The notes under the pieces: model-generated
The model's input: the letters and a program-made list of their open reading frames with translations, nothing else
Told to the model about the DNA's origin: nothing
Database searches by the model: none
Shown: positions 1 through 64,000 of the stretch, piece by piece
Position numbering within the stretch: the first letter of the stretch is position 1
How the letters are laid out: each line of letters starts with the position of its first letter
Source of the DNA: Verrucomicrobiaceae bacterium
GTDB lineage: Bacteria; Verrucomicrobiota; Verrucomicrobiia; Verrucomicrobiales; Verrucomicrobiaceae
Direction: 5' to 3'
DNA: 64,000 bases
Assembly (NCBI GenBank): GCA_019694165.1
Contig: JAIBCL010000021.1
Span: 1 to 64,000, forward strand
Made by a program: the position numbers and the translations under genes

Positions 1-3000
1 CACACCCGTGGACTGGTCAGCGGTGCGGCCGTTGTCTGTGCCGTTCGGACCGTCGGTGAAGGCGTTCTGGCCGACGAAGGAATTGCCGGCAAGCTCAATG
101 TTGACCCCCGTGCCGAGCGTGCGGAAGACCGTGCCGGTATTGCTGCTGGCCACATCATCCGTGCGGAGGAAGCCTTCGACCGATCCGCCGTTGAGCCGGA
201 CGGTGACGTTGGTGTTGGTGAGCTGGTCCGCATTGACCTGAAGCGTGCCACTGCCGAGGTCCAAGGTGGTGGCAGTGCCGTAGCTGCGCGCTCCGTCCAC
301 GCTCCAACGCTCAATGCCGCCGGCTGCGTAGGTCACCGCCTTGGTGAAGCCGGTGGTCAGGATGTCCACCACACCGTAACGGCGGGCGGTGATGCTGGTG
401 CCGGCATTGGCGAAGGCGTTGGCGTTGGTGACACCGATGGCGCCCTGTTCGACGTACACGTCTCCGGTGAAGGAGGTGCTGTTGTTGCCGCCGACGAAGG
501 CGTAACCATTGCCCCACTTGTAGAGGTCGTTGCTGCCGTTAAGACCGGTAAGCGTGAGACCCGTGCCGGTGGCACCGGAGGTGATCTGGTTGTTCACTGC
601 GGTGGCGTTGATGTCGAGGATCGAGTTGCCCGTACCGGTCAGGTAGAGCGTGCCGGCATTGAGCACCGAGCGGGTGCTGCCGAGCGTGACACGCAGACGA
701 GCCGGGGAGAGACCGGTGGTGTCTGTGGAATTGATTTCAAGATCGCCGATGCCGATGGCGGTGTCGGTGCCAGGCGTTGCGGAGATGATGGCGTTGTCCA
801 CTGCGACGATGCGGCCCATGGTGTATTGGCCGTTGAGCGAACTGCCGGGCGCCGCACCGAGCGTGAGCGTGGTTCCCGCCGCCGTGTTCTGGCTGCTGGA
901 GTTCAGGGTGATGGTGCCGGAGCCGGATGCGCCGAAGGTGTTCAGCGTGAGGCCACCTTCGTTAATGTTCCAGGCACCGGAGAAGCCCGTGCCATTGGCG
1001 GCGGCGGTCTGGTCTTTGCCCACAATAAGGGTGCCGGCACCGAACTTGGTGATGCTGCCGGCGTAGATGTCGCCGGAGAGGGTGGTGTTGCCGGTGTTGT
1101 AGATGATGCCTTCCTTGTCGCCGTTGGTGCCGAACTTGAGGTTGGTGGCGATGGTGGGCGTGCCGGTGGTGAGCAGGCCGCCGCGGTCAGCGTCGGAGGT
1201 ACCATTGGCGAAGGTGATGGTGTTATACTGGCCGGTGCCGCTGCTGATGTTCTGATTGGTGCGCAGTGCATAGACGGTCTGGTCTTGCGTGAGCACCATC
1301 GCGGCCGTGCTGATGTCCACCTTGCTGGTGCCGGTCGTGGTCGCCGTAAACGTGCCACCGGTGAAGGTGTTGTCATAGGCGGTGATGTTGGTGAAGCCGA
1401 AGGTGGCGTCGTACTTCATGAACGTGTTGTCCGTGCCGTTGATGTAGTAGGCGGGCAGCATACCGTAGGTGGCGCTGTTGGTCCCGCCGGTGACGGATCC
1501 CACCCCGCCGCTGGCAATGATGTTGGTCTTCGTGGCAGTGGACAGAGCCGCGTTGCCGAGCGTGCCGGCAGTGGCCAGGATCTTCATGGTGGCGGCACCC
1601 GTGCGGGTGACTGACGGCGTGGTCAGGCCAACCGAACCGCCGGTGCCAACAATCGAGGAGACGATCGCGCCTTTCTGGAAGGTGACGGCACCCACCGTTT
1701 CGACGTTGCCGACCGCCGGAGCACTCGTGGGCGAGGTGATCTGGAACTGGGCTCCATTGAGGTCGATGGCCACGTTGTCAGCCCAGCGGTTGTAGTTTGC
1801 CGTGCTGTTGTCGAAGCGCAGGACGGAACCCGGATGCAACACGACAGCGTTCTGGTTGGCGCTGTTATCGACCACTGCTTTCTGGAAGCTGCCGCTTGCG
1901 CCGCTGGCCGTCACCTGACCGAACACATCGGCGGTGCCGCCGCTGTCACCCAAGGGACCATTGGCTGCGGTGGAGACTGCCGTGAAGTTAAGCACGGAAC
2001 TGCGGCTGATGACGGTGCCGCCGTTGTAGGTGTGGACATCGTTGTTGGTTACCGTGCCGTTGCCGTTGGTTGCCTGGTTGCCGATCAAGACTCTCGTGGA
2101 TGACACGTCAGACAGCACGCCGGTGGCATTCGGCGAGTCAAGAGTCAGGGTGCTGCCGCCACCACCGATGCGATAGACATTGCCGCTGCCGACGGTCAGC
2201 GAGGTGGCAGCGTAGGTCGTGCCGGCGCTCGCACCGAGGAAGTAGGTGCCGTTGCCGATGGTGCCGAGGTCGATGGCGTTGGAGTAGCTGCCGGTGGCGT
2301 TCAGGGCAATGACGCCGCTGGAATCGGAGGACATCCAGTTGGCAAGGTTTGTGCCGGTGATCGTGTTTTCATTCACGCGGAAGCGCGAAAGCTGCGTGCC
2401 GGTGCTGTATTGGGCGATCTGGCCGTTGGCGAAGGTGAGTGTCGGAGCCCCGGCTGTCGCGCCGTTGCCGATGAGAATATCGCCCGTCGGGTTGACCCGG
2501 ATCTGGCTGCCGCGCAGCATGGTGTCGAGGTTCAGTGTCGGGATTTCCGAGTTCACGTCACCGAAGCGGAGCAGGCCGCCATTGACCACGAGGCCGATGC
2601 CGTTGGCGCCGACAGTGCCGGCATACAGGCCGCCGAAGGTGCTGGAGGTGCTGCTGAGCCACAGGTCGCCGCTGCCGCCCTTGATGATGGCCTGGCCGAC
2701 CGTGCCTGCCGTGCTGCCAGCGCCGTCGTTGACGGCACCGTTCAGAAGGAGCGTGCCGGTGACACTGAGGATCGGCGTGCCGGTCAGATTGGTGGCTCCG
2801 TTGATTTCCAGCACATAGTTGCCCGAGGAGCTGGCAAGCATCGAGCTGCCGATGGTGAGATCCTTGAAGGCGATGTGCTTGTTGGCAAAGGCACCGGAGT
2901 TGCGGTCGATGGTGAGGGTGGAGCCGCCGTTGACGATGAGGCTGTTGCCCGAGGTGTCGTTGCCGGCCCAGAAGCGCTGGCGGGTGCTGTCATTGGTGCC

Positions 3001-6000
3001 CACGTCGAGGCGGATGTTGGTCGTGCCGCCGTAGAGCGTGAGAGCACCGGTGCCGATGCCGCCATTGTAGAACGGCGTGGCCGCGCCGATGGCGGCGGTG
3101 CTGTTGAGCAGATTGTTCGGCGTGCCGCTGGCGAAGGTGTTGAGCGAGCCGGCGGAGAAGAAGAACAATGTCTGCGGACCGGTCTGCGCCGTGGCCGCCG
3201 AAGCGATGGTGAACGTGGTGCCGGTCGGGATGGTGGCGATTGTGGAGCCGGCAGGGATGCCGGGGCCGGAAACCAACATGCCGACCACGAGGCCGGTGGT
3301 ATCGGGCACCGTGACCGTGGTGGAGGCAGCGACGGTGGCACCCGTGACCGGCACGCCGACGCTGGAGCCGCGGATGTTGAGGGTGCCCTGGACGACCTGG
3401 ATGCCGCCCGAGTTCGTGTTGAGCAGGCCGGTGCTCACATTGGCAAGTTCGAGGGTCTGGCCGCCCGTCTTCACGAGCGTAGCCCCACCGGTCACCTGAC
3501 CGTCAATGCGGAGCGTGGTGGCGATGCCATTGGCACCCGTGTTGATGTAGGAATAAGCCGGGCTGCCTTCCAAGGTGCCCGCACCAAGATCAAGACCGCC
3601 GCGGACCAGAAGGTTGAAGGTCGTGCTGCCGGTCGGGTTGTTGAAGTAGAGCGTCTGGCCCTGCTCACCCGGGGAACCACCGAAGCGAATGCCGCCGTTC
3701 ATGACCAGGTTGCCCGAGGTGATGGCGGCGGTGAGGGCACCGACGCGGTTGGCCGTCAGGATGGCCTGCGGGCTGCCGTCTCCGATCGCGAGACCGACAT
3801 TGAAGGCCGTGGTGCCGACGATGGCCGTAAGCTGGCCGGCGGTCACCGTAGCGGCCGGAGCCGCGCTGACCCTGAACGTGGTCGGGCTGGTGATCTCGGT
3901 GACGGTCAGGGCCGTCGTTCCGACGCCGTTGAGCACCATGCCCACGGCGAGGCCTGCTGTGCTGGCGGCGGTGACGGTCGTGCTGCCGGCTGTGGTGGTG
4001 ACGCCGGTGAGGCTCACGACGCTGCCGGCATTGGCGACGAAGTTGTTATTTGTGGCAGTAGCCTGCGTCACGGTGGCATTCACCGCAGCGCCGCTGGCGT
4101 TTACGAGGCCGACATTTGTGCCACCGATGGAACCGATATAGGTGCCTGCAGGGATGCCGTTGCCTGCGATCGGCATGCCGACCACCAGGCCAGTGGCACT
4201 CGTGACGACGATCGTCGAGTTGCCACTGATGCTGGTGAAGGTGGAGGTCGTGACCGCGCCCACATCCGAGGCAAGGTTCAGCGTGCCGTTGTAGGCATTG
4301 AGGACCACGAGGCCGTTCGTGCCGGCGCTCATCTGGGAGGTGGTGGCGGTGCCGCCGAGATTGCCCACGGCGATGCCGGTGGTGGCGGTGCCCGTCGTGC
4401 GCAGGGTCAGGCTGCCCTGGTTGATGATCCAGTTGCCGTTGAAGGTGTTCTGCGGTGAGTCGATGACCAAGGTGCCCGCGCCTTGCTTCACGATGTGAGT
4501 GGCATTGGTGATCTGGCCCGTGGTGCGCGGAGTCAGGCCGGGTGCCGTGGTGGAGGCAGCCTGGCTGGCGATGGAGCCGATCGTGAAGGTGCCGCTGTTG
4601 AAGATGTTTGCTTCCTGGGCGGAGGTGCCGAACGAGATGCCCGAGATCACGGAACGTGTGCCGTTGGCGATGATCGAGCCGCTGCGCACCTGGATGCGGT
4701 CAGTGGTCGCCGCCGTGATGTTATTGGCGAAGGTCACATCGGCGTCCAGACGGAGCGCGTAGGTGTCGAGAGCCAGCCCCTGGGCGGCTGCGTTGAAGAC
4801 CAGGCCGCTGCTCAGCAAGGTGCGTTCGGCCGGGACGTTGAGAACCGCCGAGCCGCCGGTGCCGCCAATGTTGCCACCGCGGGAGCCGTCGAAGCCGGCA
4901 TTCACGAAGCCGTTGTCAGCCGTGTAGGTGAGGAATTGGAGGTCCGTGGCATTGACCATCCAGCCCGGAAGCATGCCATTGGTGATCAAGCTGGTGAGAG
5001 CGACCGAACCCGTGCCCGGATCAATGGTGCCGCCGAAGAGCTTGATGCGCTCGTCACTGCCGAGCTGGTTGACAGTCGCGGGATTGATCTGGATGGAGGC
5101 CACATTGCCGGAGACGGCGAGGCCATTGACGGTCTGGGCCGTCGAACGGGTGAGGTCTGCCCCGGCACCGCCACCGATCACGAGGGTGGCCGTGCGGTTC
5201 AGAAGATCGCGCTGGACCACGAACTGGCCGAACTTGCCAACGGCCACGTCACCGACGGTTTCCTTGACTTCGATGTCACGATTGCCGAGGAGACGAAGCG
5301 TGGAGTTGTTGAGGGCAAGCGCCGTGTCATCATCCCAGCGCCCCTGATGGTTGCCCGCGCCGCTCACTCCTTCAAGCTGGCTGTTTGAAAGCAGGCCAGT
5401 GGAGTAGTCGAAGCGGATTTCCGAGGTGCTGCGAAGCGTGACCGGAGCCAGAGGAGCCGTGCCAGCGGCATCGACGAAGGTGCCGCCGAGGCCGCCGGCC
5501 GTCAGCGTGCCCCAGGTGTCGAACGAGGAGGTGTTCAGCGTGCCACGGAACTCGAGCGTGCTGCCGCGATTGACCACCGTGGTGCCGCTGTAGTCGTTGT
5601 TGGTCATGAGGACCACCGTGCCGCGGCCACTGCCGCCGGTGAGGGTGTCCACGGTGATGGCACTGTGCGGCATGCCAACGATGAGGTTGGTGTCGCAAAC
5701 GAGTGCATCGGTGAGCACATTGCTGTTCACCATGTCGCTGGAGACATACAGCGTGCTGCCACCGGCGCCGAGGCGGAAGGTGTGACCGGCACCGTAGCCG
5801 AGGGTGGCGGCGTTGTAGCTGCCGTTCTGGCCCACGGCATTGGAGGTGGAGCCGAGGAAGGCGGTGCCGTCACCGATGAGGCCCTGGTCGAGAGCCTGGT
5901 TGTAAACCGTGTTCAGCGCGATGATGGCCGAGCCGGCATTCTTGCCGCCGCCGTTGAGGCCATTGCCGCCAGCCAGACCGAAGTAGCTGCTGTTCTGCGG

Positions 6001-9000
6001 GCCGCCGAGGTTGCCCACGAGGACATTGAAGGAAGAGAGAGGCGCATTGGCGGCCATGCGCAGAATGCCGTAGTTGCCCATGGCATTGCTGCGCAGATCG
6101 ACGGAACCGGCGCCTGTGGCGATGTTGCCCGTGCTGTTGAACTGGATGGCCGAGCCCGGCTGGATGAGCGCGTTGCCCGTGCCGTAGTTGGCCGAGTTGC
6201 TCAAGGTGATCACGTTGCCTTCGTAGGTGCCGAAGAAGGTGGTGCCAACGACATTCACATACCCGCCCTTGAAGGTGCTGGTGTTGTCGCTGTTGATGAA
6301 CAGGCTGCCGCCACCTTTGACGATGGTGCCGCTGCCGCTGATGCTGCCGAGGATGGTGGTGTTCGGATTCGGGGTGAAGTTCGCATCCTTGACAAGAGTA
6401 AGGGCGTCAAACTCGGCGCTGTAGCCGTTGGCGTTGTTGATGGTGAAGAGCATCGAACCGAGCGGGCCGCCGAAGTTCAGATCGCCGAACTTGATGGTCT
6501 TGGTGGTCGCGGTCGGGGCCAGACGGTCGAGGCTCAGGATGGTGGCACCGCTGCCGATGTAGCTGCCGCTGCCGATGCCGGCGGTGGAGCCGATGGTCAG
6601 GTCGTTGTTGGCGAAAGTGGTGAGCACCTGCATGTTGGCGGTGTTGTCACCGTCGTGGCGGATGTTCAGGGTGGAACCGTTGATGGTGACCGGGGCGCCG
6701 GCACCGAACGGATCGGAGGCGTTGTTCGACAGACGGACTTCCGTCGTGCCGGCCATCAGCCTCCAGGCCCCCACGTCATTGGCACCGCTGCCGGTGTCGC
6801 CGTTGGTGATGAAGAGGGTGCCGCCACCGGTCTTGGTGAGGGTCTTGCCGTTCGCGCTGATCTTGCCCGCGATGACCACGCTGTTGGCGTTGTTAGCGGT
6901 GGCGAAGAGCGTGTTGAGCACCGCATCCTGAGCGACACTGAGGGTGCCATTGACCATGATGCCGATGTTGGTGTTGGAGCTGAAGGTCAGCGCCGATGCG
7001 TCAAGCGTCACGTTGTTGATCAGATTCCAGCCGACGGAGGCTGCTCCGCTGACGAGGGCGGAGGTCGTGTTGGCGTAGGTGCTGCCATTGCCGAAGCTGT
7101 TATAGGCATCGACGGTGATATTATAGCCGCTGCCCGGGCCGAACTGGACCACGTTGATGTTGTCGATGACTTCACCGACTGCGTAGCCGCTGCCGCTGGT
7201 GGCGGCGAGGTCGAGGATACCGCCCTTGAGGGTGATGGTGCCGGTGCCGAGGGCCAGGGTGTTGCGCACGGCGAGCGTGCCGGTGCTGACCGGAGCGATC
7301 GCGTTGGCGCTGGTGACTCGGCCCGCGTTGATCGTCGTGGTGCCGCTGTAGGTATTGGCGAGCGGAGAACCGTCCTTGTTGAGCGGCTGGTTCAGCGTCA
7401 GGGTGCCGTCGCCAGCCTTCACGAGGTTGAGCGTGCCATTGAGGGTGCCGGTGAAGGTCGTGCTCTGGCCGACACCGGTGTTGACCGTGAGGGTCTTGGC
7501 GGCACCGCTGTTTGTGACACTGCCGGTGCCCGTCAGGCCGCCGATGGTGATGTCCTGGCCGTTCAGGTTGAGCACACCCGCGTTGTTGACGGCGATGTTG
7601 ACGAGGCCGCTCTGCGGCACCGCGCCAGCGCTGCCGAACTTGAGGGCGCCTTCCTGGATGGTGATCGTGCGGAGAGCCGTGGTGGTCGGGGCCATCACGC
7701 TGCCGGCGCCCGAGAGGAGAAGGGTGCCATTGCCTGCCTTCGTGAACTCAGTGGCCTCGATGGCTCCCGAGATCGTGGAGTCGCCCGTCTGGCCGCCGCT
7801 GATCCAGACGAGGGCTTCCTGCGGCGTAGCACCGGTGCCGAAGCGGACATTGCTGCTGATCGTCGGAGCCGCGCCGGTGGTGGAGGCACCGTTCATGATC
7901 AGACCGCCGGTGGAGAGGCGCAGCAACGATGTGCCGTTGGTCGGCGTGATATTGGTGTCCGTGCGAAGGCCAAGCACATCCACATTGCCCGCCCCGACGA
8001 CGGTGACCTTGCCGCCGTCCGCCGTAAGCATGTCAACCAGTGAGGTCGCGGCAGTGGCTGCCACGGTATTGGTGGTGGTGGCGTTGTGCAGCATGAACCC
8101 GTTGGTGGTGTCATAGCGCAGGAAGTTCAGCGTCTGGCTCGTGCTGTCGCGACCGACGATGGTGGGAGCGGAAAGCAGGCCGTTGGAGCCGCCACCGGTG
8201 TTGGTCTGCGCGGTGCCAGTGGTGAACTTCTCGTTGGTCCCGAGGTCGCTGGAAAGGTTCGAGGAGATCACCGTCATCATGCCGTTGGTTGCGCGGGCAA
8301 GGGCGGTGGCGGTGAGAGTCGATGTCGTGCTTGATCCCTTCACGAGCTGCACGGAGGCCGCACCGTTGTAGTTCAGAGTTGTGACGGTGAGAGCCTGCGC
8401 CGGTGTAGCGAAGGTCAGGGCCGTGCTGGCCGCCGGACGGGTGGTGGTGGCCGCGCTGAGGGTGACGACACCGCTGGTGGCCGTAAGCGTGACGCCGCTG
8501 CCGGTGAAGTTCGCCGGGACGGAGAGCACGAAGGTGGTCGAGTTCGTCACCGAAGCAACCGTGGCACCCGCCGGGATGCCGTCACCGCTGATGGCCATTC
8601 CCGGAACGAGGCCGGCGGTGTTGGCGACGGTGATGGTGGTGTTCTCGTTGATGGTTGTGCCACCGGTGAGGCTGGAGGTCACGGTCTTGACGGCGGTGAC
8701 CTGGGTGCCGGCAGTAATGCCGGTGCCCGTGACGGTCATGCCGGGCACGATGCCGGTGACGGTGGTGACGGGGACTTCGAGGAGATTCGTGGCCTGCTCG
8801 ACACCCGTGGTGATGCCGACCGGGGCCGTGCCATTGATGCCCGTGAGGAGCAGGCCGCCACCATTGAGGGTGACAGCACCCGAGCCGAATGGCGTGCCGG
8901 TGGTCATCTGCGTGCTGACCACGCCGCCGCCGCCGTTGAAGTTGCCGACGGTGAGGGAGTTGTTGGCGTTGGCCGAGCCGTTGACGAGGAGCGTGCCACT

Positions 9001-12000
9001 GCCGGTCTTGGTAAGACCAAAGGCACCGGTGATCGGCAGCACTTCACCGAGGGTGTTGGAGCCGGAGACTTCGATGCCGCTTGCCGCCGTGAGGATGATC
9101 GGATGCGTGCTGGTGAAGGAACCGCCCACTGAGAGCGTGCCGCCGCCGAGGCGGACATCGGTGGCCGTCGGGATCAGATGCACGCCCGTGCCGCCGGTGC
9201 CGAAACTGACGGAGGTGGCTGCCGCTGTTGCCGCAGCGCTGATCACGATGCTGTTCGTGGCGATACTGGAGATCGTGGCCCCAAGCGGAATGCCTGTGCC
9301 ATAGACGATCTGGCCAGCCACCAGGTCGGTGGTCGAGGCCAGACCGCTGATGGTGGTGCTGCCGCTGGTGACCGTGCCGGCACGGCTGTTGGCGAAGGCC
9401 GCCGTGTCGCCAAGGCTTGCATCACCCGTGACACGGAGCATGCCGCCGTTGACGAAGAGCGAGGAACCGAAGTTGCCGGTGGCCGGGATGTTGCGGTTGG
9501 ATGTCAGGTTGTTGCCGGTGAGGACGAGGACGCCGCCGCCGGTCTTGATCAAGTTCCCGCCTTCCGTGCCGGTCGAGGTCAGGTTCATGTCGAGCTGGAC
9601 CACTCCCTGCGTGGTGTTGACCGCAAAGGTGCGGTTGCGGGCCGTGGTGTTGGAGTTGATGTCCCATGCAGCGGCGGTGTTGTTGAACGTCAGATTGCCA
9701 CGACCTTCCAGCGTGATGGTCGTGTTCGCAGCCGTTCCCATCGCAGCGAGGACGTTCGGGATGACGCGGCTGGTACCGTCGGAGCCGATGGACGGACCGC
9801 CGTTGTTGGAGCCAGCGCCCAAGGTCAGCGTGCCGGTGCCGAACGGACCGCTCATCACTGTCAGTGCGTTGGCCGGGCCGCTGTAGAGCGCATTGGAACC
9901 GATGACGGTGCGGGCAGCCTGGAGCGTCGTGCCGCCAGTGAAGGTGTTCTGCGAGTAGCCGTTGGCGTCGCCGCCGAAGTACACAACGCCAGCGCGTGTG
10001 GTCGGATTGGCGGTGTCGCCCACGGTGAGGGCACCGGCTCCGGTGATCGGGCCGTTCAGTTCGAGGCGACCCGAGTTGAGGGACTGGACGGTGACGCCAC
10101 CGGTGTTGCCGATTCCGCCAGTGACCTTTGAGGTGTAGAGCGAGTTGCCGAGGATGGTGGTCGCCGCAGAGGCGATGATGTCGCGACCGAAGGTCACCTG
10201 ACCGCTCAGACCGACGGTCGAGGCGGTGGTGACGAGCAGCGGCGTGTCGCTGTTGCCCAGCGCACCAGCCGTGTTCGGCAGCACATCCGTGCCGACGAAG
10301 AGACTGCCCGCTCCGTTGAGGGTGGTGGTGCCGGTGTAGGTGTTCATGCCGTTGAGCACCAAAGTGCTGGCACCGGTCTTGATAAGGTTAGCACCGGTGC
10401 CGCTGATCACACCGAGAATGCTCGTTTCACCCGTATTTTCAATCGTGCGGGTGCCAGCCACGCCACCAGGGGCGAGGTTCACGTTGCCGCGCAGCACAAA
10501 GTTGGCACCCGCCGTGCGGAAGTCGCCGACGAGGTCGACATCACTCGAGAGGCTGATGCCACCCGCGCTCACCGCGCCTTCGGATGCCTGACCGATGTTC
10601 ACACCGGTGTTGCTGGTATGGTTGACGACCAGCTTGCCGGAGCCGAGGGCGAAGTTGTTCGCAATGACCAACGTTGACCCGCGGTTGGCGTACGTGTTGC
10701 CCGCGTAGTTGTTCCGGGTGTTCAGCGTCAGGTTGAAGTTACCATTGATGACGGACTGGTTGTTGTAAGCATTGCTGCCGACCATCGCGCCAACCTGAAC
10801 GGAGTTGGCACCGGTGAGGACGTTTTCAAAGGCAGCGGCACCGATCTGCATCGTGCCCTGGTTGCCGCCGGCGCCGAAGCGATAGACGGAGTCGGTGGAG
10901 GCACCGAGGGTTGGGGCAAAGTAGATCTGGTTGTTGAAGCCGCTGGTGGAGGAACCGAGCCAGATGTGCTCGACCGGGCCGCCGGCGTTGAGGGCCGTTT
11001 CCATGGCACCGATGTTCAGAGCGCCATACTGCCAGGAGTTGTCCAGCGAGATGATGCCAAGGGTGTCGCCCGTGGTGGTCATATAGACCTTGCCATTGGT
11101 CGGGCCACTGGTGGTCAGGAGACCGAGGATATCCGCCTGGGTCAGTGCCACGCCATTGTTGTTGTAGCCGATGGACACGCCGGAGAAGCCCCAGATGTCG
11201 CTGTTTGAGGTCACGGCCTGCGCGGAGATATTGCCCGCTGCTGCCAGACGGATCATCGTGCCAGGCAGGAGGTTGACATTGCCCGCGCCGAACGGCGTGC
11301 CGGTCAGGCTGATGCTGCCGATGGTGCTGGTGGCCGTGTTCTGAGTGAAGGCCCACACTTCGAGGCCGGTCGAGCCGGCGGTGCCGAAGTTGTTCGTGCC
11401 GTTGGCGAAGATGAGGCTGCCGTTGCCCGCCTTGATCAGCTTGCCGGATGCACCACCAGTCACCTGGCCTTCGAGGATGCTCTGATTGGAGCCGGTCGCA
11501 CCGAACGAGGTGTTGATGACGTTGCTGTTGGCCCCCAGCGTGGTGGTGCCGGCGACGGTGATGCCGTTCTGGTTGAAGGTGAGATAGATCGGCGAGTTGG
11601 CACCGAGGTTGTCGAAGGTCAGATTGTTGATCCGCTGCATCGTGATCTGCGCGTTGTTGTTGATCACGGAGTCGGCGTTCACGGTGACGTTGCTGCCGAT
11701 GCTGGAGGTGACGCGGCTCAGGGAGGCGATGTTCGAGTCGCGGCCCGCGTTGTTGGCGATCAGGCTGTCGATGGTGAGCACGCTGCCCTGACCGGTGGCA
11801 CCGTTGAGGACGATGTCGCGACCGCCGGTGGCGGTGCCGATAGCGGTGCCGGAGTTGGAGACCGGGTTCTGGAGGAACAGGGTGCCCTGGTTGACGGTGA
11901 TGTTGCCGGCGGTGAGGCCGCCGTTGCTGCCGGTAAGGGTGAGCTGGCCGGTGCCGAACTTGGTGAGGCCGGCGCTGCCGGTGATCTGAGCATTGATGGT

Positions 12001-15000
12001 GCCGGTCGCGCCGGTGTAGATCATTGCCTCGTTGGCACCGAAGGCCAGGGTCATCGGAAGGGTAACCGGAGTGACCGTCGCAGCCGCCGTCTGGGTTGGG
12101 CTGATGGTGGCCGCCGCGTTAAACAGGATGCCGCCCATCCCGGCCGCGCCGCCGGCGAAAGTAATGGTGTTGTTAGACGATGTCGGGCTGATGTTCTGAC
12201 CGACACGCATGGCGTAGAGTGTCGGATTGTCCGCGAGCGTGAGCGCACCTCCGAGGGTGACCGAGGTGACTGCGGCCGTGGTGGCTGCGCTCAAAGTAAT
12301 GCTGACCCCTGGCGACACAGCCGTAACGGTCGTACCGGTCGCGATGCCTGCGCCGGACACCGTGCTGCCGACCACGATCTGAGCCGTGTCAGTGGTCGTG
12401 AGCACCGTTGCTCCACTGGCTCCCGCAGCGGCCCGAACCTGACTGTTCACGTCGATGACATCACCCGAGGTGATGGTGCCGGCAGTATATGCGCCGAGCG
12501 GCGTGTCGCTGTAGCCGATCTGGCCCGCGCCCGGCGAGGCGGTGCCAACGAGGGACTGGAAGCCGGTGACGGCACCAGTCGGGTTGTAGCCGACGTAGGT
12601 GTTGGTGGTGCCGTCCACGATCCAGACCGGGGCGATGCCCGGGTTGGTCACGCCACTGCCGTTGGCGGTGGTGCCGTTGACAGTCTGGCCGCCGGTGACG
12701 ATGAATCGGTCAAACGCGGTAGGCGAGACGCTGCTGGCTGTGTTGATCATGCCAAGCACCGAAGTGGTGGCCGTGCCAGCGACCGTGGCGCTCGGGGCGA
12801 CGGCGGCGGCGGAGTTCGTGATCACCAAGGTGCCGTTGGTGCCGCGCGAGAGCGCATTGGCTTCCAAGGTGGCGGTACCGGCACCGGCGGCGCGGACCAC
12901 CGCGACGGTGGAACCCTTGCTGGCCGTGAGCGTGCCGACCTTCTCATAGGACTGAGCGTTGGCCACGCCCGAGAGACGGAGGGTACCGCCATTGATGTCC
13001 TGACCGGTGGCATCCGCCCAGCGGCCCTGGCCGTCCGCCACCGAGCCGATCTGATCGACGATGGTGACCGCGCTGCCCGGACGCATCACGATGGGGTTGT
13101 TGTTGGCGTTGGAGACCGAGTTGTAGAAGGACGGGCTGTTGAATCCGCCCGGATTGCCCAAGGTGAGCGTACCGTAAACTTCGACGCTGCCGGAACCGAG
13201 CGGCGTGGCAGTGGAGCCGGTGTCGAGTGTGACAGTGGAACCCTTGCTGATGGTGGTGCCACCGCTGTAGTCGTTGGAGTTGCGGAAGATCACGCCGCCA
13301 TTGCCGGCAGTGATGGCGCTGCCCTGGAGGTTGGCAAGCTGGCTCCCGACGATAACACGTGCCGAGGCAGCAGACGGAGACACTCCGACGCTGGCGGAGC
13401 CGAGCACATTGTCAGAGCCGACGAAGGCGAGACTCGGCCCGGTGTTTGCACCGATGCGATAGGTATTGCCGGTGCCGGTGCCGAGCGTCGGAGCGAGATA
13501 TTGCACTTCCGTGGCACCGTAGCCGCCGAGGAACATCGAGCCGTCACCGTAGTTCGCCATGTTCAGCGCCGAGTTGAACTCAGGCACTGCAAGCTGCAGC
13601 GCGGCACCGAAGCCGCCGTTCAGCTTGATCTGGCTGTTGAGGCCGGTGCCGGGCGCGTAGTCGGTGTCGAGGACGATCGCGGGCAGACTGTTGACATTGC
13701 TGTCGAGGTTCAGAGCGCTGACGCCTCCGACACTGCCATTGCCAGCGATGCGGAGGGCCGCACCGGGCAGCACGCTGACCTGACCCGTGCCGAGCGGTGT
13801 ACCGGAAGTACCCGTGACTTGAACAGCGCCGACCTGGACGTTGGTGCCGCCGGTGAAGGTATTCGAGGTGCCGGAAATGCGCAGCGTGCCGTAAGTGGTG
13901 GCGGCACCGCCAAACTTGTTGAGCGCGCCCGTACCGGTGATTGGGCCGGCGAGGTCAAGGAAGGAAGCGCCGCCGGTGGTGGTGTTCACGTTGAACACGG
14001 TGCTGTTGATGGCAGTGGTGCCGGCGACCTTGAGCGAGTAGCTGTTGCCACCGGTGAGGGTCAGCGTGCTGTTCGCGTTCGAGGTCAGGTTACCGACCTG
14101 GATCTGATTGCCGGTGTTGGCGTTGACGCGGTCCACGTTGACGGTGGCATAGCCAGCGGTCACGACGTTCACGCCGTTGGTGGTCTGCTTGCCGTAGATG
14201 ATGGTGCCGTTCGGGCCGCCGCCGTTGCTGGTGAGCGAGAGCGTGCCGCCGGTGAGGGTGACCGTGCCGGGCGTGGTGCCATTGGCACCGCCGAGGGCGA
14301 GCGGATCCTGGGCAACGAGCGTGCCCTGGTTCACCGTCACACCACCGGTGAAGGTGTTCTGGTTGGCGAACATGTTGTTGGCGGTGATGTTGCCGAGCGT
14401 GAGGGTGCCGGTGCCGTTCTTGACGAGGGCGGTGGTGCCAGCGCCATCGACGATGTTGCCGACGAAGGTCGTGCTCTGCGTGCCGTTGATGGTCAGAGTG
14501 CCGGCCGTGGCGGATGAGTTCGTCACCGTGCCCGCCGTGCCGCTGAGGCTGGCGAAGGTGGCTGTGGTGCCGTTGACGTTGAGCTTGGCCGTGTCGTTGA
14601 GCACGAGGGCCGTTGTCTGCTGCGTAGCGGCTCCCGAACCGGAGAGGGTCAGCGTGCCCTCGTTGATCGTCAGGTTCCCGAGGATGCTGTTGTCGGCACC
14701 GGAAAGGATGATGTCGCCTGCACCGGACTTGGTGAGCGTCCTGGCGGTGATGTTGCCGCTGAGAGTGGCGGTGCCGCTGGTGTAGCCGCCGCTGACATAA
14801 ACGATGCCTTCACCGCCGGTGGCAGCACCGGTGGTGGCGACCGGATTGAACACGAGGTTGGAGCTGATCACCGGAGCTGCCGCACCGACGCCGTTGATGA
14901 GCAAGCCGCCGGTTTCCGTCGTGCTGGCCGCGCGGATGCGCAGGGTGCCGTTGCTGATGTTTGTGGTGGTCTTCACCGCGAACACATCGGCGGTGCCGGT

Positions 15001-18000
15001 GACGCTCGTCGGAGTGGTGATGCTGGCGACGGTGGCAACGGTGGAACCGGTGAAGGTATTGGACAGCGGCGAGAGCGGCACGCCGGTGTAGAAGCCGATG
15101 ACCGGGTCGTAGTTCACGAAGTCGGCGGTCGCATTGGTCGAGGAGGCCAGTCGCAGGATGCTGGCCGCCACCACGCCGGAGTTGGCACCGACGTTGGTAT
15201 TGTTCAAGGTGTTGAGGCCGGCTGCGGTGGTGGTGGACTGGCCGAGGATGGTGCCGCCGAGCACGCGCGCGTCAGAGCCGGCGGTGTTGCCGAGGTTGCC
15301 GTCCACACCCGGAACGATGGCGAGCACGCCAGCGCCGGAGCGGGCGAGGGTGGTCGCGGTGATTTGGATGTCATTGGCATCCATCGCATCGAGGCGCATG
15401 TAGGAACCGCCGGCGAAGGTTACGGTCGGAATCGTGAAGGTGGCGTTCGGGCCGTTGGTGTTCACGCGCAGGGAGCCACCGTTAATGGTGACCGCGGTGT
15501 CGCCGAATGGAGTGCCAGCGGTGGCCTGCGTGAGGAGGGTGGCACCATTGCTGATGGCGGAGTTGTCGTGGAGGTTCAACCCAGTGACGTTGCCGTTGAG
15601 GATGACCGTGCCAGGTCCATTGACGGTGAGAACACCCGTGCTGTTCGCGGTGAGAGCATTGTTGGTGTAGGTCTGGCCGGCGGCGACGTAGATGCTGCCC
15701 GCCGCGCTCATGGTGATGACGCGGTTCGAAAGGATGGTGCTGTTCACCAGCAACTGACCGCCATTGAAGGTGAGCGGAGCGGGAGTGACATTCACGCCAC
15801 CGAGGCTGCCGAGATTCGCATCACTGGTGATGCTGAGCACACCGGCGGTGAGAGTAGTGGCACCGAGGTAGGTGTTTGTACCGCTGAGCACCAAGGTGCC
15901 GAGGCCGGTCTTGGTCAGGCCGGTCTGAGCGCCGACGTAGGTGAAGTCGCCGCTGATGATGCCGGAGGCAGTGAGGGTGGTGGTCGCGCCAACGTCAATC
16001 GTGCTGCTCTGGATGAGCTGCATGTTGTTCGCCACCGTGAAGTTGCTGTCCCAGCCGGCGAGCGTGCCGGAGTTCAGCAGGATATTGCCGGAGAGCACGC
16101 CGCCGACGCCTAGGGCGAGGGTGCCCTGGCTGATGACGGTGTTGGTGTAGCTGTTGCTGCCATTGGTGAGGCGAAGGATGCCCGCGCCGGACTTCACGAG
16201 GCTGGAAGCGCCGGTGACCGCACCGGAGAGGGTGACGATGCGCGTGGCATCAGCCACGTTGATGACGCGATAGGCGGCACCGCTCAAATTGACTGCACCA
16301 CTAAGGGTGAGGTCGATCTGGGTCTGCGCGCCTGCGCCGATAAAGGCGTCGGCCGCGAAGGCCCCGATGTTGTTGCCGGAACCGGCGAGTGCGCTGAGAA
16401 CGCCAGTGCCGGAGAAGTTGATGGCATTGCTGATGTTCATCGGCTGGAGCAGACCCACCGTGGTGGTGACGCCGAGGCCAGTCTGGTTCACTTCCAGAGT
16501 GCCGCTGTTGAAGGTGATGGCACCGGAACCGAGCGCACCGGCATTGCCCACGCGAAGAACGGCGCTGCCATTGATGGTGGTTCCACCGGAGTAGCTGTTC
16601 GGCGTGTTGAGGACGATGGTGCCGCCGTTTCCGATCAGATTGGCCCCCGGCGTTCCGGTAACCGCGCCGACAATGACTGAATTGCCCCCCGTCAGCACCG
16701 GTGCATTGATGTTCAGCAGGCCGCCGCCCGTGCCGAGGCGATAGGCACCGCCCGCGCCAGCACCGAGGGTAGTGGCGGTGTAGCTGGCGTTGTTTACCCC
16801 CGTGCCGGCTGTGGAGCCAAGGAAGACGCGATTGTTCGGGCCGAGTGCACCGAGGTTCACACCAGTACTGTAGCCGAGCACGTCGATTGCGAGAGTTCCA
16901 TCGACGGTGCCGCTCGTGGTGGCGAAGGCGACGCTGCCCGGCAACGCTCCATTGTAGCCAAGGCCGATGGCACCGATGCCATCATTGCTGGTGTTCACCG
17001 TGGTAGCAGTGCCACCGACATTGGCCGAACTGAGAACACGAAGGGCAGCGCCCGGATTTACAGTGATCGTACCGGCGGAAGTGAGCTGCTCATTGGCAGG
17101 CGTGGTGCTGCCGACGCGTGCTTCGAGAGCACCCTGATCGACGGTGATGTTGCCCGCATAGGCGGAGGCACCGCCGAGCACCAAGTTCGCAGTGCCCTGC
17201 TTGGTCACCGACGGGGCGGAGCCGCCGAAAGTGCCGAGCACGTTCAACTGGTTGGTGGTGAAGATCGTCGTCGCACCGGCACCGTTCATGGTCAAGCCGC
17301 CGAAGACGGTGTTCGTGTTGCCGCCCTGCACACCGAGAGCCGTGCTGGCCGCACCCATCGTGACAGCACCGACAGCCGTGCTGGCTGCGGTGGCGCTGAG
17401 GATGCCGGTGTTGGTCACGCTGACCGGGTTCTGGTAGAAGAGGTTGGTGGTGCCGACGTTGTAGGCGCCGCCCGCGAGGGTCACCGCGGGACCAGCAGTG
17501 TAGCCGGAGCCGCCAAGGCCGTATTGGGTGGTAGTGCTCAGGCCGCCGTCACTGACAGTGATGCTACCGGTAAGGTTTGGATTTGACGTGGCCGCGATGG
17601 CTAGGGTTCCCGGGCCGTTTTTGGCAAAGCCAGTGATCGATCCGCCGAAGGCTGCGCCGAGGGTGGAAACCAGGGCTGTGGTGCCCTGGAACGGATTCTC
17701 CACCGTGATGGTCGGAGTGGCAACCGATGCGGACACCACACCATTCAATGTCAGGTTCTGCTGCGTCACGCCGAAGATGAGGGTGTTCGACGGATTGGCA
17801 ATGGAGACCGGGTTGAGGATCGTGCGGGCTGCACCACCGGCGAGGAGGCGGGTGTTGTCCGCTGCGATGCTCAGAGTGCCGAGACCGAGCGGGCTGTTGG
17901 TGATGGTGCCGCCCACCGTGCTCGGCGTGCTGTCCGCGCCGATGATGATCGAGCCGCCGTTGAGAGTGACTCCCGTGGAACCGATGGCTCCGAAATTGCT

Positions 18001-21000
18001 GCTGCCGCTGAGCACCAGCGCTCCGGTGCCGGTTTTGTTGAGCACGTTTGCGGCACCCGCCCCGAGGATGTTGGCCGATACGATCAAACCATCAGCAGAG
18101 GCACCGGAGACATCGAAGTTGCGGGTGGCACCGTTGAGACTGAGGGCACCGGCGATGGTCGGCGTGGAACTCATATTGTCGTTCACCGAGGTAACGCCGT
18201 TGCCAAGCGTAAGCGCACCATATTGCAGGGTCACCGTGCCGCTGGCGGTGGCTGCCGAGGAGAGGGTAACCGTCGATGCCGTCAGGGACGAAATGGTTGT
18301 TCCAGGAGCGATGCCAACACCGGACACAGTCTGACCGGCGGCCAGCGTCGTGCCAGTCGTGGTCACGTTGACAGTCGTGCTGCCGCTTGTCGTGGTGGAA
18401 CTGACACCCAGGGCCGTGGTCACTGTCGGGGTGGAGTTAGTTCCACCCGTGTTGTTGAAGGTCAGCGCGCTGGCACCGCTGTAAGTGTTGTTGCCGACAT
18501 AGGTGAGCGAGCTGCCGCCATTGAGGACGATGTTGGCGCTGTTGTGGATCTCACCGGCTGCGGTGGCGGCCACCGTGGCGTTGTTGATGGTGAGAGTGCC
18601 ATTCGGGATGGCGACCGTGGCACCGCCATTCGCGCCGGCCGTGCTCAGGGTGAGCGTGCCCCCGTTGACATAGGTGCCGGTGGAATAGTTGTTGTTGCCG
18701 GTAAGAGTGAGGCCACCAGCGCCGCCCTTCACCAACGACGTGGCACCAGTGATAACGCTGGCGATGGTGGTGGTGTTGGCGTTGATGTAAGCATAGAGGC
18801 CGCTGGCACTTGAAGTCAGGCTGCCATTGTTGATGGCGAGGGTTTGGTTGGCCGCCATGAGCAGGCCGCCTGTGCCGATGGTGAGGGTGTTGCCAGCGCC
18901 TATGTCGATGGTGGCCGCAGCGCTGGGATTGACCTTCAAGGAGTTGATCGTCCTGGTGCCCACACCCGTGGTGCTGGCAGCAGTCACGAGGATGTTATCC
19001 GTGGCGGTGCCTGCCGTAAGAGCGGTGGCGGAATAGGAGCCGAAGGGTGTAGTATTGATTGGGTTGCCAAGCTGGCCGAGCGGACCAACGCCGCCAGAGG
19101 AACCGCTGGGAGCAGCATAGACCGCCCAATCGGTGCCGTTTACCGTGGCCCAGCCACCCATGATGCCGTTGACGCTTGGTGCCGCGCCACCGTTGACCGT
19201 GGTAAGGATGATCTGACTGTTGTTGGTGCCGCCGTAGCCGGGGTTGTTGCCGGTGAAGTTTACGTTGATTCCGGCATTGGTGACGAGGTTGCCGATGGTG
19301 AGCGTGCTGGGAAGCACCGTGCCAGTGGCCGGAGTAACCGTGATCGTGTTGTTACCTGGCTGGAGAGTAACCGTGCCGACAGAAGCGCTGCCCTGAACAC
19401 CGAGGTAGGTGAGTGTACCGCCCTGAAGCGTGATGCCGTTGGCGACGCGATTGGCGCCGATTTCAGTGGCGGTGTAGAGGCCCGTGTCATCAAGGGTGAG
19501 GCCGCCGAAGTAGTTGGTGACACTGCTGCTGGCGGAGAGGCGGCCCTGATCGCGCAGGGTCAGAGTGCCGCCGCGGATGATGGTTGCTCCCGTGTAAGGG
19601 TTGAGGTTGGTGAGGGTCGTGGTGTTGTTGCCCGAGCGGGTGAAGCCCATGGCCGCGACACCATCCTGGATCGTGCCGGAGAAGGATCCCCCGCCGGTGG
19701 ATGTCAGAACCGCCGCAGTGCCGCCGCTGTTGGTGATGATGCCGCCCGTGCCGGCCAGAGCGTTGACGCTGGTAAGAGCGCCGACAGCCTGGTTCTTGCC
19801 GGCCAGATCGAGCGTGCCGCCGTTAACCTGGACGGGATTTACCGTGGGCGTGGTGGCGGTCGGGAAGACGGCCAGCGTGTTGTCCGCCCCGCTGTTGAGT
19901 TTGAGAGTGCCGTCGTTGACCGTCGTGGCGTTGGTGGAAACGAAGAACTGCGGCTTGGTGAACTCCATGGCACCCGGACCGGCCTTCACGAAGCTGTTCG
20001 AGGACTGGTTGTAGGCGTTGAAGGTAAAGGTGTTGCCCGTGTCCATCTGATGGACATAGAGCTGGGCACCGTTGGGCGATGCGATCACACCGCCGTTTAC
20101 ATCGTTTGCCGCCGCAGCGTTGTTCACGAGGAAGGCGTTGGCATTCAACGTCAGCACCGCTGCATTGTTGATGGCGGCAAGCGAGGAGCCGGCGCTCATC
20201 GTCAAGGAGTTCACCGAGAGCGAGCCGAAGGTCTGAGCACTCGTGACGTTGATATTGGAACTTGTCGTCAAAGCGCGGAAGAGGCCGGGTGCCAATTCCG
20301 TGGTCGGGTCCAGCGGACGGATGCCGCCGACGGCCGAGTAGGTGGCAAAGCCGACCACACCCGAGGTGGTGTTCTGCGCGATGATGTCGTTGCGGATCGA
20401 CATCGTGTTGGAGCCGTTGCCGGTGCCGCCGCCCAGCGAGCCGGAGAAGTTTGGCACGTAGAGATTGGAGACTCCGTTGCCCGGCGTGTTGCCGAGGTTG
20501 GTGCCGCGGATGAGCGCGGAACCACCGGCGGCGATGGCACCGAGGTTGCCGACCGTCATGGACAGCGGCTGGGCGGCGTTGGCGGCAAGGGTGACGGTGC
20601 TGCCACCTGCGGCGATGTTGAGCGCACCGGTGTTGCCCAGATTGAGCGTCTCCGTGGTGGCGGCGCTGGCGTTGCCCAGAATCTGGAACTCGCCGCCGTT
20701 GAGCGTGAGGTTGCGGACCAAGGTGGCACCTACGCTGTAGTCCGTGCCGCCGAGACGGTTGTTGAGATTGGCTGTCGTGTTGTCGAGCGTCAGCGTGCCG
20801 CTGTCGGTCACGTTGTAAGTGGTGAACTTGGCGCTGCCAGAGGCACCGCTGAGGACCGACGTGCCCTGCGAGGTGGTGAAGGTGCCGATCCCCATGGAGC
20901 CTGCTCCCGAAGCGCCGTCGATGGTCATCGTGCCGGTGCCGATCTTGTCCAGATTGAACGAGGCGCTCGTCTGGTTGGCGGAACCAAAACGGCCGGAGTA

Positions 21001-24000
21001 GGTGAACGTGCCGTTGTCAAAACCGGTGCGCAAGGTGGCGGCGGTTCCAGAGTTGTTGGTGATCAATGCGGACGTTGAGCCGGACATCGAGCCGATGACG
21101 GTGGCGAGACCATTGATGTCAAGCGTGCCGCCAGTACCCAGGACGACACGCGAGTTGCGGGACAGGGCATTTGCTGTGCCGGGGCGGAGCGTGCCGTTGC
21201 TCACAGTAGTATCGCCTGTGTAATTGTTCGCCGGATTGCTGAGCGCGAGGACGCCAGCGCCCGTTTTGGTGAAGGGGAAGGCCGTGCCCGTGTAGGCTGC
21301 ACCAAGCGTGCCGACCACGACCGGGCTGTCCACCTGGATGGTCCGGGTGCCGCCTCCGAAAGTGACGACACCGTTCAAGTTCAGGTTGTTGCTGGTCACG
21401 CCGCCGATGACGAGGGTGTTCGGCGTGTTGCTCACGTTCACCGGATTGTAGATCGTGGTGCCCGTACCGATCAAGGTCGGCGCTGCGACACCCGAAAGGG
21501 TGATGGTGCCGGTACCAAGCGGGCTGGTGGTGATGATGCCAGTGGTGAGGCCCGCGCTGGCACCGACGATCAGGCTGCCGGCCTGCACATCAATGCCGCC
21601 GGTCCACAGTCCGATGCTGGCACCGCCAGTGACGGTCGGCGTGGCACCGGTGAGCGAGAGGCCGCCGGTTCCAGTCTTGACGATGGAACCGCTGGTGGTC
21701 GCGAGGATTTCCGCGGAAATGACGAGGTCATTCGGAGAGAGGCCGGACACGTTGATCGTCCGCACCCCATTGTTCAGGTCGATGGCACCGGAGATGGTCG
21801 GCGTGAGGGTAAGGCTGTCGTTGACCGAGGTTATCGGGTTGGCGTTGTTCAGGATCAACTGACCGCTGGCAGTGAGCGCCGTGCCCGTGGCGGCAAGGGT
21901 AGCGTTCTGAGACAAAGTGATCGTGTTCGACGTGGTGGAGACGATGCGAGTACCTGCCGGGATGTTGGCACCCGTGATCAACTGCCCTGCGACCAAGCCT
22001 GTGGTCGTGGTCACCGCCGTGATGACGTTGCTGCCAGCGGCAGTGGTGCCGGTGATGGCCGTGCCGCCAACGCTGTTGAAGGCCGTGGCCACAGTCGGAG
22101 CGGCCGTGCCACCGGTGTTGTTGAAGGCAAGCGTTCCGGTACGGGTGTTGTTCCCTACGAGGTTCAATGCCGCAGCACCGTTCATCACGATGTTGGCACT
22201 GTTGTGGATTTCATTGGCCAGCGTGGCGGTAACGGTGGCGTTGTTGATGGTCAGCGTGCCGTTGGGAACAGCCACTGTAGCACCGCCATCGGCGCTGGCA
22301 GTGCTCAGCGTGAGCGTGCCGGCATTGACGACCGTGCCACCCGTGTAGGTGTTGTTGCCCGTGACGGTGAGAGTGTTGCCGCCGGACTTGACCAAGGTCA
22401 CGGCACCGCCCGCGTTGTTGGCGATGACGCTGGCGATGGTGGCGGTGTTGTTGGCGTAAGCGAAGAGTTCAGCGCCCGCAACGGAGCCGGCGGTAATCGA
22501 ACCACCGGTGATGACACTGGCTGCACCGTTCAGCAGCAAGCCACCGCTGGTAAGAGTCAGCGTGCTGCCCGCAGCCTGAGTGACCGTGGCGGCGGCGCTA
22601 AGCCGCAGTGAGTTGATGGTCTGGGTGACCACGCCAGCCGTGGCCGAGCCGACGTTGGCTGCGATGGTGATGTTTTCGCCGTTGGCGGCTGGCGTACCGG
22701 TCGTAGCAAGAACATTGGCCGAGTAACCGGTAAAGTTGAGCGATCCCATGGCCCCGACGCCACCCTGGCCTTGGTTCGCAGCCGGCGTGAAATAGGTGGC
22801 CCAATCACTGCCGTTGACCGTGGCCCAACCGCCGATGATTCCGTTGCTGAGCGAAACCGCTGCCGTGTTGATCTGGTTGAGAATGACCTGGGAGTTTCCG
22901 GTGCCAGTCTGTCCGAGATTGGTGCCGGTGAAGTTGACCGTGGCACCGGTCTGCCGGACGAGGTTCGAGACCGTGAGGACAGCGGTTCCCGTGTTGCCCG
23001 CGGTGGAGGTGATGGTGCTGCTGCCGCCGGAGTTCGAACCGCCCACAAGCGTCACGGTGCCGACAGTCTCCGTGGAGGTGAGGCCGGGAGCACCAGTGAG
23101 CGTCAGGGTACCGCCGACAAGGTTGATACCCATGGCATCCGGCACGCGGTTGGTGAGGTTGCCTGTGGCGTTGTTGATGAGCTGGAGGTTGCTGTTGTCG
23201 ATGTTGAAGGTGCCGAAGTAGTTGTTCATCGTGGCCGTGGTGGCGAGGGTGCCGTTGTCGCGCAACTGAAGCGTGCCGCCGCGGATGTTCGTGCCTCCGG
23301 TGTAGGTCTGCGGGCTCACCAGCGTGGTCGTATTATTGCCCGAGCGCGTGAAGGTCAGGTTGCCGCCGATGACACCCGCAAAGGTGCCGCCGCCCGTCGA
23401 GGTGAACACGGCCGCACCAGTGCTGGTGACGGTCCCGCCCGAGCCTGGGTAGGCGTTGTTGTTGGTGAGGATGTTGACGGCCTGGTCACGACCGTTGAGA
23501 TTAATGATGCCGGTGTTGGCATTCAGGGAGATGGCAGCGGTCGCAGTAGACGTCGGTGAAACAGCCAGCGTGTTGGCGAAGGTGTTGCTCAAGTTGACGT
23601 TGCCGCCGTTGTTCGTCAGCGAACCAGTGAAGTACTGCGGTGCCGTGAAGCTCAGGTCGGCAATGCAAGCCTTGGTAATGCCGGCTCCGGAGATCATCGC
23701 GGAGATGGTCAGGTTGTCCACGGTGTGGATGAACAGCGAACTGGTGCCCGTAGCGATCTGGCCGCCGGTGATGCCCGCATTGCCGGTCAACGCAAGAATG
23801 CCGATCGAACTAGGACTGAAGATGCTGCCCGAAGTGGAGCCGGTAAGTCCGCCGCTGGAAGCCAAGGTGATCGTGGCGTCAGTCTGGGTCGTGAATATGT
23901 CGTTGCTCGTGAGGCGCAGGTTGGCCGATGTGGTGAACATGTTCGTCACACTGCCCAAAGTTTCATTTGCACCGAGCAAACGCAGGCCGGAGCCGGCGGT

Positions 24001-27000
24001 GTAGGTCAGGAAACCGGTGCCATTGCCAGCAAGGTTTGTGTCACCCACCATGTCTGGGCGCGTGCTGATGGTGGCAAGGCCGGCAACCGCATTGCCACCG
24101 CTGAGGCCCGGGGTGGTGATGAGGATGTTGGATACACCCGCTCCAGGAGTGGCACCGAGGTTGTCACCGCGAATGAGGTAGGTGGAGCCTGTGTTGAGGC
24201 CCTGCACGGAGTTGACATTGAGGATCGTGGAGCCAGCCGGGTTCGCATCAAGCGTGACGAAGCCTTCGCCGCTGCCGGCCGCAAGTGTGGCGATGGATTC
24301 GTAGGTTCCGCCGGCGGAGCCGATGATCTTGAACTCACCACCTGCAATGGTGAGGTTCTTCAGCAGGCCGCCGCCGCCGAGGCGGTTGTTCACGTTGGTT
24401 CCGGAGTTGTCGAGAAGCAGAGTGCCGGTCTGGTTCACGACCTGGGTGCCGAAGGCGGTCTGACCGGCACCCGAGTAGGTCACGGTTCCAGCATTTACCG
24501 TCAACGAGCCGGTGCTGGTGCTGCCCGCTCCGGTGAGAGTGAGAGTACCGGTGCCGACTTTGGCGATGTTGGTGTTGCCCAAAGTGGTGGCGCTGTAAGC
24601 ATTGAACTGACCGGAGAACGTGGTGTTCGCATTGTTCAATCCAACGGTAAGCGTGGTGGAGCCACCGTTGTTGGTGATGATGCCGCTGCCAGAGAGCTGG
24701 CTGATGGCTTCATTGGCACCGTTGAGATCAAGCACGGCGGGTGAGGCCATGGTGAAGGTCGAGAAGTCCGGGATCACGTTCGAGGTACCGAGGAAAATCG
24801 TGCCATTGGTCAAGGTCGTGGCACCGGCGTAGCTGTTGCCGGCCGACGAAAGTCGGAGGCCGCCCGTGCCGAGCTTGGTGATCCCGCTTGAGCCGGTGCC
24901 TTGAAGCGCCGAGGTAATGTCCAGGCTGATGGCTGCGAGGCCCGATGCGGTCACGGTGCGAACCGCACCGTTGAGATCGACGTAGCCGGTGTTCGGGTTG
25001 GCAACCGTGCCGGCGGCGGCGGTGGAGGAGATGGTCGGGATGGTGCTGTAGCTGTCGTTGGTGGCGATGATGTTTCCGCCGAGCTTCAAGATGCCGTTGC
25101 CCGTGCCGGTGGCGACCGAAGGGTTGGCGGTGCCGCCAGTATTGTTGAAGGTGAGCGTCCCCCCGAGGGTGTTGTTGCCCGTGTAGGTCAGAGTTGATGT
25201 ACCGTTGAGGGTGACGTTGGCCGACTGCGCAATCTGGCCGGAGTTGCCGGTCATGGTGACGGTCGAGCTGTTGATGGTGAGGTCACCCGGAACGACGGTC
25301 GAACCCGCCACGCCGTTGAGCGTGAGCGTCCCTTGATCCACCACAGTGCCACCAGTGTAAGTATTGGAGAGCACCGAGGAATAGGTTAGAGTGTTGGCAC
25401 CCGCACCGGTGACAGCCGGTGCGGAGAGTGTGATCGTGGTGCCGTTCGGGATGGCGGCGATCACTGTTCCGGCAGGGATGCCGGGGCCGCTCACGGTCTG
25501 TCCCACCGTAAGGTTGGTTGTGCTCGTCATGGTCACGGACGTCGATCCAGGCGTGGCCGTAGAGGAGAGTTGGAAATTGCCAGTAATCAACGGGACAGTG
25601 CCGGTACCAGTCGGTGCTTGGGATAGTGTCAGAGTGTTGCCGACGATGTTGGTGATGATGGTGCCGGCCGGGATGGCGTTGTTCGAGGTGTAGGTCTGGC
25701 CCGTCAGGGTCGCGGTGGCTGCCTGGCTGAGGGTGACGGTGTTGGTAGTGGCGTTGATGGCCGTGATGTTCGTGCCGTTGGGGATGCCCGTGCCGGTGAT
25801 CGGCATGCCAACAAGAAGGCCGGCAGTGCTGGTCAGCACGAGGCTCGTGCTCGCGGCGGTGGAACCTGTGGTTGCGCCACCGGTGGAGGTGACGGCCGCG
25901 CCCACCGAACTGATGGGCATTCCAATGGCAAGACCGTTCGCATTGGTCACGGTCACCTGTTTGTTCCCCATCGTGACGTTGGTGCCGGAAACAGCGACGG
26001 GCACTGGCGTAAAGGTCAGGTTGACCGTACCGGCAGCGGTGGCATTGGCGCTGAGCGTGAAGGTCGTCGGGCCGGCGATCGTGGCGATGGTCGCACCGTC
26101 AGGAATGCCAGTGCCGAAGACTCTCATGCCGACGGCCAGACCCACGGTATTGGCAACCGTGACGGTGGCGTTGGCATTGACGGTGGTGCTGTTGAGCACG
26201 GCCTGAGGCGTAAGCGTCAGGGTGCTGCCACCAGACTTGACCAGCGTGACGGCACCCGTGCCGTTGTTGACCACGGGCGAGTTGAACGTAGCCGTGTTGT
26301 TGGTGTAGGCGTAGAGGTTGGCAGCCGTGTTGGCAGTGGCACCAGCGGAGAGCTGGCCGGCCGCGAAGACACTGGCAGCGCCGTTCATCAGGAGGCCGCC
26401 CGAGCCAAGTGTCAAGGTGCTGTCGAGAGTGTTCTGCGTGATGGTGGCCGCCGCGCTCAAGCGCAGCGAGTTCACCGTGCGGGAGGTGACGCCGGTCACG
26501 CTGGCTGCGGTGGTGATGTTGTCGGTGGCGGTGCCCGCAGTGAGTGCATTGGTCGAATAGGCACCGAAGGGCGTGGTGCCGATGAGCGTGGAGCCAAGCG
26601 CACCCACACCAATCGCTCCAGTAGTGGCGTCAGCCGAGGAGCGGTAGCTGGCAAAGTCGGCACCGTTCACTATGGCCCAGCCGCCGAGGATGCCGTTGGT
26701 CAGCGTCGGTGTGGCACCGCTGACCTGGGTGAGGATGATGCGGCTGTTGTTGTTGTCGAACTGAGCACCCTGGCCGAGCACGCCAGAACCAGCGGTGAAG
26801 TTGACGGTGGAGATGGAGTCGCGAGTCAGGTTGCCGATCGTGAGGCCAGCGGAGCCGCCCGTGCCGCGCGTGGCGGTGATGGTGCTGGCACCGTTCTGGA
26901 GGCCGACGGATGCCACGCTTTGAGTAGAATCGAGACCATTGTAGCCCAAGTAAGCCAGCGTACCGCCCTGGAGGGTGATCGCGGCGGAGGCGTTGACGCG

Positions 27001-30000
27001 GCTGATGTCGTTGAGCGGGTTGCCCTGGTTGTCGAGGTTGAGGGTGCCGTAGTAGTTGTTGATTGCCGAGGTATTGGAAAGCTGGCCGTTGTTCTGGAGG
27101 GTGAGCACCCCGCCACGAATCGTGGTTTCCCCGCTGTAGGTGTTGTTGGAGAAGAGCGTCGTCGTGTTGCTGCCGCTACGGGTGAATGCGAGCGAACCAT
27201 TCATCGTACCGGTGAAGGTGCCGCCGCCCGTGCTGGTAAGCGTGGCCGCCGTGCTGCTGGTGATGGAGCCGCCGCCGTTGGGCACTGCGGTATTTCCATT
27301 GCTGAGGGCCGCTACGACCTGGCTGTTGCCGTTGAGGTCGAGGATGCCGCCGTTGACGTTAAGCGCGTTGCCCGTGCCGACGCCCGATACGAACAGGGTG
27401 TTGGTCCCACCGGCAAGCTGGACCGTGCCACGGTTGATGTTCGTGGTGCCAGTGTAAAGCTGGCGGGTCTGGAGCACCAATGAGCCGTCGCCGTCCTTTG
27501 TGATGCCGCCGGTGCCGGTGATGGCACTGTTGATGTTGAGGTTGGTCGAAGCTCCAGGAGTCCAGATGAACATCGAGCCGCCAGGGCCCGCGAGCTGACC
27601 GCCGCTGATGCCGGTGTTGCCCGCGTTGGCGAGGATGCCGCCGCTGGTGACAGTGAGGACGCCCGAGGCAGGCAACTGGCCGCCACCCACGATGCCCGTT
27701 CCGGAGTTGAGCACGAGGCTGTTGACGGTGACGTTGCCACCGCTGATGAAGTTGGCCCCATAGGTGCGGGTGTTGAGGGTGACGTTGTTCGTGGCACCAG
27801 AGCTAAGGAAGGGCGACAGCGCCATTTCCGCCGCCGTCAGGCCGCGGAAGCCGACGCCGGTTGAAGACGTGTCACTGCCGGTCGTATTGGCACCCGTGGC
27901 ACCGACGTAGGTGGCGAAGGACGTGCCAGTGCCGGTCGCGGAAGAGTCGATGAGGATGTCGGGACGGATGGACATGGTGCCCGTGCCGATCGCACCCGCG
28001 CCGCCGATGCCCGTCGGCTGCGCAGTCAAGGCGACGAACTGGGCGACACCCGGACCCGCCTTAAGCGTGCCGAGGTTGGTGCCGCGCAAAAGGAGCGAGG
28101 CGCCGGCGGTGACGTTGGAGACCGCGCCGGTGTTGAAGGTCAGGGGCTGCGCCGTATTTGGCGTGAGGGTCATGGTGCTGCCACCGACGCCGAGAGTGAA
28201 CTGTCCGGCTGAAGCGGCGGTGACCGTCAGACGGTTGTTCGGGTTGGTGGTGGGATTGGTGGTGACTGTGGCTGCGGCGCTGAGCACAAACGTCGTGGCG
28301 TTGGTGATCGATGCAATGGTAGTGCCGGTCGGGATGCCAATGCCGGTAACCACCATGCCAGGGATCAGGCCGGCCGTGCTGTTGACAGTGACCGTGGTGC
28401 TGCCGCTGGTGGCGATGCCGTTGCTCATGGTGACGACGTTGCCCAGCGTTTCCGTCGTGCTGGCACCCGCGTTGCCGAGCAGGTTTACCGTGCCGCCGGC
28501 CAGGGTCATCGTAGCGCCCTGTGCGGCACCAACAAGACGACCGCCGCCGAGGCGGTTGTTCACGTTGGTGGCAGTGTTGTCGAGCGTGAGGGTGCCGGTG
28601 GCATTCACAGTGTTGCCGAGGAAGCTGGTCGCGGCATTGCCGTTGTAGAGCGTAGTACCCTGGCTGGTGGTGAAGGTGCCGAAGGCAGTGCTCGTGTTGC
28701 TGGTGAGGTTCAGCGTGCCGGTGCCCACCTTGTTGACGTTAAGGGTGTTTGTCGAGCCGTCGCTGAAACGCGTAAAGGCACCGGAGAAAGTGGTGCTGGT
28801 GTTGTCCCAGCCCGTCACCAGCGTACCGGCGGTGGCGGAGGAGTTCGTCACGGTGCCGGAGCCTGCGAGGCTGCCGATGTGGATTGTGTTGCCACCGTTG
28901 AGGTTGAGCGTGCCGGAGCCGCCCACCGTGACTGCGGAGCGTGGCATGCCCGCACCGTTGGCACCAAACTGGAGCGTGCCGGCGTTGATGGTGGTGGCTC
29001 CATTGAAGCTGTTGACGGCGCTCAATTGCAGGACGCCGGTTCCTTCCTTGATGATGCCGACGCCCGAGCCGCGGATGGAAGCGGTGACGTTGAGAGCGGC
29101 CTGAAGGTTGGCCACATCCTGACCGTTCACGGTGATCGGATTGGCAGTGAACGTGCGGTTCGCCGCGCCGAGGTTGACGCCGCCGGCGAGGGTGGAGGTG
29201 GTGCTGACATTTGAGGAATCCGCAGTCACATTGCCTGTCAGCGTAAGCAGGCCGCCGTTGGAGCCACCAGTGTTCAGGGTCGGGGCATTGCCACCGTTGT
29301 TATTGAAGGCGAGGCCCGCGAGGGTGTTGTTGCCCAGGAGGTTCAGAGTACCGCCACCGTTGATGACCGGAGCATTGGAGGAGTCGATCTGACCGGCGAT
29401 GTTGTTCATCGTCACAGTGCCGCCGCTGATGGTAAGGCCGCCGGCCGGGATGACCGTCGTGGCGCTTGTCGCGCTCAGATTCAGGGTGCCCTGGTCCACC
29501 GTCGTGCCGCCGGTGTAGGTGTTGCTGAGACCAATCTGCAGTGTCGTGATGGCCGAGGTGGTTGGCGCAGAGAGCGTGATGGTGTTGCCGCTGACGTTGG
29601 TGACCGTGGTTCCGGCCTGGATGCCGACGCCGCCGACCTTGTCGCCGATGCTTACGCCGGTGGCGTTCGGTACCACGACCGTGCTGGAACCGGATGTGTT
29701 GGTGGCACCTGTAAGGGTCCACGACGGCTGCAGGGCAAGGGTACCCGCACCCGACTTCACGAGTGAAACAACGCCGCTGCCATTGTTGGCGATCACTGAG
29801 TTGATCGTCATCGTGTTCTGGGCGTTGTAGGCAACAAGTTCCGTGGTTCCCGATCCCGTACCGGCGGTCAAGACGCCCGGATACAGACCGAGACCAGCAA
29901 CACCGATGGTGGAGGGATTGGCGTTGTTGCTGCGGAGCAGGCCGCCTTGGTCGAGCACCAAGGTGTTGCCAGCGGTGGTGAAGCCGATGTCAACGGTGGC

Positions 30001-33000
30001 ACCGCCGGAAAGACGGAGGTAGCCGGTGGTTGTGGTCGGGTCAGCAAGATTGGTGGTGGTGGTAACCTGCGTGACGTTGCCCGAGGCAAAGGTGCCGTCA
30101 TAGACTCGGTAGCCGGTCGTGCCGAGGGCACCCACGCCAAACGACGTGGTGTAACCTGCATAGTCGTTGCTGTTCACGATGGCCCAGGCGGGCATGACAT
30201 TGTTGGTAATCGACGGAGCCGAGGAGAACAGGATGCGGCCGCCATTGCCCATCTGGCCGAGTGCGTTGAAGTTCACCGTCGTGCCATTGTTGGCGGCGCG
30301 CGTAAGGCTGAGGAAGGTGAGATCGGCCGAGTTGATGCCGGTGCCGCCGGTGGTGGCCGTAAGCGTGTTCGCACCCTGGGCCAAGGTCAGAGCGCCAAGC
30401 GTCTCAGATGAAGCGGCCTGCGCACGGCCTTGGAGGGCGATCGTGGCACCCCGCACGGTGATCGGAGCGCTGTTGCTGAAGCGGTCGGCGATGTCGAGCA
30501 AGGCCGTGTTGGTGAGATTCAGGGTGGCATAGTTGATGTCCACCGTGGACGATCCGGTGAGGCCGGTGAGCGCACCGGAATCTTGGAGCGTGAGGGCACC
30601 GTTGTTGATCAGCAGATTGCCAGTGAACAACGGGCTGCTGTTGGTCAGCGTCAGCGTGCCGGTGCCGGACTTGTTGTAGGTGAAGGCACCTTCGAGCGTG
30701 CCGGCGAAGGTGCGGGTGTCGGAGTTGCTCACCAGAGTACCGGCAGAAGAAGTGCCAAGCACGCGGCCACCAGCCCCGGCGATGGTGGAATCGGACAGCA
30801 GACCGCTGATGTACTGAGATTTGCCGTTGAGATCCAAGGTGCCGCCATTGAGCACCACAAACTGATTTGGCAACACCGTGTTGCGCGCAGCGCCCAGTTG
30901 AAGGGTACCCTGATTGATGACGAGGTTGCCGGTGTAAATATTTTGCGCGTTAAGCAGCAAGGTGCCCGCCCCGGATTTCGTGAGGCCGCCTGATCCGGTG
31001 ATCACGCTTCCGATGGTGGTGCTGTCGAGGGCATGGATGATGCCTTCGTTACCGGCAAAGGCCAGAATACCGCCGTTTATGCCTGTGTTGCCCGTGCGGC
31101 CAATGATGCCGCCGGACTGGTTGGTGAAGGTGAGGAGCGTGCCGATGCTGATGCCCGCCGCGCTGTTGAGGTCCATCGAGTTGACCGTGCCCACGCGGGT
31201 GAGCGTGGTGGTACCGGTGGTGAAGACGATGTTGTTGTTCACCGGCAGGCCGGTTCCGGTGAGGGTGAAGTCCACCGCGCCGCCAGTGATGGTCTGAGTT
31301 TCAGCGCCGCTCAGCGCGCGGATCAGGGTGGTGTTGCCGGTGTTGGCCGTCGCAAAACCGGTGCCCGCACCGCCAGGCGTTGTCGTGTTGACCAAGGCGT
31401 AGGGCAGGATGCCTTTGTTGGCCGAGCCGTTGGCACCGGTCTGGCCGGTAAAGGTTGGGCCGGTGGTGACGGTGATGTCACCGACACTGTTCGCAAGAGT
31501 ACTGCCAAGGCTGTTGCCCGAGAATGTCACCACACCGCCAGCATTGCGGGCGAGGCTGGCAATGGTCAGGTTGGTACCGCCCGTGGCAGCGCCGGTCACC
31601 GCGACCTGATCGAAGCCGCGGCCAATGGTGAGCGCGCCGAGCGACTGCGTCGTGGCGGCGGCATTCGGCGTGATGGTCAGGCTGCCGCCTGTCAGAGTGA
31701 TCGGACGTGCACCGAGCTTGTCGGCGGTGCTCGAGGTATAGTCGAGATTCAGCGTGGCACCGGTCAACACGGTGGCACCGATGGTCGGCGCGCCCGTGAT
31801 GGCACCAGAGCCGTTGATGCTCAAAGTGCCCTGGTTGATGGCGAGGGCACCGGTGAGAACCACGCTGTTGGCCGTCGTGACATTCAAGGTGCCGGCACCG
31901 AACTTGTTGAAGTTGACGTACTGATTCGACGTCGGGGTGGTGGAGGATGTCAGGTTTCCGGCGAGGTTGATCGTGGCTCCCGAAGCCGGGTTGAACGTGA
32001 CGGAGCGGGCCGTGGTGGTCGTGTTGCTGATGCCTCCGTTGATGTTGAGTATCCCGGCGTCGGCACCGATGACGGCATCGAAGGGCATGAGCAGCGCGCT
32101 GGAAACCGTGTTCGTGCCCGACACGTTCTGCAACTGACCACCAAAATTGAGGCCGCCGTTTGCCTGATTGCCCGTGCCCTGGAGGGTGATGGAATTGGAT
32201 ACCGTGATGCCGCCCGAAAGCTGGAGGGCGGCGCCAACAGCCGTGGAACTCGGCGCGATGAAGATCGGGGCACCACCGGCGGCACTGTTGGTTGAGAGGC
32301 GGACCGCGCCGGCATTGATGTAAATCCCGCCCACCCACGAGGAAGGATTGGCCACGTTGATGTTGAGGATGCCGTTGTCGTTCTTCACGAGCGCATTGCC
32401 CACCCCCGTGTTCGTAAACGGCGAACTAAGCGTCAGGACGTTGGGGGAACTGATGTTCGTGGCGGTGACTTCGATGGCGTTGTAGGGCTGCGCCAGATTG
32501 ATTGTGCGGGATTCGGTGAAGGTGCCGGTGGCTCGGAAACCGTTGCCAGTGACCGAAGCTGTGGCGAGGGTCGTGTTCGGGACGTTGAGCTTGATCACGT
32601 TGGTGGGGTCCCCAAGTGGAGCAGTGCTTCCCACCGAAACGGCACCCGCCTGGATGTCGATGATGTTGCTGGAACCACCGAAGGAGTTGGATGCCCCGCT
32701 GAGTACGACGGTGCCGGAGCCAGTCTTGACGAAGTTGTTGGCACCGGAGATGAGGCCGCTGAGTTCGAGACCCTGCACCACGTTGGAGTTGGTGACGTTG
32801 GCGACGTTGAAGGCGTTGGAAGCGGCAAGCGCGATGTTGTCGGTGAGCTTCAGTCCGTAGCCGCTGTTATTGGTGACGGTGACGCCATTTACGTAGCTGG
32901 CAGTGAGCGCTGTGGGCGTGATCGTCTTGTTGGCCGCAAGGATGGTGGGATAGGTCGCGGCCAGGCGATCCACCGTGAGCGAAGGCACGCCGGAGACGGT

Positions 33001-36000
33001 GAGCGGCACGGTGTAATTCAGCGCCTGAGTGTTGCCAAGATTGTCGCCGTCCATCAGGAGACCGAGACTGCCGCCGGCAGTGGAGATGGTGCCAAGCGTG
33101 CCGGTCGCGTTGGTGAGGGCAAGGACGCCCTGGTTGATGCTGATCGCACCCGTCGCGGCCGAAACATCACCCGAGAGCACCAGGAGGCCTGGTCCGTCCT
33201 TCGTGATCTTGCTGGCCGCAGTGGTGAGGTTGCTCGAGATGGTGACACCCTGGGTGGCGGTATTCATCTGGTGGAAGATATACTCGCTGTTGGTGCCGGT
33301 CGTGATGCCACTGCCGAATCCGCCGACGGTGATAGGCTGCGGCGTGGTGGATCCAAGGAAGAGGAAGGCACCGCTGTTTACGTTCAAGGAGTCCGATGCG
33401 CCGGAGCCATTGAAGGTGAGGCCCGCACTTGCGAGGGTGGAAGTGTTTTCAAGCAAGAGGGCATTCACCTGATGGCTGGTGCCGGTCAGGGTGAGATTGG
33501 AGGTGCCGGAATAGCGCGCATTGTTGAGCAACGTGGTGGCACCGCCGGCGACGATCTGCTCGTACTCCGAGGAAGTCAGTGCCCGGAAGCCGTTGCCGAG
33601 ACCGCCGAAGGTGCTGTAGGTCACGAAGGCATTGCCCATCGAGCCGGTGGCGGTGGCATTGACGCCGGCATTGCTGCCGACGGCCCATGGCAGGATGCTG
33701 ATGTTGGTGGACACGCCGGTCGTGGTGCCGCCACCACCAACCAACGCACCGACGACATTGGTGGGATTGGCCATGTAAATGTCACCGCGGCGGTTGGCGA
33801 TCGGGTCTTCCATGCTGGTTCCGAGGACGAAGAGGGTGGAATTGTTGGTGCGGACCAAATCGGAGAGTGTCAATCGGGCGGTTACGTCGGTCCCGGTAGC
33901 GTTGACACGGATGGTGTTGGCACCGCCGCCGAGGGTGACCGCGCCCACGGTTTCATTGCGGGGCGTGAGGGTGCTGATCTGGTCGCTGGTGTAGTTGAGG
34001 CCGACGGTGGCGACTGCCGCGTTCGGCGCGGTGTTGGTCAGGGTGATGGCCGAGGCGTCGTTGAGGCGGTTGGTGTCGGTGACGTTGCCTGTGGCGTCGA
34101 TGTTGAGGCCGCCGCCGTTGAGGATAGAGACAGCGCCGACATTGGCGAAATTGGAGGAAATTACGCCGGTGGAAAGCGCACCGTTGGCCAGCGCGAGCTG
34201 TGCGCCGTTAACCGTCAGGGTGCCGGTGTAGGGATTGTTGGCGGTGTTGAGGGTGAGCGTGTTGGCAACCGCCGTGCCGGTGACTGTGAGCGAGCCGCTG
34301 CCGGTGATTTGACCGGAGTAAGCCGTGTTGCCGAGCTGGTTGATGGTGAGATTGCCCGTACCGATCGCAACCGTGCCACCCACCGCGATGCTGCCGGTGA
34401 CCACACCAGCCGTGACCGTGCTTCCCATCAAGCCGCCGCCGGCAAGGCTGCCGATTGTTTCGGTGGTGCCGTTGAGGTCGAGCACGGCGGTGGTGGAGTT
34501 GGCCAGCGTGACTGGAGAGAAGTTCGGGAGGGCATTACCGCCCGAGAGCTTGAGGGTGCCATCGTTGATGCTCGTCGCACCGGTGTAGAGATTGCTGCCA
34601 GAGAGCAGAAGGGTGCCGGTTCCTGCCTTGGTAAGAGCGAGCGCACCGTTGTTCGGCGGCTGGTTGATGATGGAGGAGCCAATGGTGAAGTCTGCTCCAG
34701 TGTTATACTGGTGGACCATCAATTCATTGCCCGTGGAGGAAAGGTAGCCACCGGTTATGGATGCGGCATTGGCTCCGACGTTTGAGGTGACCAGCACGCC
34801 GCCGCCGCTGATGTTGAGGTAAGCTGCGGAATTGATCGCCGCAGTGGAAGCGGCAGCGGCATTGAAGCGGAGGGAGCTGATGCCCGTGGTGGAGTTGTAG
34901 GTGCCTGCAAAGCCAGCGGAGTCGGTGATGTTGGCGTTGGTCCAGGTTGCCGGGTTGTCGTTCGACGTGGTGGTCACGGCAATGACGTTGTTCGAGCCGT
35001 CCTTGGTGGCGAAGTTGGTCGTGCTGCCGATGGTCACCGTGGCCCAGTTTCCAAGCGTGGTGGCCGCGCCGATGTTGATGTTGTTGGTGCCGGTGGAGGC
35101 GCGCAGGAAATTGATGGTTGACTGAGTATTGCGGGTGATCTGGCTGGCGGTGGTGCTGTTGCCCATGTTGACCGTGAGATTGGCACTGCCAGTGGTATTC
35201 ACCGCGAGGCGGGAGTCTGTGTTGGAGTTCAAGGTGGTGGACGTGTAGGCCTGCGTGGCGGTGGTGGCGTCCGACTTGTTGAAGTTCAAGATGGCCGATC
35301 CGAGCGTCAGAGTGCCGGCACCGAGCTGCCCCGCCGTGGCACCCGTGTTATTGGCATTAAGCGTGCCCCCCGTGACGGCAACGTTGCCGGTGAAGGTGTT
35401 CACCGCCGTCGCGGAGGTGGTGAGGGTGCCGGAGCCGATCTTGGTGAGTGAGCCAGCATTACCCAAGTTTTGAATGATGCCAGCGATGCTGGTATTGCCC
35501 GTGCCGCCAATGGTGACCGTGCGGCTCTGGCCAGATTCGCTAAGTGAGAAGGTGTCAGCAGCGGCGTCACCGATGGTCAGTGTTCCGCCATTGTTGATCA
35601 ACGTGTTGCTACCGCCCGTGTTGACGAAGTTGCCATTGAATACAAGCGTGCCCGGCCCCTGGATGAGACCACCGCCGGCACCGAGGGTGATGCCCTGCGC
35701 AAAGGTGTAGGTGCCGCTGTTGGCCGCCTGGAAGTAGCCGCCGACGAAAGAAAGGGTGTTGGTGTTGGCTCCTAGAGGTGTGGCCGCTGCTGTATAGGGG
35801 CCGACGGTCGCGTCAATCTGGAGCACGCCGGATGTTACGTTCGTATTGCCGGTGTAGGTATTAGCCGTGCCGCCGATTCGGAGCAGGCCGGCGGGGCTGT
35901 TTAGGCCGGTGTTGGCAGACATGGCCGCACTCAACGTGCCCGCGCCAGCGCCACCGTTCCCAATAACGCCGTTGATGATGGTGGTCCCCGTGCCGCCCAT

Positions 36001-39000
36001 TGTATAGGTACGCGCACTGCCATCAGCCAAACCAACGTTTGCCAGCGTCAGCGTCGCTCCGCCGGTAAGGAAGTTTGACAGGACGCTGTTGCCCGCGCTG
36101 TTGTTATTAACCGCTCCGTTGATGACGAAACTGTTGCTTCCGGTAAACTGAAAGTTTGTGTTCGCCACCGTGATGAAGTTCACGGACGCTGGCAAGGTCC
36201 GGGTTCCGCCAATCGCCTGCATGGAGGCATTGCTGATCGTCACATTGCCTGCGGACACATTGCCCAGCGCATTGTCATTGCCGATTCCGAGCACACCGGT
36301 GTTGATCGTGGTTCCTCCTGTGTAGGTGTTGTTGCCGGTGAGAACCCAGGTGCCGGCGTCGCTCTTGGTGACAGCGGTGGCGGTGGTGCCGTTCTGGATG
36401 ACGGAGGATACAATGTTCATGTCCTCGTTGGAGCCACGAAGCTGGAGGGTCTTCGTTGCTGTCGTTTGGGTGAAGGTCAGGTCCGTGATGGTCAGCGGCC
36501 CGCTGCCATCATTGGAAATGGTCGATGTGCCTCCAGTGCCGGCGATTTCAATGCGGCGCGTGACATTTTCGCCGCCGCCGACATAGACAAAGTTGGGGTT
36601 GTTGGCAGCCCCGCCGATCACGAGGCGATTCGTTGCATCGGCAACACCTGTGAGGGCACCCAGGGGACCGCTTGCACCGAGATTGCTCACGATCAGCGTG
36701 CCGTTGTTGACGACCACGCCGCCCGTGCCGGCCGTGCCATTGCCGCCACCTGTGAAGGTGTTGTTGCCGGTAAGCACCAGAACGCCGCCGCCAGTCTTGG
36801 TCAGGGCTGCCGTGCCTACGGCGGCTGTACCTGAAAGCACGCCGGAGACGGTCGAATAGTCCGTGTTGGTGGTGCCGTTGTCATCCACCTGGATCGTACG
36901 CGTGGTGGTGAAGCCGGTGCCGAGGTCAATGGCGTTGACCAGTTGCGTCTCAGCCAGAGATGTGGTCGAACCGAGGATGAGTGTACCGGTGCCGTTGCCA
37001 ATGCCGCCTGTGCCCCAGGTCAGCGAGGGGCCGTCGTTGACGCCGATGGTGGTGCCGCCGAGATCGACGGTGAGTTTGGCTGTAGAAGCAGCGAAACCGC
37101 CGTTGGCATTGGCCGCCGACCACTGCACCTGTCCAGCCGCCGTGCCGATGGCACGTTGGAACTCACCGGCGGTTTCGAGGACGCCGCCGTTGAGGCTGAG
37201 GTTGCTGCTGGCCGGGAGGCTGGTGCCGTCCGTCGCACGCAGGGCACCGCCGGTGATGGTCGTGGGCCCGACGTAGCTGTTGGCGGTGTTGCTCAGGATC
37301 CAGAGGCCGGCGTCTGCCTTGGTGATGCCGAGCTGATAAGTGGCGCCGGCGGAGTCGTCGAGTTTGATGCCCATTTCGTTGTCGCCCGTCGAGTTGCCAC
37401 CAAGGGTGAGCGTGCGTGCTCCGGATGCTCCTGAGAAGCCGACAGTGCCGGTGGAGTTGAAGATGAGCGCCGCGTTGTTCTGCGCACCAGCAGCAAGGAC
37501 GTTGTTGCCGAACTGGCCGGACGACTGAATCGTGCCGTTGCCAGCAAGAGTGAACAGACGGTTGGTGGTGACGGAAGGCGTCTGCGTCGTCTGGAAAATA
37601 CTGGCGTTGGAGCCGGTGTACTGAAGAATACCGCCGTTGAAAACAAGGCTGCCGGCATTGTCACCGGTGTCACCCGCACCAATGCCGCTGGCAGAACCGA
37701 TGTCAGCAAGAGATGTCACGGCGACCGTGCCACCATTAATGGTCATCGGACCCGTGAAGGTGTTGGCGCTGGAGATCGAGAGCGTTCCGGTACTTGTCTT
37801 GGTAAGGCCGAGTTTGCCCTGGCCTGGGGTGGTGAAGTTGGCGTCAGTGATCAGGCCGGAGGACAAGCCGCTGGTGGCGTTGTTCCCCACCGTCAAGGTG
37901 GCGGTGCCTGCCGAAGTCGAGGCGTTGGTCACGGTCCCTGCGTTGTTCAGGGCGCCGACGGTATTGGAACTGACACCGTTGAGGTCCAGGGTGCCGTCCT
38001 GGCGAATCGTCAGGCCCTGATTGATCGCACTGAGCACCCCAGTGCCCGAGAGTTGCAGCTTGCCCTCGTTGATGGTGGTGGTCCCGGTCTGCGCATTGGA
38101 GGCATTGCTGAGGATCAATGTGCCGGCACCGTTCTTGGTGAGGCCGCCGGTCGTGGTGCTGAGAATGGGGGCCGAGAGAAGCAGAGAGCTGCCCGTATCC
38201 ACACGCACTGCAAGATCACCAGCCGAATTGGTGGTCACCCCGCCGCCGCTGGTGGCGATCTCGCCATTGCCGCCGGTCTGGAGGATGCCGCCGCCAGTGG
38301 CACCACCCACGGTCAAATTGCCGCTCATCGTGAGGGTTTGGGCACCCGAAATGCGCAAGGAGTTCACCGCCACAGCGGCATTGCTGAAGCTGCCCGTAAT
38401 CTGGTTGTGAGCAGCAGCGGTAAGGGCGGAGGCGCTGGTAACACCTTCAGCGCCACCGCCGTAGGTGGGAGCGCGCCAGAAGAAGTTGCCCACTCCCCCG
38501 GTCGTGTCATTGAAGGCAAAATTCGAGCTGTCGAAATAGGCGTGGGAATTGACGAAACCAGAAGCCAGGCCCGTGACGTTGAGCTTGAAGTTTGTGCCGT
38601 TGGTTCCCGGACCGCTGTTGGTGTAGTTGAGGGACGTGCCCAAGGACGGAGCCACCAACGAACTGAAGGTCAACTGGGCATTGCCGGTATCACCGGTGCC
38701 ACGGGTGATCTTGATGGTGCCGGCCCCGGCGGTGGTCGTCAGCGCGCCGAGCGCCTCCGTGCTGCCCGTGCTGAACGCACGATACTCAAGAGTGCCGCCC
38801 GCCTGCTGATTGCCCATGAGGGAGTTGGCGTTGAAGACCACGGCACCCGTAGCATTCACAATGTCCGTGGTCGCACCCGGTGAGAGGAGTTTCAAAGTAC
38901 CGCCCGCCACCGTCGTCGTGCCGGTGTAGGTGTTGGCCCCGGAGAGCACCCAGGTGCCACTGCCGTTCTTTTGAATCGAAGTAGCCCCGGTGTTGTTGGC

Positions 39001-41061: not shown

Positions 41062-41158
41062 AATGATCGAGGGAACGGACGTTGCAGGACGATGAGAAAG
41101 AGTGACAAGACGGAGAGGACCGGAGAAAAATATGGGAGATCAACAGCACGACAGACAA

Positions 41159-41194
41159 CCCTCCCGTCCGCCATCGGAATGGCGCACGGAGGGG
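41159..41194 (-). promoter_or_regulatory. Leader hairpin upstream of the giant PATR gene
   Basis: About 100-135 bp upstream of ATG 41061 the plus strand reads CCCTCCCGTCCGCCAT, a 4-nt loop CGGA, then ATGGCGCACGGAGGGG. The arms pair over about 14 positions with one mismatch and a one-base slip. In the transcript of the giant gene this would be a strong 5'-UTR stem-loop. It could stabilise the very long mRNA or act as an attenuator. No T-run follows, so a plain terminator is less likely. Confidence 0.5.
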
Positions 41195-41234
41195 CTTGAA
41201 CTGGATCGTTTGCTTGGTGCTTGGAAATACAAAA

Positions 41235-41261
41235 AGACTATTTTTCGCATTTTGCTGTCAA
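41235..41261 (-). promoter_or_regulatory. Candidate sigma-70 promoter of the giant PATR gene
   Basis: On the minus strand a perfect TTGACA (-35) lies at 41256-41261. It is followed after 15 nt by TAGTCT (41235-41240), a weak -10 with three consensus matches. The surrounding 41225-41280 is clearly AT-richer than the flanks. A start near 41228 would give a leader of about 165 nt containing the hairpin at 41159-41194. The -35 is convincing; the -10 is not. Confidence 0.35.
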
Positions 41262-41930
41262 ACTGACATGTAAACACATTTGAACGACACTCGACAAGGC
41301 CAATTTCTAATTTTGATCACATTTTTGCGACAGCCTGCAAGGAATCAAAAAAGAGCTGATGCTCGTGTCGATTTTACCCGCAAAACCGGGACTTGTGTTC
41401 GCTGGTTTCCGAGCTTGTTGAGGATCGCTCTGGCCGCAATGGAAAGGGCGTCGGGAAACCTGTCGCCTGCGGACAAAAGGAGTTCAACCCCACCGTCGTC
41501 ACGTCTCGCACCAATGAGAATGGAATGAAACTTTCCTGTGTGAGTAATTCACATGTAAAGCCATTGTGCCAACCATGTATAATCCGCAATGTCGCTCACC
41601 CGAAATTCTAGAACTGTCGGGCATTTCCCCATACCAGACCGAACGGACCGGCGGTGCGCGCTTTGGCAAATTGGTGTGGTCACCCGAACCGCATGTGATT
41701 CATACAGGACAAGAATGCTGCCAGTGGACGGCAGGCCAAAAGAACTCCACGATGCACGATCTCTCCTCCATTTTCGACCATGCCCAACCGCCTTGCGCAA
41801 CGCCGACTCCACATTCGAAGTCACTCCTTCCGCGGAGTGAAAGCGACGGTTTCTCAGCCGGGGCCGGTGAGTGAAATGATACAAAGAGAGCCAGTCGCAC
41901 CCTGACTGGCGAGTTCGCGCCATCCTGCCC

Positions 41931-43523
41931 ATGCCGGACATCGTCCTTGCCACGCTCAACGCCAAGTACATTCACGCCTCGTTAGGACTTCGCTGCCTCA
42001 TGGCGAACCTCGGCGGGTTGCGTGAACGCGCGTGCATCGCCGAGTTCACCATCAATCAAGCTCCGGTTGAGATTGTCGAGGCCATCTTTGCACTCTCGCC
42101 ACACGTCGTGGGCTTCGGCGTTTACATCTGGAACGTGGAGCAGACGACCGCGGTCATCAGGTTGCTGAAACGACTCCGCCCCGGTCTGATCATCATCCTC
42201 GGCGGCCCGGAGGTGTCGCACGAACCGGAGGGCCAGGAGATTGTGGCGCTCGCGGATCATGTGATCACGGGGGAGGCGGATTTGAAATTCGCAGCGGTTT
42301 GTCGCGCCCTGCTAATTGATGAGTGCAAGACGACGAGTGACGAAGTTGCCGCGAGTGCGGAATCCCATTTGTCATTCACCACTGATCATTCGCCCCTACC
42401 AAAGGTGATCGCCTCGGACCTCCCCGCGCTAACCGACCTTGCCTCACCCTACGGTCTTTACACCGACGAAGACATCGCACATCGCGTGCTCTACGTCGAG
42501 GCCTCGCGCGGGTGTCCGTTCACCTGCGAGTTCTGCCTTTCGTCGCTCGACATCCCGTTGCGCGCCTTTCCGCTCGATGGCTTCCTCGCATCGATGCAGC
42601 GGCTGCTGGATCGCGGTGCGACCCAGTTCAAGTTCGTGGACCGCACGTTCAACCTGCATCTGCCGACGAGCATGAGCATACTGCGATTCTTCCTCGACCG
42701 CTGGCGCGAGGGGTTGTTTCTGCACTTCGAGATGGTGCCCGATCGTCTGCCTGAGCAATTGCGCGCGCTCATCCAGCAATTCCCTCCTGGCGCAGTGCAG
42801 TTCGAGATCGGCATCCAGACCTTCGACGAGCAGACCTCGGAAAACATCAGCCGCCGGCAAAACCTCACGAAACTGGAAGAAAACCTCCGCTTCCTCCGCG
42901 AGGAGACCGGCGTCCACATCCACGCGGATTTGATCGTCGGCCTGCCTGGCGAGAGCGTCGAGAGCTTTGGTCGCGGCTTTGACCGCCTCGTGAGGCTCGG
43001 CCCGCAGGAGATCCAGATCGGCATTCTCAAGCGGCTGCGCGGCACGCCCATCGCACGCCACGATGAGAGGCTTCGCATGGTCTATGCGCCGCAGCCGCCG
43101 TATGAAATCCTGTCCACACGCGACATCCCCTTCCCCGACATGCAGCGCATGAGACGGTTCGCTCGCTACTGGGATATTGTGGCGAACAGCGGCCACTTCA
43201 CCGCCACGCTGAAGCTGCTGTGGAGCAACAATGCCTCGCCCTTCACCGAGTTCCTCCGCCTAAGCGACTGGCTGCATGCGAAGCTCCAGCGCACGCATCA
43301 GATCGCGTTGCACGTCGTGGCGAAGGCGCTCTTCAATTTCCTCACGGAGGAGCACCGCCTGGATGCCGCCGTCGTCGCGGAAACACTAGCATCCGACTGG
43401 CACCGCACGCCCAGCCGAGAGGCGCTCAAACTGAGAGGCATTCAGACAACGCGCGGTGTCGAAAACTCGGTGCCGGGCAGCCCGGCTGCGAGGCGTCAAT
43501 CGCGGCATCGGCGAGGTCCGTAA
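41931..43523 (+). CDS. B12-binding-domain radical SAM protein (DUF4080-like)
   Basis: 530 residues. Residues 1-125 look like a Rossmann-type cobalamin-binding domain (VGFGVYIWNVEQT near 60-72, IIILGGPEVSHEPE near 87-100). The radical SAM core follows with the cluster motif C195-x3-C199-x2-C202 (GCPFTCEFC). Later core segments such as QFEIGIQTFDEQT and HIHADLIVGLPGE are typical of cobalamin-dependent radical SAM enzymes. The C-terminal ~150 residues match the layout of the DUF4080 group, ending in an Arg-rich tail. Such enzymes reductively cleave S-adenosylmethionine and often methylate unactivated carbons; the substrate here is unknown. The gene stands alone, with no B12 riboswitch recognised upstream. 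Confidence 0.85.
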   Translation: MPDIVLATLNAKYIHASLGLRCLMANLGGLRERACIAEFTINQAPVEIVEAIFALSPHVVGFGVYIWNVEQTTAVIRLLKRLRPGLIIILGGPEVSHEPEGQEIVALADHVITGEADLKFAAVCRALLIDECKTTSDEVAASAESHLSFTTDHSPLPKVIASDLPALTDLASPYGLYTDEDIAHRVLYVEASRGCPFTCEFCLSSLDIPLRAFPLDGFLASMQRLLDRGATQFKFVDRTFNLHLPTSMSILRFFLDRWREGLFLHFEMVPDRLPEQLRALIQQFPPGAVQFEIGIQTFDEQTSENISRRQNLTKLEENLRFLREETGVHIHADLIVGLPGESVESFGRGFDRLVRLGPQEIQIGILKRLRGTPIARHDERLRMVYAPQPPYEILSTRDIPFPDMQRMRRFARYWDIVANSGHFTATLKLLWSNNASPFTEFLRLSDWLHAKLQRTHQIALHVVAKALFNFLTEEHRLDAAVVAETLASDWHRTPSREALKLRGIQTTRGVENSVPGSPAARRQSRHRRGP

Positions 43524-43669
43524 CGGCCCCACCCACCAAAGGCGGACACATTTCGTCCCTTTAAGTCTTGCAGTGGCTCGGAAGCAGGCCTCACGAGGTC
43601 ACTTGTTGCCGGCACATGTGAAGCTCACGGTCCAGAGGAGGAGTGCTCCGCGCTTCGGCAAGTACTCAG

Positions 43670-43734
43670 CAGTAAATTTAATATAAATTATCTTTTTTAT
43701 TGTAAATAATATATTTTGTCATAGTTTCCACATC
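43670..43734 (+). promoter_or_regulatory. AT-rich promoter region of the pilus-like operon
   Basis: About 65 bp of almost pure A/T directly precede the first pilin-like gene, in sharp contrast to the GC-rich surroundings. Several -10-like hexamers (TATAAA near 43682, TATATT near 43711) and -35-like TTGTAA (43700) occur, but no single pair is clearly best. This is the only obvious promoter-like tract before the ten plus-strand genes at 43735-53508, so it probably drives the operon. Confidence 0.5.
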
Positions 43735-45348
43735 GTGCATTCTCATGTCTCCATCGCGAATCGTTCGTGGCTGTTGTCGCGCGCATCAGCCCGAGGTGCA
43801 TTCTCGCTTCTGGAACTGATCACCACCATCGCTGTGGTGGGTGTGCTCGCGGCTGTCGCGGTGCAATTCGCCGGTGATACACCAGTTGCTGTGAAAAACA
43901 CCAAATTGGAGTCGGATGTGGTCCAGTTGAATCAACTCGTGGGCTTGTACATCGCGGATGGCGGCAATTTCACCGGGGTCACCACTCCGCAAGCTGTTCT
44001 CGATCGCCTCAAAAAGGCCAGAACGGTGACCGATGCAAAACAGCATATCGGCATCGCCACCGGCAAGCTGGTGGACGTGCGGTTGAAGGCCAGAATGTCT
44101 TCGGGCACCCTTGGACGGGGAGCAAGGGGCAGAGCGGTCTGGAATGCGACGAAAAACCGCTTTGAGATCACGACGGGCACTGGAAGCGGAGCGGAGGAAT
44201 TCTATCTCGACGAGTCGCTGGCAGGCACGGATTTTGGTACCGAAACGCGAAGCTCGGGGGTTTACAAATTCAATTCCTCAGCCGCCTCGTCCACGTCCTC
44301 GCCCTCCGCCGGATGGATCTGGGGCAACGCTACGAGCAGCTTGATCACCACCAAGTCGCCATCGTATGTCAGCCCGGTCGGAACGGAAACCTATTTCAAT
44401 CCGACTGAACTCACGGGGGGATCAGGAAGTGGCTCGGGCAGCGGCAGTGGCTCAGGCAGCGGCAGTGGCAGCGGATCTGGCAGCGGCAGCGGTGGCGGCA
44501 CACCAACGACTTTGCCCACGCCCGTCATCACGCCGGCAGGGGGGACTTTTGCGAATGCGAGCTTTCCTTCCTCAGTGACAATCACCAGTAATGGCGCACC
44601 CGGTGGCGGACAGTCCCAGCTCCAATACCAAGTCAACGGTGGAGCCTGGGCCAGCTACACCGCTGCCGTGACGATCCAGTCTGCGGACGTCATCACGGCC
44701 AGGAACAAGTCTCTCAACGCCGTTGCCTACGCAGACAGCGCGACGGCTTCTGAAACCTATTACCAGCTGGTGTCTGACTTCACGGGTGGTGGCGTTGGCT
44801 CCTGGGGAAATGTCCAGGGCGGCAGCAATCTCGTGCAAGCCTCTTCGAACGGCGATCCGACCTCCACGCTCAGCCACGGCAACACCAAACTGGACCTGGG
44901 AGGGGGAAACTTCCTCGACGCCGGCGTCGAGAACGTGCTGACGTTCACGAAAACCGACTTCGCAGGAGCTGCGCCGAACACTTGGTTCCAGCTTGGCACC
45001 ATGACCATGTTGAACGGCACCACGTTCTACGACAGCGAGGCATCCGGTGCGACGCTGACCGTCAACCTGAATCTGACGAACCCCGCCTCGACCGGCGTGG
45101 TGCATGTGGACCTCGGTTTCACCAGCACGGAGAATGTGGGCACCGCCCTGGAGAACGCCGACATCGTCGAGCTCAAAAGCCCGGCCACGGATTTCTCCGT
45201 GCAGATTGGCGGCGTCACCTACCGCCTCGAACTCGCCTGGGCCACGCTCGATCCGGGCTCCGGGGTAGTGCAGGGCAACCAGTTCTTGATTTACGAAGGC
45301 GCCACCGCCCGGGCCGAACTCAGAGCCCGCTTTGCGCCCGACCATTGA
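43735..45348 (+). CDS. Multidomain type IV pilin-like protein with Gly-Ser linker and choice-of-anchor K-like domain
   Basis: 537 residues from GTG 43735; no ATG is available in frame nearby. The N-terminus carries a class III prepilin signal, RGA22|FSLLE with Glu at +5, then a hydrophobic helix (LITTIAVVGVLAAVAVQF). Residues 45-215 are a pilin-like globular part. An almost pure Gly-Ser linker spans about 228-254. Next is a chitobiase C-terminal-like beta-sandwich (about 258-345, PVITPAGGTFANASF). The last ~190 residues (SDFTGGGVGSWGNVQGG, ending in LRARF) resemble the choice-of-anchor K type seen in secreted proteins. It is probably the major or tip subunit of the appendage encoded downstream, with the beta-domains displayed as adhesive modules. 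The first gene of the operon, 24 bp before the ATPase. There is no Shine-Dalgarno sequence. Confidence 0.8.
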   Translation: MHSHVSIANRSWLLSRASARGAFSLLELITTIAVVGVLAAVAVQFAGDTPVAVKNTKLESDVVQLNQLVGLYIADGGNFTGVTTPQAVLDRLKKARTVTDAKQHIGIATGKLVDVRLKARMSSGTLGRGARGRAVWNATKNRFEITTGTGSGAEEFYLDESLAGTDFGTETRSSGVYKFNSSAASSTSSPSAGWIWGNATSSLITTKSPSYVSPVGTETYFNPTELTGGSGSGSGSGSGSGSGSGSGSGSGSGGGTPTTLPTPVITPAGGTFANASFPSSVTITSNGAPGGGQSQLQYQVNGGAWASYTAAVTIQSADVITARNKSLNAVAYADSATASETYYQLVSDFTGGGVGSWGNVQGGSNLVQASSNGDPTSTLSHGNTKLDLGGGNFLDAGVENVLTFTKTDFAGAAPNTWFQLGTMTMLNGTTFYDSEASGATLTVNLNLTNPASTGVVHVDLGFTSTENVGTALENADIVELKSPATDFSVQIGGVTYRLELAWATLDPGSGVVQGNQFLIYEGATARAELRARFAPDH

Positions 45349-45372
45349 TCCACACCCAAATACTCCCCCGAT

Positions 45373-46437
45373 ATGGACGACATCAACGAACGCAGCCAGC
45401 TTGGATACCGAATGCTTCACCTGTCGAAGGATTCGAGGGTGAGCGATTTCTACATCACCCCCTGGGAGCAGCTCACCTACCGGCGCAACGGCAAGCTCTA
45501 CTTCGACTCGTTCGTTTACCAGCCCGAGCGACCGATCGAATTCCAGCCGGGCTGCATCGACTATGCACTCAGCCTCGGCAACCGCCGCTACCGTGTGAAC
45601 CGGATGGTGACCCGCGGACGTCCGCGCTGGGTGATGCGTCTGCTGCCGGAGGAAATCCCGGACATCTCGAAGCTCATGGTCCCGCCCGCAGCGATCAAGG
45701 CGTTCCTTGAGGCCAAGAACGGCCTTTTCCTCGTGTGCGGAGCGACTGGCTCCGGCAAGTCAACCACCATCGCTTCGATGATCCTGGAGCGGGCCAAGCG
45801 CCGCCAGGAACACCTGCTCACCTTCGAGGATCCCATTGAATATCTTTATCCCCCGGGACTGCCTTCGCTCGTCTCTCAACGTGAGATCGGCTCTGACGAG
45901 CTGGACTTCGGCAAATCGCTGCGCGCTGCACTTCGTCAAGCTCCCGACGTGATCCTCGTGGGCGAAATTCGTGACGGCGAGACGGCGGAGATCGCCCTTC
46001 AAGCCGCCGAAACCGGCCACGTCGTGGTGGCCACGCTGCACACCTCCTCCGCAGCCCAGACTGTCCAGCGCTACTTGAAGCTCATTCCCAGCGAGCGCAT
46101 CGAAAACGCCACGCTCTCCTTCGCCGATGCCTTCCGCGGCATCCTCTGCCAGCGTCTTCTCTTCGACGAGTCGCGCGGCAAGCGCTTCCCGATCCATGAG
46201 CTGCTTCTGCCTTATGATTCGGTCTGCGGCATGGTGCGCCGCTCGGAGTTCAAGAATCTCGAGCAGGAACTCGAGGCCGGCTTCACCCGCGGCATGCAGA
46301 GCTTTGAACGCTCTCTGCAAAACCGCATCGCCGACGGCTGGAAGCCCACGAACACGCGCAAGACCGGCTTCCAGGAACATGAGGTGTATGACTTCCTTTC
46401 AAAAGAACAACTGACATCTGTATATGCTGTGGGATGA
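45373..46437 (+). CDS. PilT/GspE-family secretion or pilus ATPase (PilT-like)
   Basis: 354 residues, close to the length of PilT (about 345) and far shorter than PilB or GspE. Walker A is GATGSGKST (123-131), the Asp box is TFEDPIEY (150-157), Walker B is ILVGEIRD (194-201) and the His box is TGHVVVATLHT (214-224). An N-terminal PAS-like half (about 10-110) is present, as in PilT. These hexameric ATPases power pilus assembly or retraction from the cytoplasmic face of the platform protein. It is the only ATPase in this operon, so it either powers assembly here or works with a PilB encoded elsewhere. Its end overlaps the next gene by 14 bp, suggesting translational coupling. Confidence 0.92.
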   Translation: MDDINERSQLGYRMLHLSKDSRVSDFYITPWEQLTYRRNGKLYFDSFVYQPERPIEFQPGCIDYALSLGNRRYRVNRMVTRGRPRWVMRLLPEEIPDISKLMVPPAAIKAFLEAKNGLFLVCGATGSGKSTTIASMILERAKRRQEHLLTFEDPIEYLYPPGLPSLVSQREIGSDELDFGKSLRAALRQAPDVILVGEIRDGETAEIALQAAETGHVVVATLHTSSAAQTVQRYLKLIPSERIENATLSFADAFRGILCQRLLFDESRGKRFPIHELLLPYDSVCGMVRRSEFKNLEQELEAGFTRGMQSFERSLQNRIADGWKPTNTRKTGFQEHEVYDFLSKEQLTSVYAVG

Positions 46438-47293
46438 AATCAAAAGTGTGTTGAGTTTCGCCGCGTTCCGACCGGACGCGGATGATCCGGGTATTTCTTG
46501 GAGCAAGCGCTTCGAGAACAGGAAAACCCTGCTGCTGAACATCAGCCGCAATCAGACGAGCTGGCGCGGGTTGGACCGCAAGGGCAAGTTTGAAGAAGGC
46601 GGCATGCAGGAAGGCGAGTTCGCCGACATCGCGCCCCAGCGGGCCGAGGAATGGCGCGCCATGACCGACGGAGGATGGTGCTCCGTGTCGCTGAACAACC
46701 GCTTCATCATCAGCCTGGAAAACAACCTGATGCGTGGTGACAACTGCATGCATCTGCTGCGCACGAACCCCCGCGCGGTCCTCGGACCGAAGTACGACCG
46801 CGGAAAGCGCTACGCACTCTGCCACCACCCCGAGACAACGGCGAGCATGCTCCTGGCATGCGAGGAGGCCTTTGTGAAAGTGTCCGAGGACGTCCTGAAG
46901 ACCATTGGCATGCGCCCCGGCCGCATGTGCTGCGGCCTCTTTGCAATGATGGAGTACGCCATCCACAGCATCTACACCAGCCAGCCTGGAGCCACGCCCG
47001 CGAGCTTCGTCCTCGTCGCCGCGTGCGAGGGATCGGTGGCCGCCCTCGCCCAGCAGGACGGTCAGTGGAAGGACCTGCGCTGCCGCAGCGGCCTGGGCAT
47101 GGAGGCGGTGGAGACCGCGCTCCAAATCATCAGCCCTCTTGTGGCAAAGGCTCCCCCGGGCACTCCAGTGTACTTTATCAGCGACGGTCAGGACCAGAAG
47201 TTCCGCCAGGACCTCATGGCTCAGCTAGAGAAGGTCGGCGCCCGTGACCTCACCCAGGATGACCTGATGTGGCAGGTGATTGGCACCTGCTGA
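46424..47293 (+). CDS. Unrecognised protein in the PilM position of the pilus-like operon
   Basis: 289 residues, no signal peptide or clear membrane segment, so probably cytoplasmic. I do not recognise a family. It lies between the ATPase and a PilN-like gene, exactly where the actin-like PilM is in type IV pilus operons. The secondary-structure pattern (PASFVLVAACEGSVAAL and PVYFISDGQD, both strand-like, with helices between) is compatible with a diverged actin-like or GspL-type cytoplasmic domain, but the phosphate-binding signatures of PilM are not evident. Several Cys residues (MCCGLF, CMHLL, CRSG) are unusual for PilM. The start overlaps the ATPase end. Its role as the inner-membrane platform adaptor is inferred from position only. 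Confidence 0.7.
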   Translation: MLWDEIKSVLSFAAFRPDADDPGISWSKRFENRKTLLLNISRNQTSWRGLDRKGKFEEGGMQEGEFADIAPQRAEEWRAMTDGGWCSVSLNNRFIISLENNLMRGDNCMHLLRTNPRAVLGPKYDRGKRYALCHHPETTASMLLACEEAFVKVSEDVLKTIGMRPGRMCCGLFAMMEYAIHSIYTSQPGATPASFVLVAACEGSVAALAQQDGQWKDLRCRSGLGMEAVETALQIISPLVAKAPPGTPVYFISDGQDQKFRQDLMAQLEKVGARDLTQDDLMWQVIGTC

Positions 47294-47319
47294 AACCCTC
47301 TCCGCAACACCTCGCCACC

Positions 47320-47871
47320 ATGAGCAACTATCTCTGCCACGACTTCAAGACGCCGCGCACCGACACGTCGCGCCGCCTGCCAAACTCATTCCGCATTGTC
47401 CCAGTGATCTTCTACGTCGCCATGGTCGCCGGAGCCTACTTCATCACCATTGACGTCCTCGGCTACCGGGCGGCCAATCGTGACAAGGCCACCTTCAACC
47501 AGATCAAGGCGGATCACAACGCGGAGAAGGCAAAGTATGAAACACAAACCGGCTCGCTCACCGTTGAGACGGCGCGCGCCCAGGAAGTGGCCAAGTGGAT
47601 CGAGGGCACCCGCTCGCTGCAGCCCATCTGCGTGAAAATCAACCGCAGCATCAAGGCGGACGCCAGGCTCGGAGAACTGCTTGTGGAGCGGAATGAACAA
47701 CTGCCCAGCCAGTTCATCCTCTCAATGAAGCTCACCGGCGCCTCCGTCACCGATGTGCAGCAGATTCAGTCAAACATCGAGCAGTTGAACTACCGCGCCT
47801 ACAGCCCTCAGCAATCGAAGCAGGCCGACGTCATCGACTACCGGTCGAACCTCGTCTGGCAGCAGCGTTGA
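47320..47871 (+). CDS. PilN-like inner-membrane alignment protein
   Basis: 183 residues from ATG 47320. An upstream ATG at 47269 would overlap the previous gene and add 17 polar residues; I prefer 47320 because it follows the previous stop and has the CCACC-ATG context of other starts in this operon. A single transmembrane helix (about 26-48, VPVIFYVAMVAGAYFITIDVL) follows a short cytoplasmic tail. Next are a helical or coiled-coil stretch (about 50-95) and a small alpha/beta domain (LPSQFILSMKLTGAS). This is the architecture of PilN/GspL-C-type proteins. The conserved N-terminal INLLP motif by which PilN binds PilM is absent, in keeping with the divergent PilM-position protein. The assignment rests on architecture plus position. 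Confidence 0.65.
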   Translation: MSNYLCHDFKTPRTDTSRRLPNSFRIVPVIFYVAMVAGAYFITIDVLGYRAANRDKATFNQIKADHNAEKAKYETQTGSLTVETARAQEVAKWIEGTRSLQPICVKINRSIKADARLGELLVERNEQLPSQFILSMKLTGASVTDVQQIQSNIEQLNYRAYSPQQSKQADVIDYRSNLVWQQR

Positions 47872-47918
47872 ACCGCCCCGGAACCACAGCCAACCAAACC
47901 TTCAATCCGTCAACCACC

Positions 47919-48485
47919 ATGAATGGCAAACAACTAGCCTGTGTTCTTCTGATGATGCTCATCGGCCTGGTCACCTACGTCGGCCAGATCGTCCATAAGA
48001 AAGCCACCGCCAGCCGCAACGAAGCGAAAGCGGCCGAGGACGCCGCCAAGGCTGCGGAGGACGCGTGCCAGATCGCCAAGATCAAGACCCAGCGTATCGA
48101 CGTGGATTCCGCGGAGATCAGGCGCTTTCTTGAAGCATGGACGCCGAAAATCGACAGCTTCCAAACCGCCCAAGAAGTGGAGGACGCCGTCCAGTCGAGC
48201 ATCCGCGCGGCGAAACTCTACGTGGACTCCCAGAAGTTCGAGGGCAGGTCCCCGAAAGCCGGCTTGGTCGTCGCCAAGACCGTCAAGGCATCCATCATCG
48301 CTGAGGACGAGTACCCCAAGACAATGAACTGGCTTGGCGAACTGGAGAAGAAGCTGCCGCTGGCACGCATCTCCGTATGTAGAATCACCCCGGGCAAGGA
48401 AACCAAGAACATCCGCATGGAGATCTCCCTAGAGGTGCCCATCATCAATCTCAAGGCTGACCCGACCGAGAAGAAGAAGGCCTGA
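47919..48485 (+). CDS. PilO-like inner-membrane alignment protein
   Basis: 188 residues from ATG 47919. The ATG at 47868 overlaps the previous gene by 4 bp and is the alternative; it would put a polar 17-residue tail ahead of the membrane helix. One transmembrane helix (about 5-24, LACVLLMMLIGLVTYVGQIV) is followed by an Ala/Glu/Lys-rich coiled coil (about 28-52, EAKAAEDAAKAAEDA). A periplasmic domain with two similar alpha-beta halves follows, as expected for PilO-type ferredoxin-like folds. PilN and PilO are known to form a heterodimer linking the cytoplasmic machinery to PilP. No motif is decisive; the call depends on size, topology and gene order. Confidence 0.62.
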   Translation: MNGKQLACVLLMMLIGLVTYVGQIVHKKATASRNEAKAAEDAAKAAEDACQIAKIKTQRIDVDSAEIRRFLEAWTPKIDSFQTAQEVEDAVQSSIRAAKLYVDSQKFEGRSPKAGLVVAKTVKASIIAEDEYPKTMNWLGELEKKLPLARISVCRITPGKETKNIRMEISLEVPIINLKADPTEKKKA

Positions 48486-48522
48486 TGCCCTGCCAATCCG
48501 CCATCCCCAAGCGACACACGCC

Positions 48523-49266
48523 ATGAAAAAACTGCTGCTCATCATCTCATTGCTGCCCCTCTGTGCGCCGCTGCCCGGTCGCGCGGTGGAAGAAGAGGGC
48601 GACGACGAGACCAAGGACGGAAAGCCGAAGTACGCTCTAATTCTTCCCGAGGAGAAAGCGCCTGAACTTGTGAAGGCAAACGAACCCTGCCCATACGGCG
48701 GCCTCGTGGACGAGAAGGCCAAGGAAACGGCGTCCGGCGAGGAGGCAAAGGTCAGCGACATGCTGCGGTCCCTGCCTGTCGTCGGCAAATCGTCGCGCAA
48801 CTGCGTGCTGCTCGGCGATATCATCCTGCGCCGCGGCCAGATCGTGCCAGACATCATCCCAAATCAGACGGTGAAGCTCCGGGTCGAAGACATCACTCCG
48901 GACCACGTCCAGCTCACCTGGGTGGAGAAGAAGCCCACCGGCCTGACCCCCCGCACACTCACCATAGCCACTGATGTGTCTCCCGAAGTGAAGCAGCGCC
49001 TGCCAGGAAATCTCGGCGCGGCGTCGAAAGGTGGCGGAGCATCCGCCCCGGTTACCTCCTTCCGCCCCAGAGGCGGACCGGAAGACGGTGCCAAGGCGGC
49101 GCCACGCGCGCAGGCCGTGGCTGAGGAAACACCGCCTTCCGCCGCGTCGGAGCCAGCCAAGCCGGCGAGTGCCGGCAGCGGCCTGCTCAATCTGTTCTTC
49201 GGCAATCAGGTCAAGGAACCGGCCAAGTCCGGCCCGCAAAAAGCTGCGGCGGATGAACAGAAATAA
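48523..49266 (+). CDS. PilP/GspC-like periplasmic protein
   Basis: 247 residues with a cleavable signal peptide (MKKLLLIISLLPLCAPLPGRA, cut near residue 21). The Cys in LPLC does not make a good lipobox. Residues about 90-140 (CVLLGDIILRRGQIVPD, then VKLRVEDITPDHVQLTW) fit the beta-rich homology region shared by PilP and GspC, in which 'LGD...V..G..I......V..I....V.L' is typical. The rest is Pro/Ala/Gly-rich and probably disordered, ending Lys/Gln-rich. PilP and GspC connect the inner-membrane complex to the outer-membrane secretin, so a secretin should exist elsewhere in the genome. It follows the PilO-like gene by 37 bp. Confidence 0.65.
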   Translation: MKKLLLIISLLPLCAPLPGRAVEEEGDDETKDGKPKYALILPEEKAPELVKANEPCPYGGLVDEKAKETASGEEAKVSDMLRSLPVVGKSSRNCVLLGDIILRRGQIVPDIIPNQTVKLRVEDITPDHVQLTWVEKKPTGLTPRTLTIATDVSPEVKQRLPGNLGAASKGGGASAPVTSFRPRGGPEDGAKAAPRAQAVAEETPPSAASEPAKPASAGSGLLNLFFGNQVKEPAKSGPQKAAADEQK

Positions 49267-49270
49267 GGTC

Positions 49271-50236
49271 ATGTCCCCAAGCCACAGGCACAATCGAGGC
49301 TACACCTCCGCCGAGTTGCTGCTCGTGCTCGCCCTCGGTGCCATCGTGATCGGTGGCACCGTCGTGGCTTTTGGCTCCCTCGCAAAGAACCTGCCGCGCG
49401 TCTCTGCGGTGGTGGAAGTGGACCTAGGTTCAAAGCTCAACACCTACTATGGCGCAGGTGCCTCTTCGACGACGAAGCAAACGGTCAACAGCGCCCCGAA
49501 CCAGGGTGCCGTGGGCCTGGCCGAACGGCTCCGGGAGCAGTTCAACACCGATGTCATCAGCGCCACGGCCGTGTACTGCCTGGCACGCGATTCCGCCACG
49601 GCAAACACCTACCACCCCACCTCCATCCCCTACAATCCCTCGACGGATCAAGTGCTCGACACTTCCCAGAAATTTCGCGATCATCTCAGCTCAAAGGGCG
49701 TGTCCGCCACTACGCTCTACGGCAGTGAACGAAATTTCAGTTCCTCAAAATCCGCCGCGACGATCTTCATTCTTGGCTACAGCAAGACGGCCAATGAGCT
49801 GAATGTCATCTCCACCTACGACATCGACGTGGTCAAAGTGACCAAGCCTGACGGCTTCTACGCCTCGGTCCGTCGGTACGTTGGAGCGCCGGTCGTCAAT
49901 GTGAACGAGCCCCAGGGTTACGAGGTGTTTTACCCGCCCTACGACTACAATTCCACCACATGGGCCAATGCTTCCGGCACCACGGACGGGTTCACTCCCA
50001 TATTCGTGGCGTTCGAGAGGTCTGTGCGCGCCTCACTCAGTGAGGGCAGCACCACCGACCGGTTCAAGAAGGCCGCCGAGCGCCCCTTCTACTTCATCTG
50101 GTGGCCGGATCCTGGCGCGGGTGATCTGCGCAAACAGCCCAACTCCTACCCGACCACCGATCCGCGCCAAGCCTACAATCACCAGGGCGGTCGTACCTCC
50201 TTCATGTTCACGGTGCCCATGTTCCCCTCGCTCTGA
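49271..50236 (+). CDS. Type IV pilin/pseudopilin-like minor subunit
   Basis: 321 residues from ATG 49271. An in-frame ATG at 49253 overlaps the previous gene and is the alternative. A prepilin peptidase site is visible, NRG10|YTSAE with Glu at +5, followed by the hydrophobic helix LLLVLALGAIVIGGTVVAFG. The large globular domain (about 40-321) is unlike the small GspH/I/J folds and has no family I recognise; it is Tyr/Ser/Thr-rich (QGYEVFYPPYDYNSTTW). It is probably a minor pseudopilin. It is the first of three consecutive filament-subunit-like genes. Confidence 0.72.
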   Translation: MSPSHRHNRGYTSAELLLVLALGAIVIGGTVVAFGSLAKNLPRVSAVVEVDLGSKLNTYYGAGASSTTKQTVNSAPNQGAVGLAERLREQFNTDVISATAVYCLARDSATANTYHPTSIPYNPSTDQVLDTSQKFRDHLSSKGVSATTLYGSERNFSSSKSAATIFILGYSKTANELNVISTYDIDVVKVTKPDGFYASVRRYVGAPVVNVNEPQGYEVFYPPYDYNSTTWANASGTTDGFTPIFVAFERSVRASLSEGSTTDRFKKAAERPFYFIWWPDPGAGDLRKQPNSYPTTDPRQAYNHQGGRTSFMFTVPMFPSL

Positions 50237-50239
50237 TCC

Positions 50240-51832
50240 ATGAACATTCGACCTCCATCTCCCCGGCGGCCCTCCGGTGCCATCATGATCTTCGCCCTGA
50301 TGATGATGGTCGTGGCGGCGCTGTTCATCTCGGGCACGGCCACGATCATGTCGAACCGTGCGATGGAGACCAGCTACCTGGAAGTGTCCATGAAACGCCG
50401 CCTGGCGTTGGAAAACTCAAAGGCGTTCAACCAGCAGTTCATGCTCGAGCGGACTTTCAACTACTCCAGCACGGTCACCCCCCTCGTCACCGGCGTCTTT
50501 AACAATGATTGGGGCGGCGTGAACACCGACACAGGATGGACAAACCTGCACACTTTCGCCTCCACTTCCCTGCCCGCCACACTAACCACCGTATATCCGT
50601 ACAATTACACAGGCTTCCGCCCTTCGGCGAGCTACCTCGCCACGAAGCAGACCATCCGACCCGCCGCCCTGCCGGACATGGATGCCTTCACTGCCTACGC
50701 TTTTCTAAAGACCTATACGCCCGCCCTCGGCGGCGACTCCCTCGTCGTTTACCGCAAGCCCACCGGAGCCACCGACCAGATCGAACTCGGTGACAAGGGC
50801 GCGGGCCTCAGCATCACCGTCGAGGGCCGGGCCGTGATCCGCGATCCTGATTCCTTCTTCGCCCCGAGCACAGCAAATCCGTTCGAGCTGCCCCTCCGCA
50901 CCGACAGCCTCTACATTCAGAAGCACAACCCGACTCGGAAGCTCTACTGCAAGGACATCGCACTCGGCGGCGAGGACACCCCTCCCTCCAACCTGCCAGC
51001 CGCACGCTCAACCACCGGCCCCACGCCTGAGACCACGACCCCCGAGAGCCTTTACGATGGCACTCTCAACGTCATCAACAACCCCTCAAACACCGACAAC
51101 TCCTTGTGGGATTTCATGGCCAGGGAAAAAGCCGCAGGCACCGGCGACTTCGTCACCATCAGCAGCAACGCCGCCACCGGCACCGCCTCCGACCCTTGGT
51201 GGATCGTGAGCTACAACACCTCCGACCGCGCGCACGATCCGCCCTACCCGCCTCCCGCTTATCCCAGTGGTTACGGCGCGTCCTACAACGTCCTCTATAT
51301 CACCTTGAACCACCCGAACCTGACGCACATGCGCATCCTCGGCGTGGTGGACCAGATCGTCCTCGTCGGCCAGACCGGCGCCGCCTACAGCGCCGCCGCG
51401 ACGCTTCCGCCCGTCATCATCACCGCCGTTCCCAACGGCCTGAGTCCGAACTCCTTCATCAACCTCCAGTGCGTGAACGAAAACAACCGCCGCCTCGTGC
51501 TCGGCGTCCAGGACTCCAACCACGCCACCCTCGACATGTACTGGGGATCGGGATCCTTCGCAGGCACCACCTGGATCAACTGGCGCATGGTCCTCATCAA
51601 CGAATATCGGACCATCTGGGCAAACCTTCCCTCCACCGTCACCCGGAAGGTAAAAATCAAAGGCGGTGTGATGACCAACTGGTCCTTCAAGCGCCGCGGT
51701 CCCGGCACCGCCTCGCGGCTTACACTCTCGCCCGACTATGATCCCGAGCCGACGGGTGCCACGGGGTCGCGCTTCACCTCCCTCCTTCCGCGCGATGGCT
51801 GGATGGAGAACTACTTCCTTCCCACCAGATGA
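50240..51832 (+). CDS. PilX/GspK-like minor pilin or pilus-assembly protein
   Basis: 530 residues. The N-terminus (PRRPSGAIMIFALMMMVVAALFISGTATIM, broken here as SGAIMIFALMM and VVAALFISGTATIM) is a short basic segment followed by a hydrophobic helix (about 13-37). It lacks the Glu+5, as is usual for PilX- and GspK-type subunits. The ~490-residue exported part is Thr/Ser/Pro/Asn-rich with no recognised domain. It starts 3 bp after the preceding pseudopilin and its stop overlaps the next start (ATGA), so the three subunits are tightly coupled. GspK-like proteins cap the tip of the pseudopilus; that role is inferred. Confidence 0.65.
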   Translation: MNIRPPSPRRPSGAIMIFALMMMVVAALFISGTATIMSNRAMETSYLEVSMKRRLALENSKAFNQQFMLERTFNYSSTVTPLVTGVFNNDWGGVNTDTGWTNLHTFASTSLPATLTTVYPYNYTGFRPSASYLATKQTIRPAALPDMDAFTAYAFLKTYTPALGGDSLVVYRKPTGATDQIELGDKGAGLSITVEGRAVIRDPDSFFAPSTANPFELPLRTDSLYIQKHNPTRKLYCKDIALGGEDTPPSNLPAARSTTGPTPETTTPESLYDGTLNVINNPSNTDNSLWDFMAREKAAGTGDFVTISSNAATGTASDPWWIVSYNTSDRAHDPPYPPPAYPSGYGASYNVLYITLNHPNLTHMRILGVVDQIVLVGQTGAAYSAAATLPPVIITAVPNGLSPNSFINLQCVNENNRRLVLGVQDSNHATLDMYWGSGSFAGTTWINWRMVLINEYRTIWANLPSTVTRKVKIKGGVMTNWSFKRRGPGTASRLTLSPDYDPEPTGATGSRFTSLLPRDGWMENYFLPTR

Positions 51833-52260
51833 AACTCACTTCGACCAGAAACGCCAGGAACCGTGGCTACACGCTGATGGAAGTAGTGGCCTCCGCCGCC
51901 GTCCTTGCCGTCGGCATGGCGGGAGCCGTCTCGCTCTCCGCCAGCCTGATGGTCCAGCAGGAAATGAGCTGGCGCGTGGCCGTGGCCCGGAACTACCAGG
52001 AGAACATCGCCCGCCTCTGGCAACTCGGCCTCACACCCGGCGAGGTCATGTCCTTGATCCCCTCGGCGTCCGGCAATCCAAAGCTCTCCGAAGTCGTCGG
52101 TGCCAGCCCCACCCTCATCGCCACCGGACAGGTAAATGTATCCTCCCTCGGCGTGATGGACGAGGCCGTATGCAATTTCACCGTCAACACGGCCAATGTC
52201 ACCGGCGCCGGCGCCGGCGGCACAAATCAAGTCACCATCTACCGCCCCACACTGAAATAA
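51829..52260 (+). CDS. PilV/GspI-like type IV pseudopilin
   Basis: 143 residues. There is a clear prepilin signal, NRG13|YTLME with Glu at +5, followed by the helix VVASAAVLAVGMAGAVSLSASLM. The small C-terminal domain (about 45-143) ends in a Gly/Ala-rich turn and the strand NQVTIYRPTLK. Size and motif fit PilV- or GspI-type minor pseudopilins, which initiate the filament. It begins at the ATG overlapping the stop of the PilX-like gene and ends 15 bp before the PilC-like gene. Confidence 0.82.
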   Translation: MKLTSTRNARNRGYTLMEVVASAAVLAVGMAGAVSLSASLMVQQEMSWRVAVARNYQENIARLWQLGLTPGEVMSLIPSASGNPKLSEVVGASPTLIATGQVNVSSLGVMDEAVCNFTVNTANVTGAGAGGTNQVTIYRPTLK

Positions 52261-52275
52261 CCCCCCTCGACCGCC

Positions 52276-53508
52276 ATGCTCAAGAAAGTCAAGGTCACCA
52301 ACATCAACACCGGTGCCAGCTGCCTCCAGCTCATCGACACCGACACCCACGAAAAAGCCCTCATCGGCTGCGGGCTGGCGCCCAATGAGACCGCCGTCAT
52401 CGAGGACGTCACCGGCCTCGACGAGAAAATCCAGCGCATGAGTTCCCCGAAACCCACGGTGGACGACCGCGCGCAGTTCTTCTCCGGCCTCGGCCGCTGT
52501 CTGGAAAGAAACATCGGCCTCATCAAGAGCCTTCAGTTGCAGACGAACCGGGTGAAGTCGCCCAAGTACAAAGGTCTCATCGCCGACCTCATCTCCAGCC
52601 TCTCCATGGGCGAGAAGCTCAGCGAGGCCATGGCGAAACACCCTTCCGAATTCCCCGACGAAATCCTCTCGCTGGTCATCGCCGGCGAAGAGGCCGGCCA
52701 GTTGGCCCGTGTGTGCCGTCGGATCGGCACCTCGCAAAAGAAAGCCGGAAAAATCATCAAGAAGCTCAAAGGCGGGCTGATCTACCCGGCCGTCGTCATC
52801 GTGCTCTCCATCGTGGTGGTCATCGTCATGAGCTTCACGCTCGTCCCCGCGATGGCCCGGCTCTTCAAGAGTTTCAAGACCGATCTGCCGTTGGGCACCA
52901 AGGCGCTCATGTGGCTCTCGGATCTCTTCATGCACCAGCCCCACATGGCCGCCCTGCCTTTCGTCGGCCTCTACATCTTCTTCTCGAACTGGGGCCGCAT
53001 CAGCAGCACCCGTTTCGTGCAAGACCTCTCGATCAAGCTGCCTGTCATCGGCGTCATCGTGCGCAAGTCGGCCGCCACCGTAGGTTTCCGCACCCTCGCC
53101 ATGCTCGTGGATTCCAATGTCCGCCTCACCAGCGCGTTGGAGATCACCGCGAAGGCAACCTGGCACTACCACTACAAGCAGCTCTTCAGCCGCCTGCGCG
53201 ATCACATCTCCGTCGGCAGAAACCTCCACGAGGCCTTCCTCATGGAGTCCCACTGGCTAGGCCCGGACGGGCGCAACATCTGCGGCCTCATCGAACTGGC
53301 CGCCGAAACCGGCACCGGCACCGAGATGCTCACCGAGATCGCCGATGACTACGAAGAAGAACTCGACCAGATAGCCGGCCAGATGGACAAGCTCATCGAA
53401 CCCCTCACGATGATGATCCTCGGCGTCATGGTCGGCTTCCTCATCTACGCCATCTACGGCCCGATCTTCAGCCTCGGCGACACCATCCTGCCGAAGTCGA
53501 AACATTGA
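52276..53508 (+). CDS. PilC/GspF-family inner-membrane platform protein
   Basis: 410 residues. After an unusual extra N-terminal ~60 residues (MLKKVKVTNINTGASC) come two T2SSF-type helical domains: about 65-165 (FFSGLGRCLERNIGLIKSL, IAGEEAGQLARVC) and about 270-375 (FRTLAMLVDSNVRLTSALEI, LIELAAETGTG). Transmembrane helices lie at about 168-192, 228-245 and 380-402. The ETGT and GEEAGQL signatures are characteristic of the family. The protein is the membrane platform on which the ATPase acts. It is the last gene of the operon; an inverted repeat follows within 2 bp of the stop. Confidence 0.93.
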   Translation: MLKKVKVTNINTGASCLQLIDTDTHEKALIGCGLAPNETAVIEDVTGLDEKIQRMSSPKPTVDDRAQFFSGLGRCLERNIGLIKSLQLQTNRVKSPKYKGLIADLISSLSMGEKLSEAMAKHPSEFPDEILSLVIAGEEAGQLARVCRRIGTSQKKAGKIIKKLKGGLIYPAVVIVLSIVVVIVMSFTLVPAMARLFKSFKTDLPLGTKALMWLSDLFMHQPHMAALPFVGLYIFFSNWGRISSTRFVQDLSIKLPVIGVIVRKSAATVGFRTLAMLVDSNVRLTSALEITAKATWHYHYKQLFSRLRDHISVGRNLHEAFLMESHWLGPDGRNICGLIELAAETGTGTEMLTEIADDYEEELDQIAGQMDKLIEPLTMMILGVMVGFLIYAIYGPIFSLGDTILPKSKH

Positions 53509-53509
53509 T

Positions 53510-53572
53510 CCCGAACTCCGAAGCTGCCGGCAGAACGAGCGTCACGCTCGTTCGGAAAGTGCGGAATTCGGG
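53510..53572 (+). repeat. Nested inverted repeat after the pilus-like operon (terminator-like)
   Basis: Outer arms CCCGAACTCCG (53510-53520) and CGGAATTCGGG (53562-53572) pair with one mismatch. Inside is a perfect 9-bp stem, GAACGAGCG / CGCTCGTTC (53533-53553), with loop TCA. The structure begins 1 bp after the stop of the PilC-like gene. There is no T-run, so it may be a Rho-assisted terminator, an mRNA 3' end stabiliser or a REP-like element. Confidence 0.6.
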
Positions 53573-53599
53573 CTGATCAGTCCGAGCCTGCTTCGACGT

Positions 53600-53625
53600 C
53601 GCGGCACCAGCGTCATGGTGCCGCG
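53600..53625 (+). repeat. Second perfect hairpin (10-bp stem) downstream of the pilus-like operon
   Basis: CGCGGCACCA (53600-53609), loop GCGTCA, TGGTGCCGCG (53616-53625). The stem is perfect. The loop hexamer GCGTCA also occurs at the tip of the previous hairpin (53539-53544). The remaining stretch to 53848 has no credible gene; the open frames there cross the tRNA gene and are not coding. Confidence 0.6.
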
Positions 53626-53848
53626 GCTCTGCTCGGGGATCTCAAGGACCAGATGTTTCTGCGGCTTCGCCACGGTTCACGGCCGTCTCGCGGTGACGGA
53701 TTCACTCCTGCTGATCCACGAAGGCTGCGGATTGGTCGTCATCAACAGTCCGCGGGCCTCCATGAATTCGCAGGAGGTTTCACCGCACCCTGCGGACTCA
53801 CAATTCAAGGCATGGCACCGCCGAGTGCCCGGCGAGGGCGGGCCAAAG

Positions 53849-53930
53849 TGCCGGAGACAGGACTCGAACCTGCACTCGTTTCCAAACCAGATCCTAAGTC
53901 TGGCGCGTCTGCCAATTCCGCCACTCCGGC
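53849..53930 (-). tRNA. tRNA-Leu (anticodon UAG)
   Basis: The minus strand folds as a class II tRNA. Acceptor arms GCCGGAG and CTCCGGC pair perfectly with discriminator A. The D-arm is present (TGGCGGAATTGGCAGACGC), and the anticodon stem CCAGA/TCTGG encloses loop CTTAGGA with anticodon TAG. A variable arm and the T-loop TTCGAGTC follow. It reads CUN leucine codons, CUA in particular. The 3' CCA is not encoded. It lies 30 bp downstream of the CPBP protease gene on the same strand. Confidence 0.96.
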
Positions 53931-53960
53931 GCGGGGTGCGGCGGACTTTTGCGGCGGGTT

Positions 53961-54950
53961 TCACCGGCCCGCAACGGCTTTCTCCTCCGCAACCCGGCGG
54001 CGATGGCACACGATGAGCAGCGCGGTGATGCCGGTGAGCATCACGGCGGCCACCGGCACGATGCCGACGATGGGGCTGACGATGGAACGGCATGTGTTGC
54101 GGATCATCCACGGCGCGAGTTCGTTTTCGTTGATGCGCCGCGTGACGAGCACGATCTGGCCGAAGTACTTCATGCCCGCCACCCAGCCGGCGTGGATGCC
54201 GATGCCCAGCCACAGGCCGCCCGACATCTGCCGCGCGCGTCCGAGCACCCAGCCGACGGCGACGAGCATGATGAACTCGCCGATGAAGTGGTTCCACTGG
54301 CCGAACCCGCGGAACAATTCCGGGATGACGACGAATCCGGAGGTCCATGTGACTTGATCCGCCGGGATGAAACCCGGGACCGGCGGCTTGAGGAAATGCA
54401 GCAGCGCGAATATGCCGGTGGTCCACCACAGAGCGCGCCGCGCACCGACCGAGTGCGTGAGAATGCCAAGCAGGCCGCCCCTGAAGAGCATCTCCTCCAG
54501 AGTGCCGACGGTGAAGCCGGACGCGAGCGGCTTGGCGATGGCAGTCCACGCGGGATCAGGCTTCAACTTGCTGGCGTGCGCCGCAAAGCAGACGAGTCCC
54601 ATGACGATGATCCCTGCCAGCGCGACGAGGAACCCGAGCACGAGCTGGCACCCCCCTCTGGCCGCGCCCAGGCCGCCCGACAACTCCCGCCATCTGAGAT
54701 GAAGTGAACGCAGCAACGGAACGAGTCCGACGAATGCGGCAAGCATGGCCACGCGATTGAAGTAGCCGGGAAACTCGCTGCCGGAGAGCACCGCGCTCAT
54801 GGCGGAGCCCGGGTGGCTTTGAATGAACCACAGCACCACGAAGAAAACTGGCGGTGAAAAGATCGCGGCCACGAGCAACACACCGCCGAGGAAGACGGTG
54901 AGCAGGACGGGGGTCCGGTGATCTGCTTTGCGTGGTTGCATGTCGCACAT
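53961..54950 (-). CDS. CPBP-family intramembrane metalloprotease (Abi/CAAX-like)
   Basis: 329 residues from ATG 54950; ATG 54941 (three residues shorter) is about as good, and an upstream ATG at 55013 would run into the divergent gene. Multiple transmembrane helices are visible, starting with PVLLTVFLGGVLLVAAIF. The CPBP motifs are present: TLEEMLFRGG (about 150-160, the EExxxR pair), FALLHF (about 180-188) and GIHAGW (about 248-253). Family members are membrane proteases related to Rce1; roles include bacteriocin self-immunity and protein maturation. The substrate here is unknown. It is divergent from the small gene at 54984, with only about 35 bp between them. Confidence 0.85.
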   Translation of the reverse strand: MCDMQPRKADHRTPVLLTVFLGGVLLVAAIFSPPVFFVVLWFIQSHPGSAMSAVLSGSEFPGYFNRVAMLAAFVGLVPLLRSLHLRWRELSGGLGAARGGCQLVLGFLVALAGIIVMGLVCFAAHASKLKPDPAWTAIAKPLASGFTVGTLEEMLFRGGLLGILTHSVGARRALWWTTGIFALLHFLKPPVPGFIPADQVTWTSGFVVIPELFRGFGQWNHFIGEFIMLVAVGWVLGRARQMSGGLWLGIGIHAGWVAGMKYFGQIVLVTRRINENELAPWMIRNTCRSIVSPIVGIVPVAAVMLTGITALLIVCHRRRVAEEKAVAGR

Positions 54951-54983
54951 TGCAAAGCATCCTCGCGGCGCAACCCGAAAGAC

Positions 54984-55277
54984 ATGACGAAGAACCAGGT
55001 TCACGAATGGCACGAGCGCGATGACGAGAGCGGGCGGAAACGCTACTTCCGCGGCTACTGGAACTCGCGCGAGTGGACTTTCGCGGTGCTCGATCCGGGT
55101 GCGCTCGACTGGGAGCGCGTGGATAAGCCGGGAGTCGGAATCTGGCTGGCACTGCGCGATGTGCTCTGGCGCAAATACCAGCGGAGGCGCGTGCCTTTCA
55201 AGTTCGTCGAGCGCGTGGATGCGGTGCTGGAGGAGATGGGAGTGCCGGTGCCGGGCACGGAAGCAGCGGAAGAGTGA
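54984..55277 (+). CDS. Small conserved-looking hypothetical protein
   Basis: 97 residues from ATG 54984. The protein is soluble, strongly charged and Trp-rich (EWHERDDESGRKRYFRGYWNSREW, shown here only as the segments EWHERDDESG and YFRGYWNSREW), ending Glu-rich. I do not recognise the family. Codon use is GC-rich at third positions and like its neighbours, which supports coding. It is convergent with the TPM gene, separated by an inverted repeat. A longer frame from GTG 54918 would overlap the divergent CPBP start and is less likely. Confidence 0.6.
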   Translation: MTKNQVHEWHERDDESGRKRYFRGYWNSREWTFAVLDPGALDWERVDKPGVGIWLALRDVLWRKYQRRRVPFKFVERVDAVLEEMGVPVPGTEAAEE

Positions 55278-55304
55278 ACGAATCTTTTCCTGCTCGTCCT
55301 CGTC

Positions 55305-55339
55305 CTCATCCTCGAAGAACGTCCGATTTCGAGGATGAG
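55305..55339. terminator. Inverted repeat between convergent genes (possible bidirectional terminator)
   Basis: CTCATCCTCGAA (55305-55316) and TTCGAGGATGAG (55328-55339) are perfect 12-bp arms around an 11-nt loop. With two mismatches the stem extends to 18 bp. It lies between the 3' ends of the 97-residue gene and the TPM gene. There are no T-runs, so termination efficiency is uncertain. Confidence 0.55.
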
Positions 55340-55373
55340 TGCGAGTAGGAGGATGATGATTAGCCGGCCCCTA

Positions 55374-56126
55374 TCACGATCCGCCGATCTTTACCTCGGC
55401 AATGACCCCGCCGCCATACGGTGCCCCGAAGCGAAGATGGCCTTCAGCTTGCGGAAAAAAGTACCGGACTGCCTCTTCGGAGTCGCGCTTGCGGACGGCG
55501 GCCAGAATCATCGCGCAGGCCAGTGCGCCGCCGACTAGCAATGCAAGGAAGACGATGGCGGCCCATCGATCGTGGCCGGGCAGGAGTTGATTGTGCAGGG
55601 CGACCTGCTGATCCGCCTCGGTGATCTCCCGCATCAGCAACCTGGCGCTGTCCAGAAGCCGCTGGTCGAGCGGCCTGTTTTTCTCCTGAATGACCACGCC
55701 CGCGTCGCGGAATGCTTCGACAAGCATCGGCGTCGGATACGTGAGCCACATTGTGTCCGTCGGCGCGATGGCATGAGTGTCACCGGCGCGATCATAGGTC
55801 AGCACGACTCCGCGGCCGTCCGCGATCCAAGCATCCGCGAGTGCGTCTGCGCGCTCCCGGGCGGAAGTGCCGCTGAGGTAAGTAGTGGTCACCATCCACA
55901 AGCCGCAACCGGTGGAGTCGCGAAACTTGCGGATCTCGGCCGAGAGGGCCGCCTGCACGTCATCGGGCAGCGCCCGGGCTTCATCGAGAATGAAGCCGGC
56001 GGGAGCGGGAGGAATCGCCGGCGCATCGGCACCAAAGCACCGGGCCACGCCGGCAACGGCCAGCAGCGCGACCGCCGGGGGAATGCACGGCCTGACGAGG
56101 ATTGCGATCAGTGAGCTTGCGTTCAC
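55374..56126 (-). CDS. TPM-domain membrane protein
   Basis: 250 residues. An N-terminal signal or anchor (about 5-30, IPPAVALLAVAGVARCFGA) is followed by a TPM-type domain (about 43-160). Its recognisable features are the opening FILDEARALPDD, LSAEIRKFRDSTGCGLWMVTT and a RGVVLTYDR strand. A transmembrane helix lies at about 188-212 (WAAIVFLALLVGGALACAMILAA) and a Gly-rich C-terminal tail follows. TPM domains occur in thylakoid and periplasmic proteins with proposed phosphatase or assembly roles. The gene is divergent from nuoD, sharing a 182-bp intergenic region with a CRP-type dyad. Confidence 0.75.
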   Translation of the reverse strand: MNASSLIAILVRPCIPPAVALLAVAGVARCFGADAPAIPPAPAGFILDEARALPDDVQAALSAEIRKFRDSTGCGLWMVTTTYLSGTSARERADALADAWIADGRGVVLTYDRAGDTHAIAPTDTMWLTYPTPMLVEAFRDAGVVIQEKNRPLDQRLLDSARLLMREITEADQQVALHNQLLPGHDRWAAIVFLALLVGGALACAMILAAVRKRDSEEAVRYFFPQAEGHLRFGAPYGGGVIAEVKIGGS

Positions 56127-56222
56127 GAAGTGTTCGAGTGTGGAATCCTGCCGACGGATTCAAGGGCGGCAACGGCTTTGTTTCGATGCCGTTGCCTCTT
56201 GTACACGGGTGCGTGTGCGTGC

Positions 56223-56240
56223 TTGTGAATCTTTTCACAA
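56223..56240. promoter_or_regulatory. CRP/FNR-family-type operator dyad upstream of nuoD
   Basis: TTGTGAATCTTTTCACAA is a perfect 7-bp inverted repeat with 4-bp spacer and contains TGTGA-N6-TCACA, the classical CRP half-site arrangement. It lies about 69 bp upstream of the nuoD start and about 97 bp upstream of the divergent TPM gene. Binding by a CRP-family regulator is inferred from the sequence only. Confidence 0.5.
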
Positions 56241-56308
56241 AATCGTGTTGCCGCTGTTTCCCCACCGTTGAATAGTCGCCGTCCCCCCACGCGAAACGCG
56301 CATTTTTC

Positions 56309-57568
56309 ATGCCACCGGTCACCCAAGAATACGAGGCTCCAGACGCCGCCACGAAGGCCGCCCGCCAGCTTGAAACGCTGGAGGAGACAACCACGGACCT
56401 TGTGGGAGAGAAGCTGGTGCTGAACATGGGTCCGTCGCATCCGGCCACGCACGGCGTGCTGCGCCTCGTGCTCGAACTCGACGGCGAGATCATCACGAAG
56501 GCCGATCCGGATGTGGGCTTCCTGCATCGCGGTGATGAAAAGATCGCCGAGAACATGCACTACAACCAGTTTGTGCCTTACACGGACCGGCTGGACTACC
56601 TTGCCCCGCTCGCGAACAACGTCGCCTATGCGATGGCCGTGGAGAAACTGCTCGGCTGGGAGCTGCCCGCGCGCGGTCAGGCCATCCGCGTAATTTGTTG
56701 TGAGATGGCGCGCATTTCCTCGCACCTGCTCGGTGTCGGCGTCTTCGCCATGGACGTGGGCGCGATGAGTGTCTTCCTCTACACGTTCTACGAGCGCGAG
56801 AAGATTTACAATTTGAGCGAGCTGCTCACCGGCGCGCGCTTCACCACGAGCTACACGCGCATCGGCGGCCAGATTCGCGATCTCACGCCGGACTTCATCG
56901 CTGGGCTGAAGAAGTTCCTCGATGAAGTCGTGCCCGTGATCGATGAAACGGACGCGCTGCTGTCGAAGAACGCGATTTTCATCAACCGCACGCAGGACAT
57001 CGGCTTCATCAGCAAAGAGGACGCCATCGCGTACGGGATGAGCGGTCCGAATCTGCGCGCCTCCGGTGTCGATTTCGATCTGCGGAAGGCGCACCCGTAT
57101 CTTGGCTACGAGAAGTACGACTTCGACATTCCCATCGGCGCGAAGGGCGACTGCTACGATCGCTACCTCGTCCGCATGGAAGAGATGCGTCAGAGCGTGC
57201 GCATCCTGAAGCAGGTGCTCGCGAATTTGCCGGAAGGGCCGATCAACGTTGCCGAATCGAAAGGCCTGCTGCCGAAGAAGGAAAAAGTGCTCATGAAGAT
57301 GGAGGAGTTGATCCACCACTTCATCATCGCCACACAGGGCATCGACGTGCCGCCGGGCGAAGTTTATTTCGGCCACGAAAATCCGAAGGGCGAGCTCGGC
57401 TTCTACATTCACAGCAAGGGCGGTGGCGTGCCGTATCGCCTGAAGATTCGCAGCCCGTCGTTTGTGAACCTGAGCATCCTTTCGAAGCTGCTGCCTGGCC
57501 ACATGCTCAGCGACATCCCCGCCATCCTCGGCAGTCTCGACTTCGTGATGGGAGAATGCGACCGGTGA
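56309..57568 (+). CDS. nuoD: NADH-quinone oxidoreductase subunit D
   Basis: 419 residues, the usual size for NuoD plus a short N-terminal tail. Family hallmarks are seen in order: NMGPSHPATHGVLRL (about 39-53), GFLHRGDEKIAE (about 69-81), YTDRLDYLAPL (about 91-101), ARFTTSYTRIGGQIRDL, GPNLRASGVDFDLRK, and C-terminal DIPAILGSLDFVMGECDR with the conserved terminal DR. NuoD sits in the peripheral arm of complex I next to the quinone site. The gene opens a short cluster (nuoD, secreted protein, nuoE); nuoA-C do not precede it, because the gene to the left is divergent. Confidence 0.98.
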   Translation: MPPVTQEYEAPDAATKAARQLETLEETTTDLVGEKLVLNMGPSHPATHGVLRLVLELDGEIITKADPDVGFLHRGDEKIAENMHYNQFVPYTDRLDYLAPLANNVAYAMAVEKLLGWELPARGQAIRVICCEMARISSHLLGVGVFAMDVGAMSVFLYTFYEREKIYNLSELLTGARFTTSYTRIGGQIRDLTPDFIAGLKKFLDEVVPVIDETDALLSKNAIFINRTQDIGFISKEDAIAYGMSGPNLRASGVDFDLRKAHPYLGYEKYDFDIPIGAKGDCYDRYLVRMEEMRQSVRILKQVLANLPEGPINVAESKGLLPKKEKVLMKMEELIHHFIIATQGIDVPPGEVYFGHENPKGELGFYIHSKGGGVPYRLKIRSPSFVNLSILSKLLPGHMLSDIPAILGSLDFVMGECDR

Positions 57569-58008
57569 GTCGCCGTTCGGTCATGGTCGCAACCCATTTG
57601 TCAGCTCTGCGTTTTACGGTCGGCCTCGCCGCACTATTCAGCCTCAAGGCACTGGCGCTTGACCCGTTCTTGCCAGAACTCATCGCGCAGCCAAAGCAGA
57701 TGAATGGGAGCTGGTCGGCTCAATACGGCCGGATCAAACACGTCATTACCTTCAATCAGGATTTCACGTTTACGGGCAGAATGTTCAATGGCGACATTGT
57801 TGCTGACGAGTATGCCGGAACTTGGTCCCTTGGGCAGACCGAGGCAGGGAGCATTCTCAGTTACACCTACACTCAGTCCAGATTGATCAAGCCAGGCACC
57901 AAGGATCAGGACAAGCTCGTGGGATTTAGTGGCGACACGTACTCCGTTTTGACCGCAGACAAAAAGGTGCGCGATTACCAACGTCTTCCCAAAACCGAAA
58001 AAAAATGA
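57556..58008 (+). CDS. Hypothetical secreted protein between nuoD and nuoE
   Basis: 150 residues from ATG 57556, overlapping the nuoD end by 13 bp; ATG 57583 is an alternative start. A signal peptide is apparent (basic n-region, LRFTVGLAALFSLKALA, cut near ALA|LDPF). The mature part is a small beta-rich domain (MNGSWSAQYGRIKHVITFN, FTFTGRMFNGDIV, AGTWSLGQ) resembling lipocalin-like 'extracellular stress' domains in shape, but no family is certain. The stop overlaps the nuoE start (ATGATGA), so it is translated together with complex I subunits. It is not a known subunit. Confidence 0.65.
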   Translation: MRPVSRRSVMVATHLSALRFTVGLAALFSLKALALDPFLPELIAQPKQMNGSWSAQYGRIKHVITFNQDFTFTGRMFNGDIVADEYAGTWSLGQTEAGSILSYTYTQSRLIKPGTKDQDKLVGFSGDTYSVLTADKKVRDYQRLPKTEKK

Positions 58009-58502
58009 TGAACGTCCCGCCCGATCTCGAAGCCCGAATGGACGAAGCGATCACGCATTATCCCGTGTCGAAGCGCAGCGCCGTGCTGCCTCTGCTTCAT
58101 CTCGTGCAGGAGCACTTCCGCTATATCAGCGATGAAGCCGTCGAGTGGGTGGCGAAGAAGCTCGATCTGGAGCCGATCAAAGTCCTCGAAGTCGTGACCT
58201 TCTATCCCGGTTTCCGCCAGACAGCCCCCGGCCGTTATCACATCCGCGTCTGCCGCACGCTTTCCTGCGCGATGGCCGGCAGCTACGAGTTGATGGATTC
58301 CATCTGCAAGACGGCGAAGATCGACCGCTCGCATACCGATCACCATCATCCCATCGCTGTGAGCGAAGATGGGAAATACAGCGTCGAGTTCGCCGAATGC
58401 CTCGCCTGCTGCGGCTTTGGCCCCGTGCTCATGGTCGATGACGACTTCTACGAGAAGGTCGATCCGGCAAAGGTGGGCGACGTGCTGGCGAAGTATCAGT
58501 GA
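58005..58502 (+). CDS. nuoE: NADH-quinone oxidoreductase subunit E (2Fe-2S)
   Basis: 165 residues, typical of NuoE. A helical N-terminal domain (SAVLPLLHLVQEHFRYI, VLEVVTFYPGF) precedes a thioredoxin-like ferredoxin domain with the four cluster ligands C83-x4-C88 (RVCRTLSC) and C132-x3-C136 (ECLACC). NuoE carries cluster N1a in the NADH dehydrogenase module with NuoF. A second ATG directly follows (58008). No nuoF or nuoG comes next; the following gene is on the other strand. Confidence 0.97.
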   Translation: MMNVPPDLEARMDEAITHYPVSKRSAVLPLLHLVQEHFRYISDEAVEWVAKKLDLEPIKVLEVVTFYPGFRQTAPGRYHIRVCRTLSCAMAGSYELMDSICKTAKIDRSHTDHHHPIAVSEDGKYSVEFAECLACCGFGPVLMVDDDFYEKVDPAKVGDVLAKYQ

Positions 58503-58558
58503 GAGCTGAGTAGTTCGTTGCGGATCTCCGTGACGATTCTTCCGGTCGTAGTCTTGGT

Positions 58559-60757
58559 TTACTTTCCCGCCATCTTTGAAGACGAACTGCCAAACCATCC
58601 CCGCACCTCTTCCACCGCACCCGAGGCGCGCTCCATGATGGTGACATGGTCACTGGTCATGTCCTCGCCGACCGTGAAGCGCCTGACCAAGTCGAGAATC
58701 TCATCGTAGGCCTTCTTGCTGTCTTCGTAGTCCTTCTTGAGCTTGTCGTGTTCGGCCAGTTTGCCGGCCACGTCTTGGGCTTCGGCCTCGCGAACCTTGA
58801 TCAGCTTCTCCAGGGTGTCGGCGCGTTTTTCGGTCGCTTGCTGATCGAGTTTCGTCTCGATCTTGATTTGGTCCTCCACCTTCTTCAAAACGACCTCTTG
58901 TCTTTCGACGGCCTCGGTGAGTTCGATGGTCTTTGCATCGGCTGGCCCCTTCTTCTTCTCAGTGAATGCCAGCTCGGCTCTCGACGTGAAGAGTGCCTGC
59001 TCCTTTTCGAGGAAGTCGTCTTCGAGCCTCGTGAGTCCTGTGCCAGCCGCTGACGTGGCGTGTCGTGCCGTGCGCTCCCGCTGCCGCAACCCGGCGCTGA
59101 GGTTTTCCAGCGTGGCGGAGATCTCGTCAATCGTGGCAAGCTGCTCTTCGCGCTCACCTCTCAGTTTGACCAGCGCCTGGGCGAGGTAGTTGTTGGCCTG
59201 AGTCAGTGCCACGACGTTATTGGCCTTTTGAAATGCGGCAATCTTGTCCTGTTTGTCTTGAAGCGACTTCTCACGCCGCACCACATCCTCCGCCAAGGTT
59301 GTCAGCGCCTTGTTGCGCTGCTGCTCGCGGATTTGATTGCGGAAGGCGATGAATTCATCGAGCAGGGCATCGAGGAAGATTCGCGTGTACTTTGGCTCCT
59401 GACCCGTGGCGACGACATTGAAGACAGCGCTGCCTTTGTTCTGTCTCACTTCGACGCTGACATCCAGTTCCTTCATTTCAGGATGCAGCGCTCTCACTCG
59501 ATCCAGTGCGCGTCTCCGCATCTCGCTGCTCTCCAGCGTCTCGATGATGGTGCCGTAAAAGTCCTGGAGATAGTCTTGGTATTGAATGCTGATGCTGGCG
59601 CCGCTTCCTGCGCCCACCATTCCCATTCGACCTCCGGCCACCAGCTTCGCGATGCTGATGTAAGCCGCTGGCTGCTGTTTGCACGAAACGAGCACGATGC
59701 CGCTCGCCATCACGGCTAGCATGGCGATGGCGCTGGTGGCCATGGCGCCGAATCGTCCGCGCCAGGGATGATCGCGGAGCAATTCGCGCACACGACGCTC
59801 GATCTCCGACATGCCGAGCATCGGCACGCCGAGCGCGGGCTCGGCCCGTGGAAGCCATGTGCTGGCGATCTCGATCAGCGCCTGTGCGTAGTCGGATGCG
59901 GAGATTTTTCTGGTGACCACCACCTCATCCGCCGCCTGCTCCGCCTCGGCCTTCAATCGTGCGAGCGCGAACCACACCGCCGGATTCCACCACCAAAAGC
60001 ACGCCGCTGCTGTCGCGATCCACTGCCAGCGACCGTCGCGTCTTGCGAGATGCGCGATCTCGTGATGCAAAACGGCTTCAAGCTTTGCCTCGCTCCACTC
60101 CGCGCTGTTGTCAGGAAGCCAGATCACGGCACGGCGGCTGCCCGTGAGCAATGGAGAGCCGATCACCGATGAAAAGCGAACCTCCGGGACAACGGCGGCT
60201 GCCGATACATTCGCAATGCTTGCGCACGCTTCCTGCACCTCGCGGGAAGCCTGCCGGCTGTTGCGGTGCAAATGGCGAACTCCGATCCGCGCGCGAGACA
60301 TCTTGATTCCGAGCAACGCCACGAAACCCATCCACCACGCTGTCACAGTCCATGGATCGAGCTTGCGCAGCAGCCGTTGAGCCACCGCTGCCGCGCTTGT
60401 GTCCTTCTCGATGACAAGCGGCGGCGCTTTTGCGTCCACGATTCCTTCGTCAGCCATCACCGGCTTTACGCGCACTGCCGAATGAGACACGACCACCGCC
60501 TCCGTCGGCACATTTACTACCAAAGTCAGCGCGCTCACCACCATCGGCCGATAAGGCCACGCGGCGAGCAAGAGCAAAGCCACGAATCCGCATCGCCACA
60601 CCCACGCGCGAGCCACGGCCGAGCGATGCCGCAGCAGCAGCGCCAGCGCCCACATGAGGCAGATGATCGCCACGCCTTTTGCAAGCGAGATGGCGATTTC
60701 CATCAGGCCGGGAAAGCGGGCATGCAGAGAAAACAGCAGATCGGTCGTCGAGTTCAT
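58559..60757 (-). CDS. M56 (BlaR1-type) peptidase fused to a Wzz/GumC-like coiled-coil region
   Basis: 732 residues. The N-terminal part has four membrane helices (about 20-42, 52-80, 137-152 and 340-358) and the zinc site H232-E-I-A-H236 (VLHHEIAHLARRD). LKAEAEQAADE (about 268-277) supplies the distal Glu region, as in M56 antirepressor peptidases. After the fourth helix the protein continues with a stretch like polysaccharide co-polymerases (ISIAKLVAGGRM, YLQDFYGTIIETLESSE about 395-411, DVSVEVRQNKGSAVFNVVAT), then a long coiled coil (about 470-715). The second transmembrane helix of Wzz/GumC is missing. M339 to C359 looks like an embedded lipoprotein signal (IVLVSC), suggesting a fusion junction. 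Its start overlaps the blaI-like stop (ATGA). It probably senses a surface signal and inactivates the repressor. Confidence 0.85.
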   Translation of the reverse strand: MNSTTDLLFSLHARFPGLMEIAISLAKGVAIICLMWALALLLRHRSAVARAWVWRCGFVALLLLAAWPYRPMVVSALTLVVNVPTEAVVVSHSAVRVKPVMADEGIVDAKAPPLVIEKDTSAAAVAQRLLRKLDPWTVTAWWMGFVALLGIKMSRARIGVRHLHRNSRQASREVQEACASIANVSAAAVVPEVRFSSVIGSPLLTGSRRAVIWLPDNSAEWSEAKLEAVLHHEIAHLARRDGRWQWIATAAACFWWWNPAVWFALARLKAEAEQAADEVVVTRKISASDYAQALIEIASTWLPRAEPALGVPMLGMSEIERRVRELLRDHPWRGRFGAMATSAIAMLAVMASGIVLVSCKQQPAAYISIAKLVAGGRMGMVGAGSGASISIQYQDYLQDFYGTIIETLESSEMRRRALDRVRALHPEMKELDVSVEVRQNKGSAVFNVVATGQEPKYTRIFLDALLDEFIAFRNQIREQQRNKALTTLAEDVVRREKSLQDKQDKIAAFQKANNVVALTQANNYLAQALVKLRGEREEQLATIDEISATLENLSAGLRQRERTARHATSAAGTGLTRLEDDFLEKEQALFTSRAELAFTEKKKGPADAKTIELTEAVERQEVVLKKVEDQIKIETKLDQQATEKRADTLEKLIKVREAEAQDVAGKLAEHDKLKKDYEDSKKAYDEILDLVRRFTVGEDMTSDHVTIMERASGAVEEVRGWFGSSSSKMAGK

Positions 60758-61140
60758 TGTTTGCGCGCCTCCTTCACCAGCTTCAGGAGTTTCTCCGCCT
60801 CCTCCGGCGAGAGCTTCACATTCTTCTGCCCCAGCAGCGCCAGCGCGGCCTCGCCGGCGGAGTTGTCAAAGAAGCGCTGCACCAGGCTCTGGAGCGCTTT
60901 CACGCGCGCCTTGCCCGCATTCACCGGCAATCGGAACCAGTCGCGGCCATCGATCTGCTCCTTCACCAGCATTTCCTTCTCCACCAGCAGCCGCAGGATC
61001 GACCGCACGGCGGAGTAAGTCGGCGCATCTGGCAGCTCCTCCTCGATTTGCCGGGCGGAAACCCGCCCGTGCTTCATCACAATTTGAATCACCTGCCGCT
61101 CGCGGCGGCTCATCGATTTTTCGGATTTTTCGTCCCACAT
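60754..61140 (-). CDS. BlaI/MecI/CopY-family transcriptional repressor
   Basis: 128 residues from ATG 61140; ATG 61113 (MSRRERQV) is also possible. The winged-helix DNA-binding part (about 8-85) matches the family: MSRRERQVIQIVMKHGRVSA, then IEEELPDAPTYSAVRSILRLLVEKEML, given here as IEEELPDAPTYSAVRSILR and LLVEKEMLVKE. The C-terminal part (about 90-128) is the dimerisation region. These repressors bind palindromic operators as dimers and are destroyed when the partner BlaR1/M56 protease is activated. It is co-transcribed with the M56 gene (4-bp overlap); two palindromes lie just upstream and suggest autoregulation. Confidence 0.93.
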   Translation of the reverse strand: MWDEKSEKSMSRRERQVIQIVMKHGRVSARQIEEELPDAPTYSAVRSILRLLVEKEMLVKEQIDGRDWFRLPVNAGKARVKALQSLVQRFFDNSAGEAALALLGQKNVKLSPEEAEKLLKLVKEARKQ

Positions 61141-61143
61141 GGA

Positions 61144-61200
61144 TGTTGAAATATCAACACCATGCCGTTTCAGCAAGACAAAAGTGCTGAAATTTCAGCA
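61144..61200. promoter_or_regulatory. Paired palindromic operators of the BlaI-like repressor
   Basis: Two dyads lie directly upstream of the repressor start. TGTTGAAATATCAACA (61144-61159) has 6-bp perfect arms. TGCTGAAATTTCAGCA (61185-61200) is a perfect 16-bp palindrome. Their centres are 41 bp apart, about four helical turns. An extra half-site, TTTCAGCA (61168-61175), lies between them. The shared core is TG(T/C)TGAAAT. Binding by the repressor is inferred from position and symmetry. Confidence 0.7.
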
Positions 61201-61628
61201 TGGGTATTTGGCCGACGACAGCAGCCCGGAGACCGCCATCAAGAAGGACACGGCAAAAAAACGTCACCCGCACCTCGCGCCGCCGACCCGGCAGCAGCCA
61301 CGCGAGGGACGCCAGACCGGCCACAAGTCGCATGAGCGGCAGCAGCCACACCAGCCAGCCACCGTAAAGCCAGCCCGAAGGCATGAACAAGCCGTCGCGC
61401 GATCCGACACCGGGAGCATGAGCCACATCCCGCACGGCACCCCACAGCGTCTTCACGCCGGCAGCGTTTACCTTTGCCGTGATCGTGTGCGGCACCGGCG
61501 CGCCGTAGCAACTCCAGGCGCAGGCAAATCGCAACGACGAAGGCCGCAACGATAACGCCCGGTGCCTGGAGCCACGGTGTCGGCTTGGCCCGGAGAGCGT
61601 CTGGCGGCGGCGCGGAATATTGTTCCAT
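61154..61628 (-). pseudogene. Degraded membrane glycosyltransferase-like gene remnant
   Basis: Starting 3 bp after the family 2 glycosyltransferase stop, ATG 61628 opens a frame with a membrane helix (WLQAPGVIVAAFVVAICLRL). The frame then loses sense, while a second minus-strand frame picks up CYGAPVPHTITAKVNAAG and a hydrophobic stretch (GGWLVWLLPLMRLVAGLASL). The 'YG-x-P-x-P-x-T-x-x-AK' motif is typical of polytopic mannosyl- or arabinosyltransferase-like proteins, where it sits far from the N-terminus. The layout therefore implies a frameshift near 61500, an internal deletion and a lost 3' end. No product is expected. Alternatively it could be a sequencing error in a short unknown gene. 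Confidence 0.45.
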
Positions 61629-61631
61629 CGA

Positions 61632-62396
61632 TCAATCAGCGGCACTGCAATCGCGGCGGCGGTAGTCACCGCGGCTGAAGAACTTCTCCAGCCACACGTA
61701 GAGGATGATGAAAAGATAGCGGCTTCCCATTTCGCGAATCTTGAGTTTGGCGATTCCGGTGGTGCGGTTCTTCCACGAGATGGGCGTGACGGTCCAGGTG
61801 TAGCCGCGGACGATGGCCTTGAGCGGCAGCTCGACGAGGAGATTGAAGTGCGGTGCGATGAGCGGACGGCAGCCCTCGATGACTTCGCGGCGATAGGCCT
61901 TGAAGGCGTTCGTGGTGTCGTTGAACCGGATGCCGAAGATCAGGCGGATGAAGGTGTTGATGACGCGATTCAGAACGAGCTTCGGCAGCGGGTAATCATG
62001 CACGCTGCCGCCAGCGATGAAGCGGCTGCCGAAGACGCACTCGTGCCCCTCGCACAGCAGATCCCAGTAGCGCACGAGGTCGTCGGGGCTGTCGGACTCG
62101 TCCGCCATCATGATGGCGACGGCGTCGCCGCGCGTGTGATCGAGTCCATGGACGAGCGCGCGGCCGATGCCGTGCGGTGCCGGCTTGTCGAGCACGCGGA
62201 GCACGGCCAGCTCGGACGCAAGCTCGTGAAGCAGCGCCGAGGTGCGGTCCGTGCTGCCATCGTCAATGACGACGATCTCATGTGGGATGGCGTGCGCGGC
62301 GAGCTTCGCGGCCACATCCCGCACGGTGGCGCACACACAGCCTTCCTCATTCCGCGCGGGAATGAGAATGCTGAAGAGCTGGGGCGGCGCCGGCAT
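61632..62396 (-). CDS. Family 2 glycosyltransferase (dolichol/polyprenyl-phosphate mannosyltransferase-like)
   Basis: 254 residues from ATG 62396. An upstream ATG at 62432 would add 12 residues and is less likely, because the core fold begins directly with FSILIPARNEEG. Motifs are seen in order: nucleotide-binding EIVVIDDGSTDRT (about 38-50), the acidic MMADESDSPDD (about 96-106, the position of the DxD), FGSRFIAGGSVHDY (about 122-135) and RFNDTTNAFKAYRREV (about 156-171). Polyprenyl-phosphate sugar synthases of this type load a sugar onto a lipid carrier at the inner face of the membrane. There is no C-terminal membrane domain. It is divergent from the TMTC-like gene with about 56 bp between starts, which suggests a joint role in glycosylation. 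Confidence 0.9.
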   Translation of the reverse strand: MPAPPQLFSILIPARNEEGCVCATVRDVAAKLAAHAIPHEIVVIDDGSTDRTSALLHELASELAVLRVLDKPAPHGIGRALVHGLDHTRGDAVAIMMADESDSPDDLVRYWDLLCEGHECVFGSRFIAGGSVHDYPLPKLVLNRVINTFIRLIFGIRFNDTTNAFKAYRREVIEGCRPLIAPHFNLLVELPLKAIVRGYTWTVTPISWKNRTTGIAKLKIREMGSRYLFIILYVWLEKFFSRGDYRRRDCSAAD

Positions 62397-62452
62397 GGGA
62401 AGATGCTTTAGCGAGAACGGAAAGTGGTGCAAGATGCCCGGCTTGCTGCGCG

Positions 62453-64000
62453 ATGAGCGTGGCCGCTCCAGCCGCTGTCATGCGCCGAAAAAAAAAGACG
62501 AAATCCAAGCCGGGCACGACGATTTCCCCGCCGACAACGGCGAGTCGAAGTCGCAGCCATAGGCTGCCGTGCATCACTTTGATCGCGCTGGCGGTGTTGG
62601 TTTATCTTCCCTGCCTGAACGGGCCCATGCTTTGGGACGATACGGACTGGTTCAAGGCCATGGACTTGAATCTGCGCGGCATCGCCGGCCTGTGGCGGCT
62701 GTGGACCGTGCCGGACAGCATCCAGCAGTATTATCCCGTCACCGCCACGTCGTTCTGGGCGGACCGCCATTTCTGGGGCGGGTGGACGCTGCCACCTCAT
62801 CTGGAGAATGTGCTGCTGCACGGAGGGAGCAGCGCGCTGTTCTGGCTGCTGCTCACGCGGCTGCGCGCGGGCGGCGCATGGATCGCGGCGGCGTTGTTCG
62901 CCGTGCATCCCGTGATGGCGGAGTCGGTCGCATGGATGACGGAGCGGAAGAACGTTCTCTGCACTTTTTTCGCGCTTGCCGCGCTGCTGGCGCATGGTGC
63001 AGGCAGCGGGTGGTGGGAGCCCGGGCTGGCGCGCAGGCCCAGGGTCGCGTGGGTGCTCGCATTCACGCTCTTCGTGTTCGCTCTGCTGGCGAAAATCAGC
63101 GCCGCCGTGCTGCCCGGCGTTGTGCTCGTCATCGGCTGGTGGCGTCACGGTCATGTGCGCTGGCGGGCCGACGGCCTGCGCGTGCTGCCCTGGGCCGCGG
63201 CGGTCGTGCCGCTCGTTCTGCTGACATCGCGACTGGAGCAGGCGCAGATCACTGGCGGCGACTTCGCGCCGCCGCTTGCGTTTCTTGAGAAGGTGCTGCT
63301 CGCCGGCCAGCTTCCATGGTTTTACCTCGGCAAGCTGGCGTGGCCACGCGATCTCTGCGTGCTGTATGACAAGTGGCCGCTGCAAATCGGGGCGTGGTGG
63401 CAGTGGGCGGGCGGCGGGGCTCTGATCCTGGCGCTCGCGCTCATGCTGTGGCGCGGATGGCGCGGTGTGACGGCGCTGACGCTGCTGTTTCTCGGCGCCT
63501 TGTTTCCGGTGCTCGGCTTTTTTGACGTGAACGGCATGAAGTACGCCTGGGCGGCGGACCGCTGGGCTTACCTGCCCGCGATGGCATTCTGCGCCGGCGC
63601 GGGAGAATTGCTTCACCGCATCCGGTCGGGACAGGTCAGGCGTGGGATGTCCCTCGCGGTGTTGCTGGCCTGCGGATGGCTCTGCTTTCATCAGGCGGCG
63701 CTTTATGCGGGCGTGGACCAGTTTTGGCAGGCCGCCATCGCCGGCAGTCGCGCACCGTGGAAGGCACGCAATGACTACAGCAGCCAGTTGCTGGATGAAA
63801 ACCGCGCCGAGGAAGCACGGAGCCAGCTTGAGGCCGCGCTGAAAATCCAGCCCGACTATGTGGCCGCACATGTGAACCTCGCCAGTGCGCTGGCCAGCCT
63901 GGGCCGTCAGAACGAAGCACTGGAGCATCTCGACCGCGCGCTGGCGCTCCGCCCGGAGAACAACGCGGCAACCTGGTACAACAAGGCCGTCATCCTGGAT
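62453..64000 (+). CDS. TMTC-like multi-membrane protein with C-terminal TPRs, partial (runs off right edge)
   Basis: The frame is open from ATG 62453 (or ATG 62480) to the window end, 516 codons. After a basic N-terminus come about ten hydrophobic helices. Sequence hallmarks of the TMTC/PMT-like TPR membrane proteins are visible: LNGPMLWDDTDWF, QQYYPVTATSFWADRHFWG, HLENVLLHGGSSALFWLLL, AVHPVMAESVAWMTERKNVL, and WFYLGKLAWPRDLCVLYDKW. TPR units begin near residue 470 (AAHVNLASALASLGRQNEAL) and continue beyond the window. Eukaryotic TMTCs are O-mannosyltransferases; a protein or glycan glycosyltransferase function here is inferred. Its divergent neighbour, a polyprenyl-phosphate sugar synthase, could supply its lipid-linked donor. 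Confidence 0.85.
   Translation, partial: MSVAAPAAVMRRKKKTKSKPGTTISPPTTASRSRSHRLPCITLIALAVLVYLPCLNGPMLWDDTDWFKAMDLNLRGIAGLWRLWTVPDSIQQYYPVTATSFWADRHFWGGWTLPPHLENVLLHGGSSALFWLLLTRLRAGGAWIAAALFAVHPVMAESVAWMTERKNVLCTFFALAALLAHGAGSGWWEPGLARRPRVAWVLAFTLFVFALLAKISAAVLPGVVLVIGWWRHGHVRWRADGLRVLPWAAAVVPLVLLTSRLEQAQITGGDFAPPLAFLEKVLLAGQLPWFYLGKLAWPRDLCVLYDKWPLQIGAWWQWAGGGALILALALMLWRGWRGVTALTLLFLGALFPVLGFFDVNGMKYAWAADRWAYLPAMAFCAGAGELLHRIRSGQVRRGMSLAVLLACGWLCFHQAALYAGVDQFWQAAIAGSRAPWKARNDYSSQLLDENRAEEARSQLEAALKIQPDYVAAHVNLASALASLGRQNEALEHLDRALALRPENNAATWYNKAVILD

Follow-up and report, generated by a model that had tools for sequence, protein, structure and literature searches.

A 14,158-residue PATR-repeat protein with a PEP-CTERM end, encoded by one uninterrupted gene in a Verrucomicrobiaceae bacterium

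One uninterrupted gene occupies the first 41 kb of the window analysed here, a 64,000-nucleotide stretch of contig JAIBCL010000021.1 from a Verrucomicrobiaceae bacterium (GCA_019694165.1), and continues onto a second contig of the same assembly. Joining the two parts gives a complete product of 14,158 residues, with a calculated mass of 1.39 MDa. It belongs to a family of comparably large proteins found in related bacteria, and larger bacterial proteins have already been published. We consider it probable that the gene encodes a single secreted surface protein, mostly a beta-helical fibre, that is processed by an exosortase and placed at the cell surface or in the extracellular matrix.

An earlier note on this DNA had proposed a single gene of more than 41 kb, open in one phase from the ATG at 41061 to the left window edge and encoding at least 13,687 residues. 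Translation of the minus strand bears this out, with 13,687 codons and no stop (Table 1). The remaining frames of the same interval are interrupted by 176 and 426 stops on the minus strand and by 49, 277 and 1046 on the plus strand. The G+C content of each codon position holds steady from end to end (0.48–0.55, 0.52–0.59 and 0.74–0.85 for the first, second and third positions, respectively). The stop-free frame, the stops in all other frames and the steady, third-position-rich composition together indicate that the interval is coding throughout.

The left window edge coincides with the end of its contig (C25) in a 7.8 Mb genome of 66 contigs. A continuation was sought among the contig ends carrying PATR sequence, and one alone overlapped the window, the right end of contig C26, by exactly 127 bases that are present only at these two positions in the genome. 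An exact overlap of this length is expected from a short-read graph assembler using that word size. The ends of C4, C50, C51, C57 and C12, which have open PATR frames or PATR genes nearby, did not overlap the end of the window and were rejected. The C-terminal 471 residues are encoded on C26, so that the C-terminal end indeed lies beyond the window, as the earlier note had it, and leftward extension reached the stop codon.

Many PATR genes reside in this genome and the assembly break falls inside the giant gene, so the repeats of several genes could in principle have been fused into one artificial long frame. This explanation appears very improbable to us. In the assembled sequence of the giant gene and of eight paralogue regions from this genome, exact repeats inside the gene did not exceed 29 bases, and no word longer than 26 bases was shared with a paralogue; repeats this far below the 127-base word size should neither collapse nor swap. 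Moreover, collinear homologues lie on single contigs in separately binned genomes, and the alignments of two of them (G035 and G078) run unbroken across the join between C25 and C26.

Table 1. Features of the giant gene in the window (positions 1 to 64,000).
Feature	Positions	Strand	Basis	Relatives
Giant gene, residues 1–13,687 of 14,158	1..41061	-	Stop-free frame; rest on C26, stop at C26:104311	
Exact match of 127 bases to the right end of C26, onto which the gene extends	1..127	-	Exact overlap, present nowhere else in the genome	
N-terminal signal-like segment with a basic start and the hydrophobic stretch TAVLIACFAIWSVEI, followed by RGA	40921..41061	-	Translation inspected by eye	
Module A, residues 1–2,625	33187..41061	-	Collinear blastp chains, PATR matches	8,045-aa protein of G013; C12 of the same genome
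Module B, residues 2,626–7,875	17437..33186	-	Starts and ends of collinear chains in several homologues	5,681-aa protein of G031; 8,905-aa protein of the Pirellula MAG
Module C, residues 7,876–13,687 (to 14,158 on C26)	1..17436	-	Collinear chains	6,900-aa protein on C47 of the same genome; 10,060-aa protein of G003; 7,846-aa protein of the Pirellula MAG

Collinear homologues on single contigs measured 14,657 (G079), 14,376 (G035), 11,959 (G078), 11,601 (G027) and 11,546 (G059) residues. These five homologues, from one other genus, each matched the protein in 80–93 collinear 250-residue windows at 56–59% mean identity, and all end in PEP-CTERM. The giants of Prosthecobacter and other Verrucomicrobiaceae (e.g. 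G035 and G079) are collinear with the present protein over residues 251–14,158, at 56–58% mean identity, and carry the same kind of tail, whereas the first 250 residues and the gene neighbourhood differ; no gene flanking the window or C26 portion matched those beside the other-genus giants at E 1e-15. Between the window gene and that of G035, differences per codon position were 0.29/0.24/0.51; changes thus fall mostly at third positions, as expected for a protein under selection. A contig search with the N-terminal 1,600 residues found nothing, and a C-terminal profile found eight named relatives. A search against plasmids returned no match. A further relative of 10,060 residues, also with a PEP-CTERM end, occurs in a single-contig genome (G003). 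The length had been described as exceptional, and this holds among bacteria at large but not within the group, where relatives have frames of 14,657, 14,376 and 14,256 residues. Another family of the same class has a PATR frame that runs off its contig end after no fewer than 17,232 residues (G183:C2:1-51696; L103–L105).

The earlier note had read everything decoded as PATR sequence preceded by a signal peptide. A signal-like N-terminus is present, and PATR units (TIGR02601 / PF12951) score above cut-off in most segments of the protein; the recognised units, however, cover only ∼8% of it (NCBIfam recognises 35 within the window and 2 beyond it, ∼31 residues each), so the earlier reading goes too far. 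No other Pfam or NCBIfam domain exceeded its cut-off in the window part; a weak match to FlgD_tudor fell below its cut-off and was set aside. Like other proteins with this 'autotransporter-associated beta strand repeat', the giant protein has units above the curated cut-offs, but it greatly exceeds the length of most such frames in the phylum sample.

Because the chains of several homologues start or end near residues 2,626 and 7,876, three modules were marked (Table 1). From these alignments the giant protein appears to consist of three large modules that are also found apart in relatives of 6,000–10,000 residues. The same genome holds further PATR frames of 5,976, 6,359 and 6,900 residues, the first two being PATR/PEP-CTERM frames arranged head to tail (G000:C51:562-37618). 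Consecutive giant PATR/PEP-CTERM frames of 12,608, 8,905 and 7,846 residues were also observed in a MAG named Pirellula (PB1.007; L111, G273:C11:19487-108900). The last of these, at 7,846 residues, shares 61% identity with the window protein across 1,600 residues, whereas the best NuoD of this MAG matches the window's at only 48% identity, compared with 82–84% for the family. This difference suggests either that transfer took place between phyla or that the contig was binned wrongly. A possible, though tentative, extension is that the gene arose by fusion of three already giant fibre genes that were passed between Verrucomicrobiota and Planctomycetota, and that its product is a single-chain, barrel-free beta-helical fibre of ∼300 nm handled by an exosortase.

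Sequence searches of solved structures gave no match (the best hit, at E 0.36, was an unrelated enzyme). A model of residues 13,188–13,687, built from an alignment of eight sequences and covering 3.5% of the protein, reached a pLDDT of 70. Foldseek alone returned no match to it under E 0.001; when its top chains were re-aligned with VIA-align, the model matched TibA (Z 13.8, rmsd 4.2, 260 residues aligned), UpaB (Z 13.7, rmsd 5.7, 326 aligned) and Ag43b (Z 12.2, rmsd 5.9, 290 aligned), all of them beta-helical passengers. This model of middling confidence thus suggests a beta-helix for the segment, and the remainder of the protein may likewise have the shape of a beta-helical fibre. A model of part of module B (residues 5,780–6,300) had a pLDDT of 59 and was discarded as too poor.

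The joined frame ends in VVVPEPSRLMLVFFGIFGLFFRRRRNGSL, a PEP-CTERM signal made up of PEPSR, a hydrophobic stretch and RRRR, which scores 24.4 bits against TIGR02595 (cut-off 16) and 27.8 bits in the genome search, where 32 PEP-CTERM matches were found in all. Two exosortases are encoded in the genome (C6:218053 and C57:413290), both above the PF09721 cut-off and the former also above that of TIGR02602. PEP-CTERM was defined from Verrucomicrobium spinosum, in which it occurs in 65 copies, and was linked to exopolysaccharide (Haft 2006, PMC1569441); mass spectrometry detected 9 of the 23 PEP-CTERM proteins of Akkermansia (PMC4960237). The present protein resembles these exosortase substrates in its TIGR02595 C-terminus and in the presence of exosortases in the genome, and differs from them in size. 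PATR repeats characteristically occur in autotransporter passengers (PMC9977779), which the modelled fold also resembles. The earlier note had named an autotransporter barrel, along with PEP-CTERM and an LPXTG-like anchor, among the features to look for. The PEP-CTERM signal proved to be the actual C-terminus, as it is in the homologues, and no PF03797 barrel was found there or anywhere in the genome at E 0.001, while two control genomes gave matches. We regard a classical type V autotransporter with a barrel beyond the window as highly unlikely.

Under the preferred reading of a secreted, exosortase-processed fibre, a Sec signal peptide would direct the giant protein across the inner membrane, and the body, composed of PATR and PATR-like units, would fold for the most part as a beta-helix and form a very long fibre; the gene would have been built up in evolution from the three large modules. 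One of the two exosortases would then recognise and cut the PEP-CTERM signal, and the cut protein would be handed to the cell surface or the exopolysaccharide matrix, for release or display. A beta-helix has about 20–25 residues and rises 0.48 nm per rung, from which a helix roughly 300 nm long would follow, suited to attachment or matrix building. The surface location that the earlier note had given the product is supported as probable, and an adhesive or structural role may be proposed by analogy with its family and fold. Upstream of the giant gene, on the plus strand at 41931–53508, lies a set of genes resembling those for a type IV pilus or type II secretion, comprising B12-type radical SAM, choice-of-anchor K/prepilin-like, PilT-family ATPase and GspF-like genes; a tRNA-Leu gene follows at 53848–53930 on the minus strand.

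Giant surface proteins of PVC bacteria have also been assigned a part in predation or polymer degradation, as proposed for Omnitrophota (PMC10066038, PMC12057145), and the beta-helix fold is found in polysaccharide lyases as well; on this view the protein would be a weapon at the cell surface that carries enzymes, and not a fibre with a structural or adhesive role. We find this unlikely here, since Pfam and NCBIfam searches of the window part detected no catalytic domain, nor did NCBIfam in the C-terminal part, and carbohydrate-active domains were likewise missing from the Pfam and NCBIfam matches of the window part. Proteins of more than 5,000 residues are frequent in PVC bacteria (PMC11573180). 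The Omnitrophota giants include a Velamenicoccus protein of 39,678 residues (PMC10066038) and others of up to 85,800 residues, the latter figure as cited in PMC12057145. The present protein shares with them a single giant surface-type frame in a bacterium of the PVC superphylum; it is, however, smaller and PATR-based, and they are described with many transmembrane helices or with carbohydrate-active and adhesion domains, none of which were found here. A limited literature search found no paper on giant PATR/PEP-CTERM proteins of Verrucomicrobiota.

The sequence evidence shows that surface proteins of 14,000 residues in this family come from genuine, conserved genes whose start and anchor are defined, and not from assembly artefacts. 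Their modular kinship to proteins of 6,000–10,000 residues suggests a way in which genes of this size expand. Two questions can now be put to the test: by what path a beta-rich chain of 1.4 MDa passes both membranes when no barrel is fused to it, and whether an exosortase handles such cargo. If the gene did arise by fusion and its product is exported without a barrel, the family would exemplify a separate route by which megadalton fibres are exported and assembled.

Follow-up and report, generated by a model that had tools for sequence, protein, structure and literature searches.

The locus at positions 43735 to 53508 of the window (the whole stretch of DNA that was analysed, 64,000 nucleotides from a Verrucomicrobiaceae bacterium) raises the question of whether its ten genes form a machine of their own or are part of a larger machine of a known type. 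In the preliminary description, made from the sequence of the window, a type IV filament locus with a pilin-to-PilC gene order was recognised, and a lineage-specific, possibly undescribed appendage or secretion system was proposed, equipped with a single PilT-like ATPase of retraction-type size.

The assignment to the type IV filaments was confirmed by our analysis. Specifically, ten ORFs on the same strand, separated by short gaps or overlapping, include a PilT/PilU-family gene, a PilC gene and genes with prepilin motifs (Table 1). For genes 4 and 7 the preferred starts are the ATG codons at 47320 and 49253, respectively, while for gene 5 the ATG at 47919 was preferred because homologues align from there. 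On the minus strand, an ORF at 53961-55013, which by eye may encode a CPBP-type intramembrane protease, overlaps the far side of a tRNA-Leu region (53848-53930).

Table 1. The ten genes of the locus and the related parts encoded elsewhere in the same genome. C50, C61 and C22 are other contigs.
Feature	Position	Strand	Assignment and basis
Gene 1	43735..45348	+	Modular type IV pilin: prepilin signal, pilin-like region, Ser/Gly linker, C-terminal choice-of-anchor K
Gene 2	45373..46437	+	PilT/PilU-family ATPase, proposed retraction motor
Gene 3	46424..47293	+	PilM/GspL-type actin-like cytoplasmic protein, as predicted by AlphaFold2, Foldseek and VIA
Gene 4	47320..47871	+	PilN-position inner-membrane protein (order and topology)
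Gene 5	47919..48485	+	PilO-position inner-membrane protein (order and topology)
Gene 6	48523..49266	+	PilP/GspC-like periplasmic protein; predicted HR-domain-like core, residues 68-150
Gene 7	49253..50236	+	Minor pseudopilin, GspJ/PilW-like position; RG/YTSAE signal by eye, order conserved
Gene 8	50240..51832	+	Large minor pseudopilin without Glu5, GspK/PilX-like position; motif by eye, order conserved
Gene 9	51829..52260	+	Minor pseudopilin, GspI/PilV-like position; RG/YTLME signal, PF07963 25.2 bits (over cut-off)
Gene 10	52276..53508	+	PilC/GspF inner-membrane platform
PilB block	C50:62239-70070		
psD-psG	C50, about 62239 to 64666		Small pilins
PilB-type ATPase	C50:64709-66871		PF00437 331 bits
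Response regulator	C50:66847-67431		Follows PilB
Hybrid histidine kinase	C50:67428-70070		Follows the response regulator
Secretin orthologue	C61:24929-26923		PF00263 117.8 bits
A24 prepilin peptidase	C22		PF01478 over cut-off; the single one in the genome

The product of gene 2 matched PilT structures in the PDB with an E value of 1e-54 and scored 272 bits against TIGR01420, under the curated PilT cut-off of 319. In the ATPase tree it fell in the PilT/PilU clade, together with YggR of E. coli and the PilTs encoded in the same genome (support 100/100); this placement, which agrees with the retraction-type size noted earlier, counted against a novel machine. Three motor motifs are intact, namely Walker A (GATGSGKS), GEIRD and TLHT. 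Changes were seen in the region that corresponds to AIRNLIRE, and retraction by gene 2 is uncertain for this reason. HMM scores led to the rejection of a T4SS ATPase and of a Tad ATPase of the TadA/CpaF type (48.8 bits for TIGR03819, compared with 272 for PilT). Besides gene 2, the same genome carries two tandem pairs of PilT/PilU-like ATPases, at L173:8871-11027 (contig C31) and L174:10108-12357 (contig C32).

Gene 10 showed two stretches of PF00482 (129.9 bits) and scored 204 bits with HofC, 181 with GspF and 178 with PilC. For gene 9, assignment to a Verru_Chthon cassette protein was discarded, as TIGR02599 gave just 10 bits.

Searches of Pfam, PHROGs and PDB sequences returned no significant family match for genes 3 to 8, in keeping with the earlier view that the alignment proteins (genes 3 to 6) are very divergent. 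Since six of the ten genes are in this condition, annotation largely misses the system. The PilM-position protein had been called unrecognisable, a judgement that did not survive structure prediction. Specifically, an AlphaFold2 model of gene 3, built with 18 homologues (pLDDT 88), gave as best Foldseek matches the EpsL cytoplasmic domain (1yf5, 4.7e-12) and PilM (5eou, 7.3e-12), that is, E values of about 1e-11; the VIA Z scores were 12.8 and 12.7, a level that an actin-like protein of Bacteroides equalled and FtsA approached. The model comprises a single actin-like domain up to residue 289, a periplasmic part is lacking, and gene 4 is separate. On this model, gene 3 encodes a PilM/GspL-type actin-like protein, the fold being common to PilM, GspL and FtsA, and its arrangement is that of PilM, because a separate single-domain protein is followed by a separate N gene.

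In the AlphaFold2 model of gene 6, residues 68-150 form a core with pLDDT above 90. The top eight VIA rows obtained with it were all HR domains of GspC, PilP or GspB (Z 6.0 to 4.7), some of them parts of larger pilus models, and unrelated rows began at 4.4, while Foldseek alone gave no significant match for this core. The predicted core therefore has a modest resemblance to the HR domains of PilP/GspC. Pfam and PDB sequence searches gave no meaningful match for genes 4 and 5, which from gene order and topology would be PilN and PilO; in gene 4, a conserved N-terminal segment precedes a single hydrophobic stretch.

The preliminary description had also reported the lack of a secretin, a PilB and a prepilin peptidase. 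This is correct for the window but not for the genome, in which a search for the secretin genes yielded an orthologue on C61 and in which a PilB-type ATPase and a prepilin peptidase are encoded on C50 and C22 (Table 1). A separate, ordinary T4P PilB lies on contig C44.

The relationship between these loci emerges from the gene order in relatives. The nine-gene order from pilT to pilC was kept in 53 of the 56 testable loci, the other three being without minor pseudopilins. A search of other Verrucomicrobiota had been suggested earlier, and the proposal of a lineage-specific system was borne out. Judged on the translated sequences, conservation of the order at the amino-acid level is far beyond chance. 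In six genomes (G012, G013, G048, G050, G053 and G056), which are outgroup or near relatives, the genes past PilC are psD, psE, psF and usually psG, followed by a PilB-type ATPase of 720-750 aa; a response regulator comes next in four of them (G012, G013, G048, G053), and in three (G012, G013, G048) there is a hybrid histidine kinase as well. A divergent secretin gene was located upstream of gene 1 or pilT in 47 of the 54 testable loci, and in a genome of the same genus (G001) it stands directly upstream of the cluster. The outgroup operon can be written as secretin (divergent), pilin1, pilT, M, N, O, P, psA-C, pilC, psD-G and pilB, then the response regulator and histidine kinase where present. 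At L133, L140 and L163 a compact operon passes from the P gene to pilC with none of the minor pseudopilins of genes 7-9, and in G044 the PilB-type ATPase gene (C75:70560-72629) carries one in-frame TGA.

The same parts are also present and absent together. Among 57 related genomes, 49 were classed as good (completeness of 90% or more, contamination of 5% or less). In 33 of these 49, and in the same 33 each time, the products of gene 2 (PilT) and gene 3 (PilM position) and the PilB of C50 were found. Across all 57, the calls for the PilM-position protein and PilB differ only in G015 and G022, both less than 90% complete. The distribution of the secretin agrees with this, the exceptions being G015, G029, where a copy lies at a contig edge, and G030, where a short remnant is left. 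The C44-type PilB of ordinary T4P, taken as a control, was present in 57 of 57 genomes. Where the system was lost within the family (G003, G007, G031), all tested parts are gone together, and it was not found in the genomes of genus g12. In G030, a 254-aa frame (C6:296806-297309) contains no more of the secretin than its C-terminal part, and PilM, PilT and PilB were not found; this fragment is apparently a remnant after loss of the system.

A genome scan with the PilM profile gave 99 loci, 80 of which were kept, all with Verrucomicrobia titles (Prosthecobacter, Brevifollis and Verrucomicrobium among them); a small number of MAGs bear the title Akkermansia or Chthoniobacter, perhaps by mislabelling. 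In a phylum-wide sample with the same profile, at least 7 of 387 genomes were positive when at most six candidates of each were scored; six belong to the family of the window and one to another family of the same class. The genome of the window is most like Prosthecobacter, and the gene 3 product is 84% identical to its counterpart in a P. debontii MAG.

All together, we consider it likely that the ten genes are half of a T4aP-like pilus machine of the Verrucomicrobiales, able to extend and to retract. On the best reading, the complete system comprises about eighteen genes and is specific to this order. It would be a divergent branch of a known machine rather than a new kind, because the extension motor, the outer-membrane gate and the likely main pilin are encoded elsewhere in the genome. 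Once the parts linked in relatives are counted, the component set is largely that of a T4aP, beside an ordinary T4P present throughout, and the idea of a separate new machine gave way. Contig breaks alone do not account for the split, because the three loci lie deep inside contigs C25, C50 and C61 of this draft genome. With T4aP the system has in common the PilB- and PilT-type ATPases, the PilC platform, the secretin, the minor pilin set and a peptidase encoded apart, as well as a PilM-type actin-like protein followed by the N, O and P positions. It differs in that N, O and P are unrecognisable by sequence, the ATPases and secretin fall below curated cut-offs, PilT is placed within the assembly operon beside a modular pilin, a hybrid kinase is linked and the loci are split.

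A type II secretion-like machine, in which the pilins would form a short pseudopilus for driving folded proteins out by way of the secretin, with the PilT homologue as an accessory, appears improbable to us. The set of minor pseudopilins in genes 7-9 would suit it, and the C50 ATPase scored slightly nearer to GspE (396 bits) than to PilB (384 bits, under the PilB equivalog cut-off), as did the C61 secretin to GspD (137.7 bits) compared with PilQ (123.7), both under the curated family cut-offs. In the tree, the C50 ATPase joined PilB/GspE with support of 100/100, with long branches inside this group, so that T4aP and T2SS are not separated by the tree. However, a dedicated PilT-family ATPase belongs to the core operon of the examined copies, and T2SS are not known to have a retraction ATPase of this family. 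In addition, the PilM and PilN positions are taken by two genes and not by a fused GspL, the operon includes a modular pilin, and further GspE/GspF loci occur in this genome, on C37, C10 and C26.

DNA uptake is a common role of T4aP-like machines with PilT, and a competence pilus of this type, with gene 1 serving for DNA capture, might be envisaged on this basis. We regard it as very unlikely, since the conserved neighbourhood holds no further shared gene that looks like a com gene, and the gene 1 module varies among relatives, as would rather be expected of a binding head for varying surfaces. Finally, a distinct ten-gene machine working with one PilT-like ATPase and no secretin or PilB of its own, as the absence of both from the locus had suggested, is hardly credible and was rejected, given that orthologues on C50 and C61 are linked to the locus in relatives and share its pattern of presence and absence.

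For the T4aP-like pilus machine the following working is proposed. The single A24 peptidase would trim the prepilins, and the PilB-type ATPase of C50 would polymerise the small pilins encoded next to it on the PilC platform, psD being the likely major pilin. The minor pseudopilins of genes 7-9 would start the pilus, which would carry the gene 1 product, probably at its tip. Proteins of the PilM, N, O and P types, N and O being placed by order, would couple motors and platform to the C61 secretin, while the gene 2 motor would, judging from its family, retract the pilus. Control of the pilus probably falls to the response regulator and the hybrid kinase that are linked to these genes. In Prosthecobacter-like genomes, an ancestral operon would have been broken into separate loci.

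Adhesion would be the main role of this pilus. The main reason for proposing it is that gene 1 encodes a modular pilin, and such pilins, established as T4P adhesins, are a known means of equipping type IV pili with a binding head (PMC8179133). Gene 1 scored over the cut-off of TIGR02532, and its residues 351-527 matched choice-of-anchor K (NF038131, 77.8 bits); it is probably the tip adhesin, with a surface-binding head at the pilus tip. As in the modular pilins PilB and PilC of Streptococcus sanguinis, a functional module is grafted onto a pilin; theirs has a role in adhesion (PMC8179133), whereas that of gene 1 and its homologues is a choice-of-anchor K or beta-propeller module, a putative binding head. 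The MSH pilus, adhesive, derived from T4aP and without its own peptidase (PMC6668835), is similar to the system described here, which differs by its dedicated PilT. The T4P of the Akkermansia Amuc_1098 type likewise belongs to the Verrucomicrobiota and has a secretin family of its own (PMC4960237); the secretin of our system is distant from that family, scoring 80 bits where the cut-off is 750.

No description of the system was found in the literature searched, which took in few subscription papers, in line with the earlier suggestion that it may be undescribed. More tentatively, and with less than even confidence, it might represent a distinct dynamic pilus class in the Verrucomicrobiales, in which the alignment subcomplex is particular to the class, tip heads can be exchanged and a sensor system is dedicated to the machine; such a pilus may build the fimbriae reported at the prostheca tips of Verrucomicrobium spinosum (PMC12283558). 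The link of a window-type system to these fimbriae is speculation, testable through the targeted mutagenesis that now exists for V. spinosum (PMC12283558). The parts of a Verrucomicrobiales pilus system are now listed almost in full, and the case illustrates how linked operons and co-occurrence can supply what a seemingly incomplete locus lacks.

With regard to variation in gene 1, choice-of-anchor K was found in 30 of 35 homologues and delta-60/DUF5122 beta-propeller repeats in 3 of 35, the C-terminal module being exchanged while the operon position stays fixed. Versions of 1300-1800 aa were observed at L167:4914-8834, L169:4926-8846, L170:3793-7758 and L129:3504-8918.
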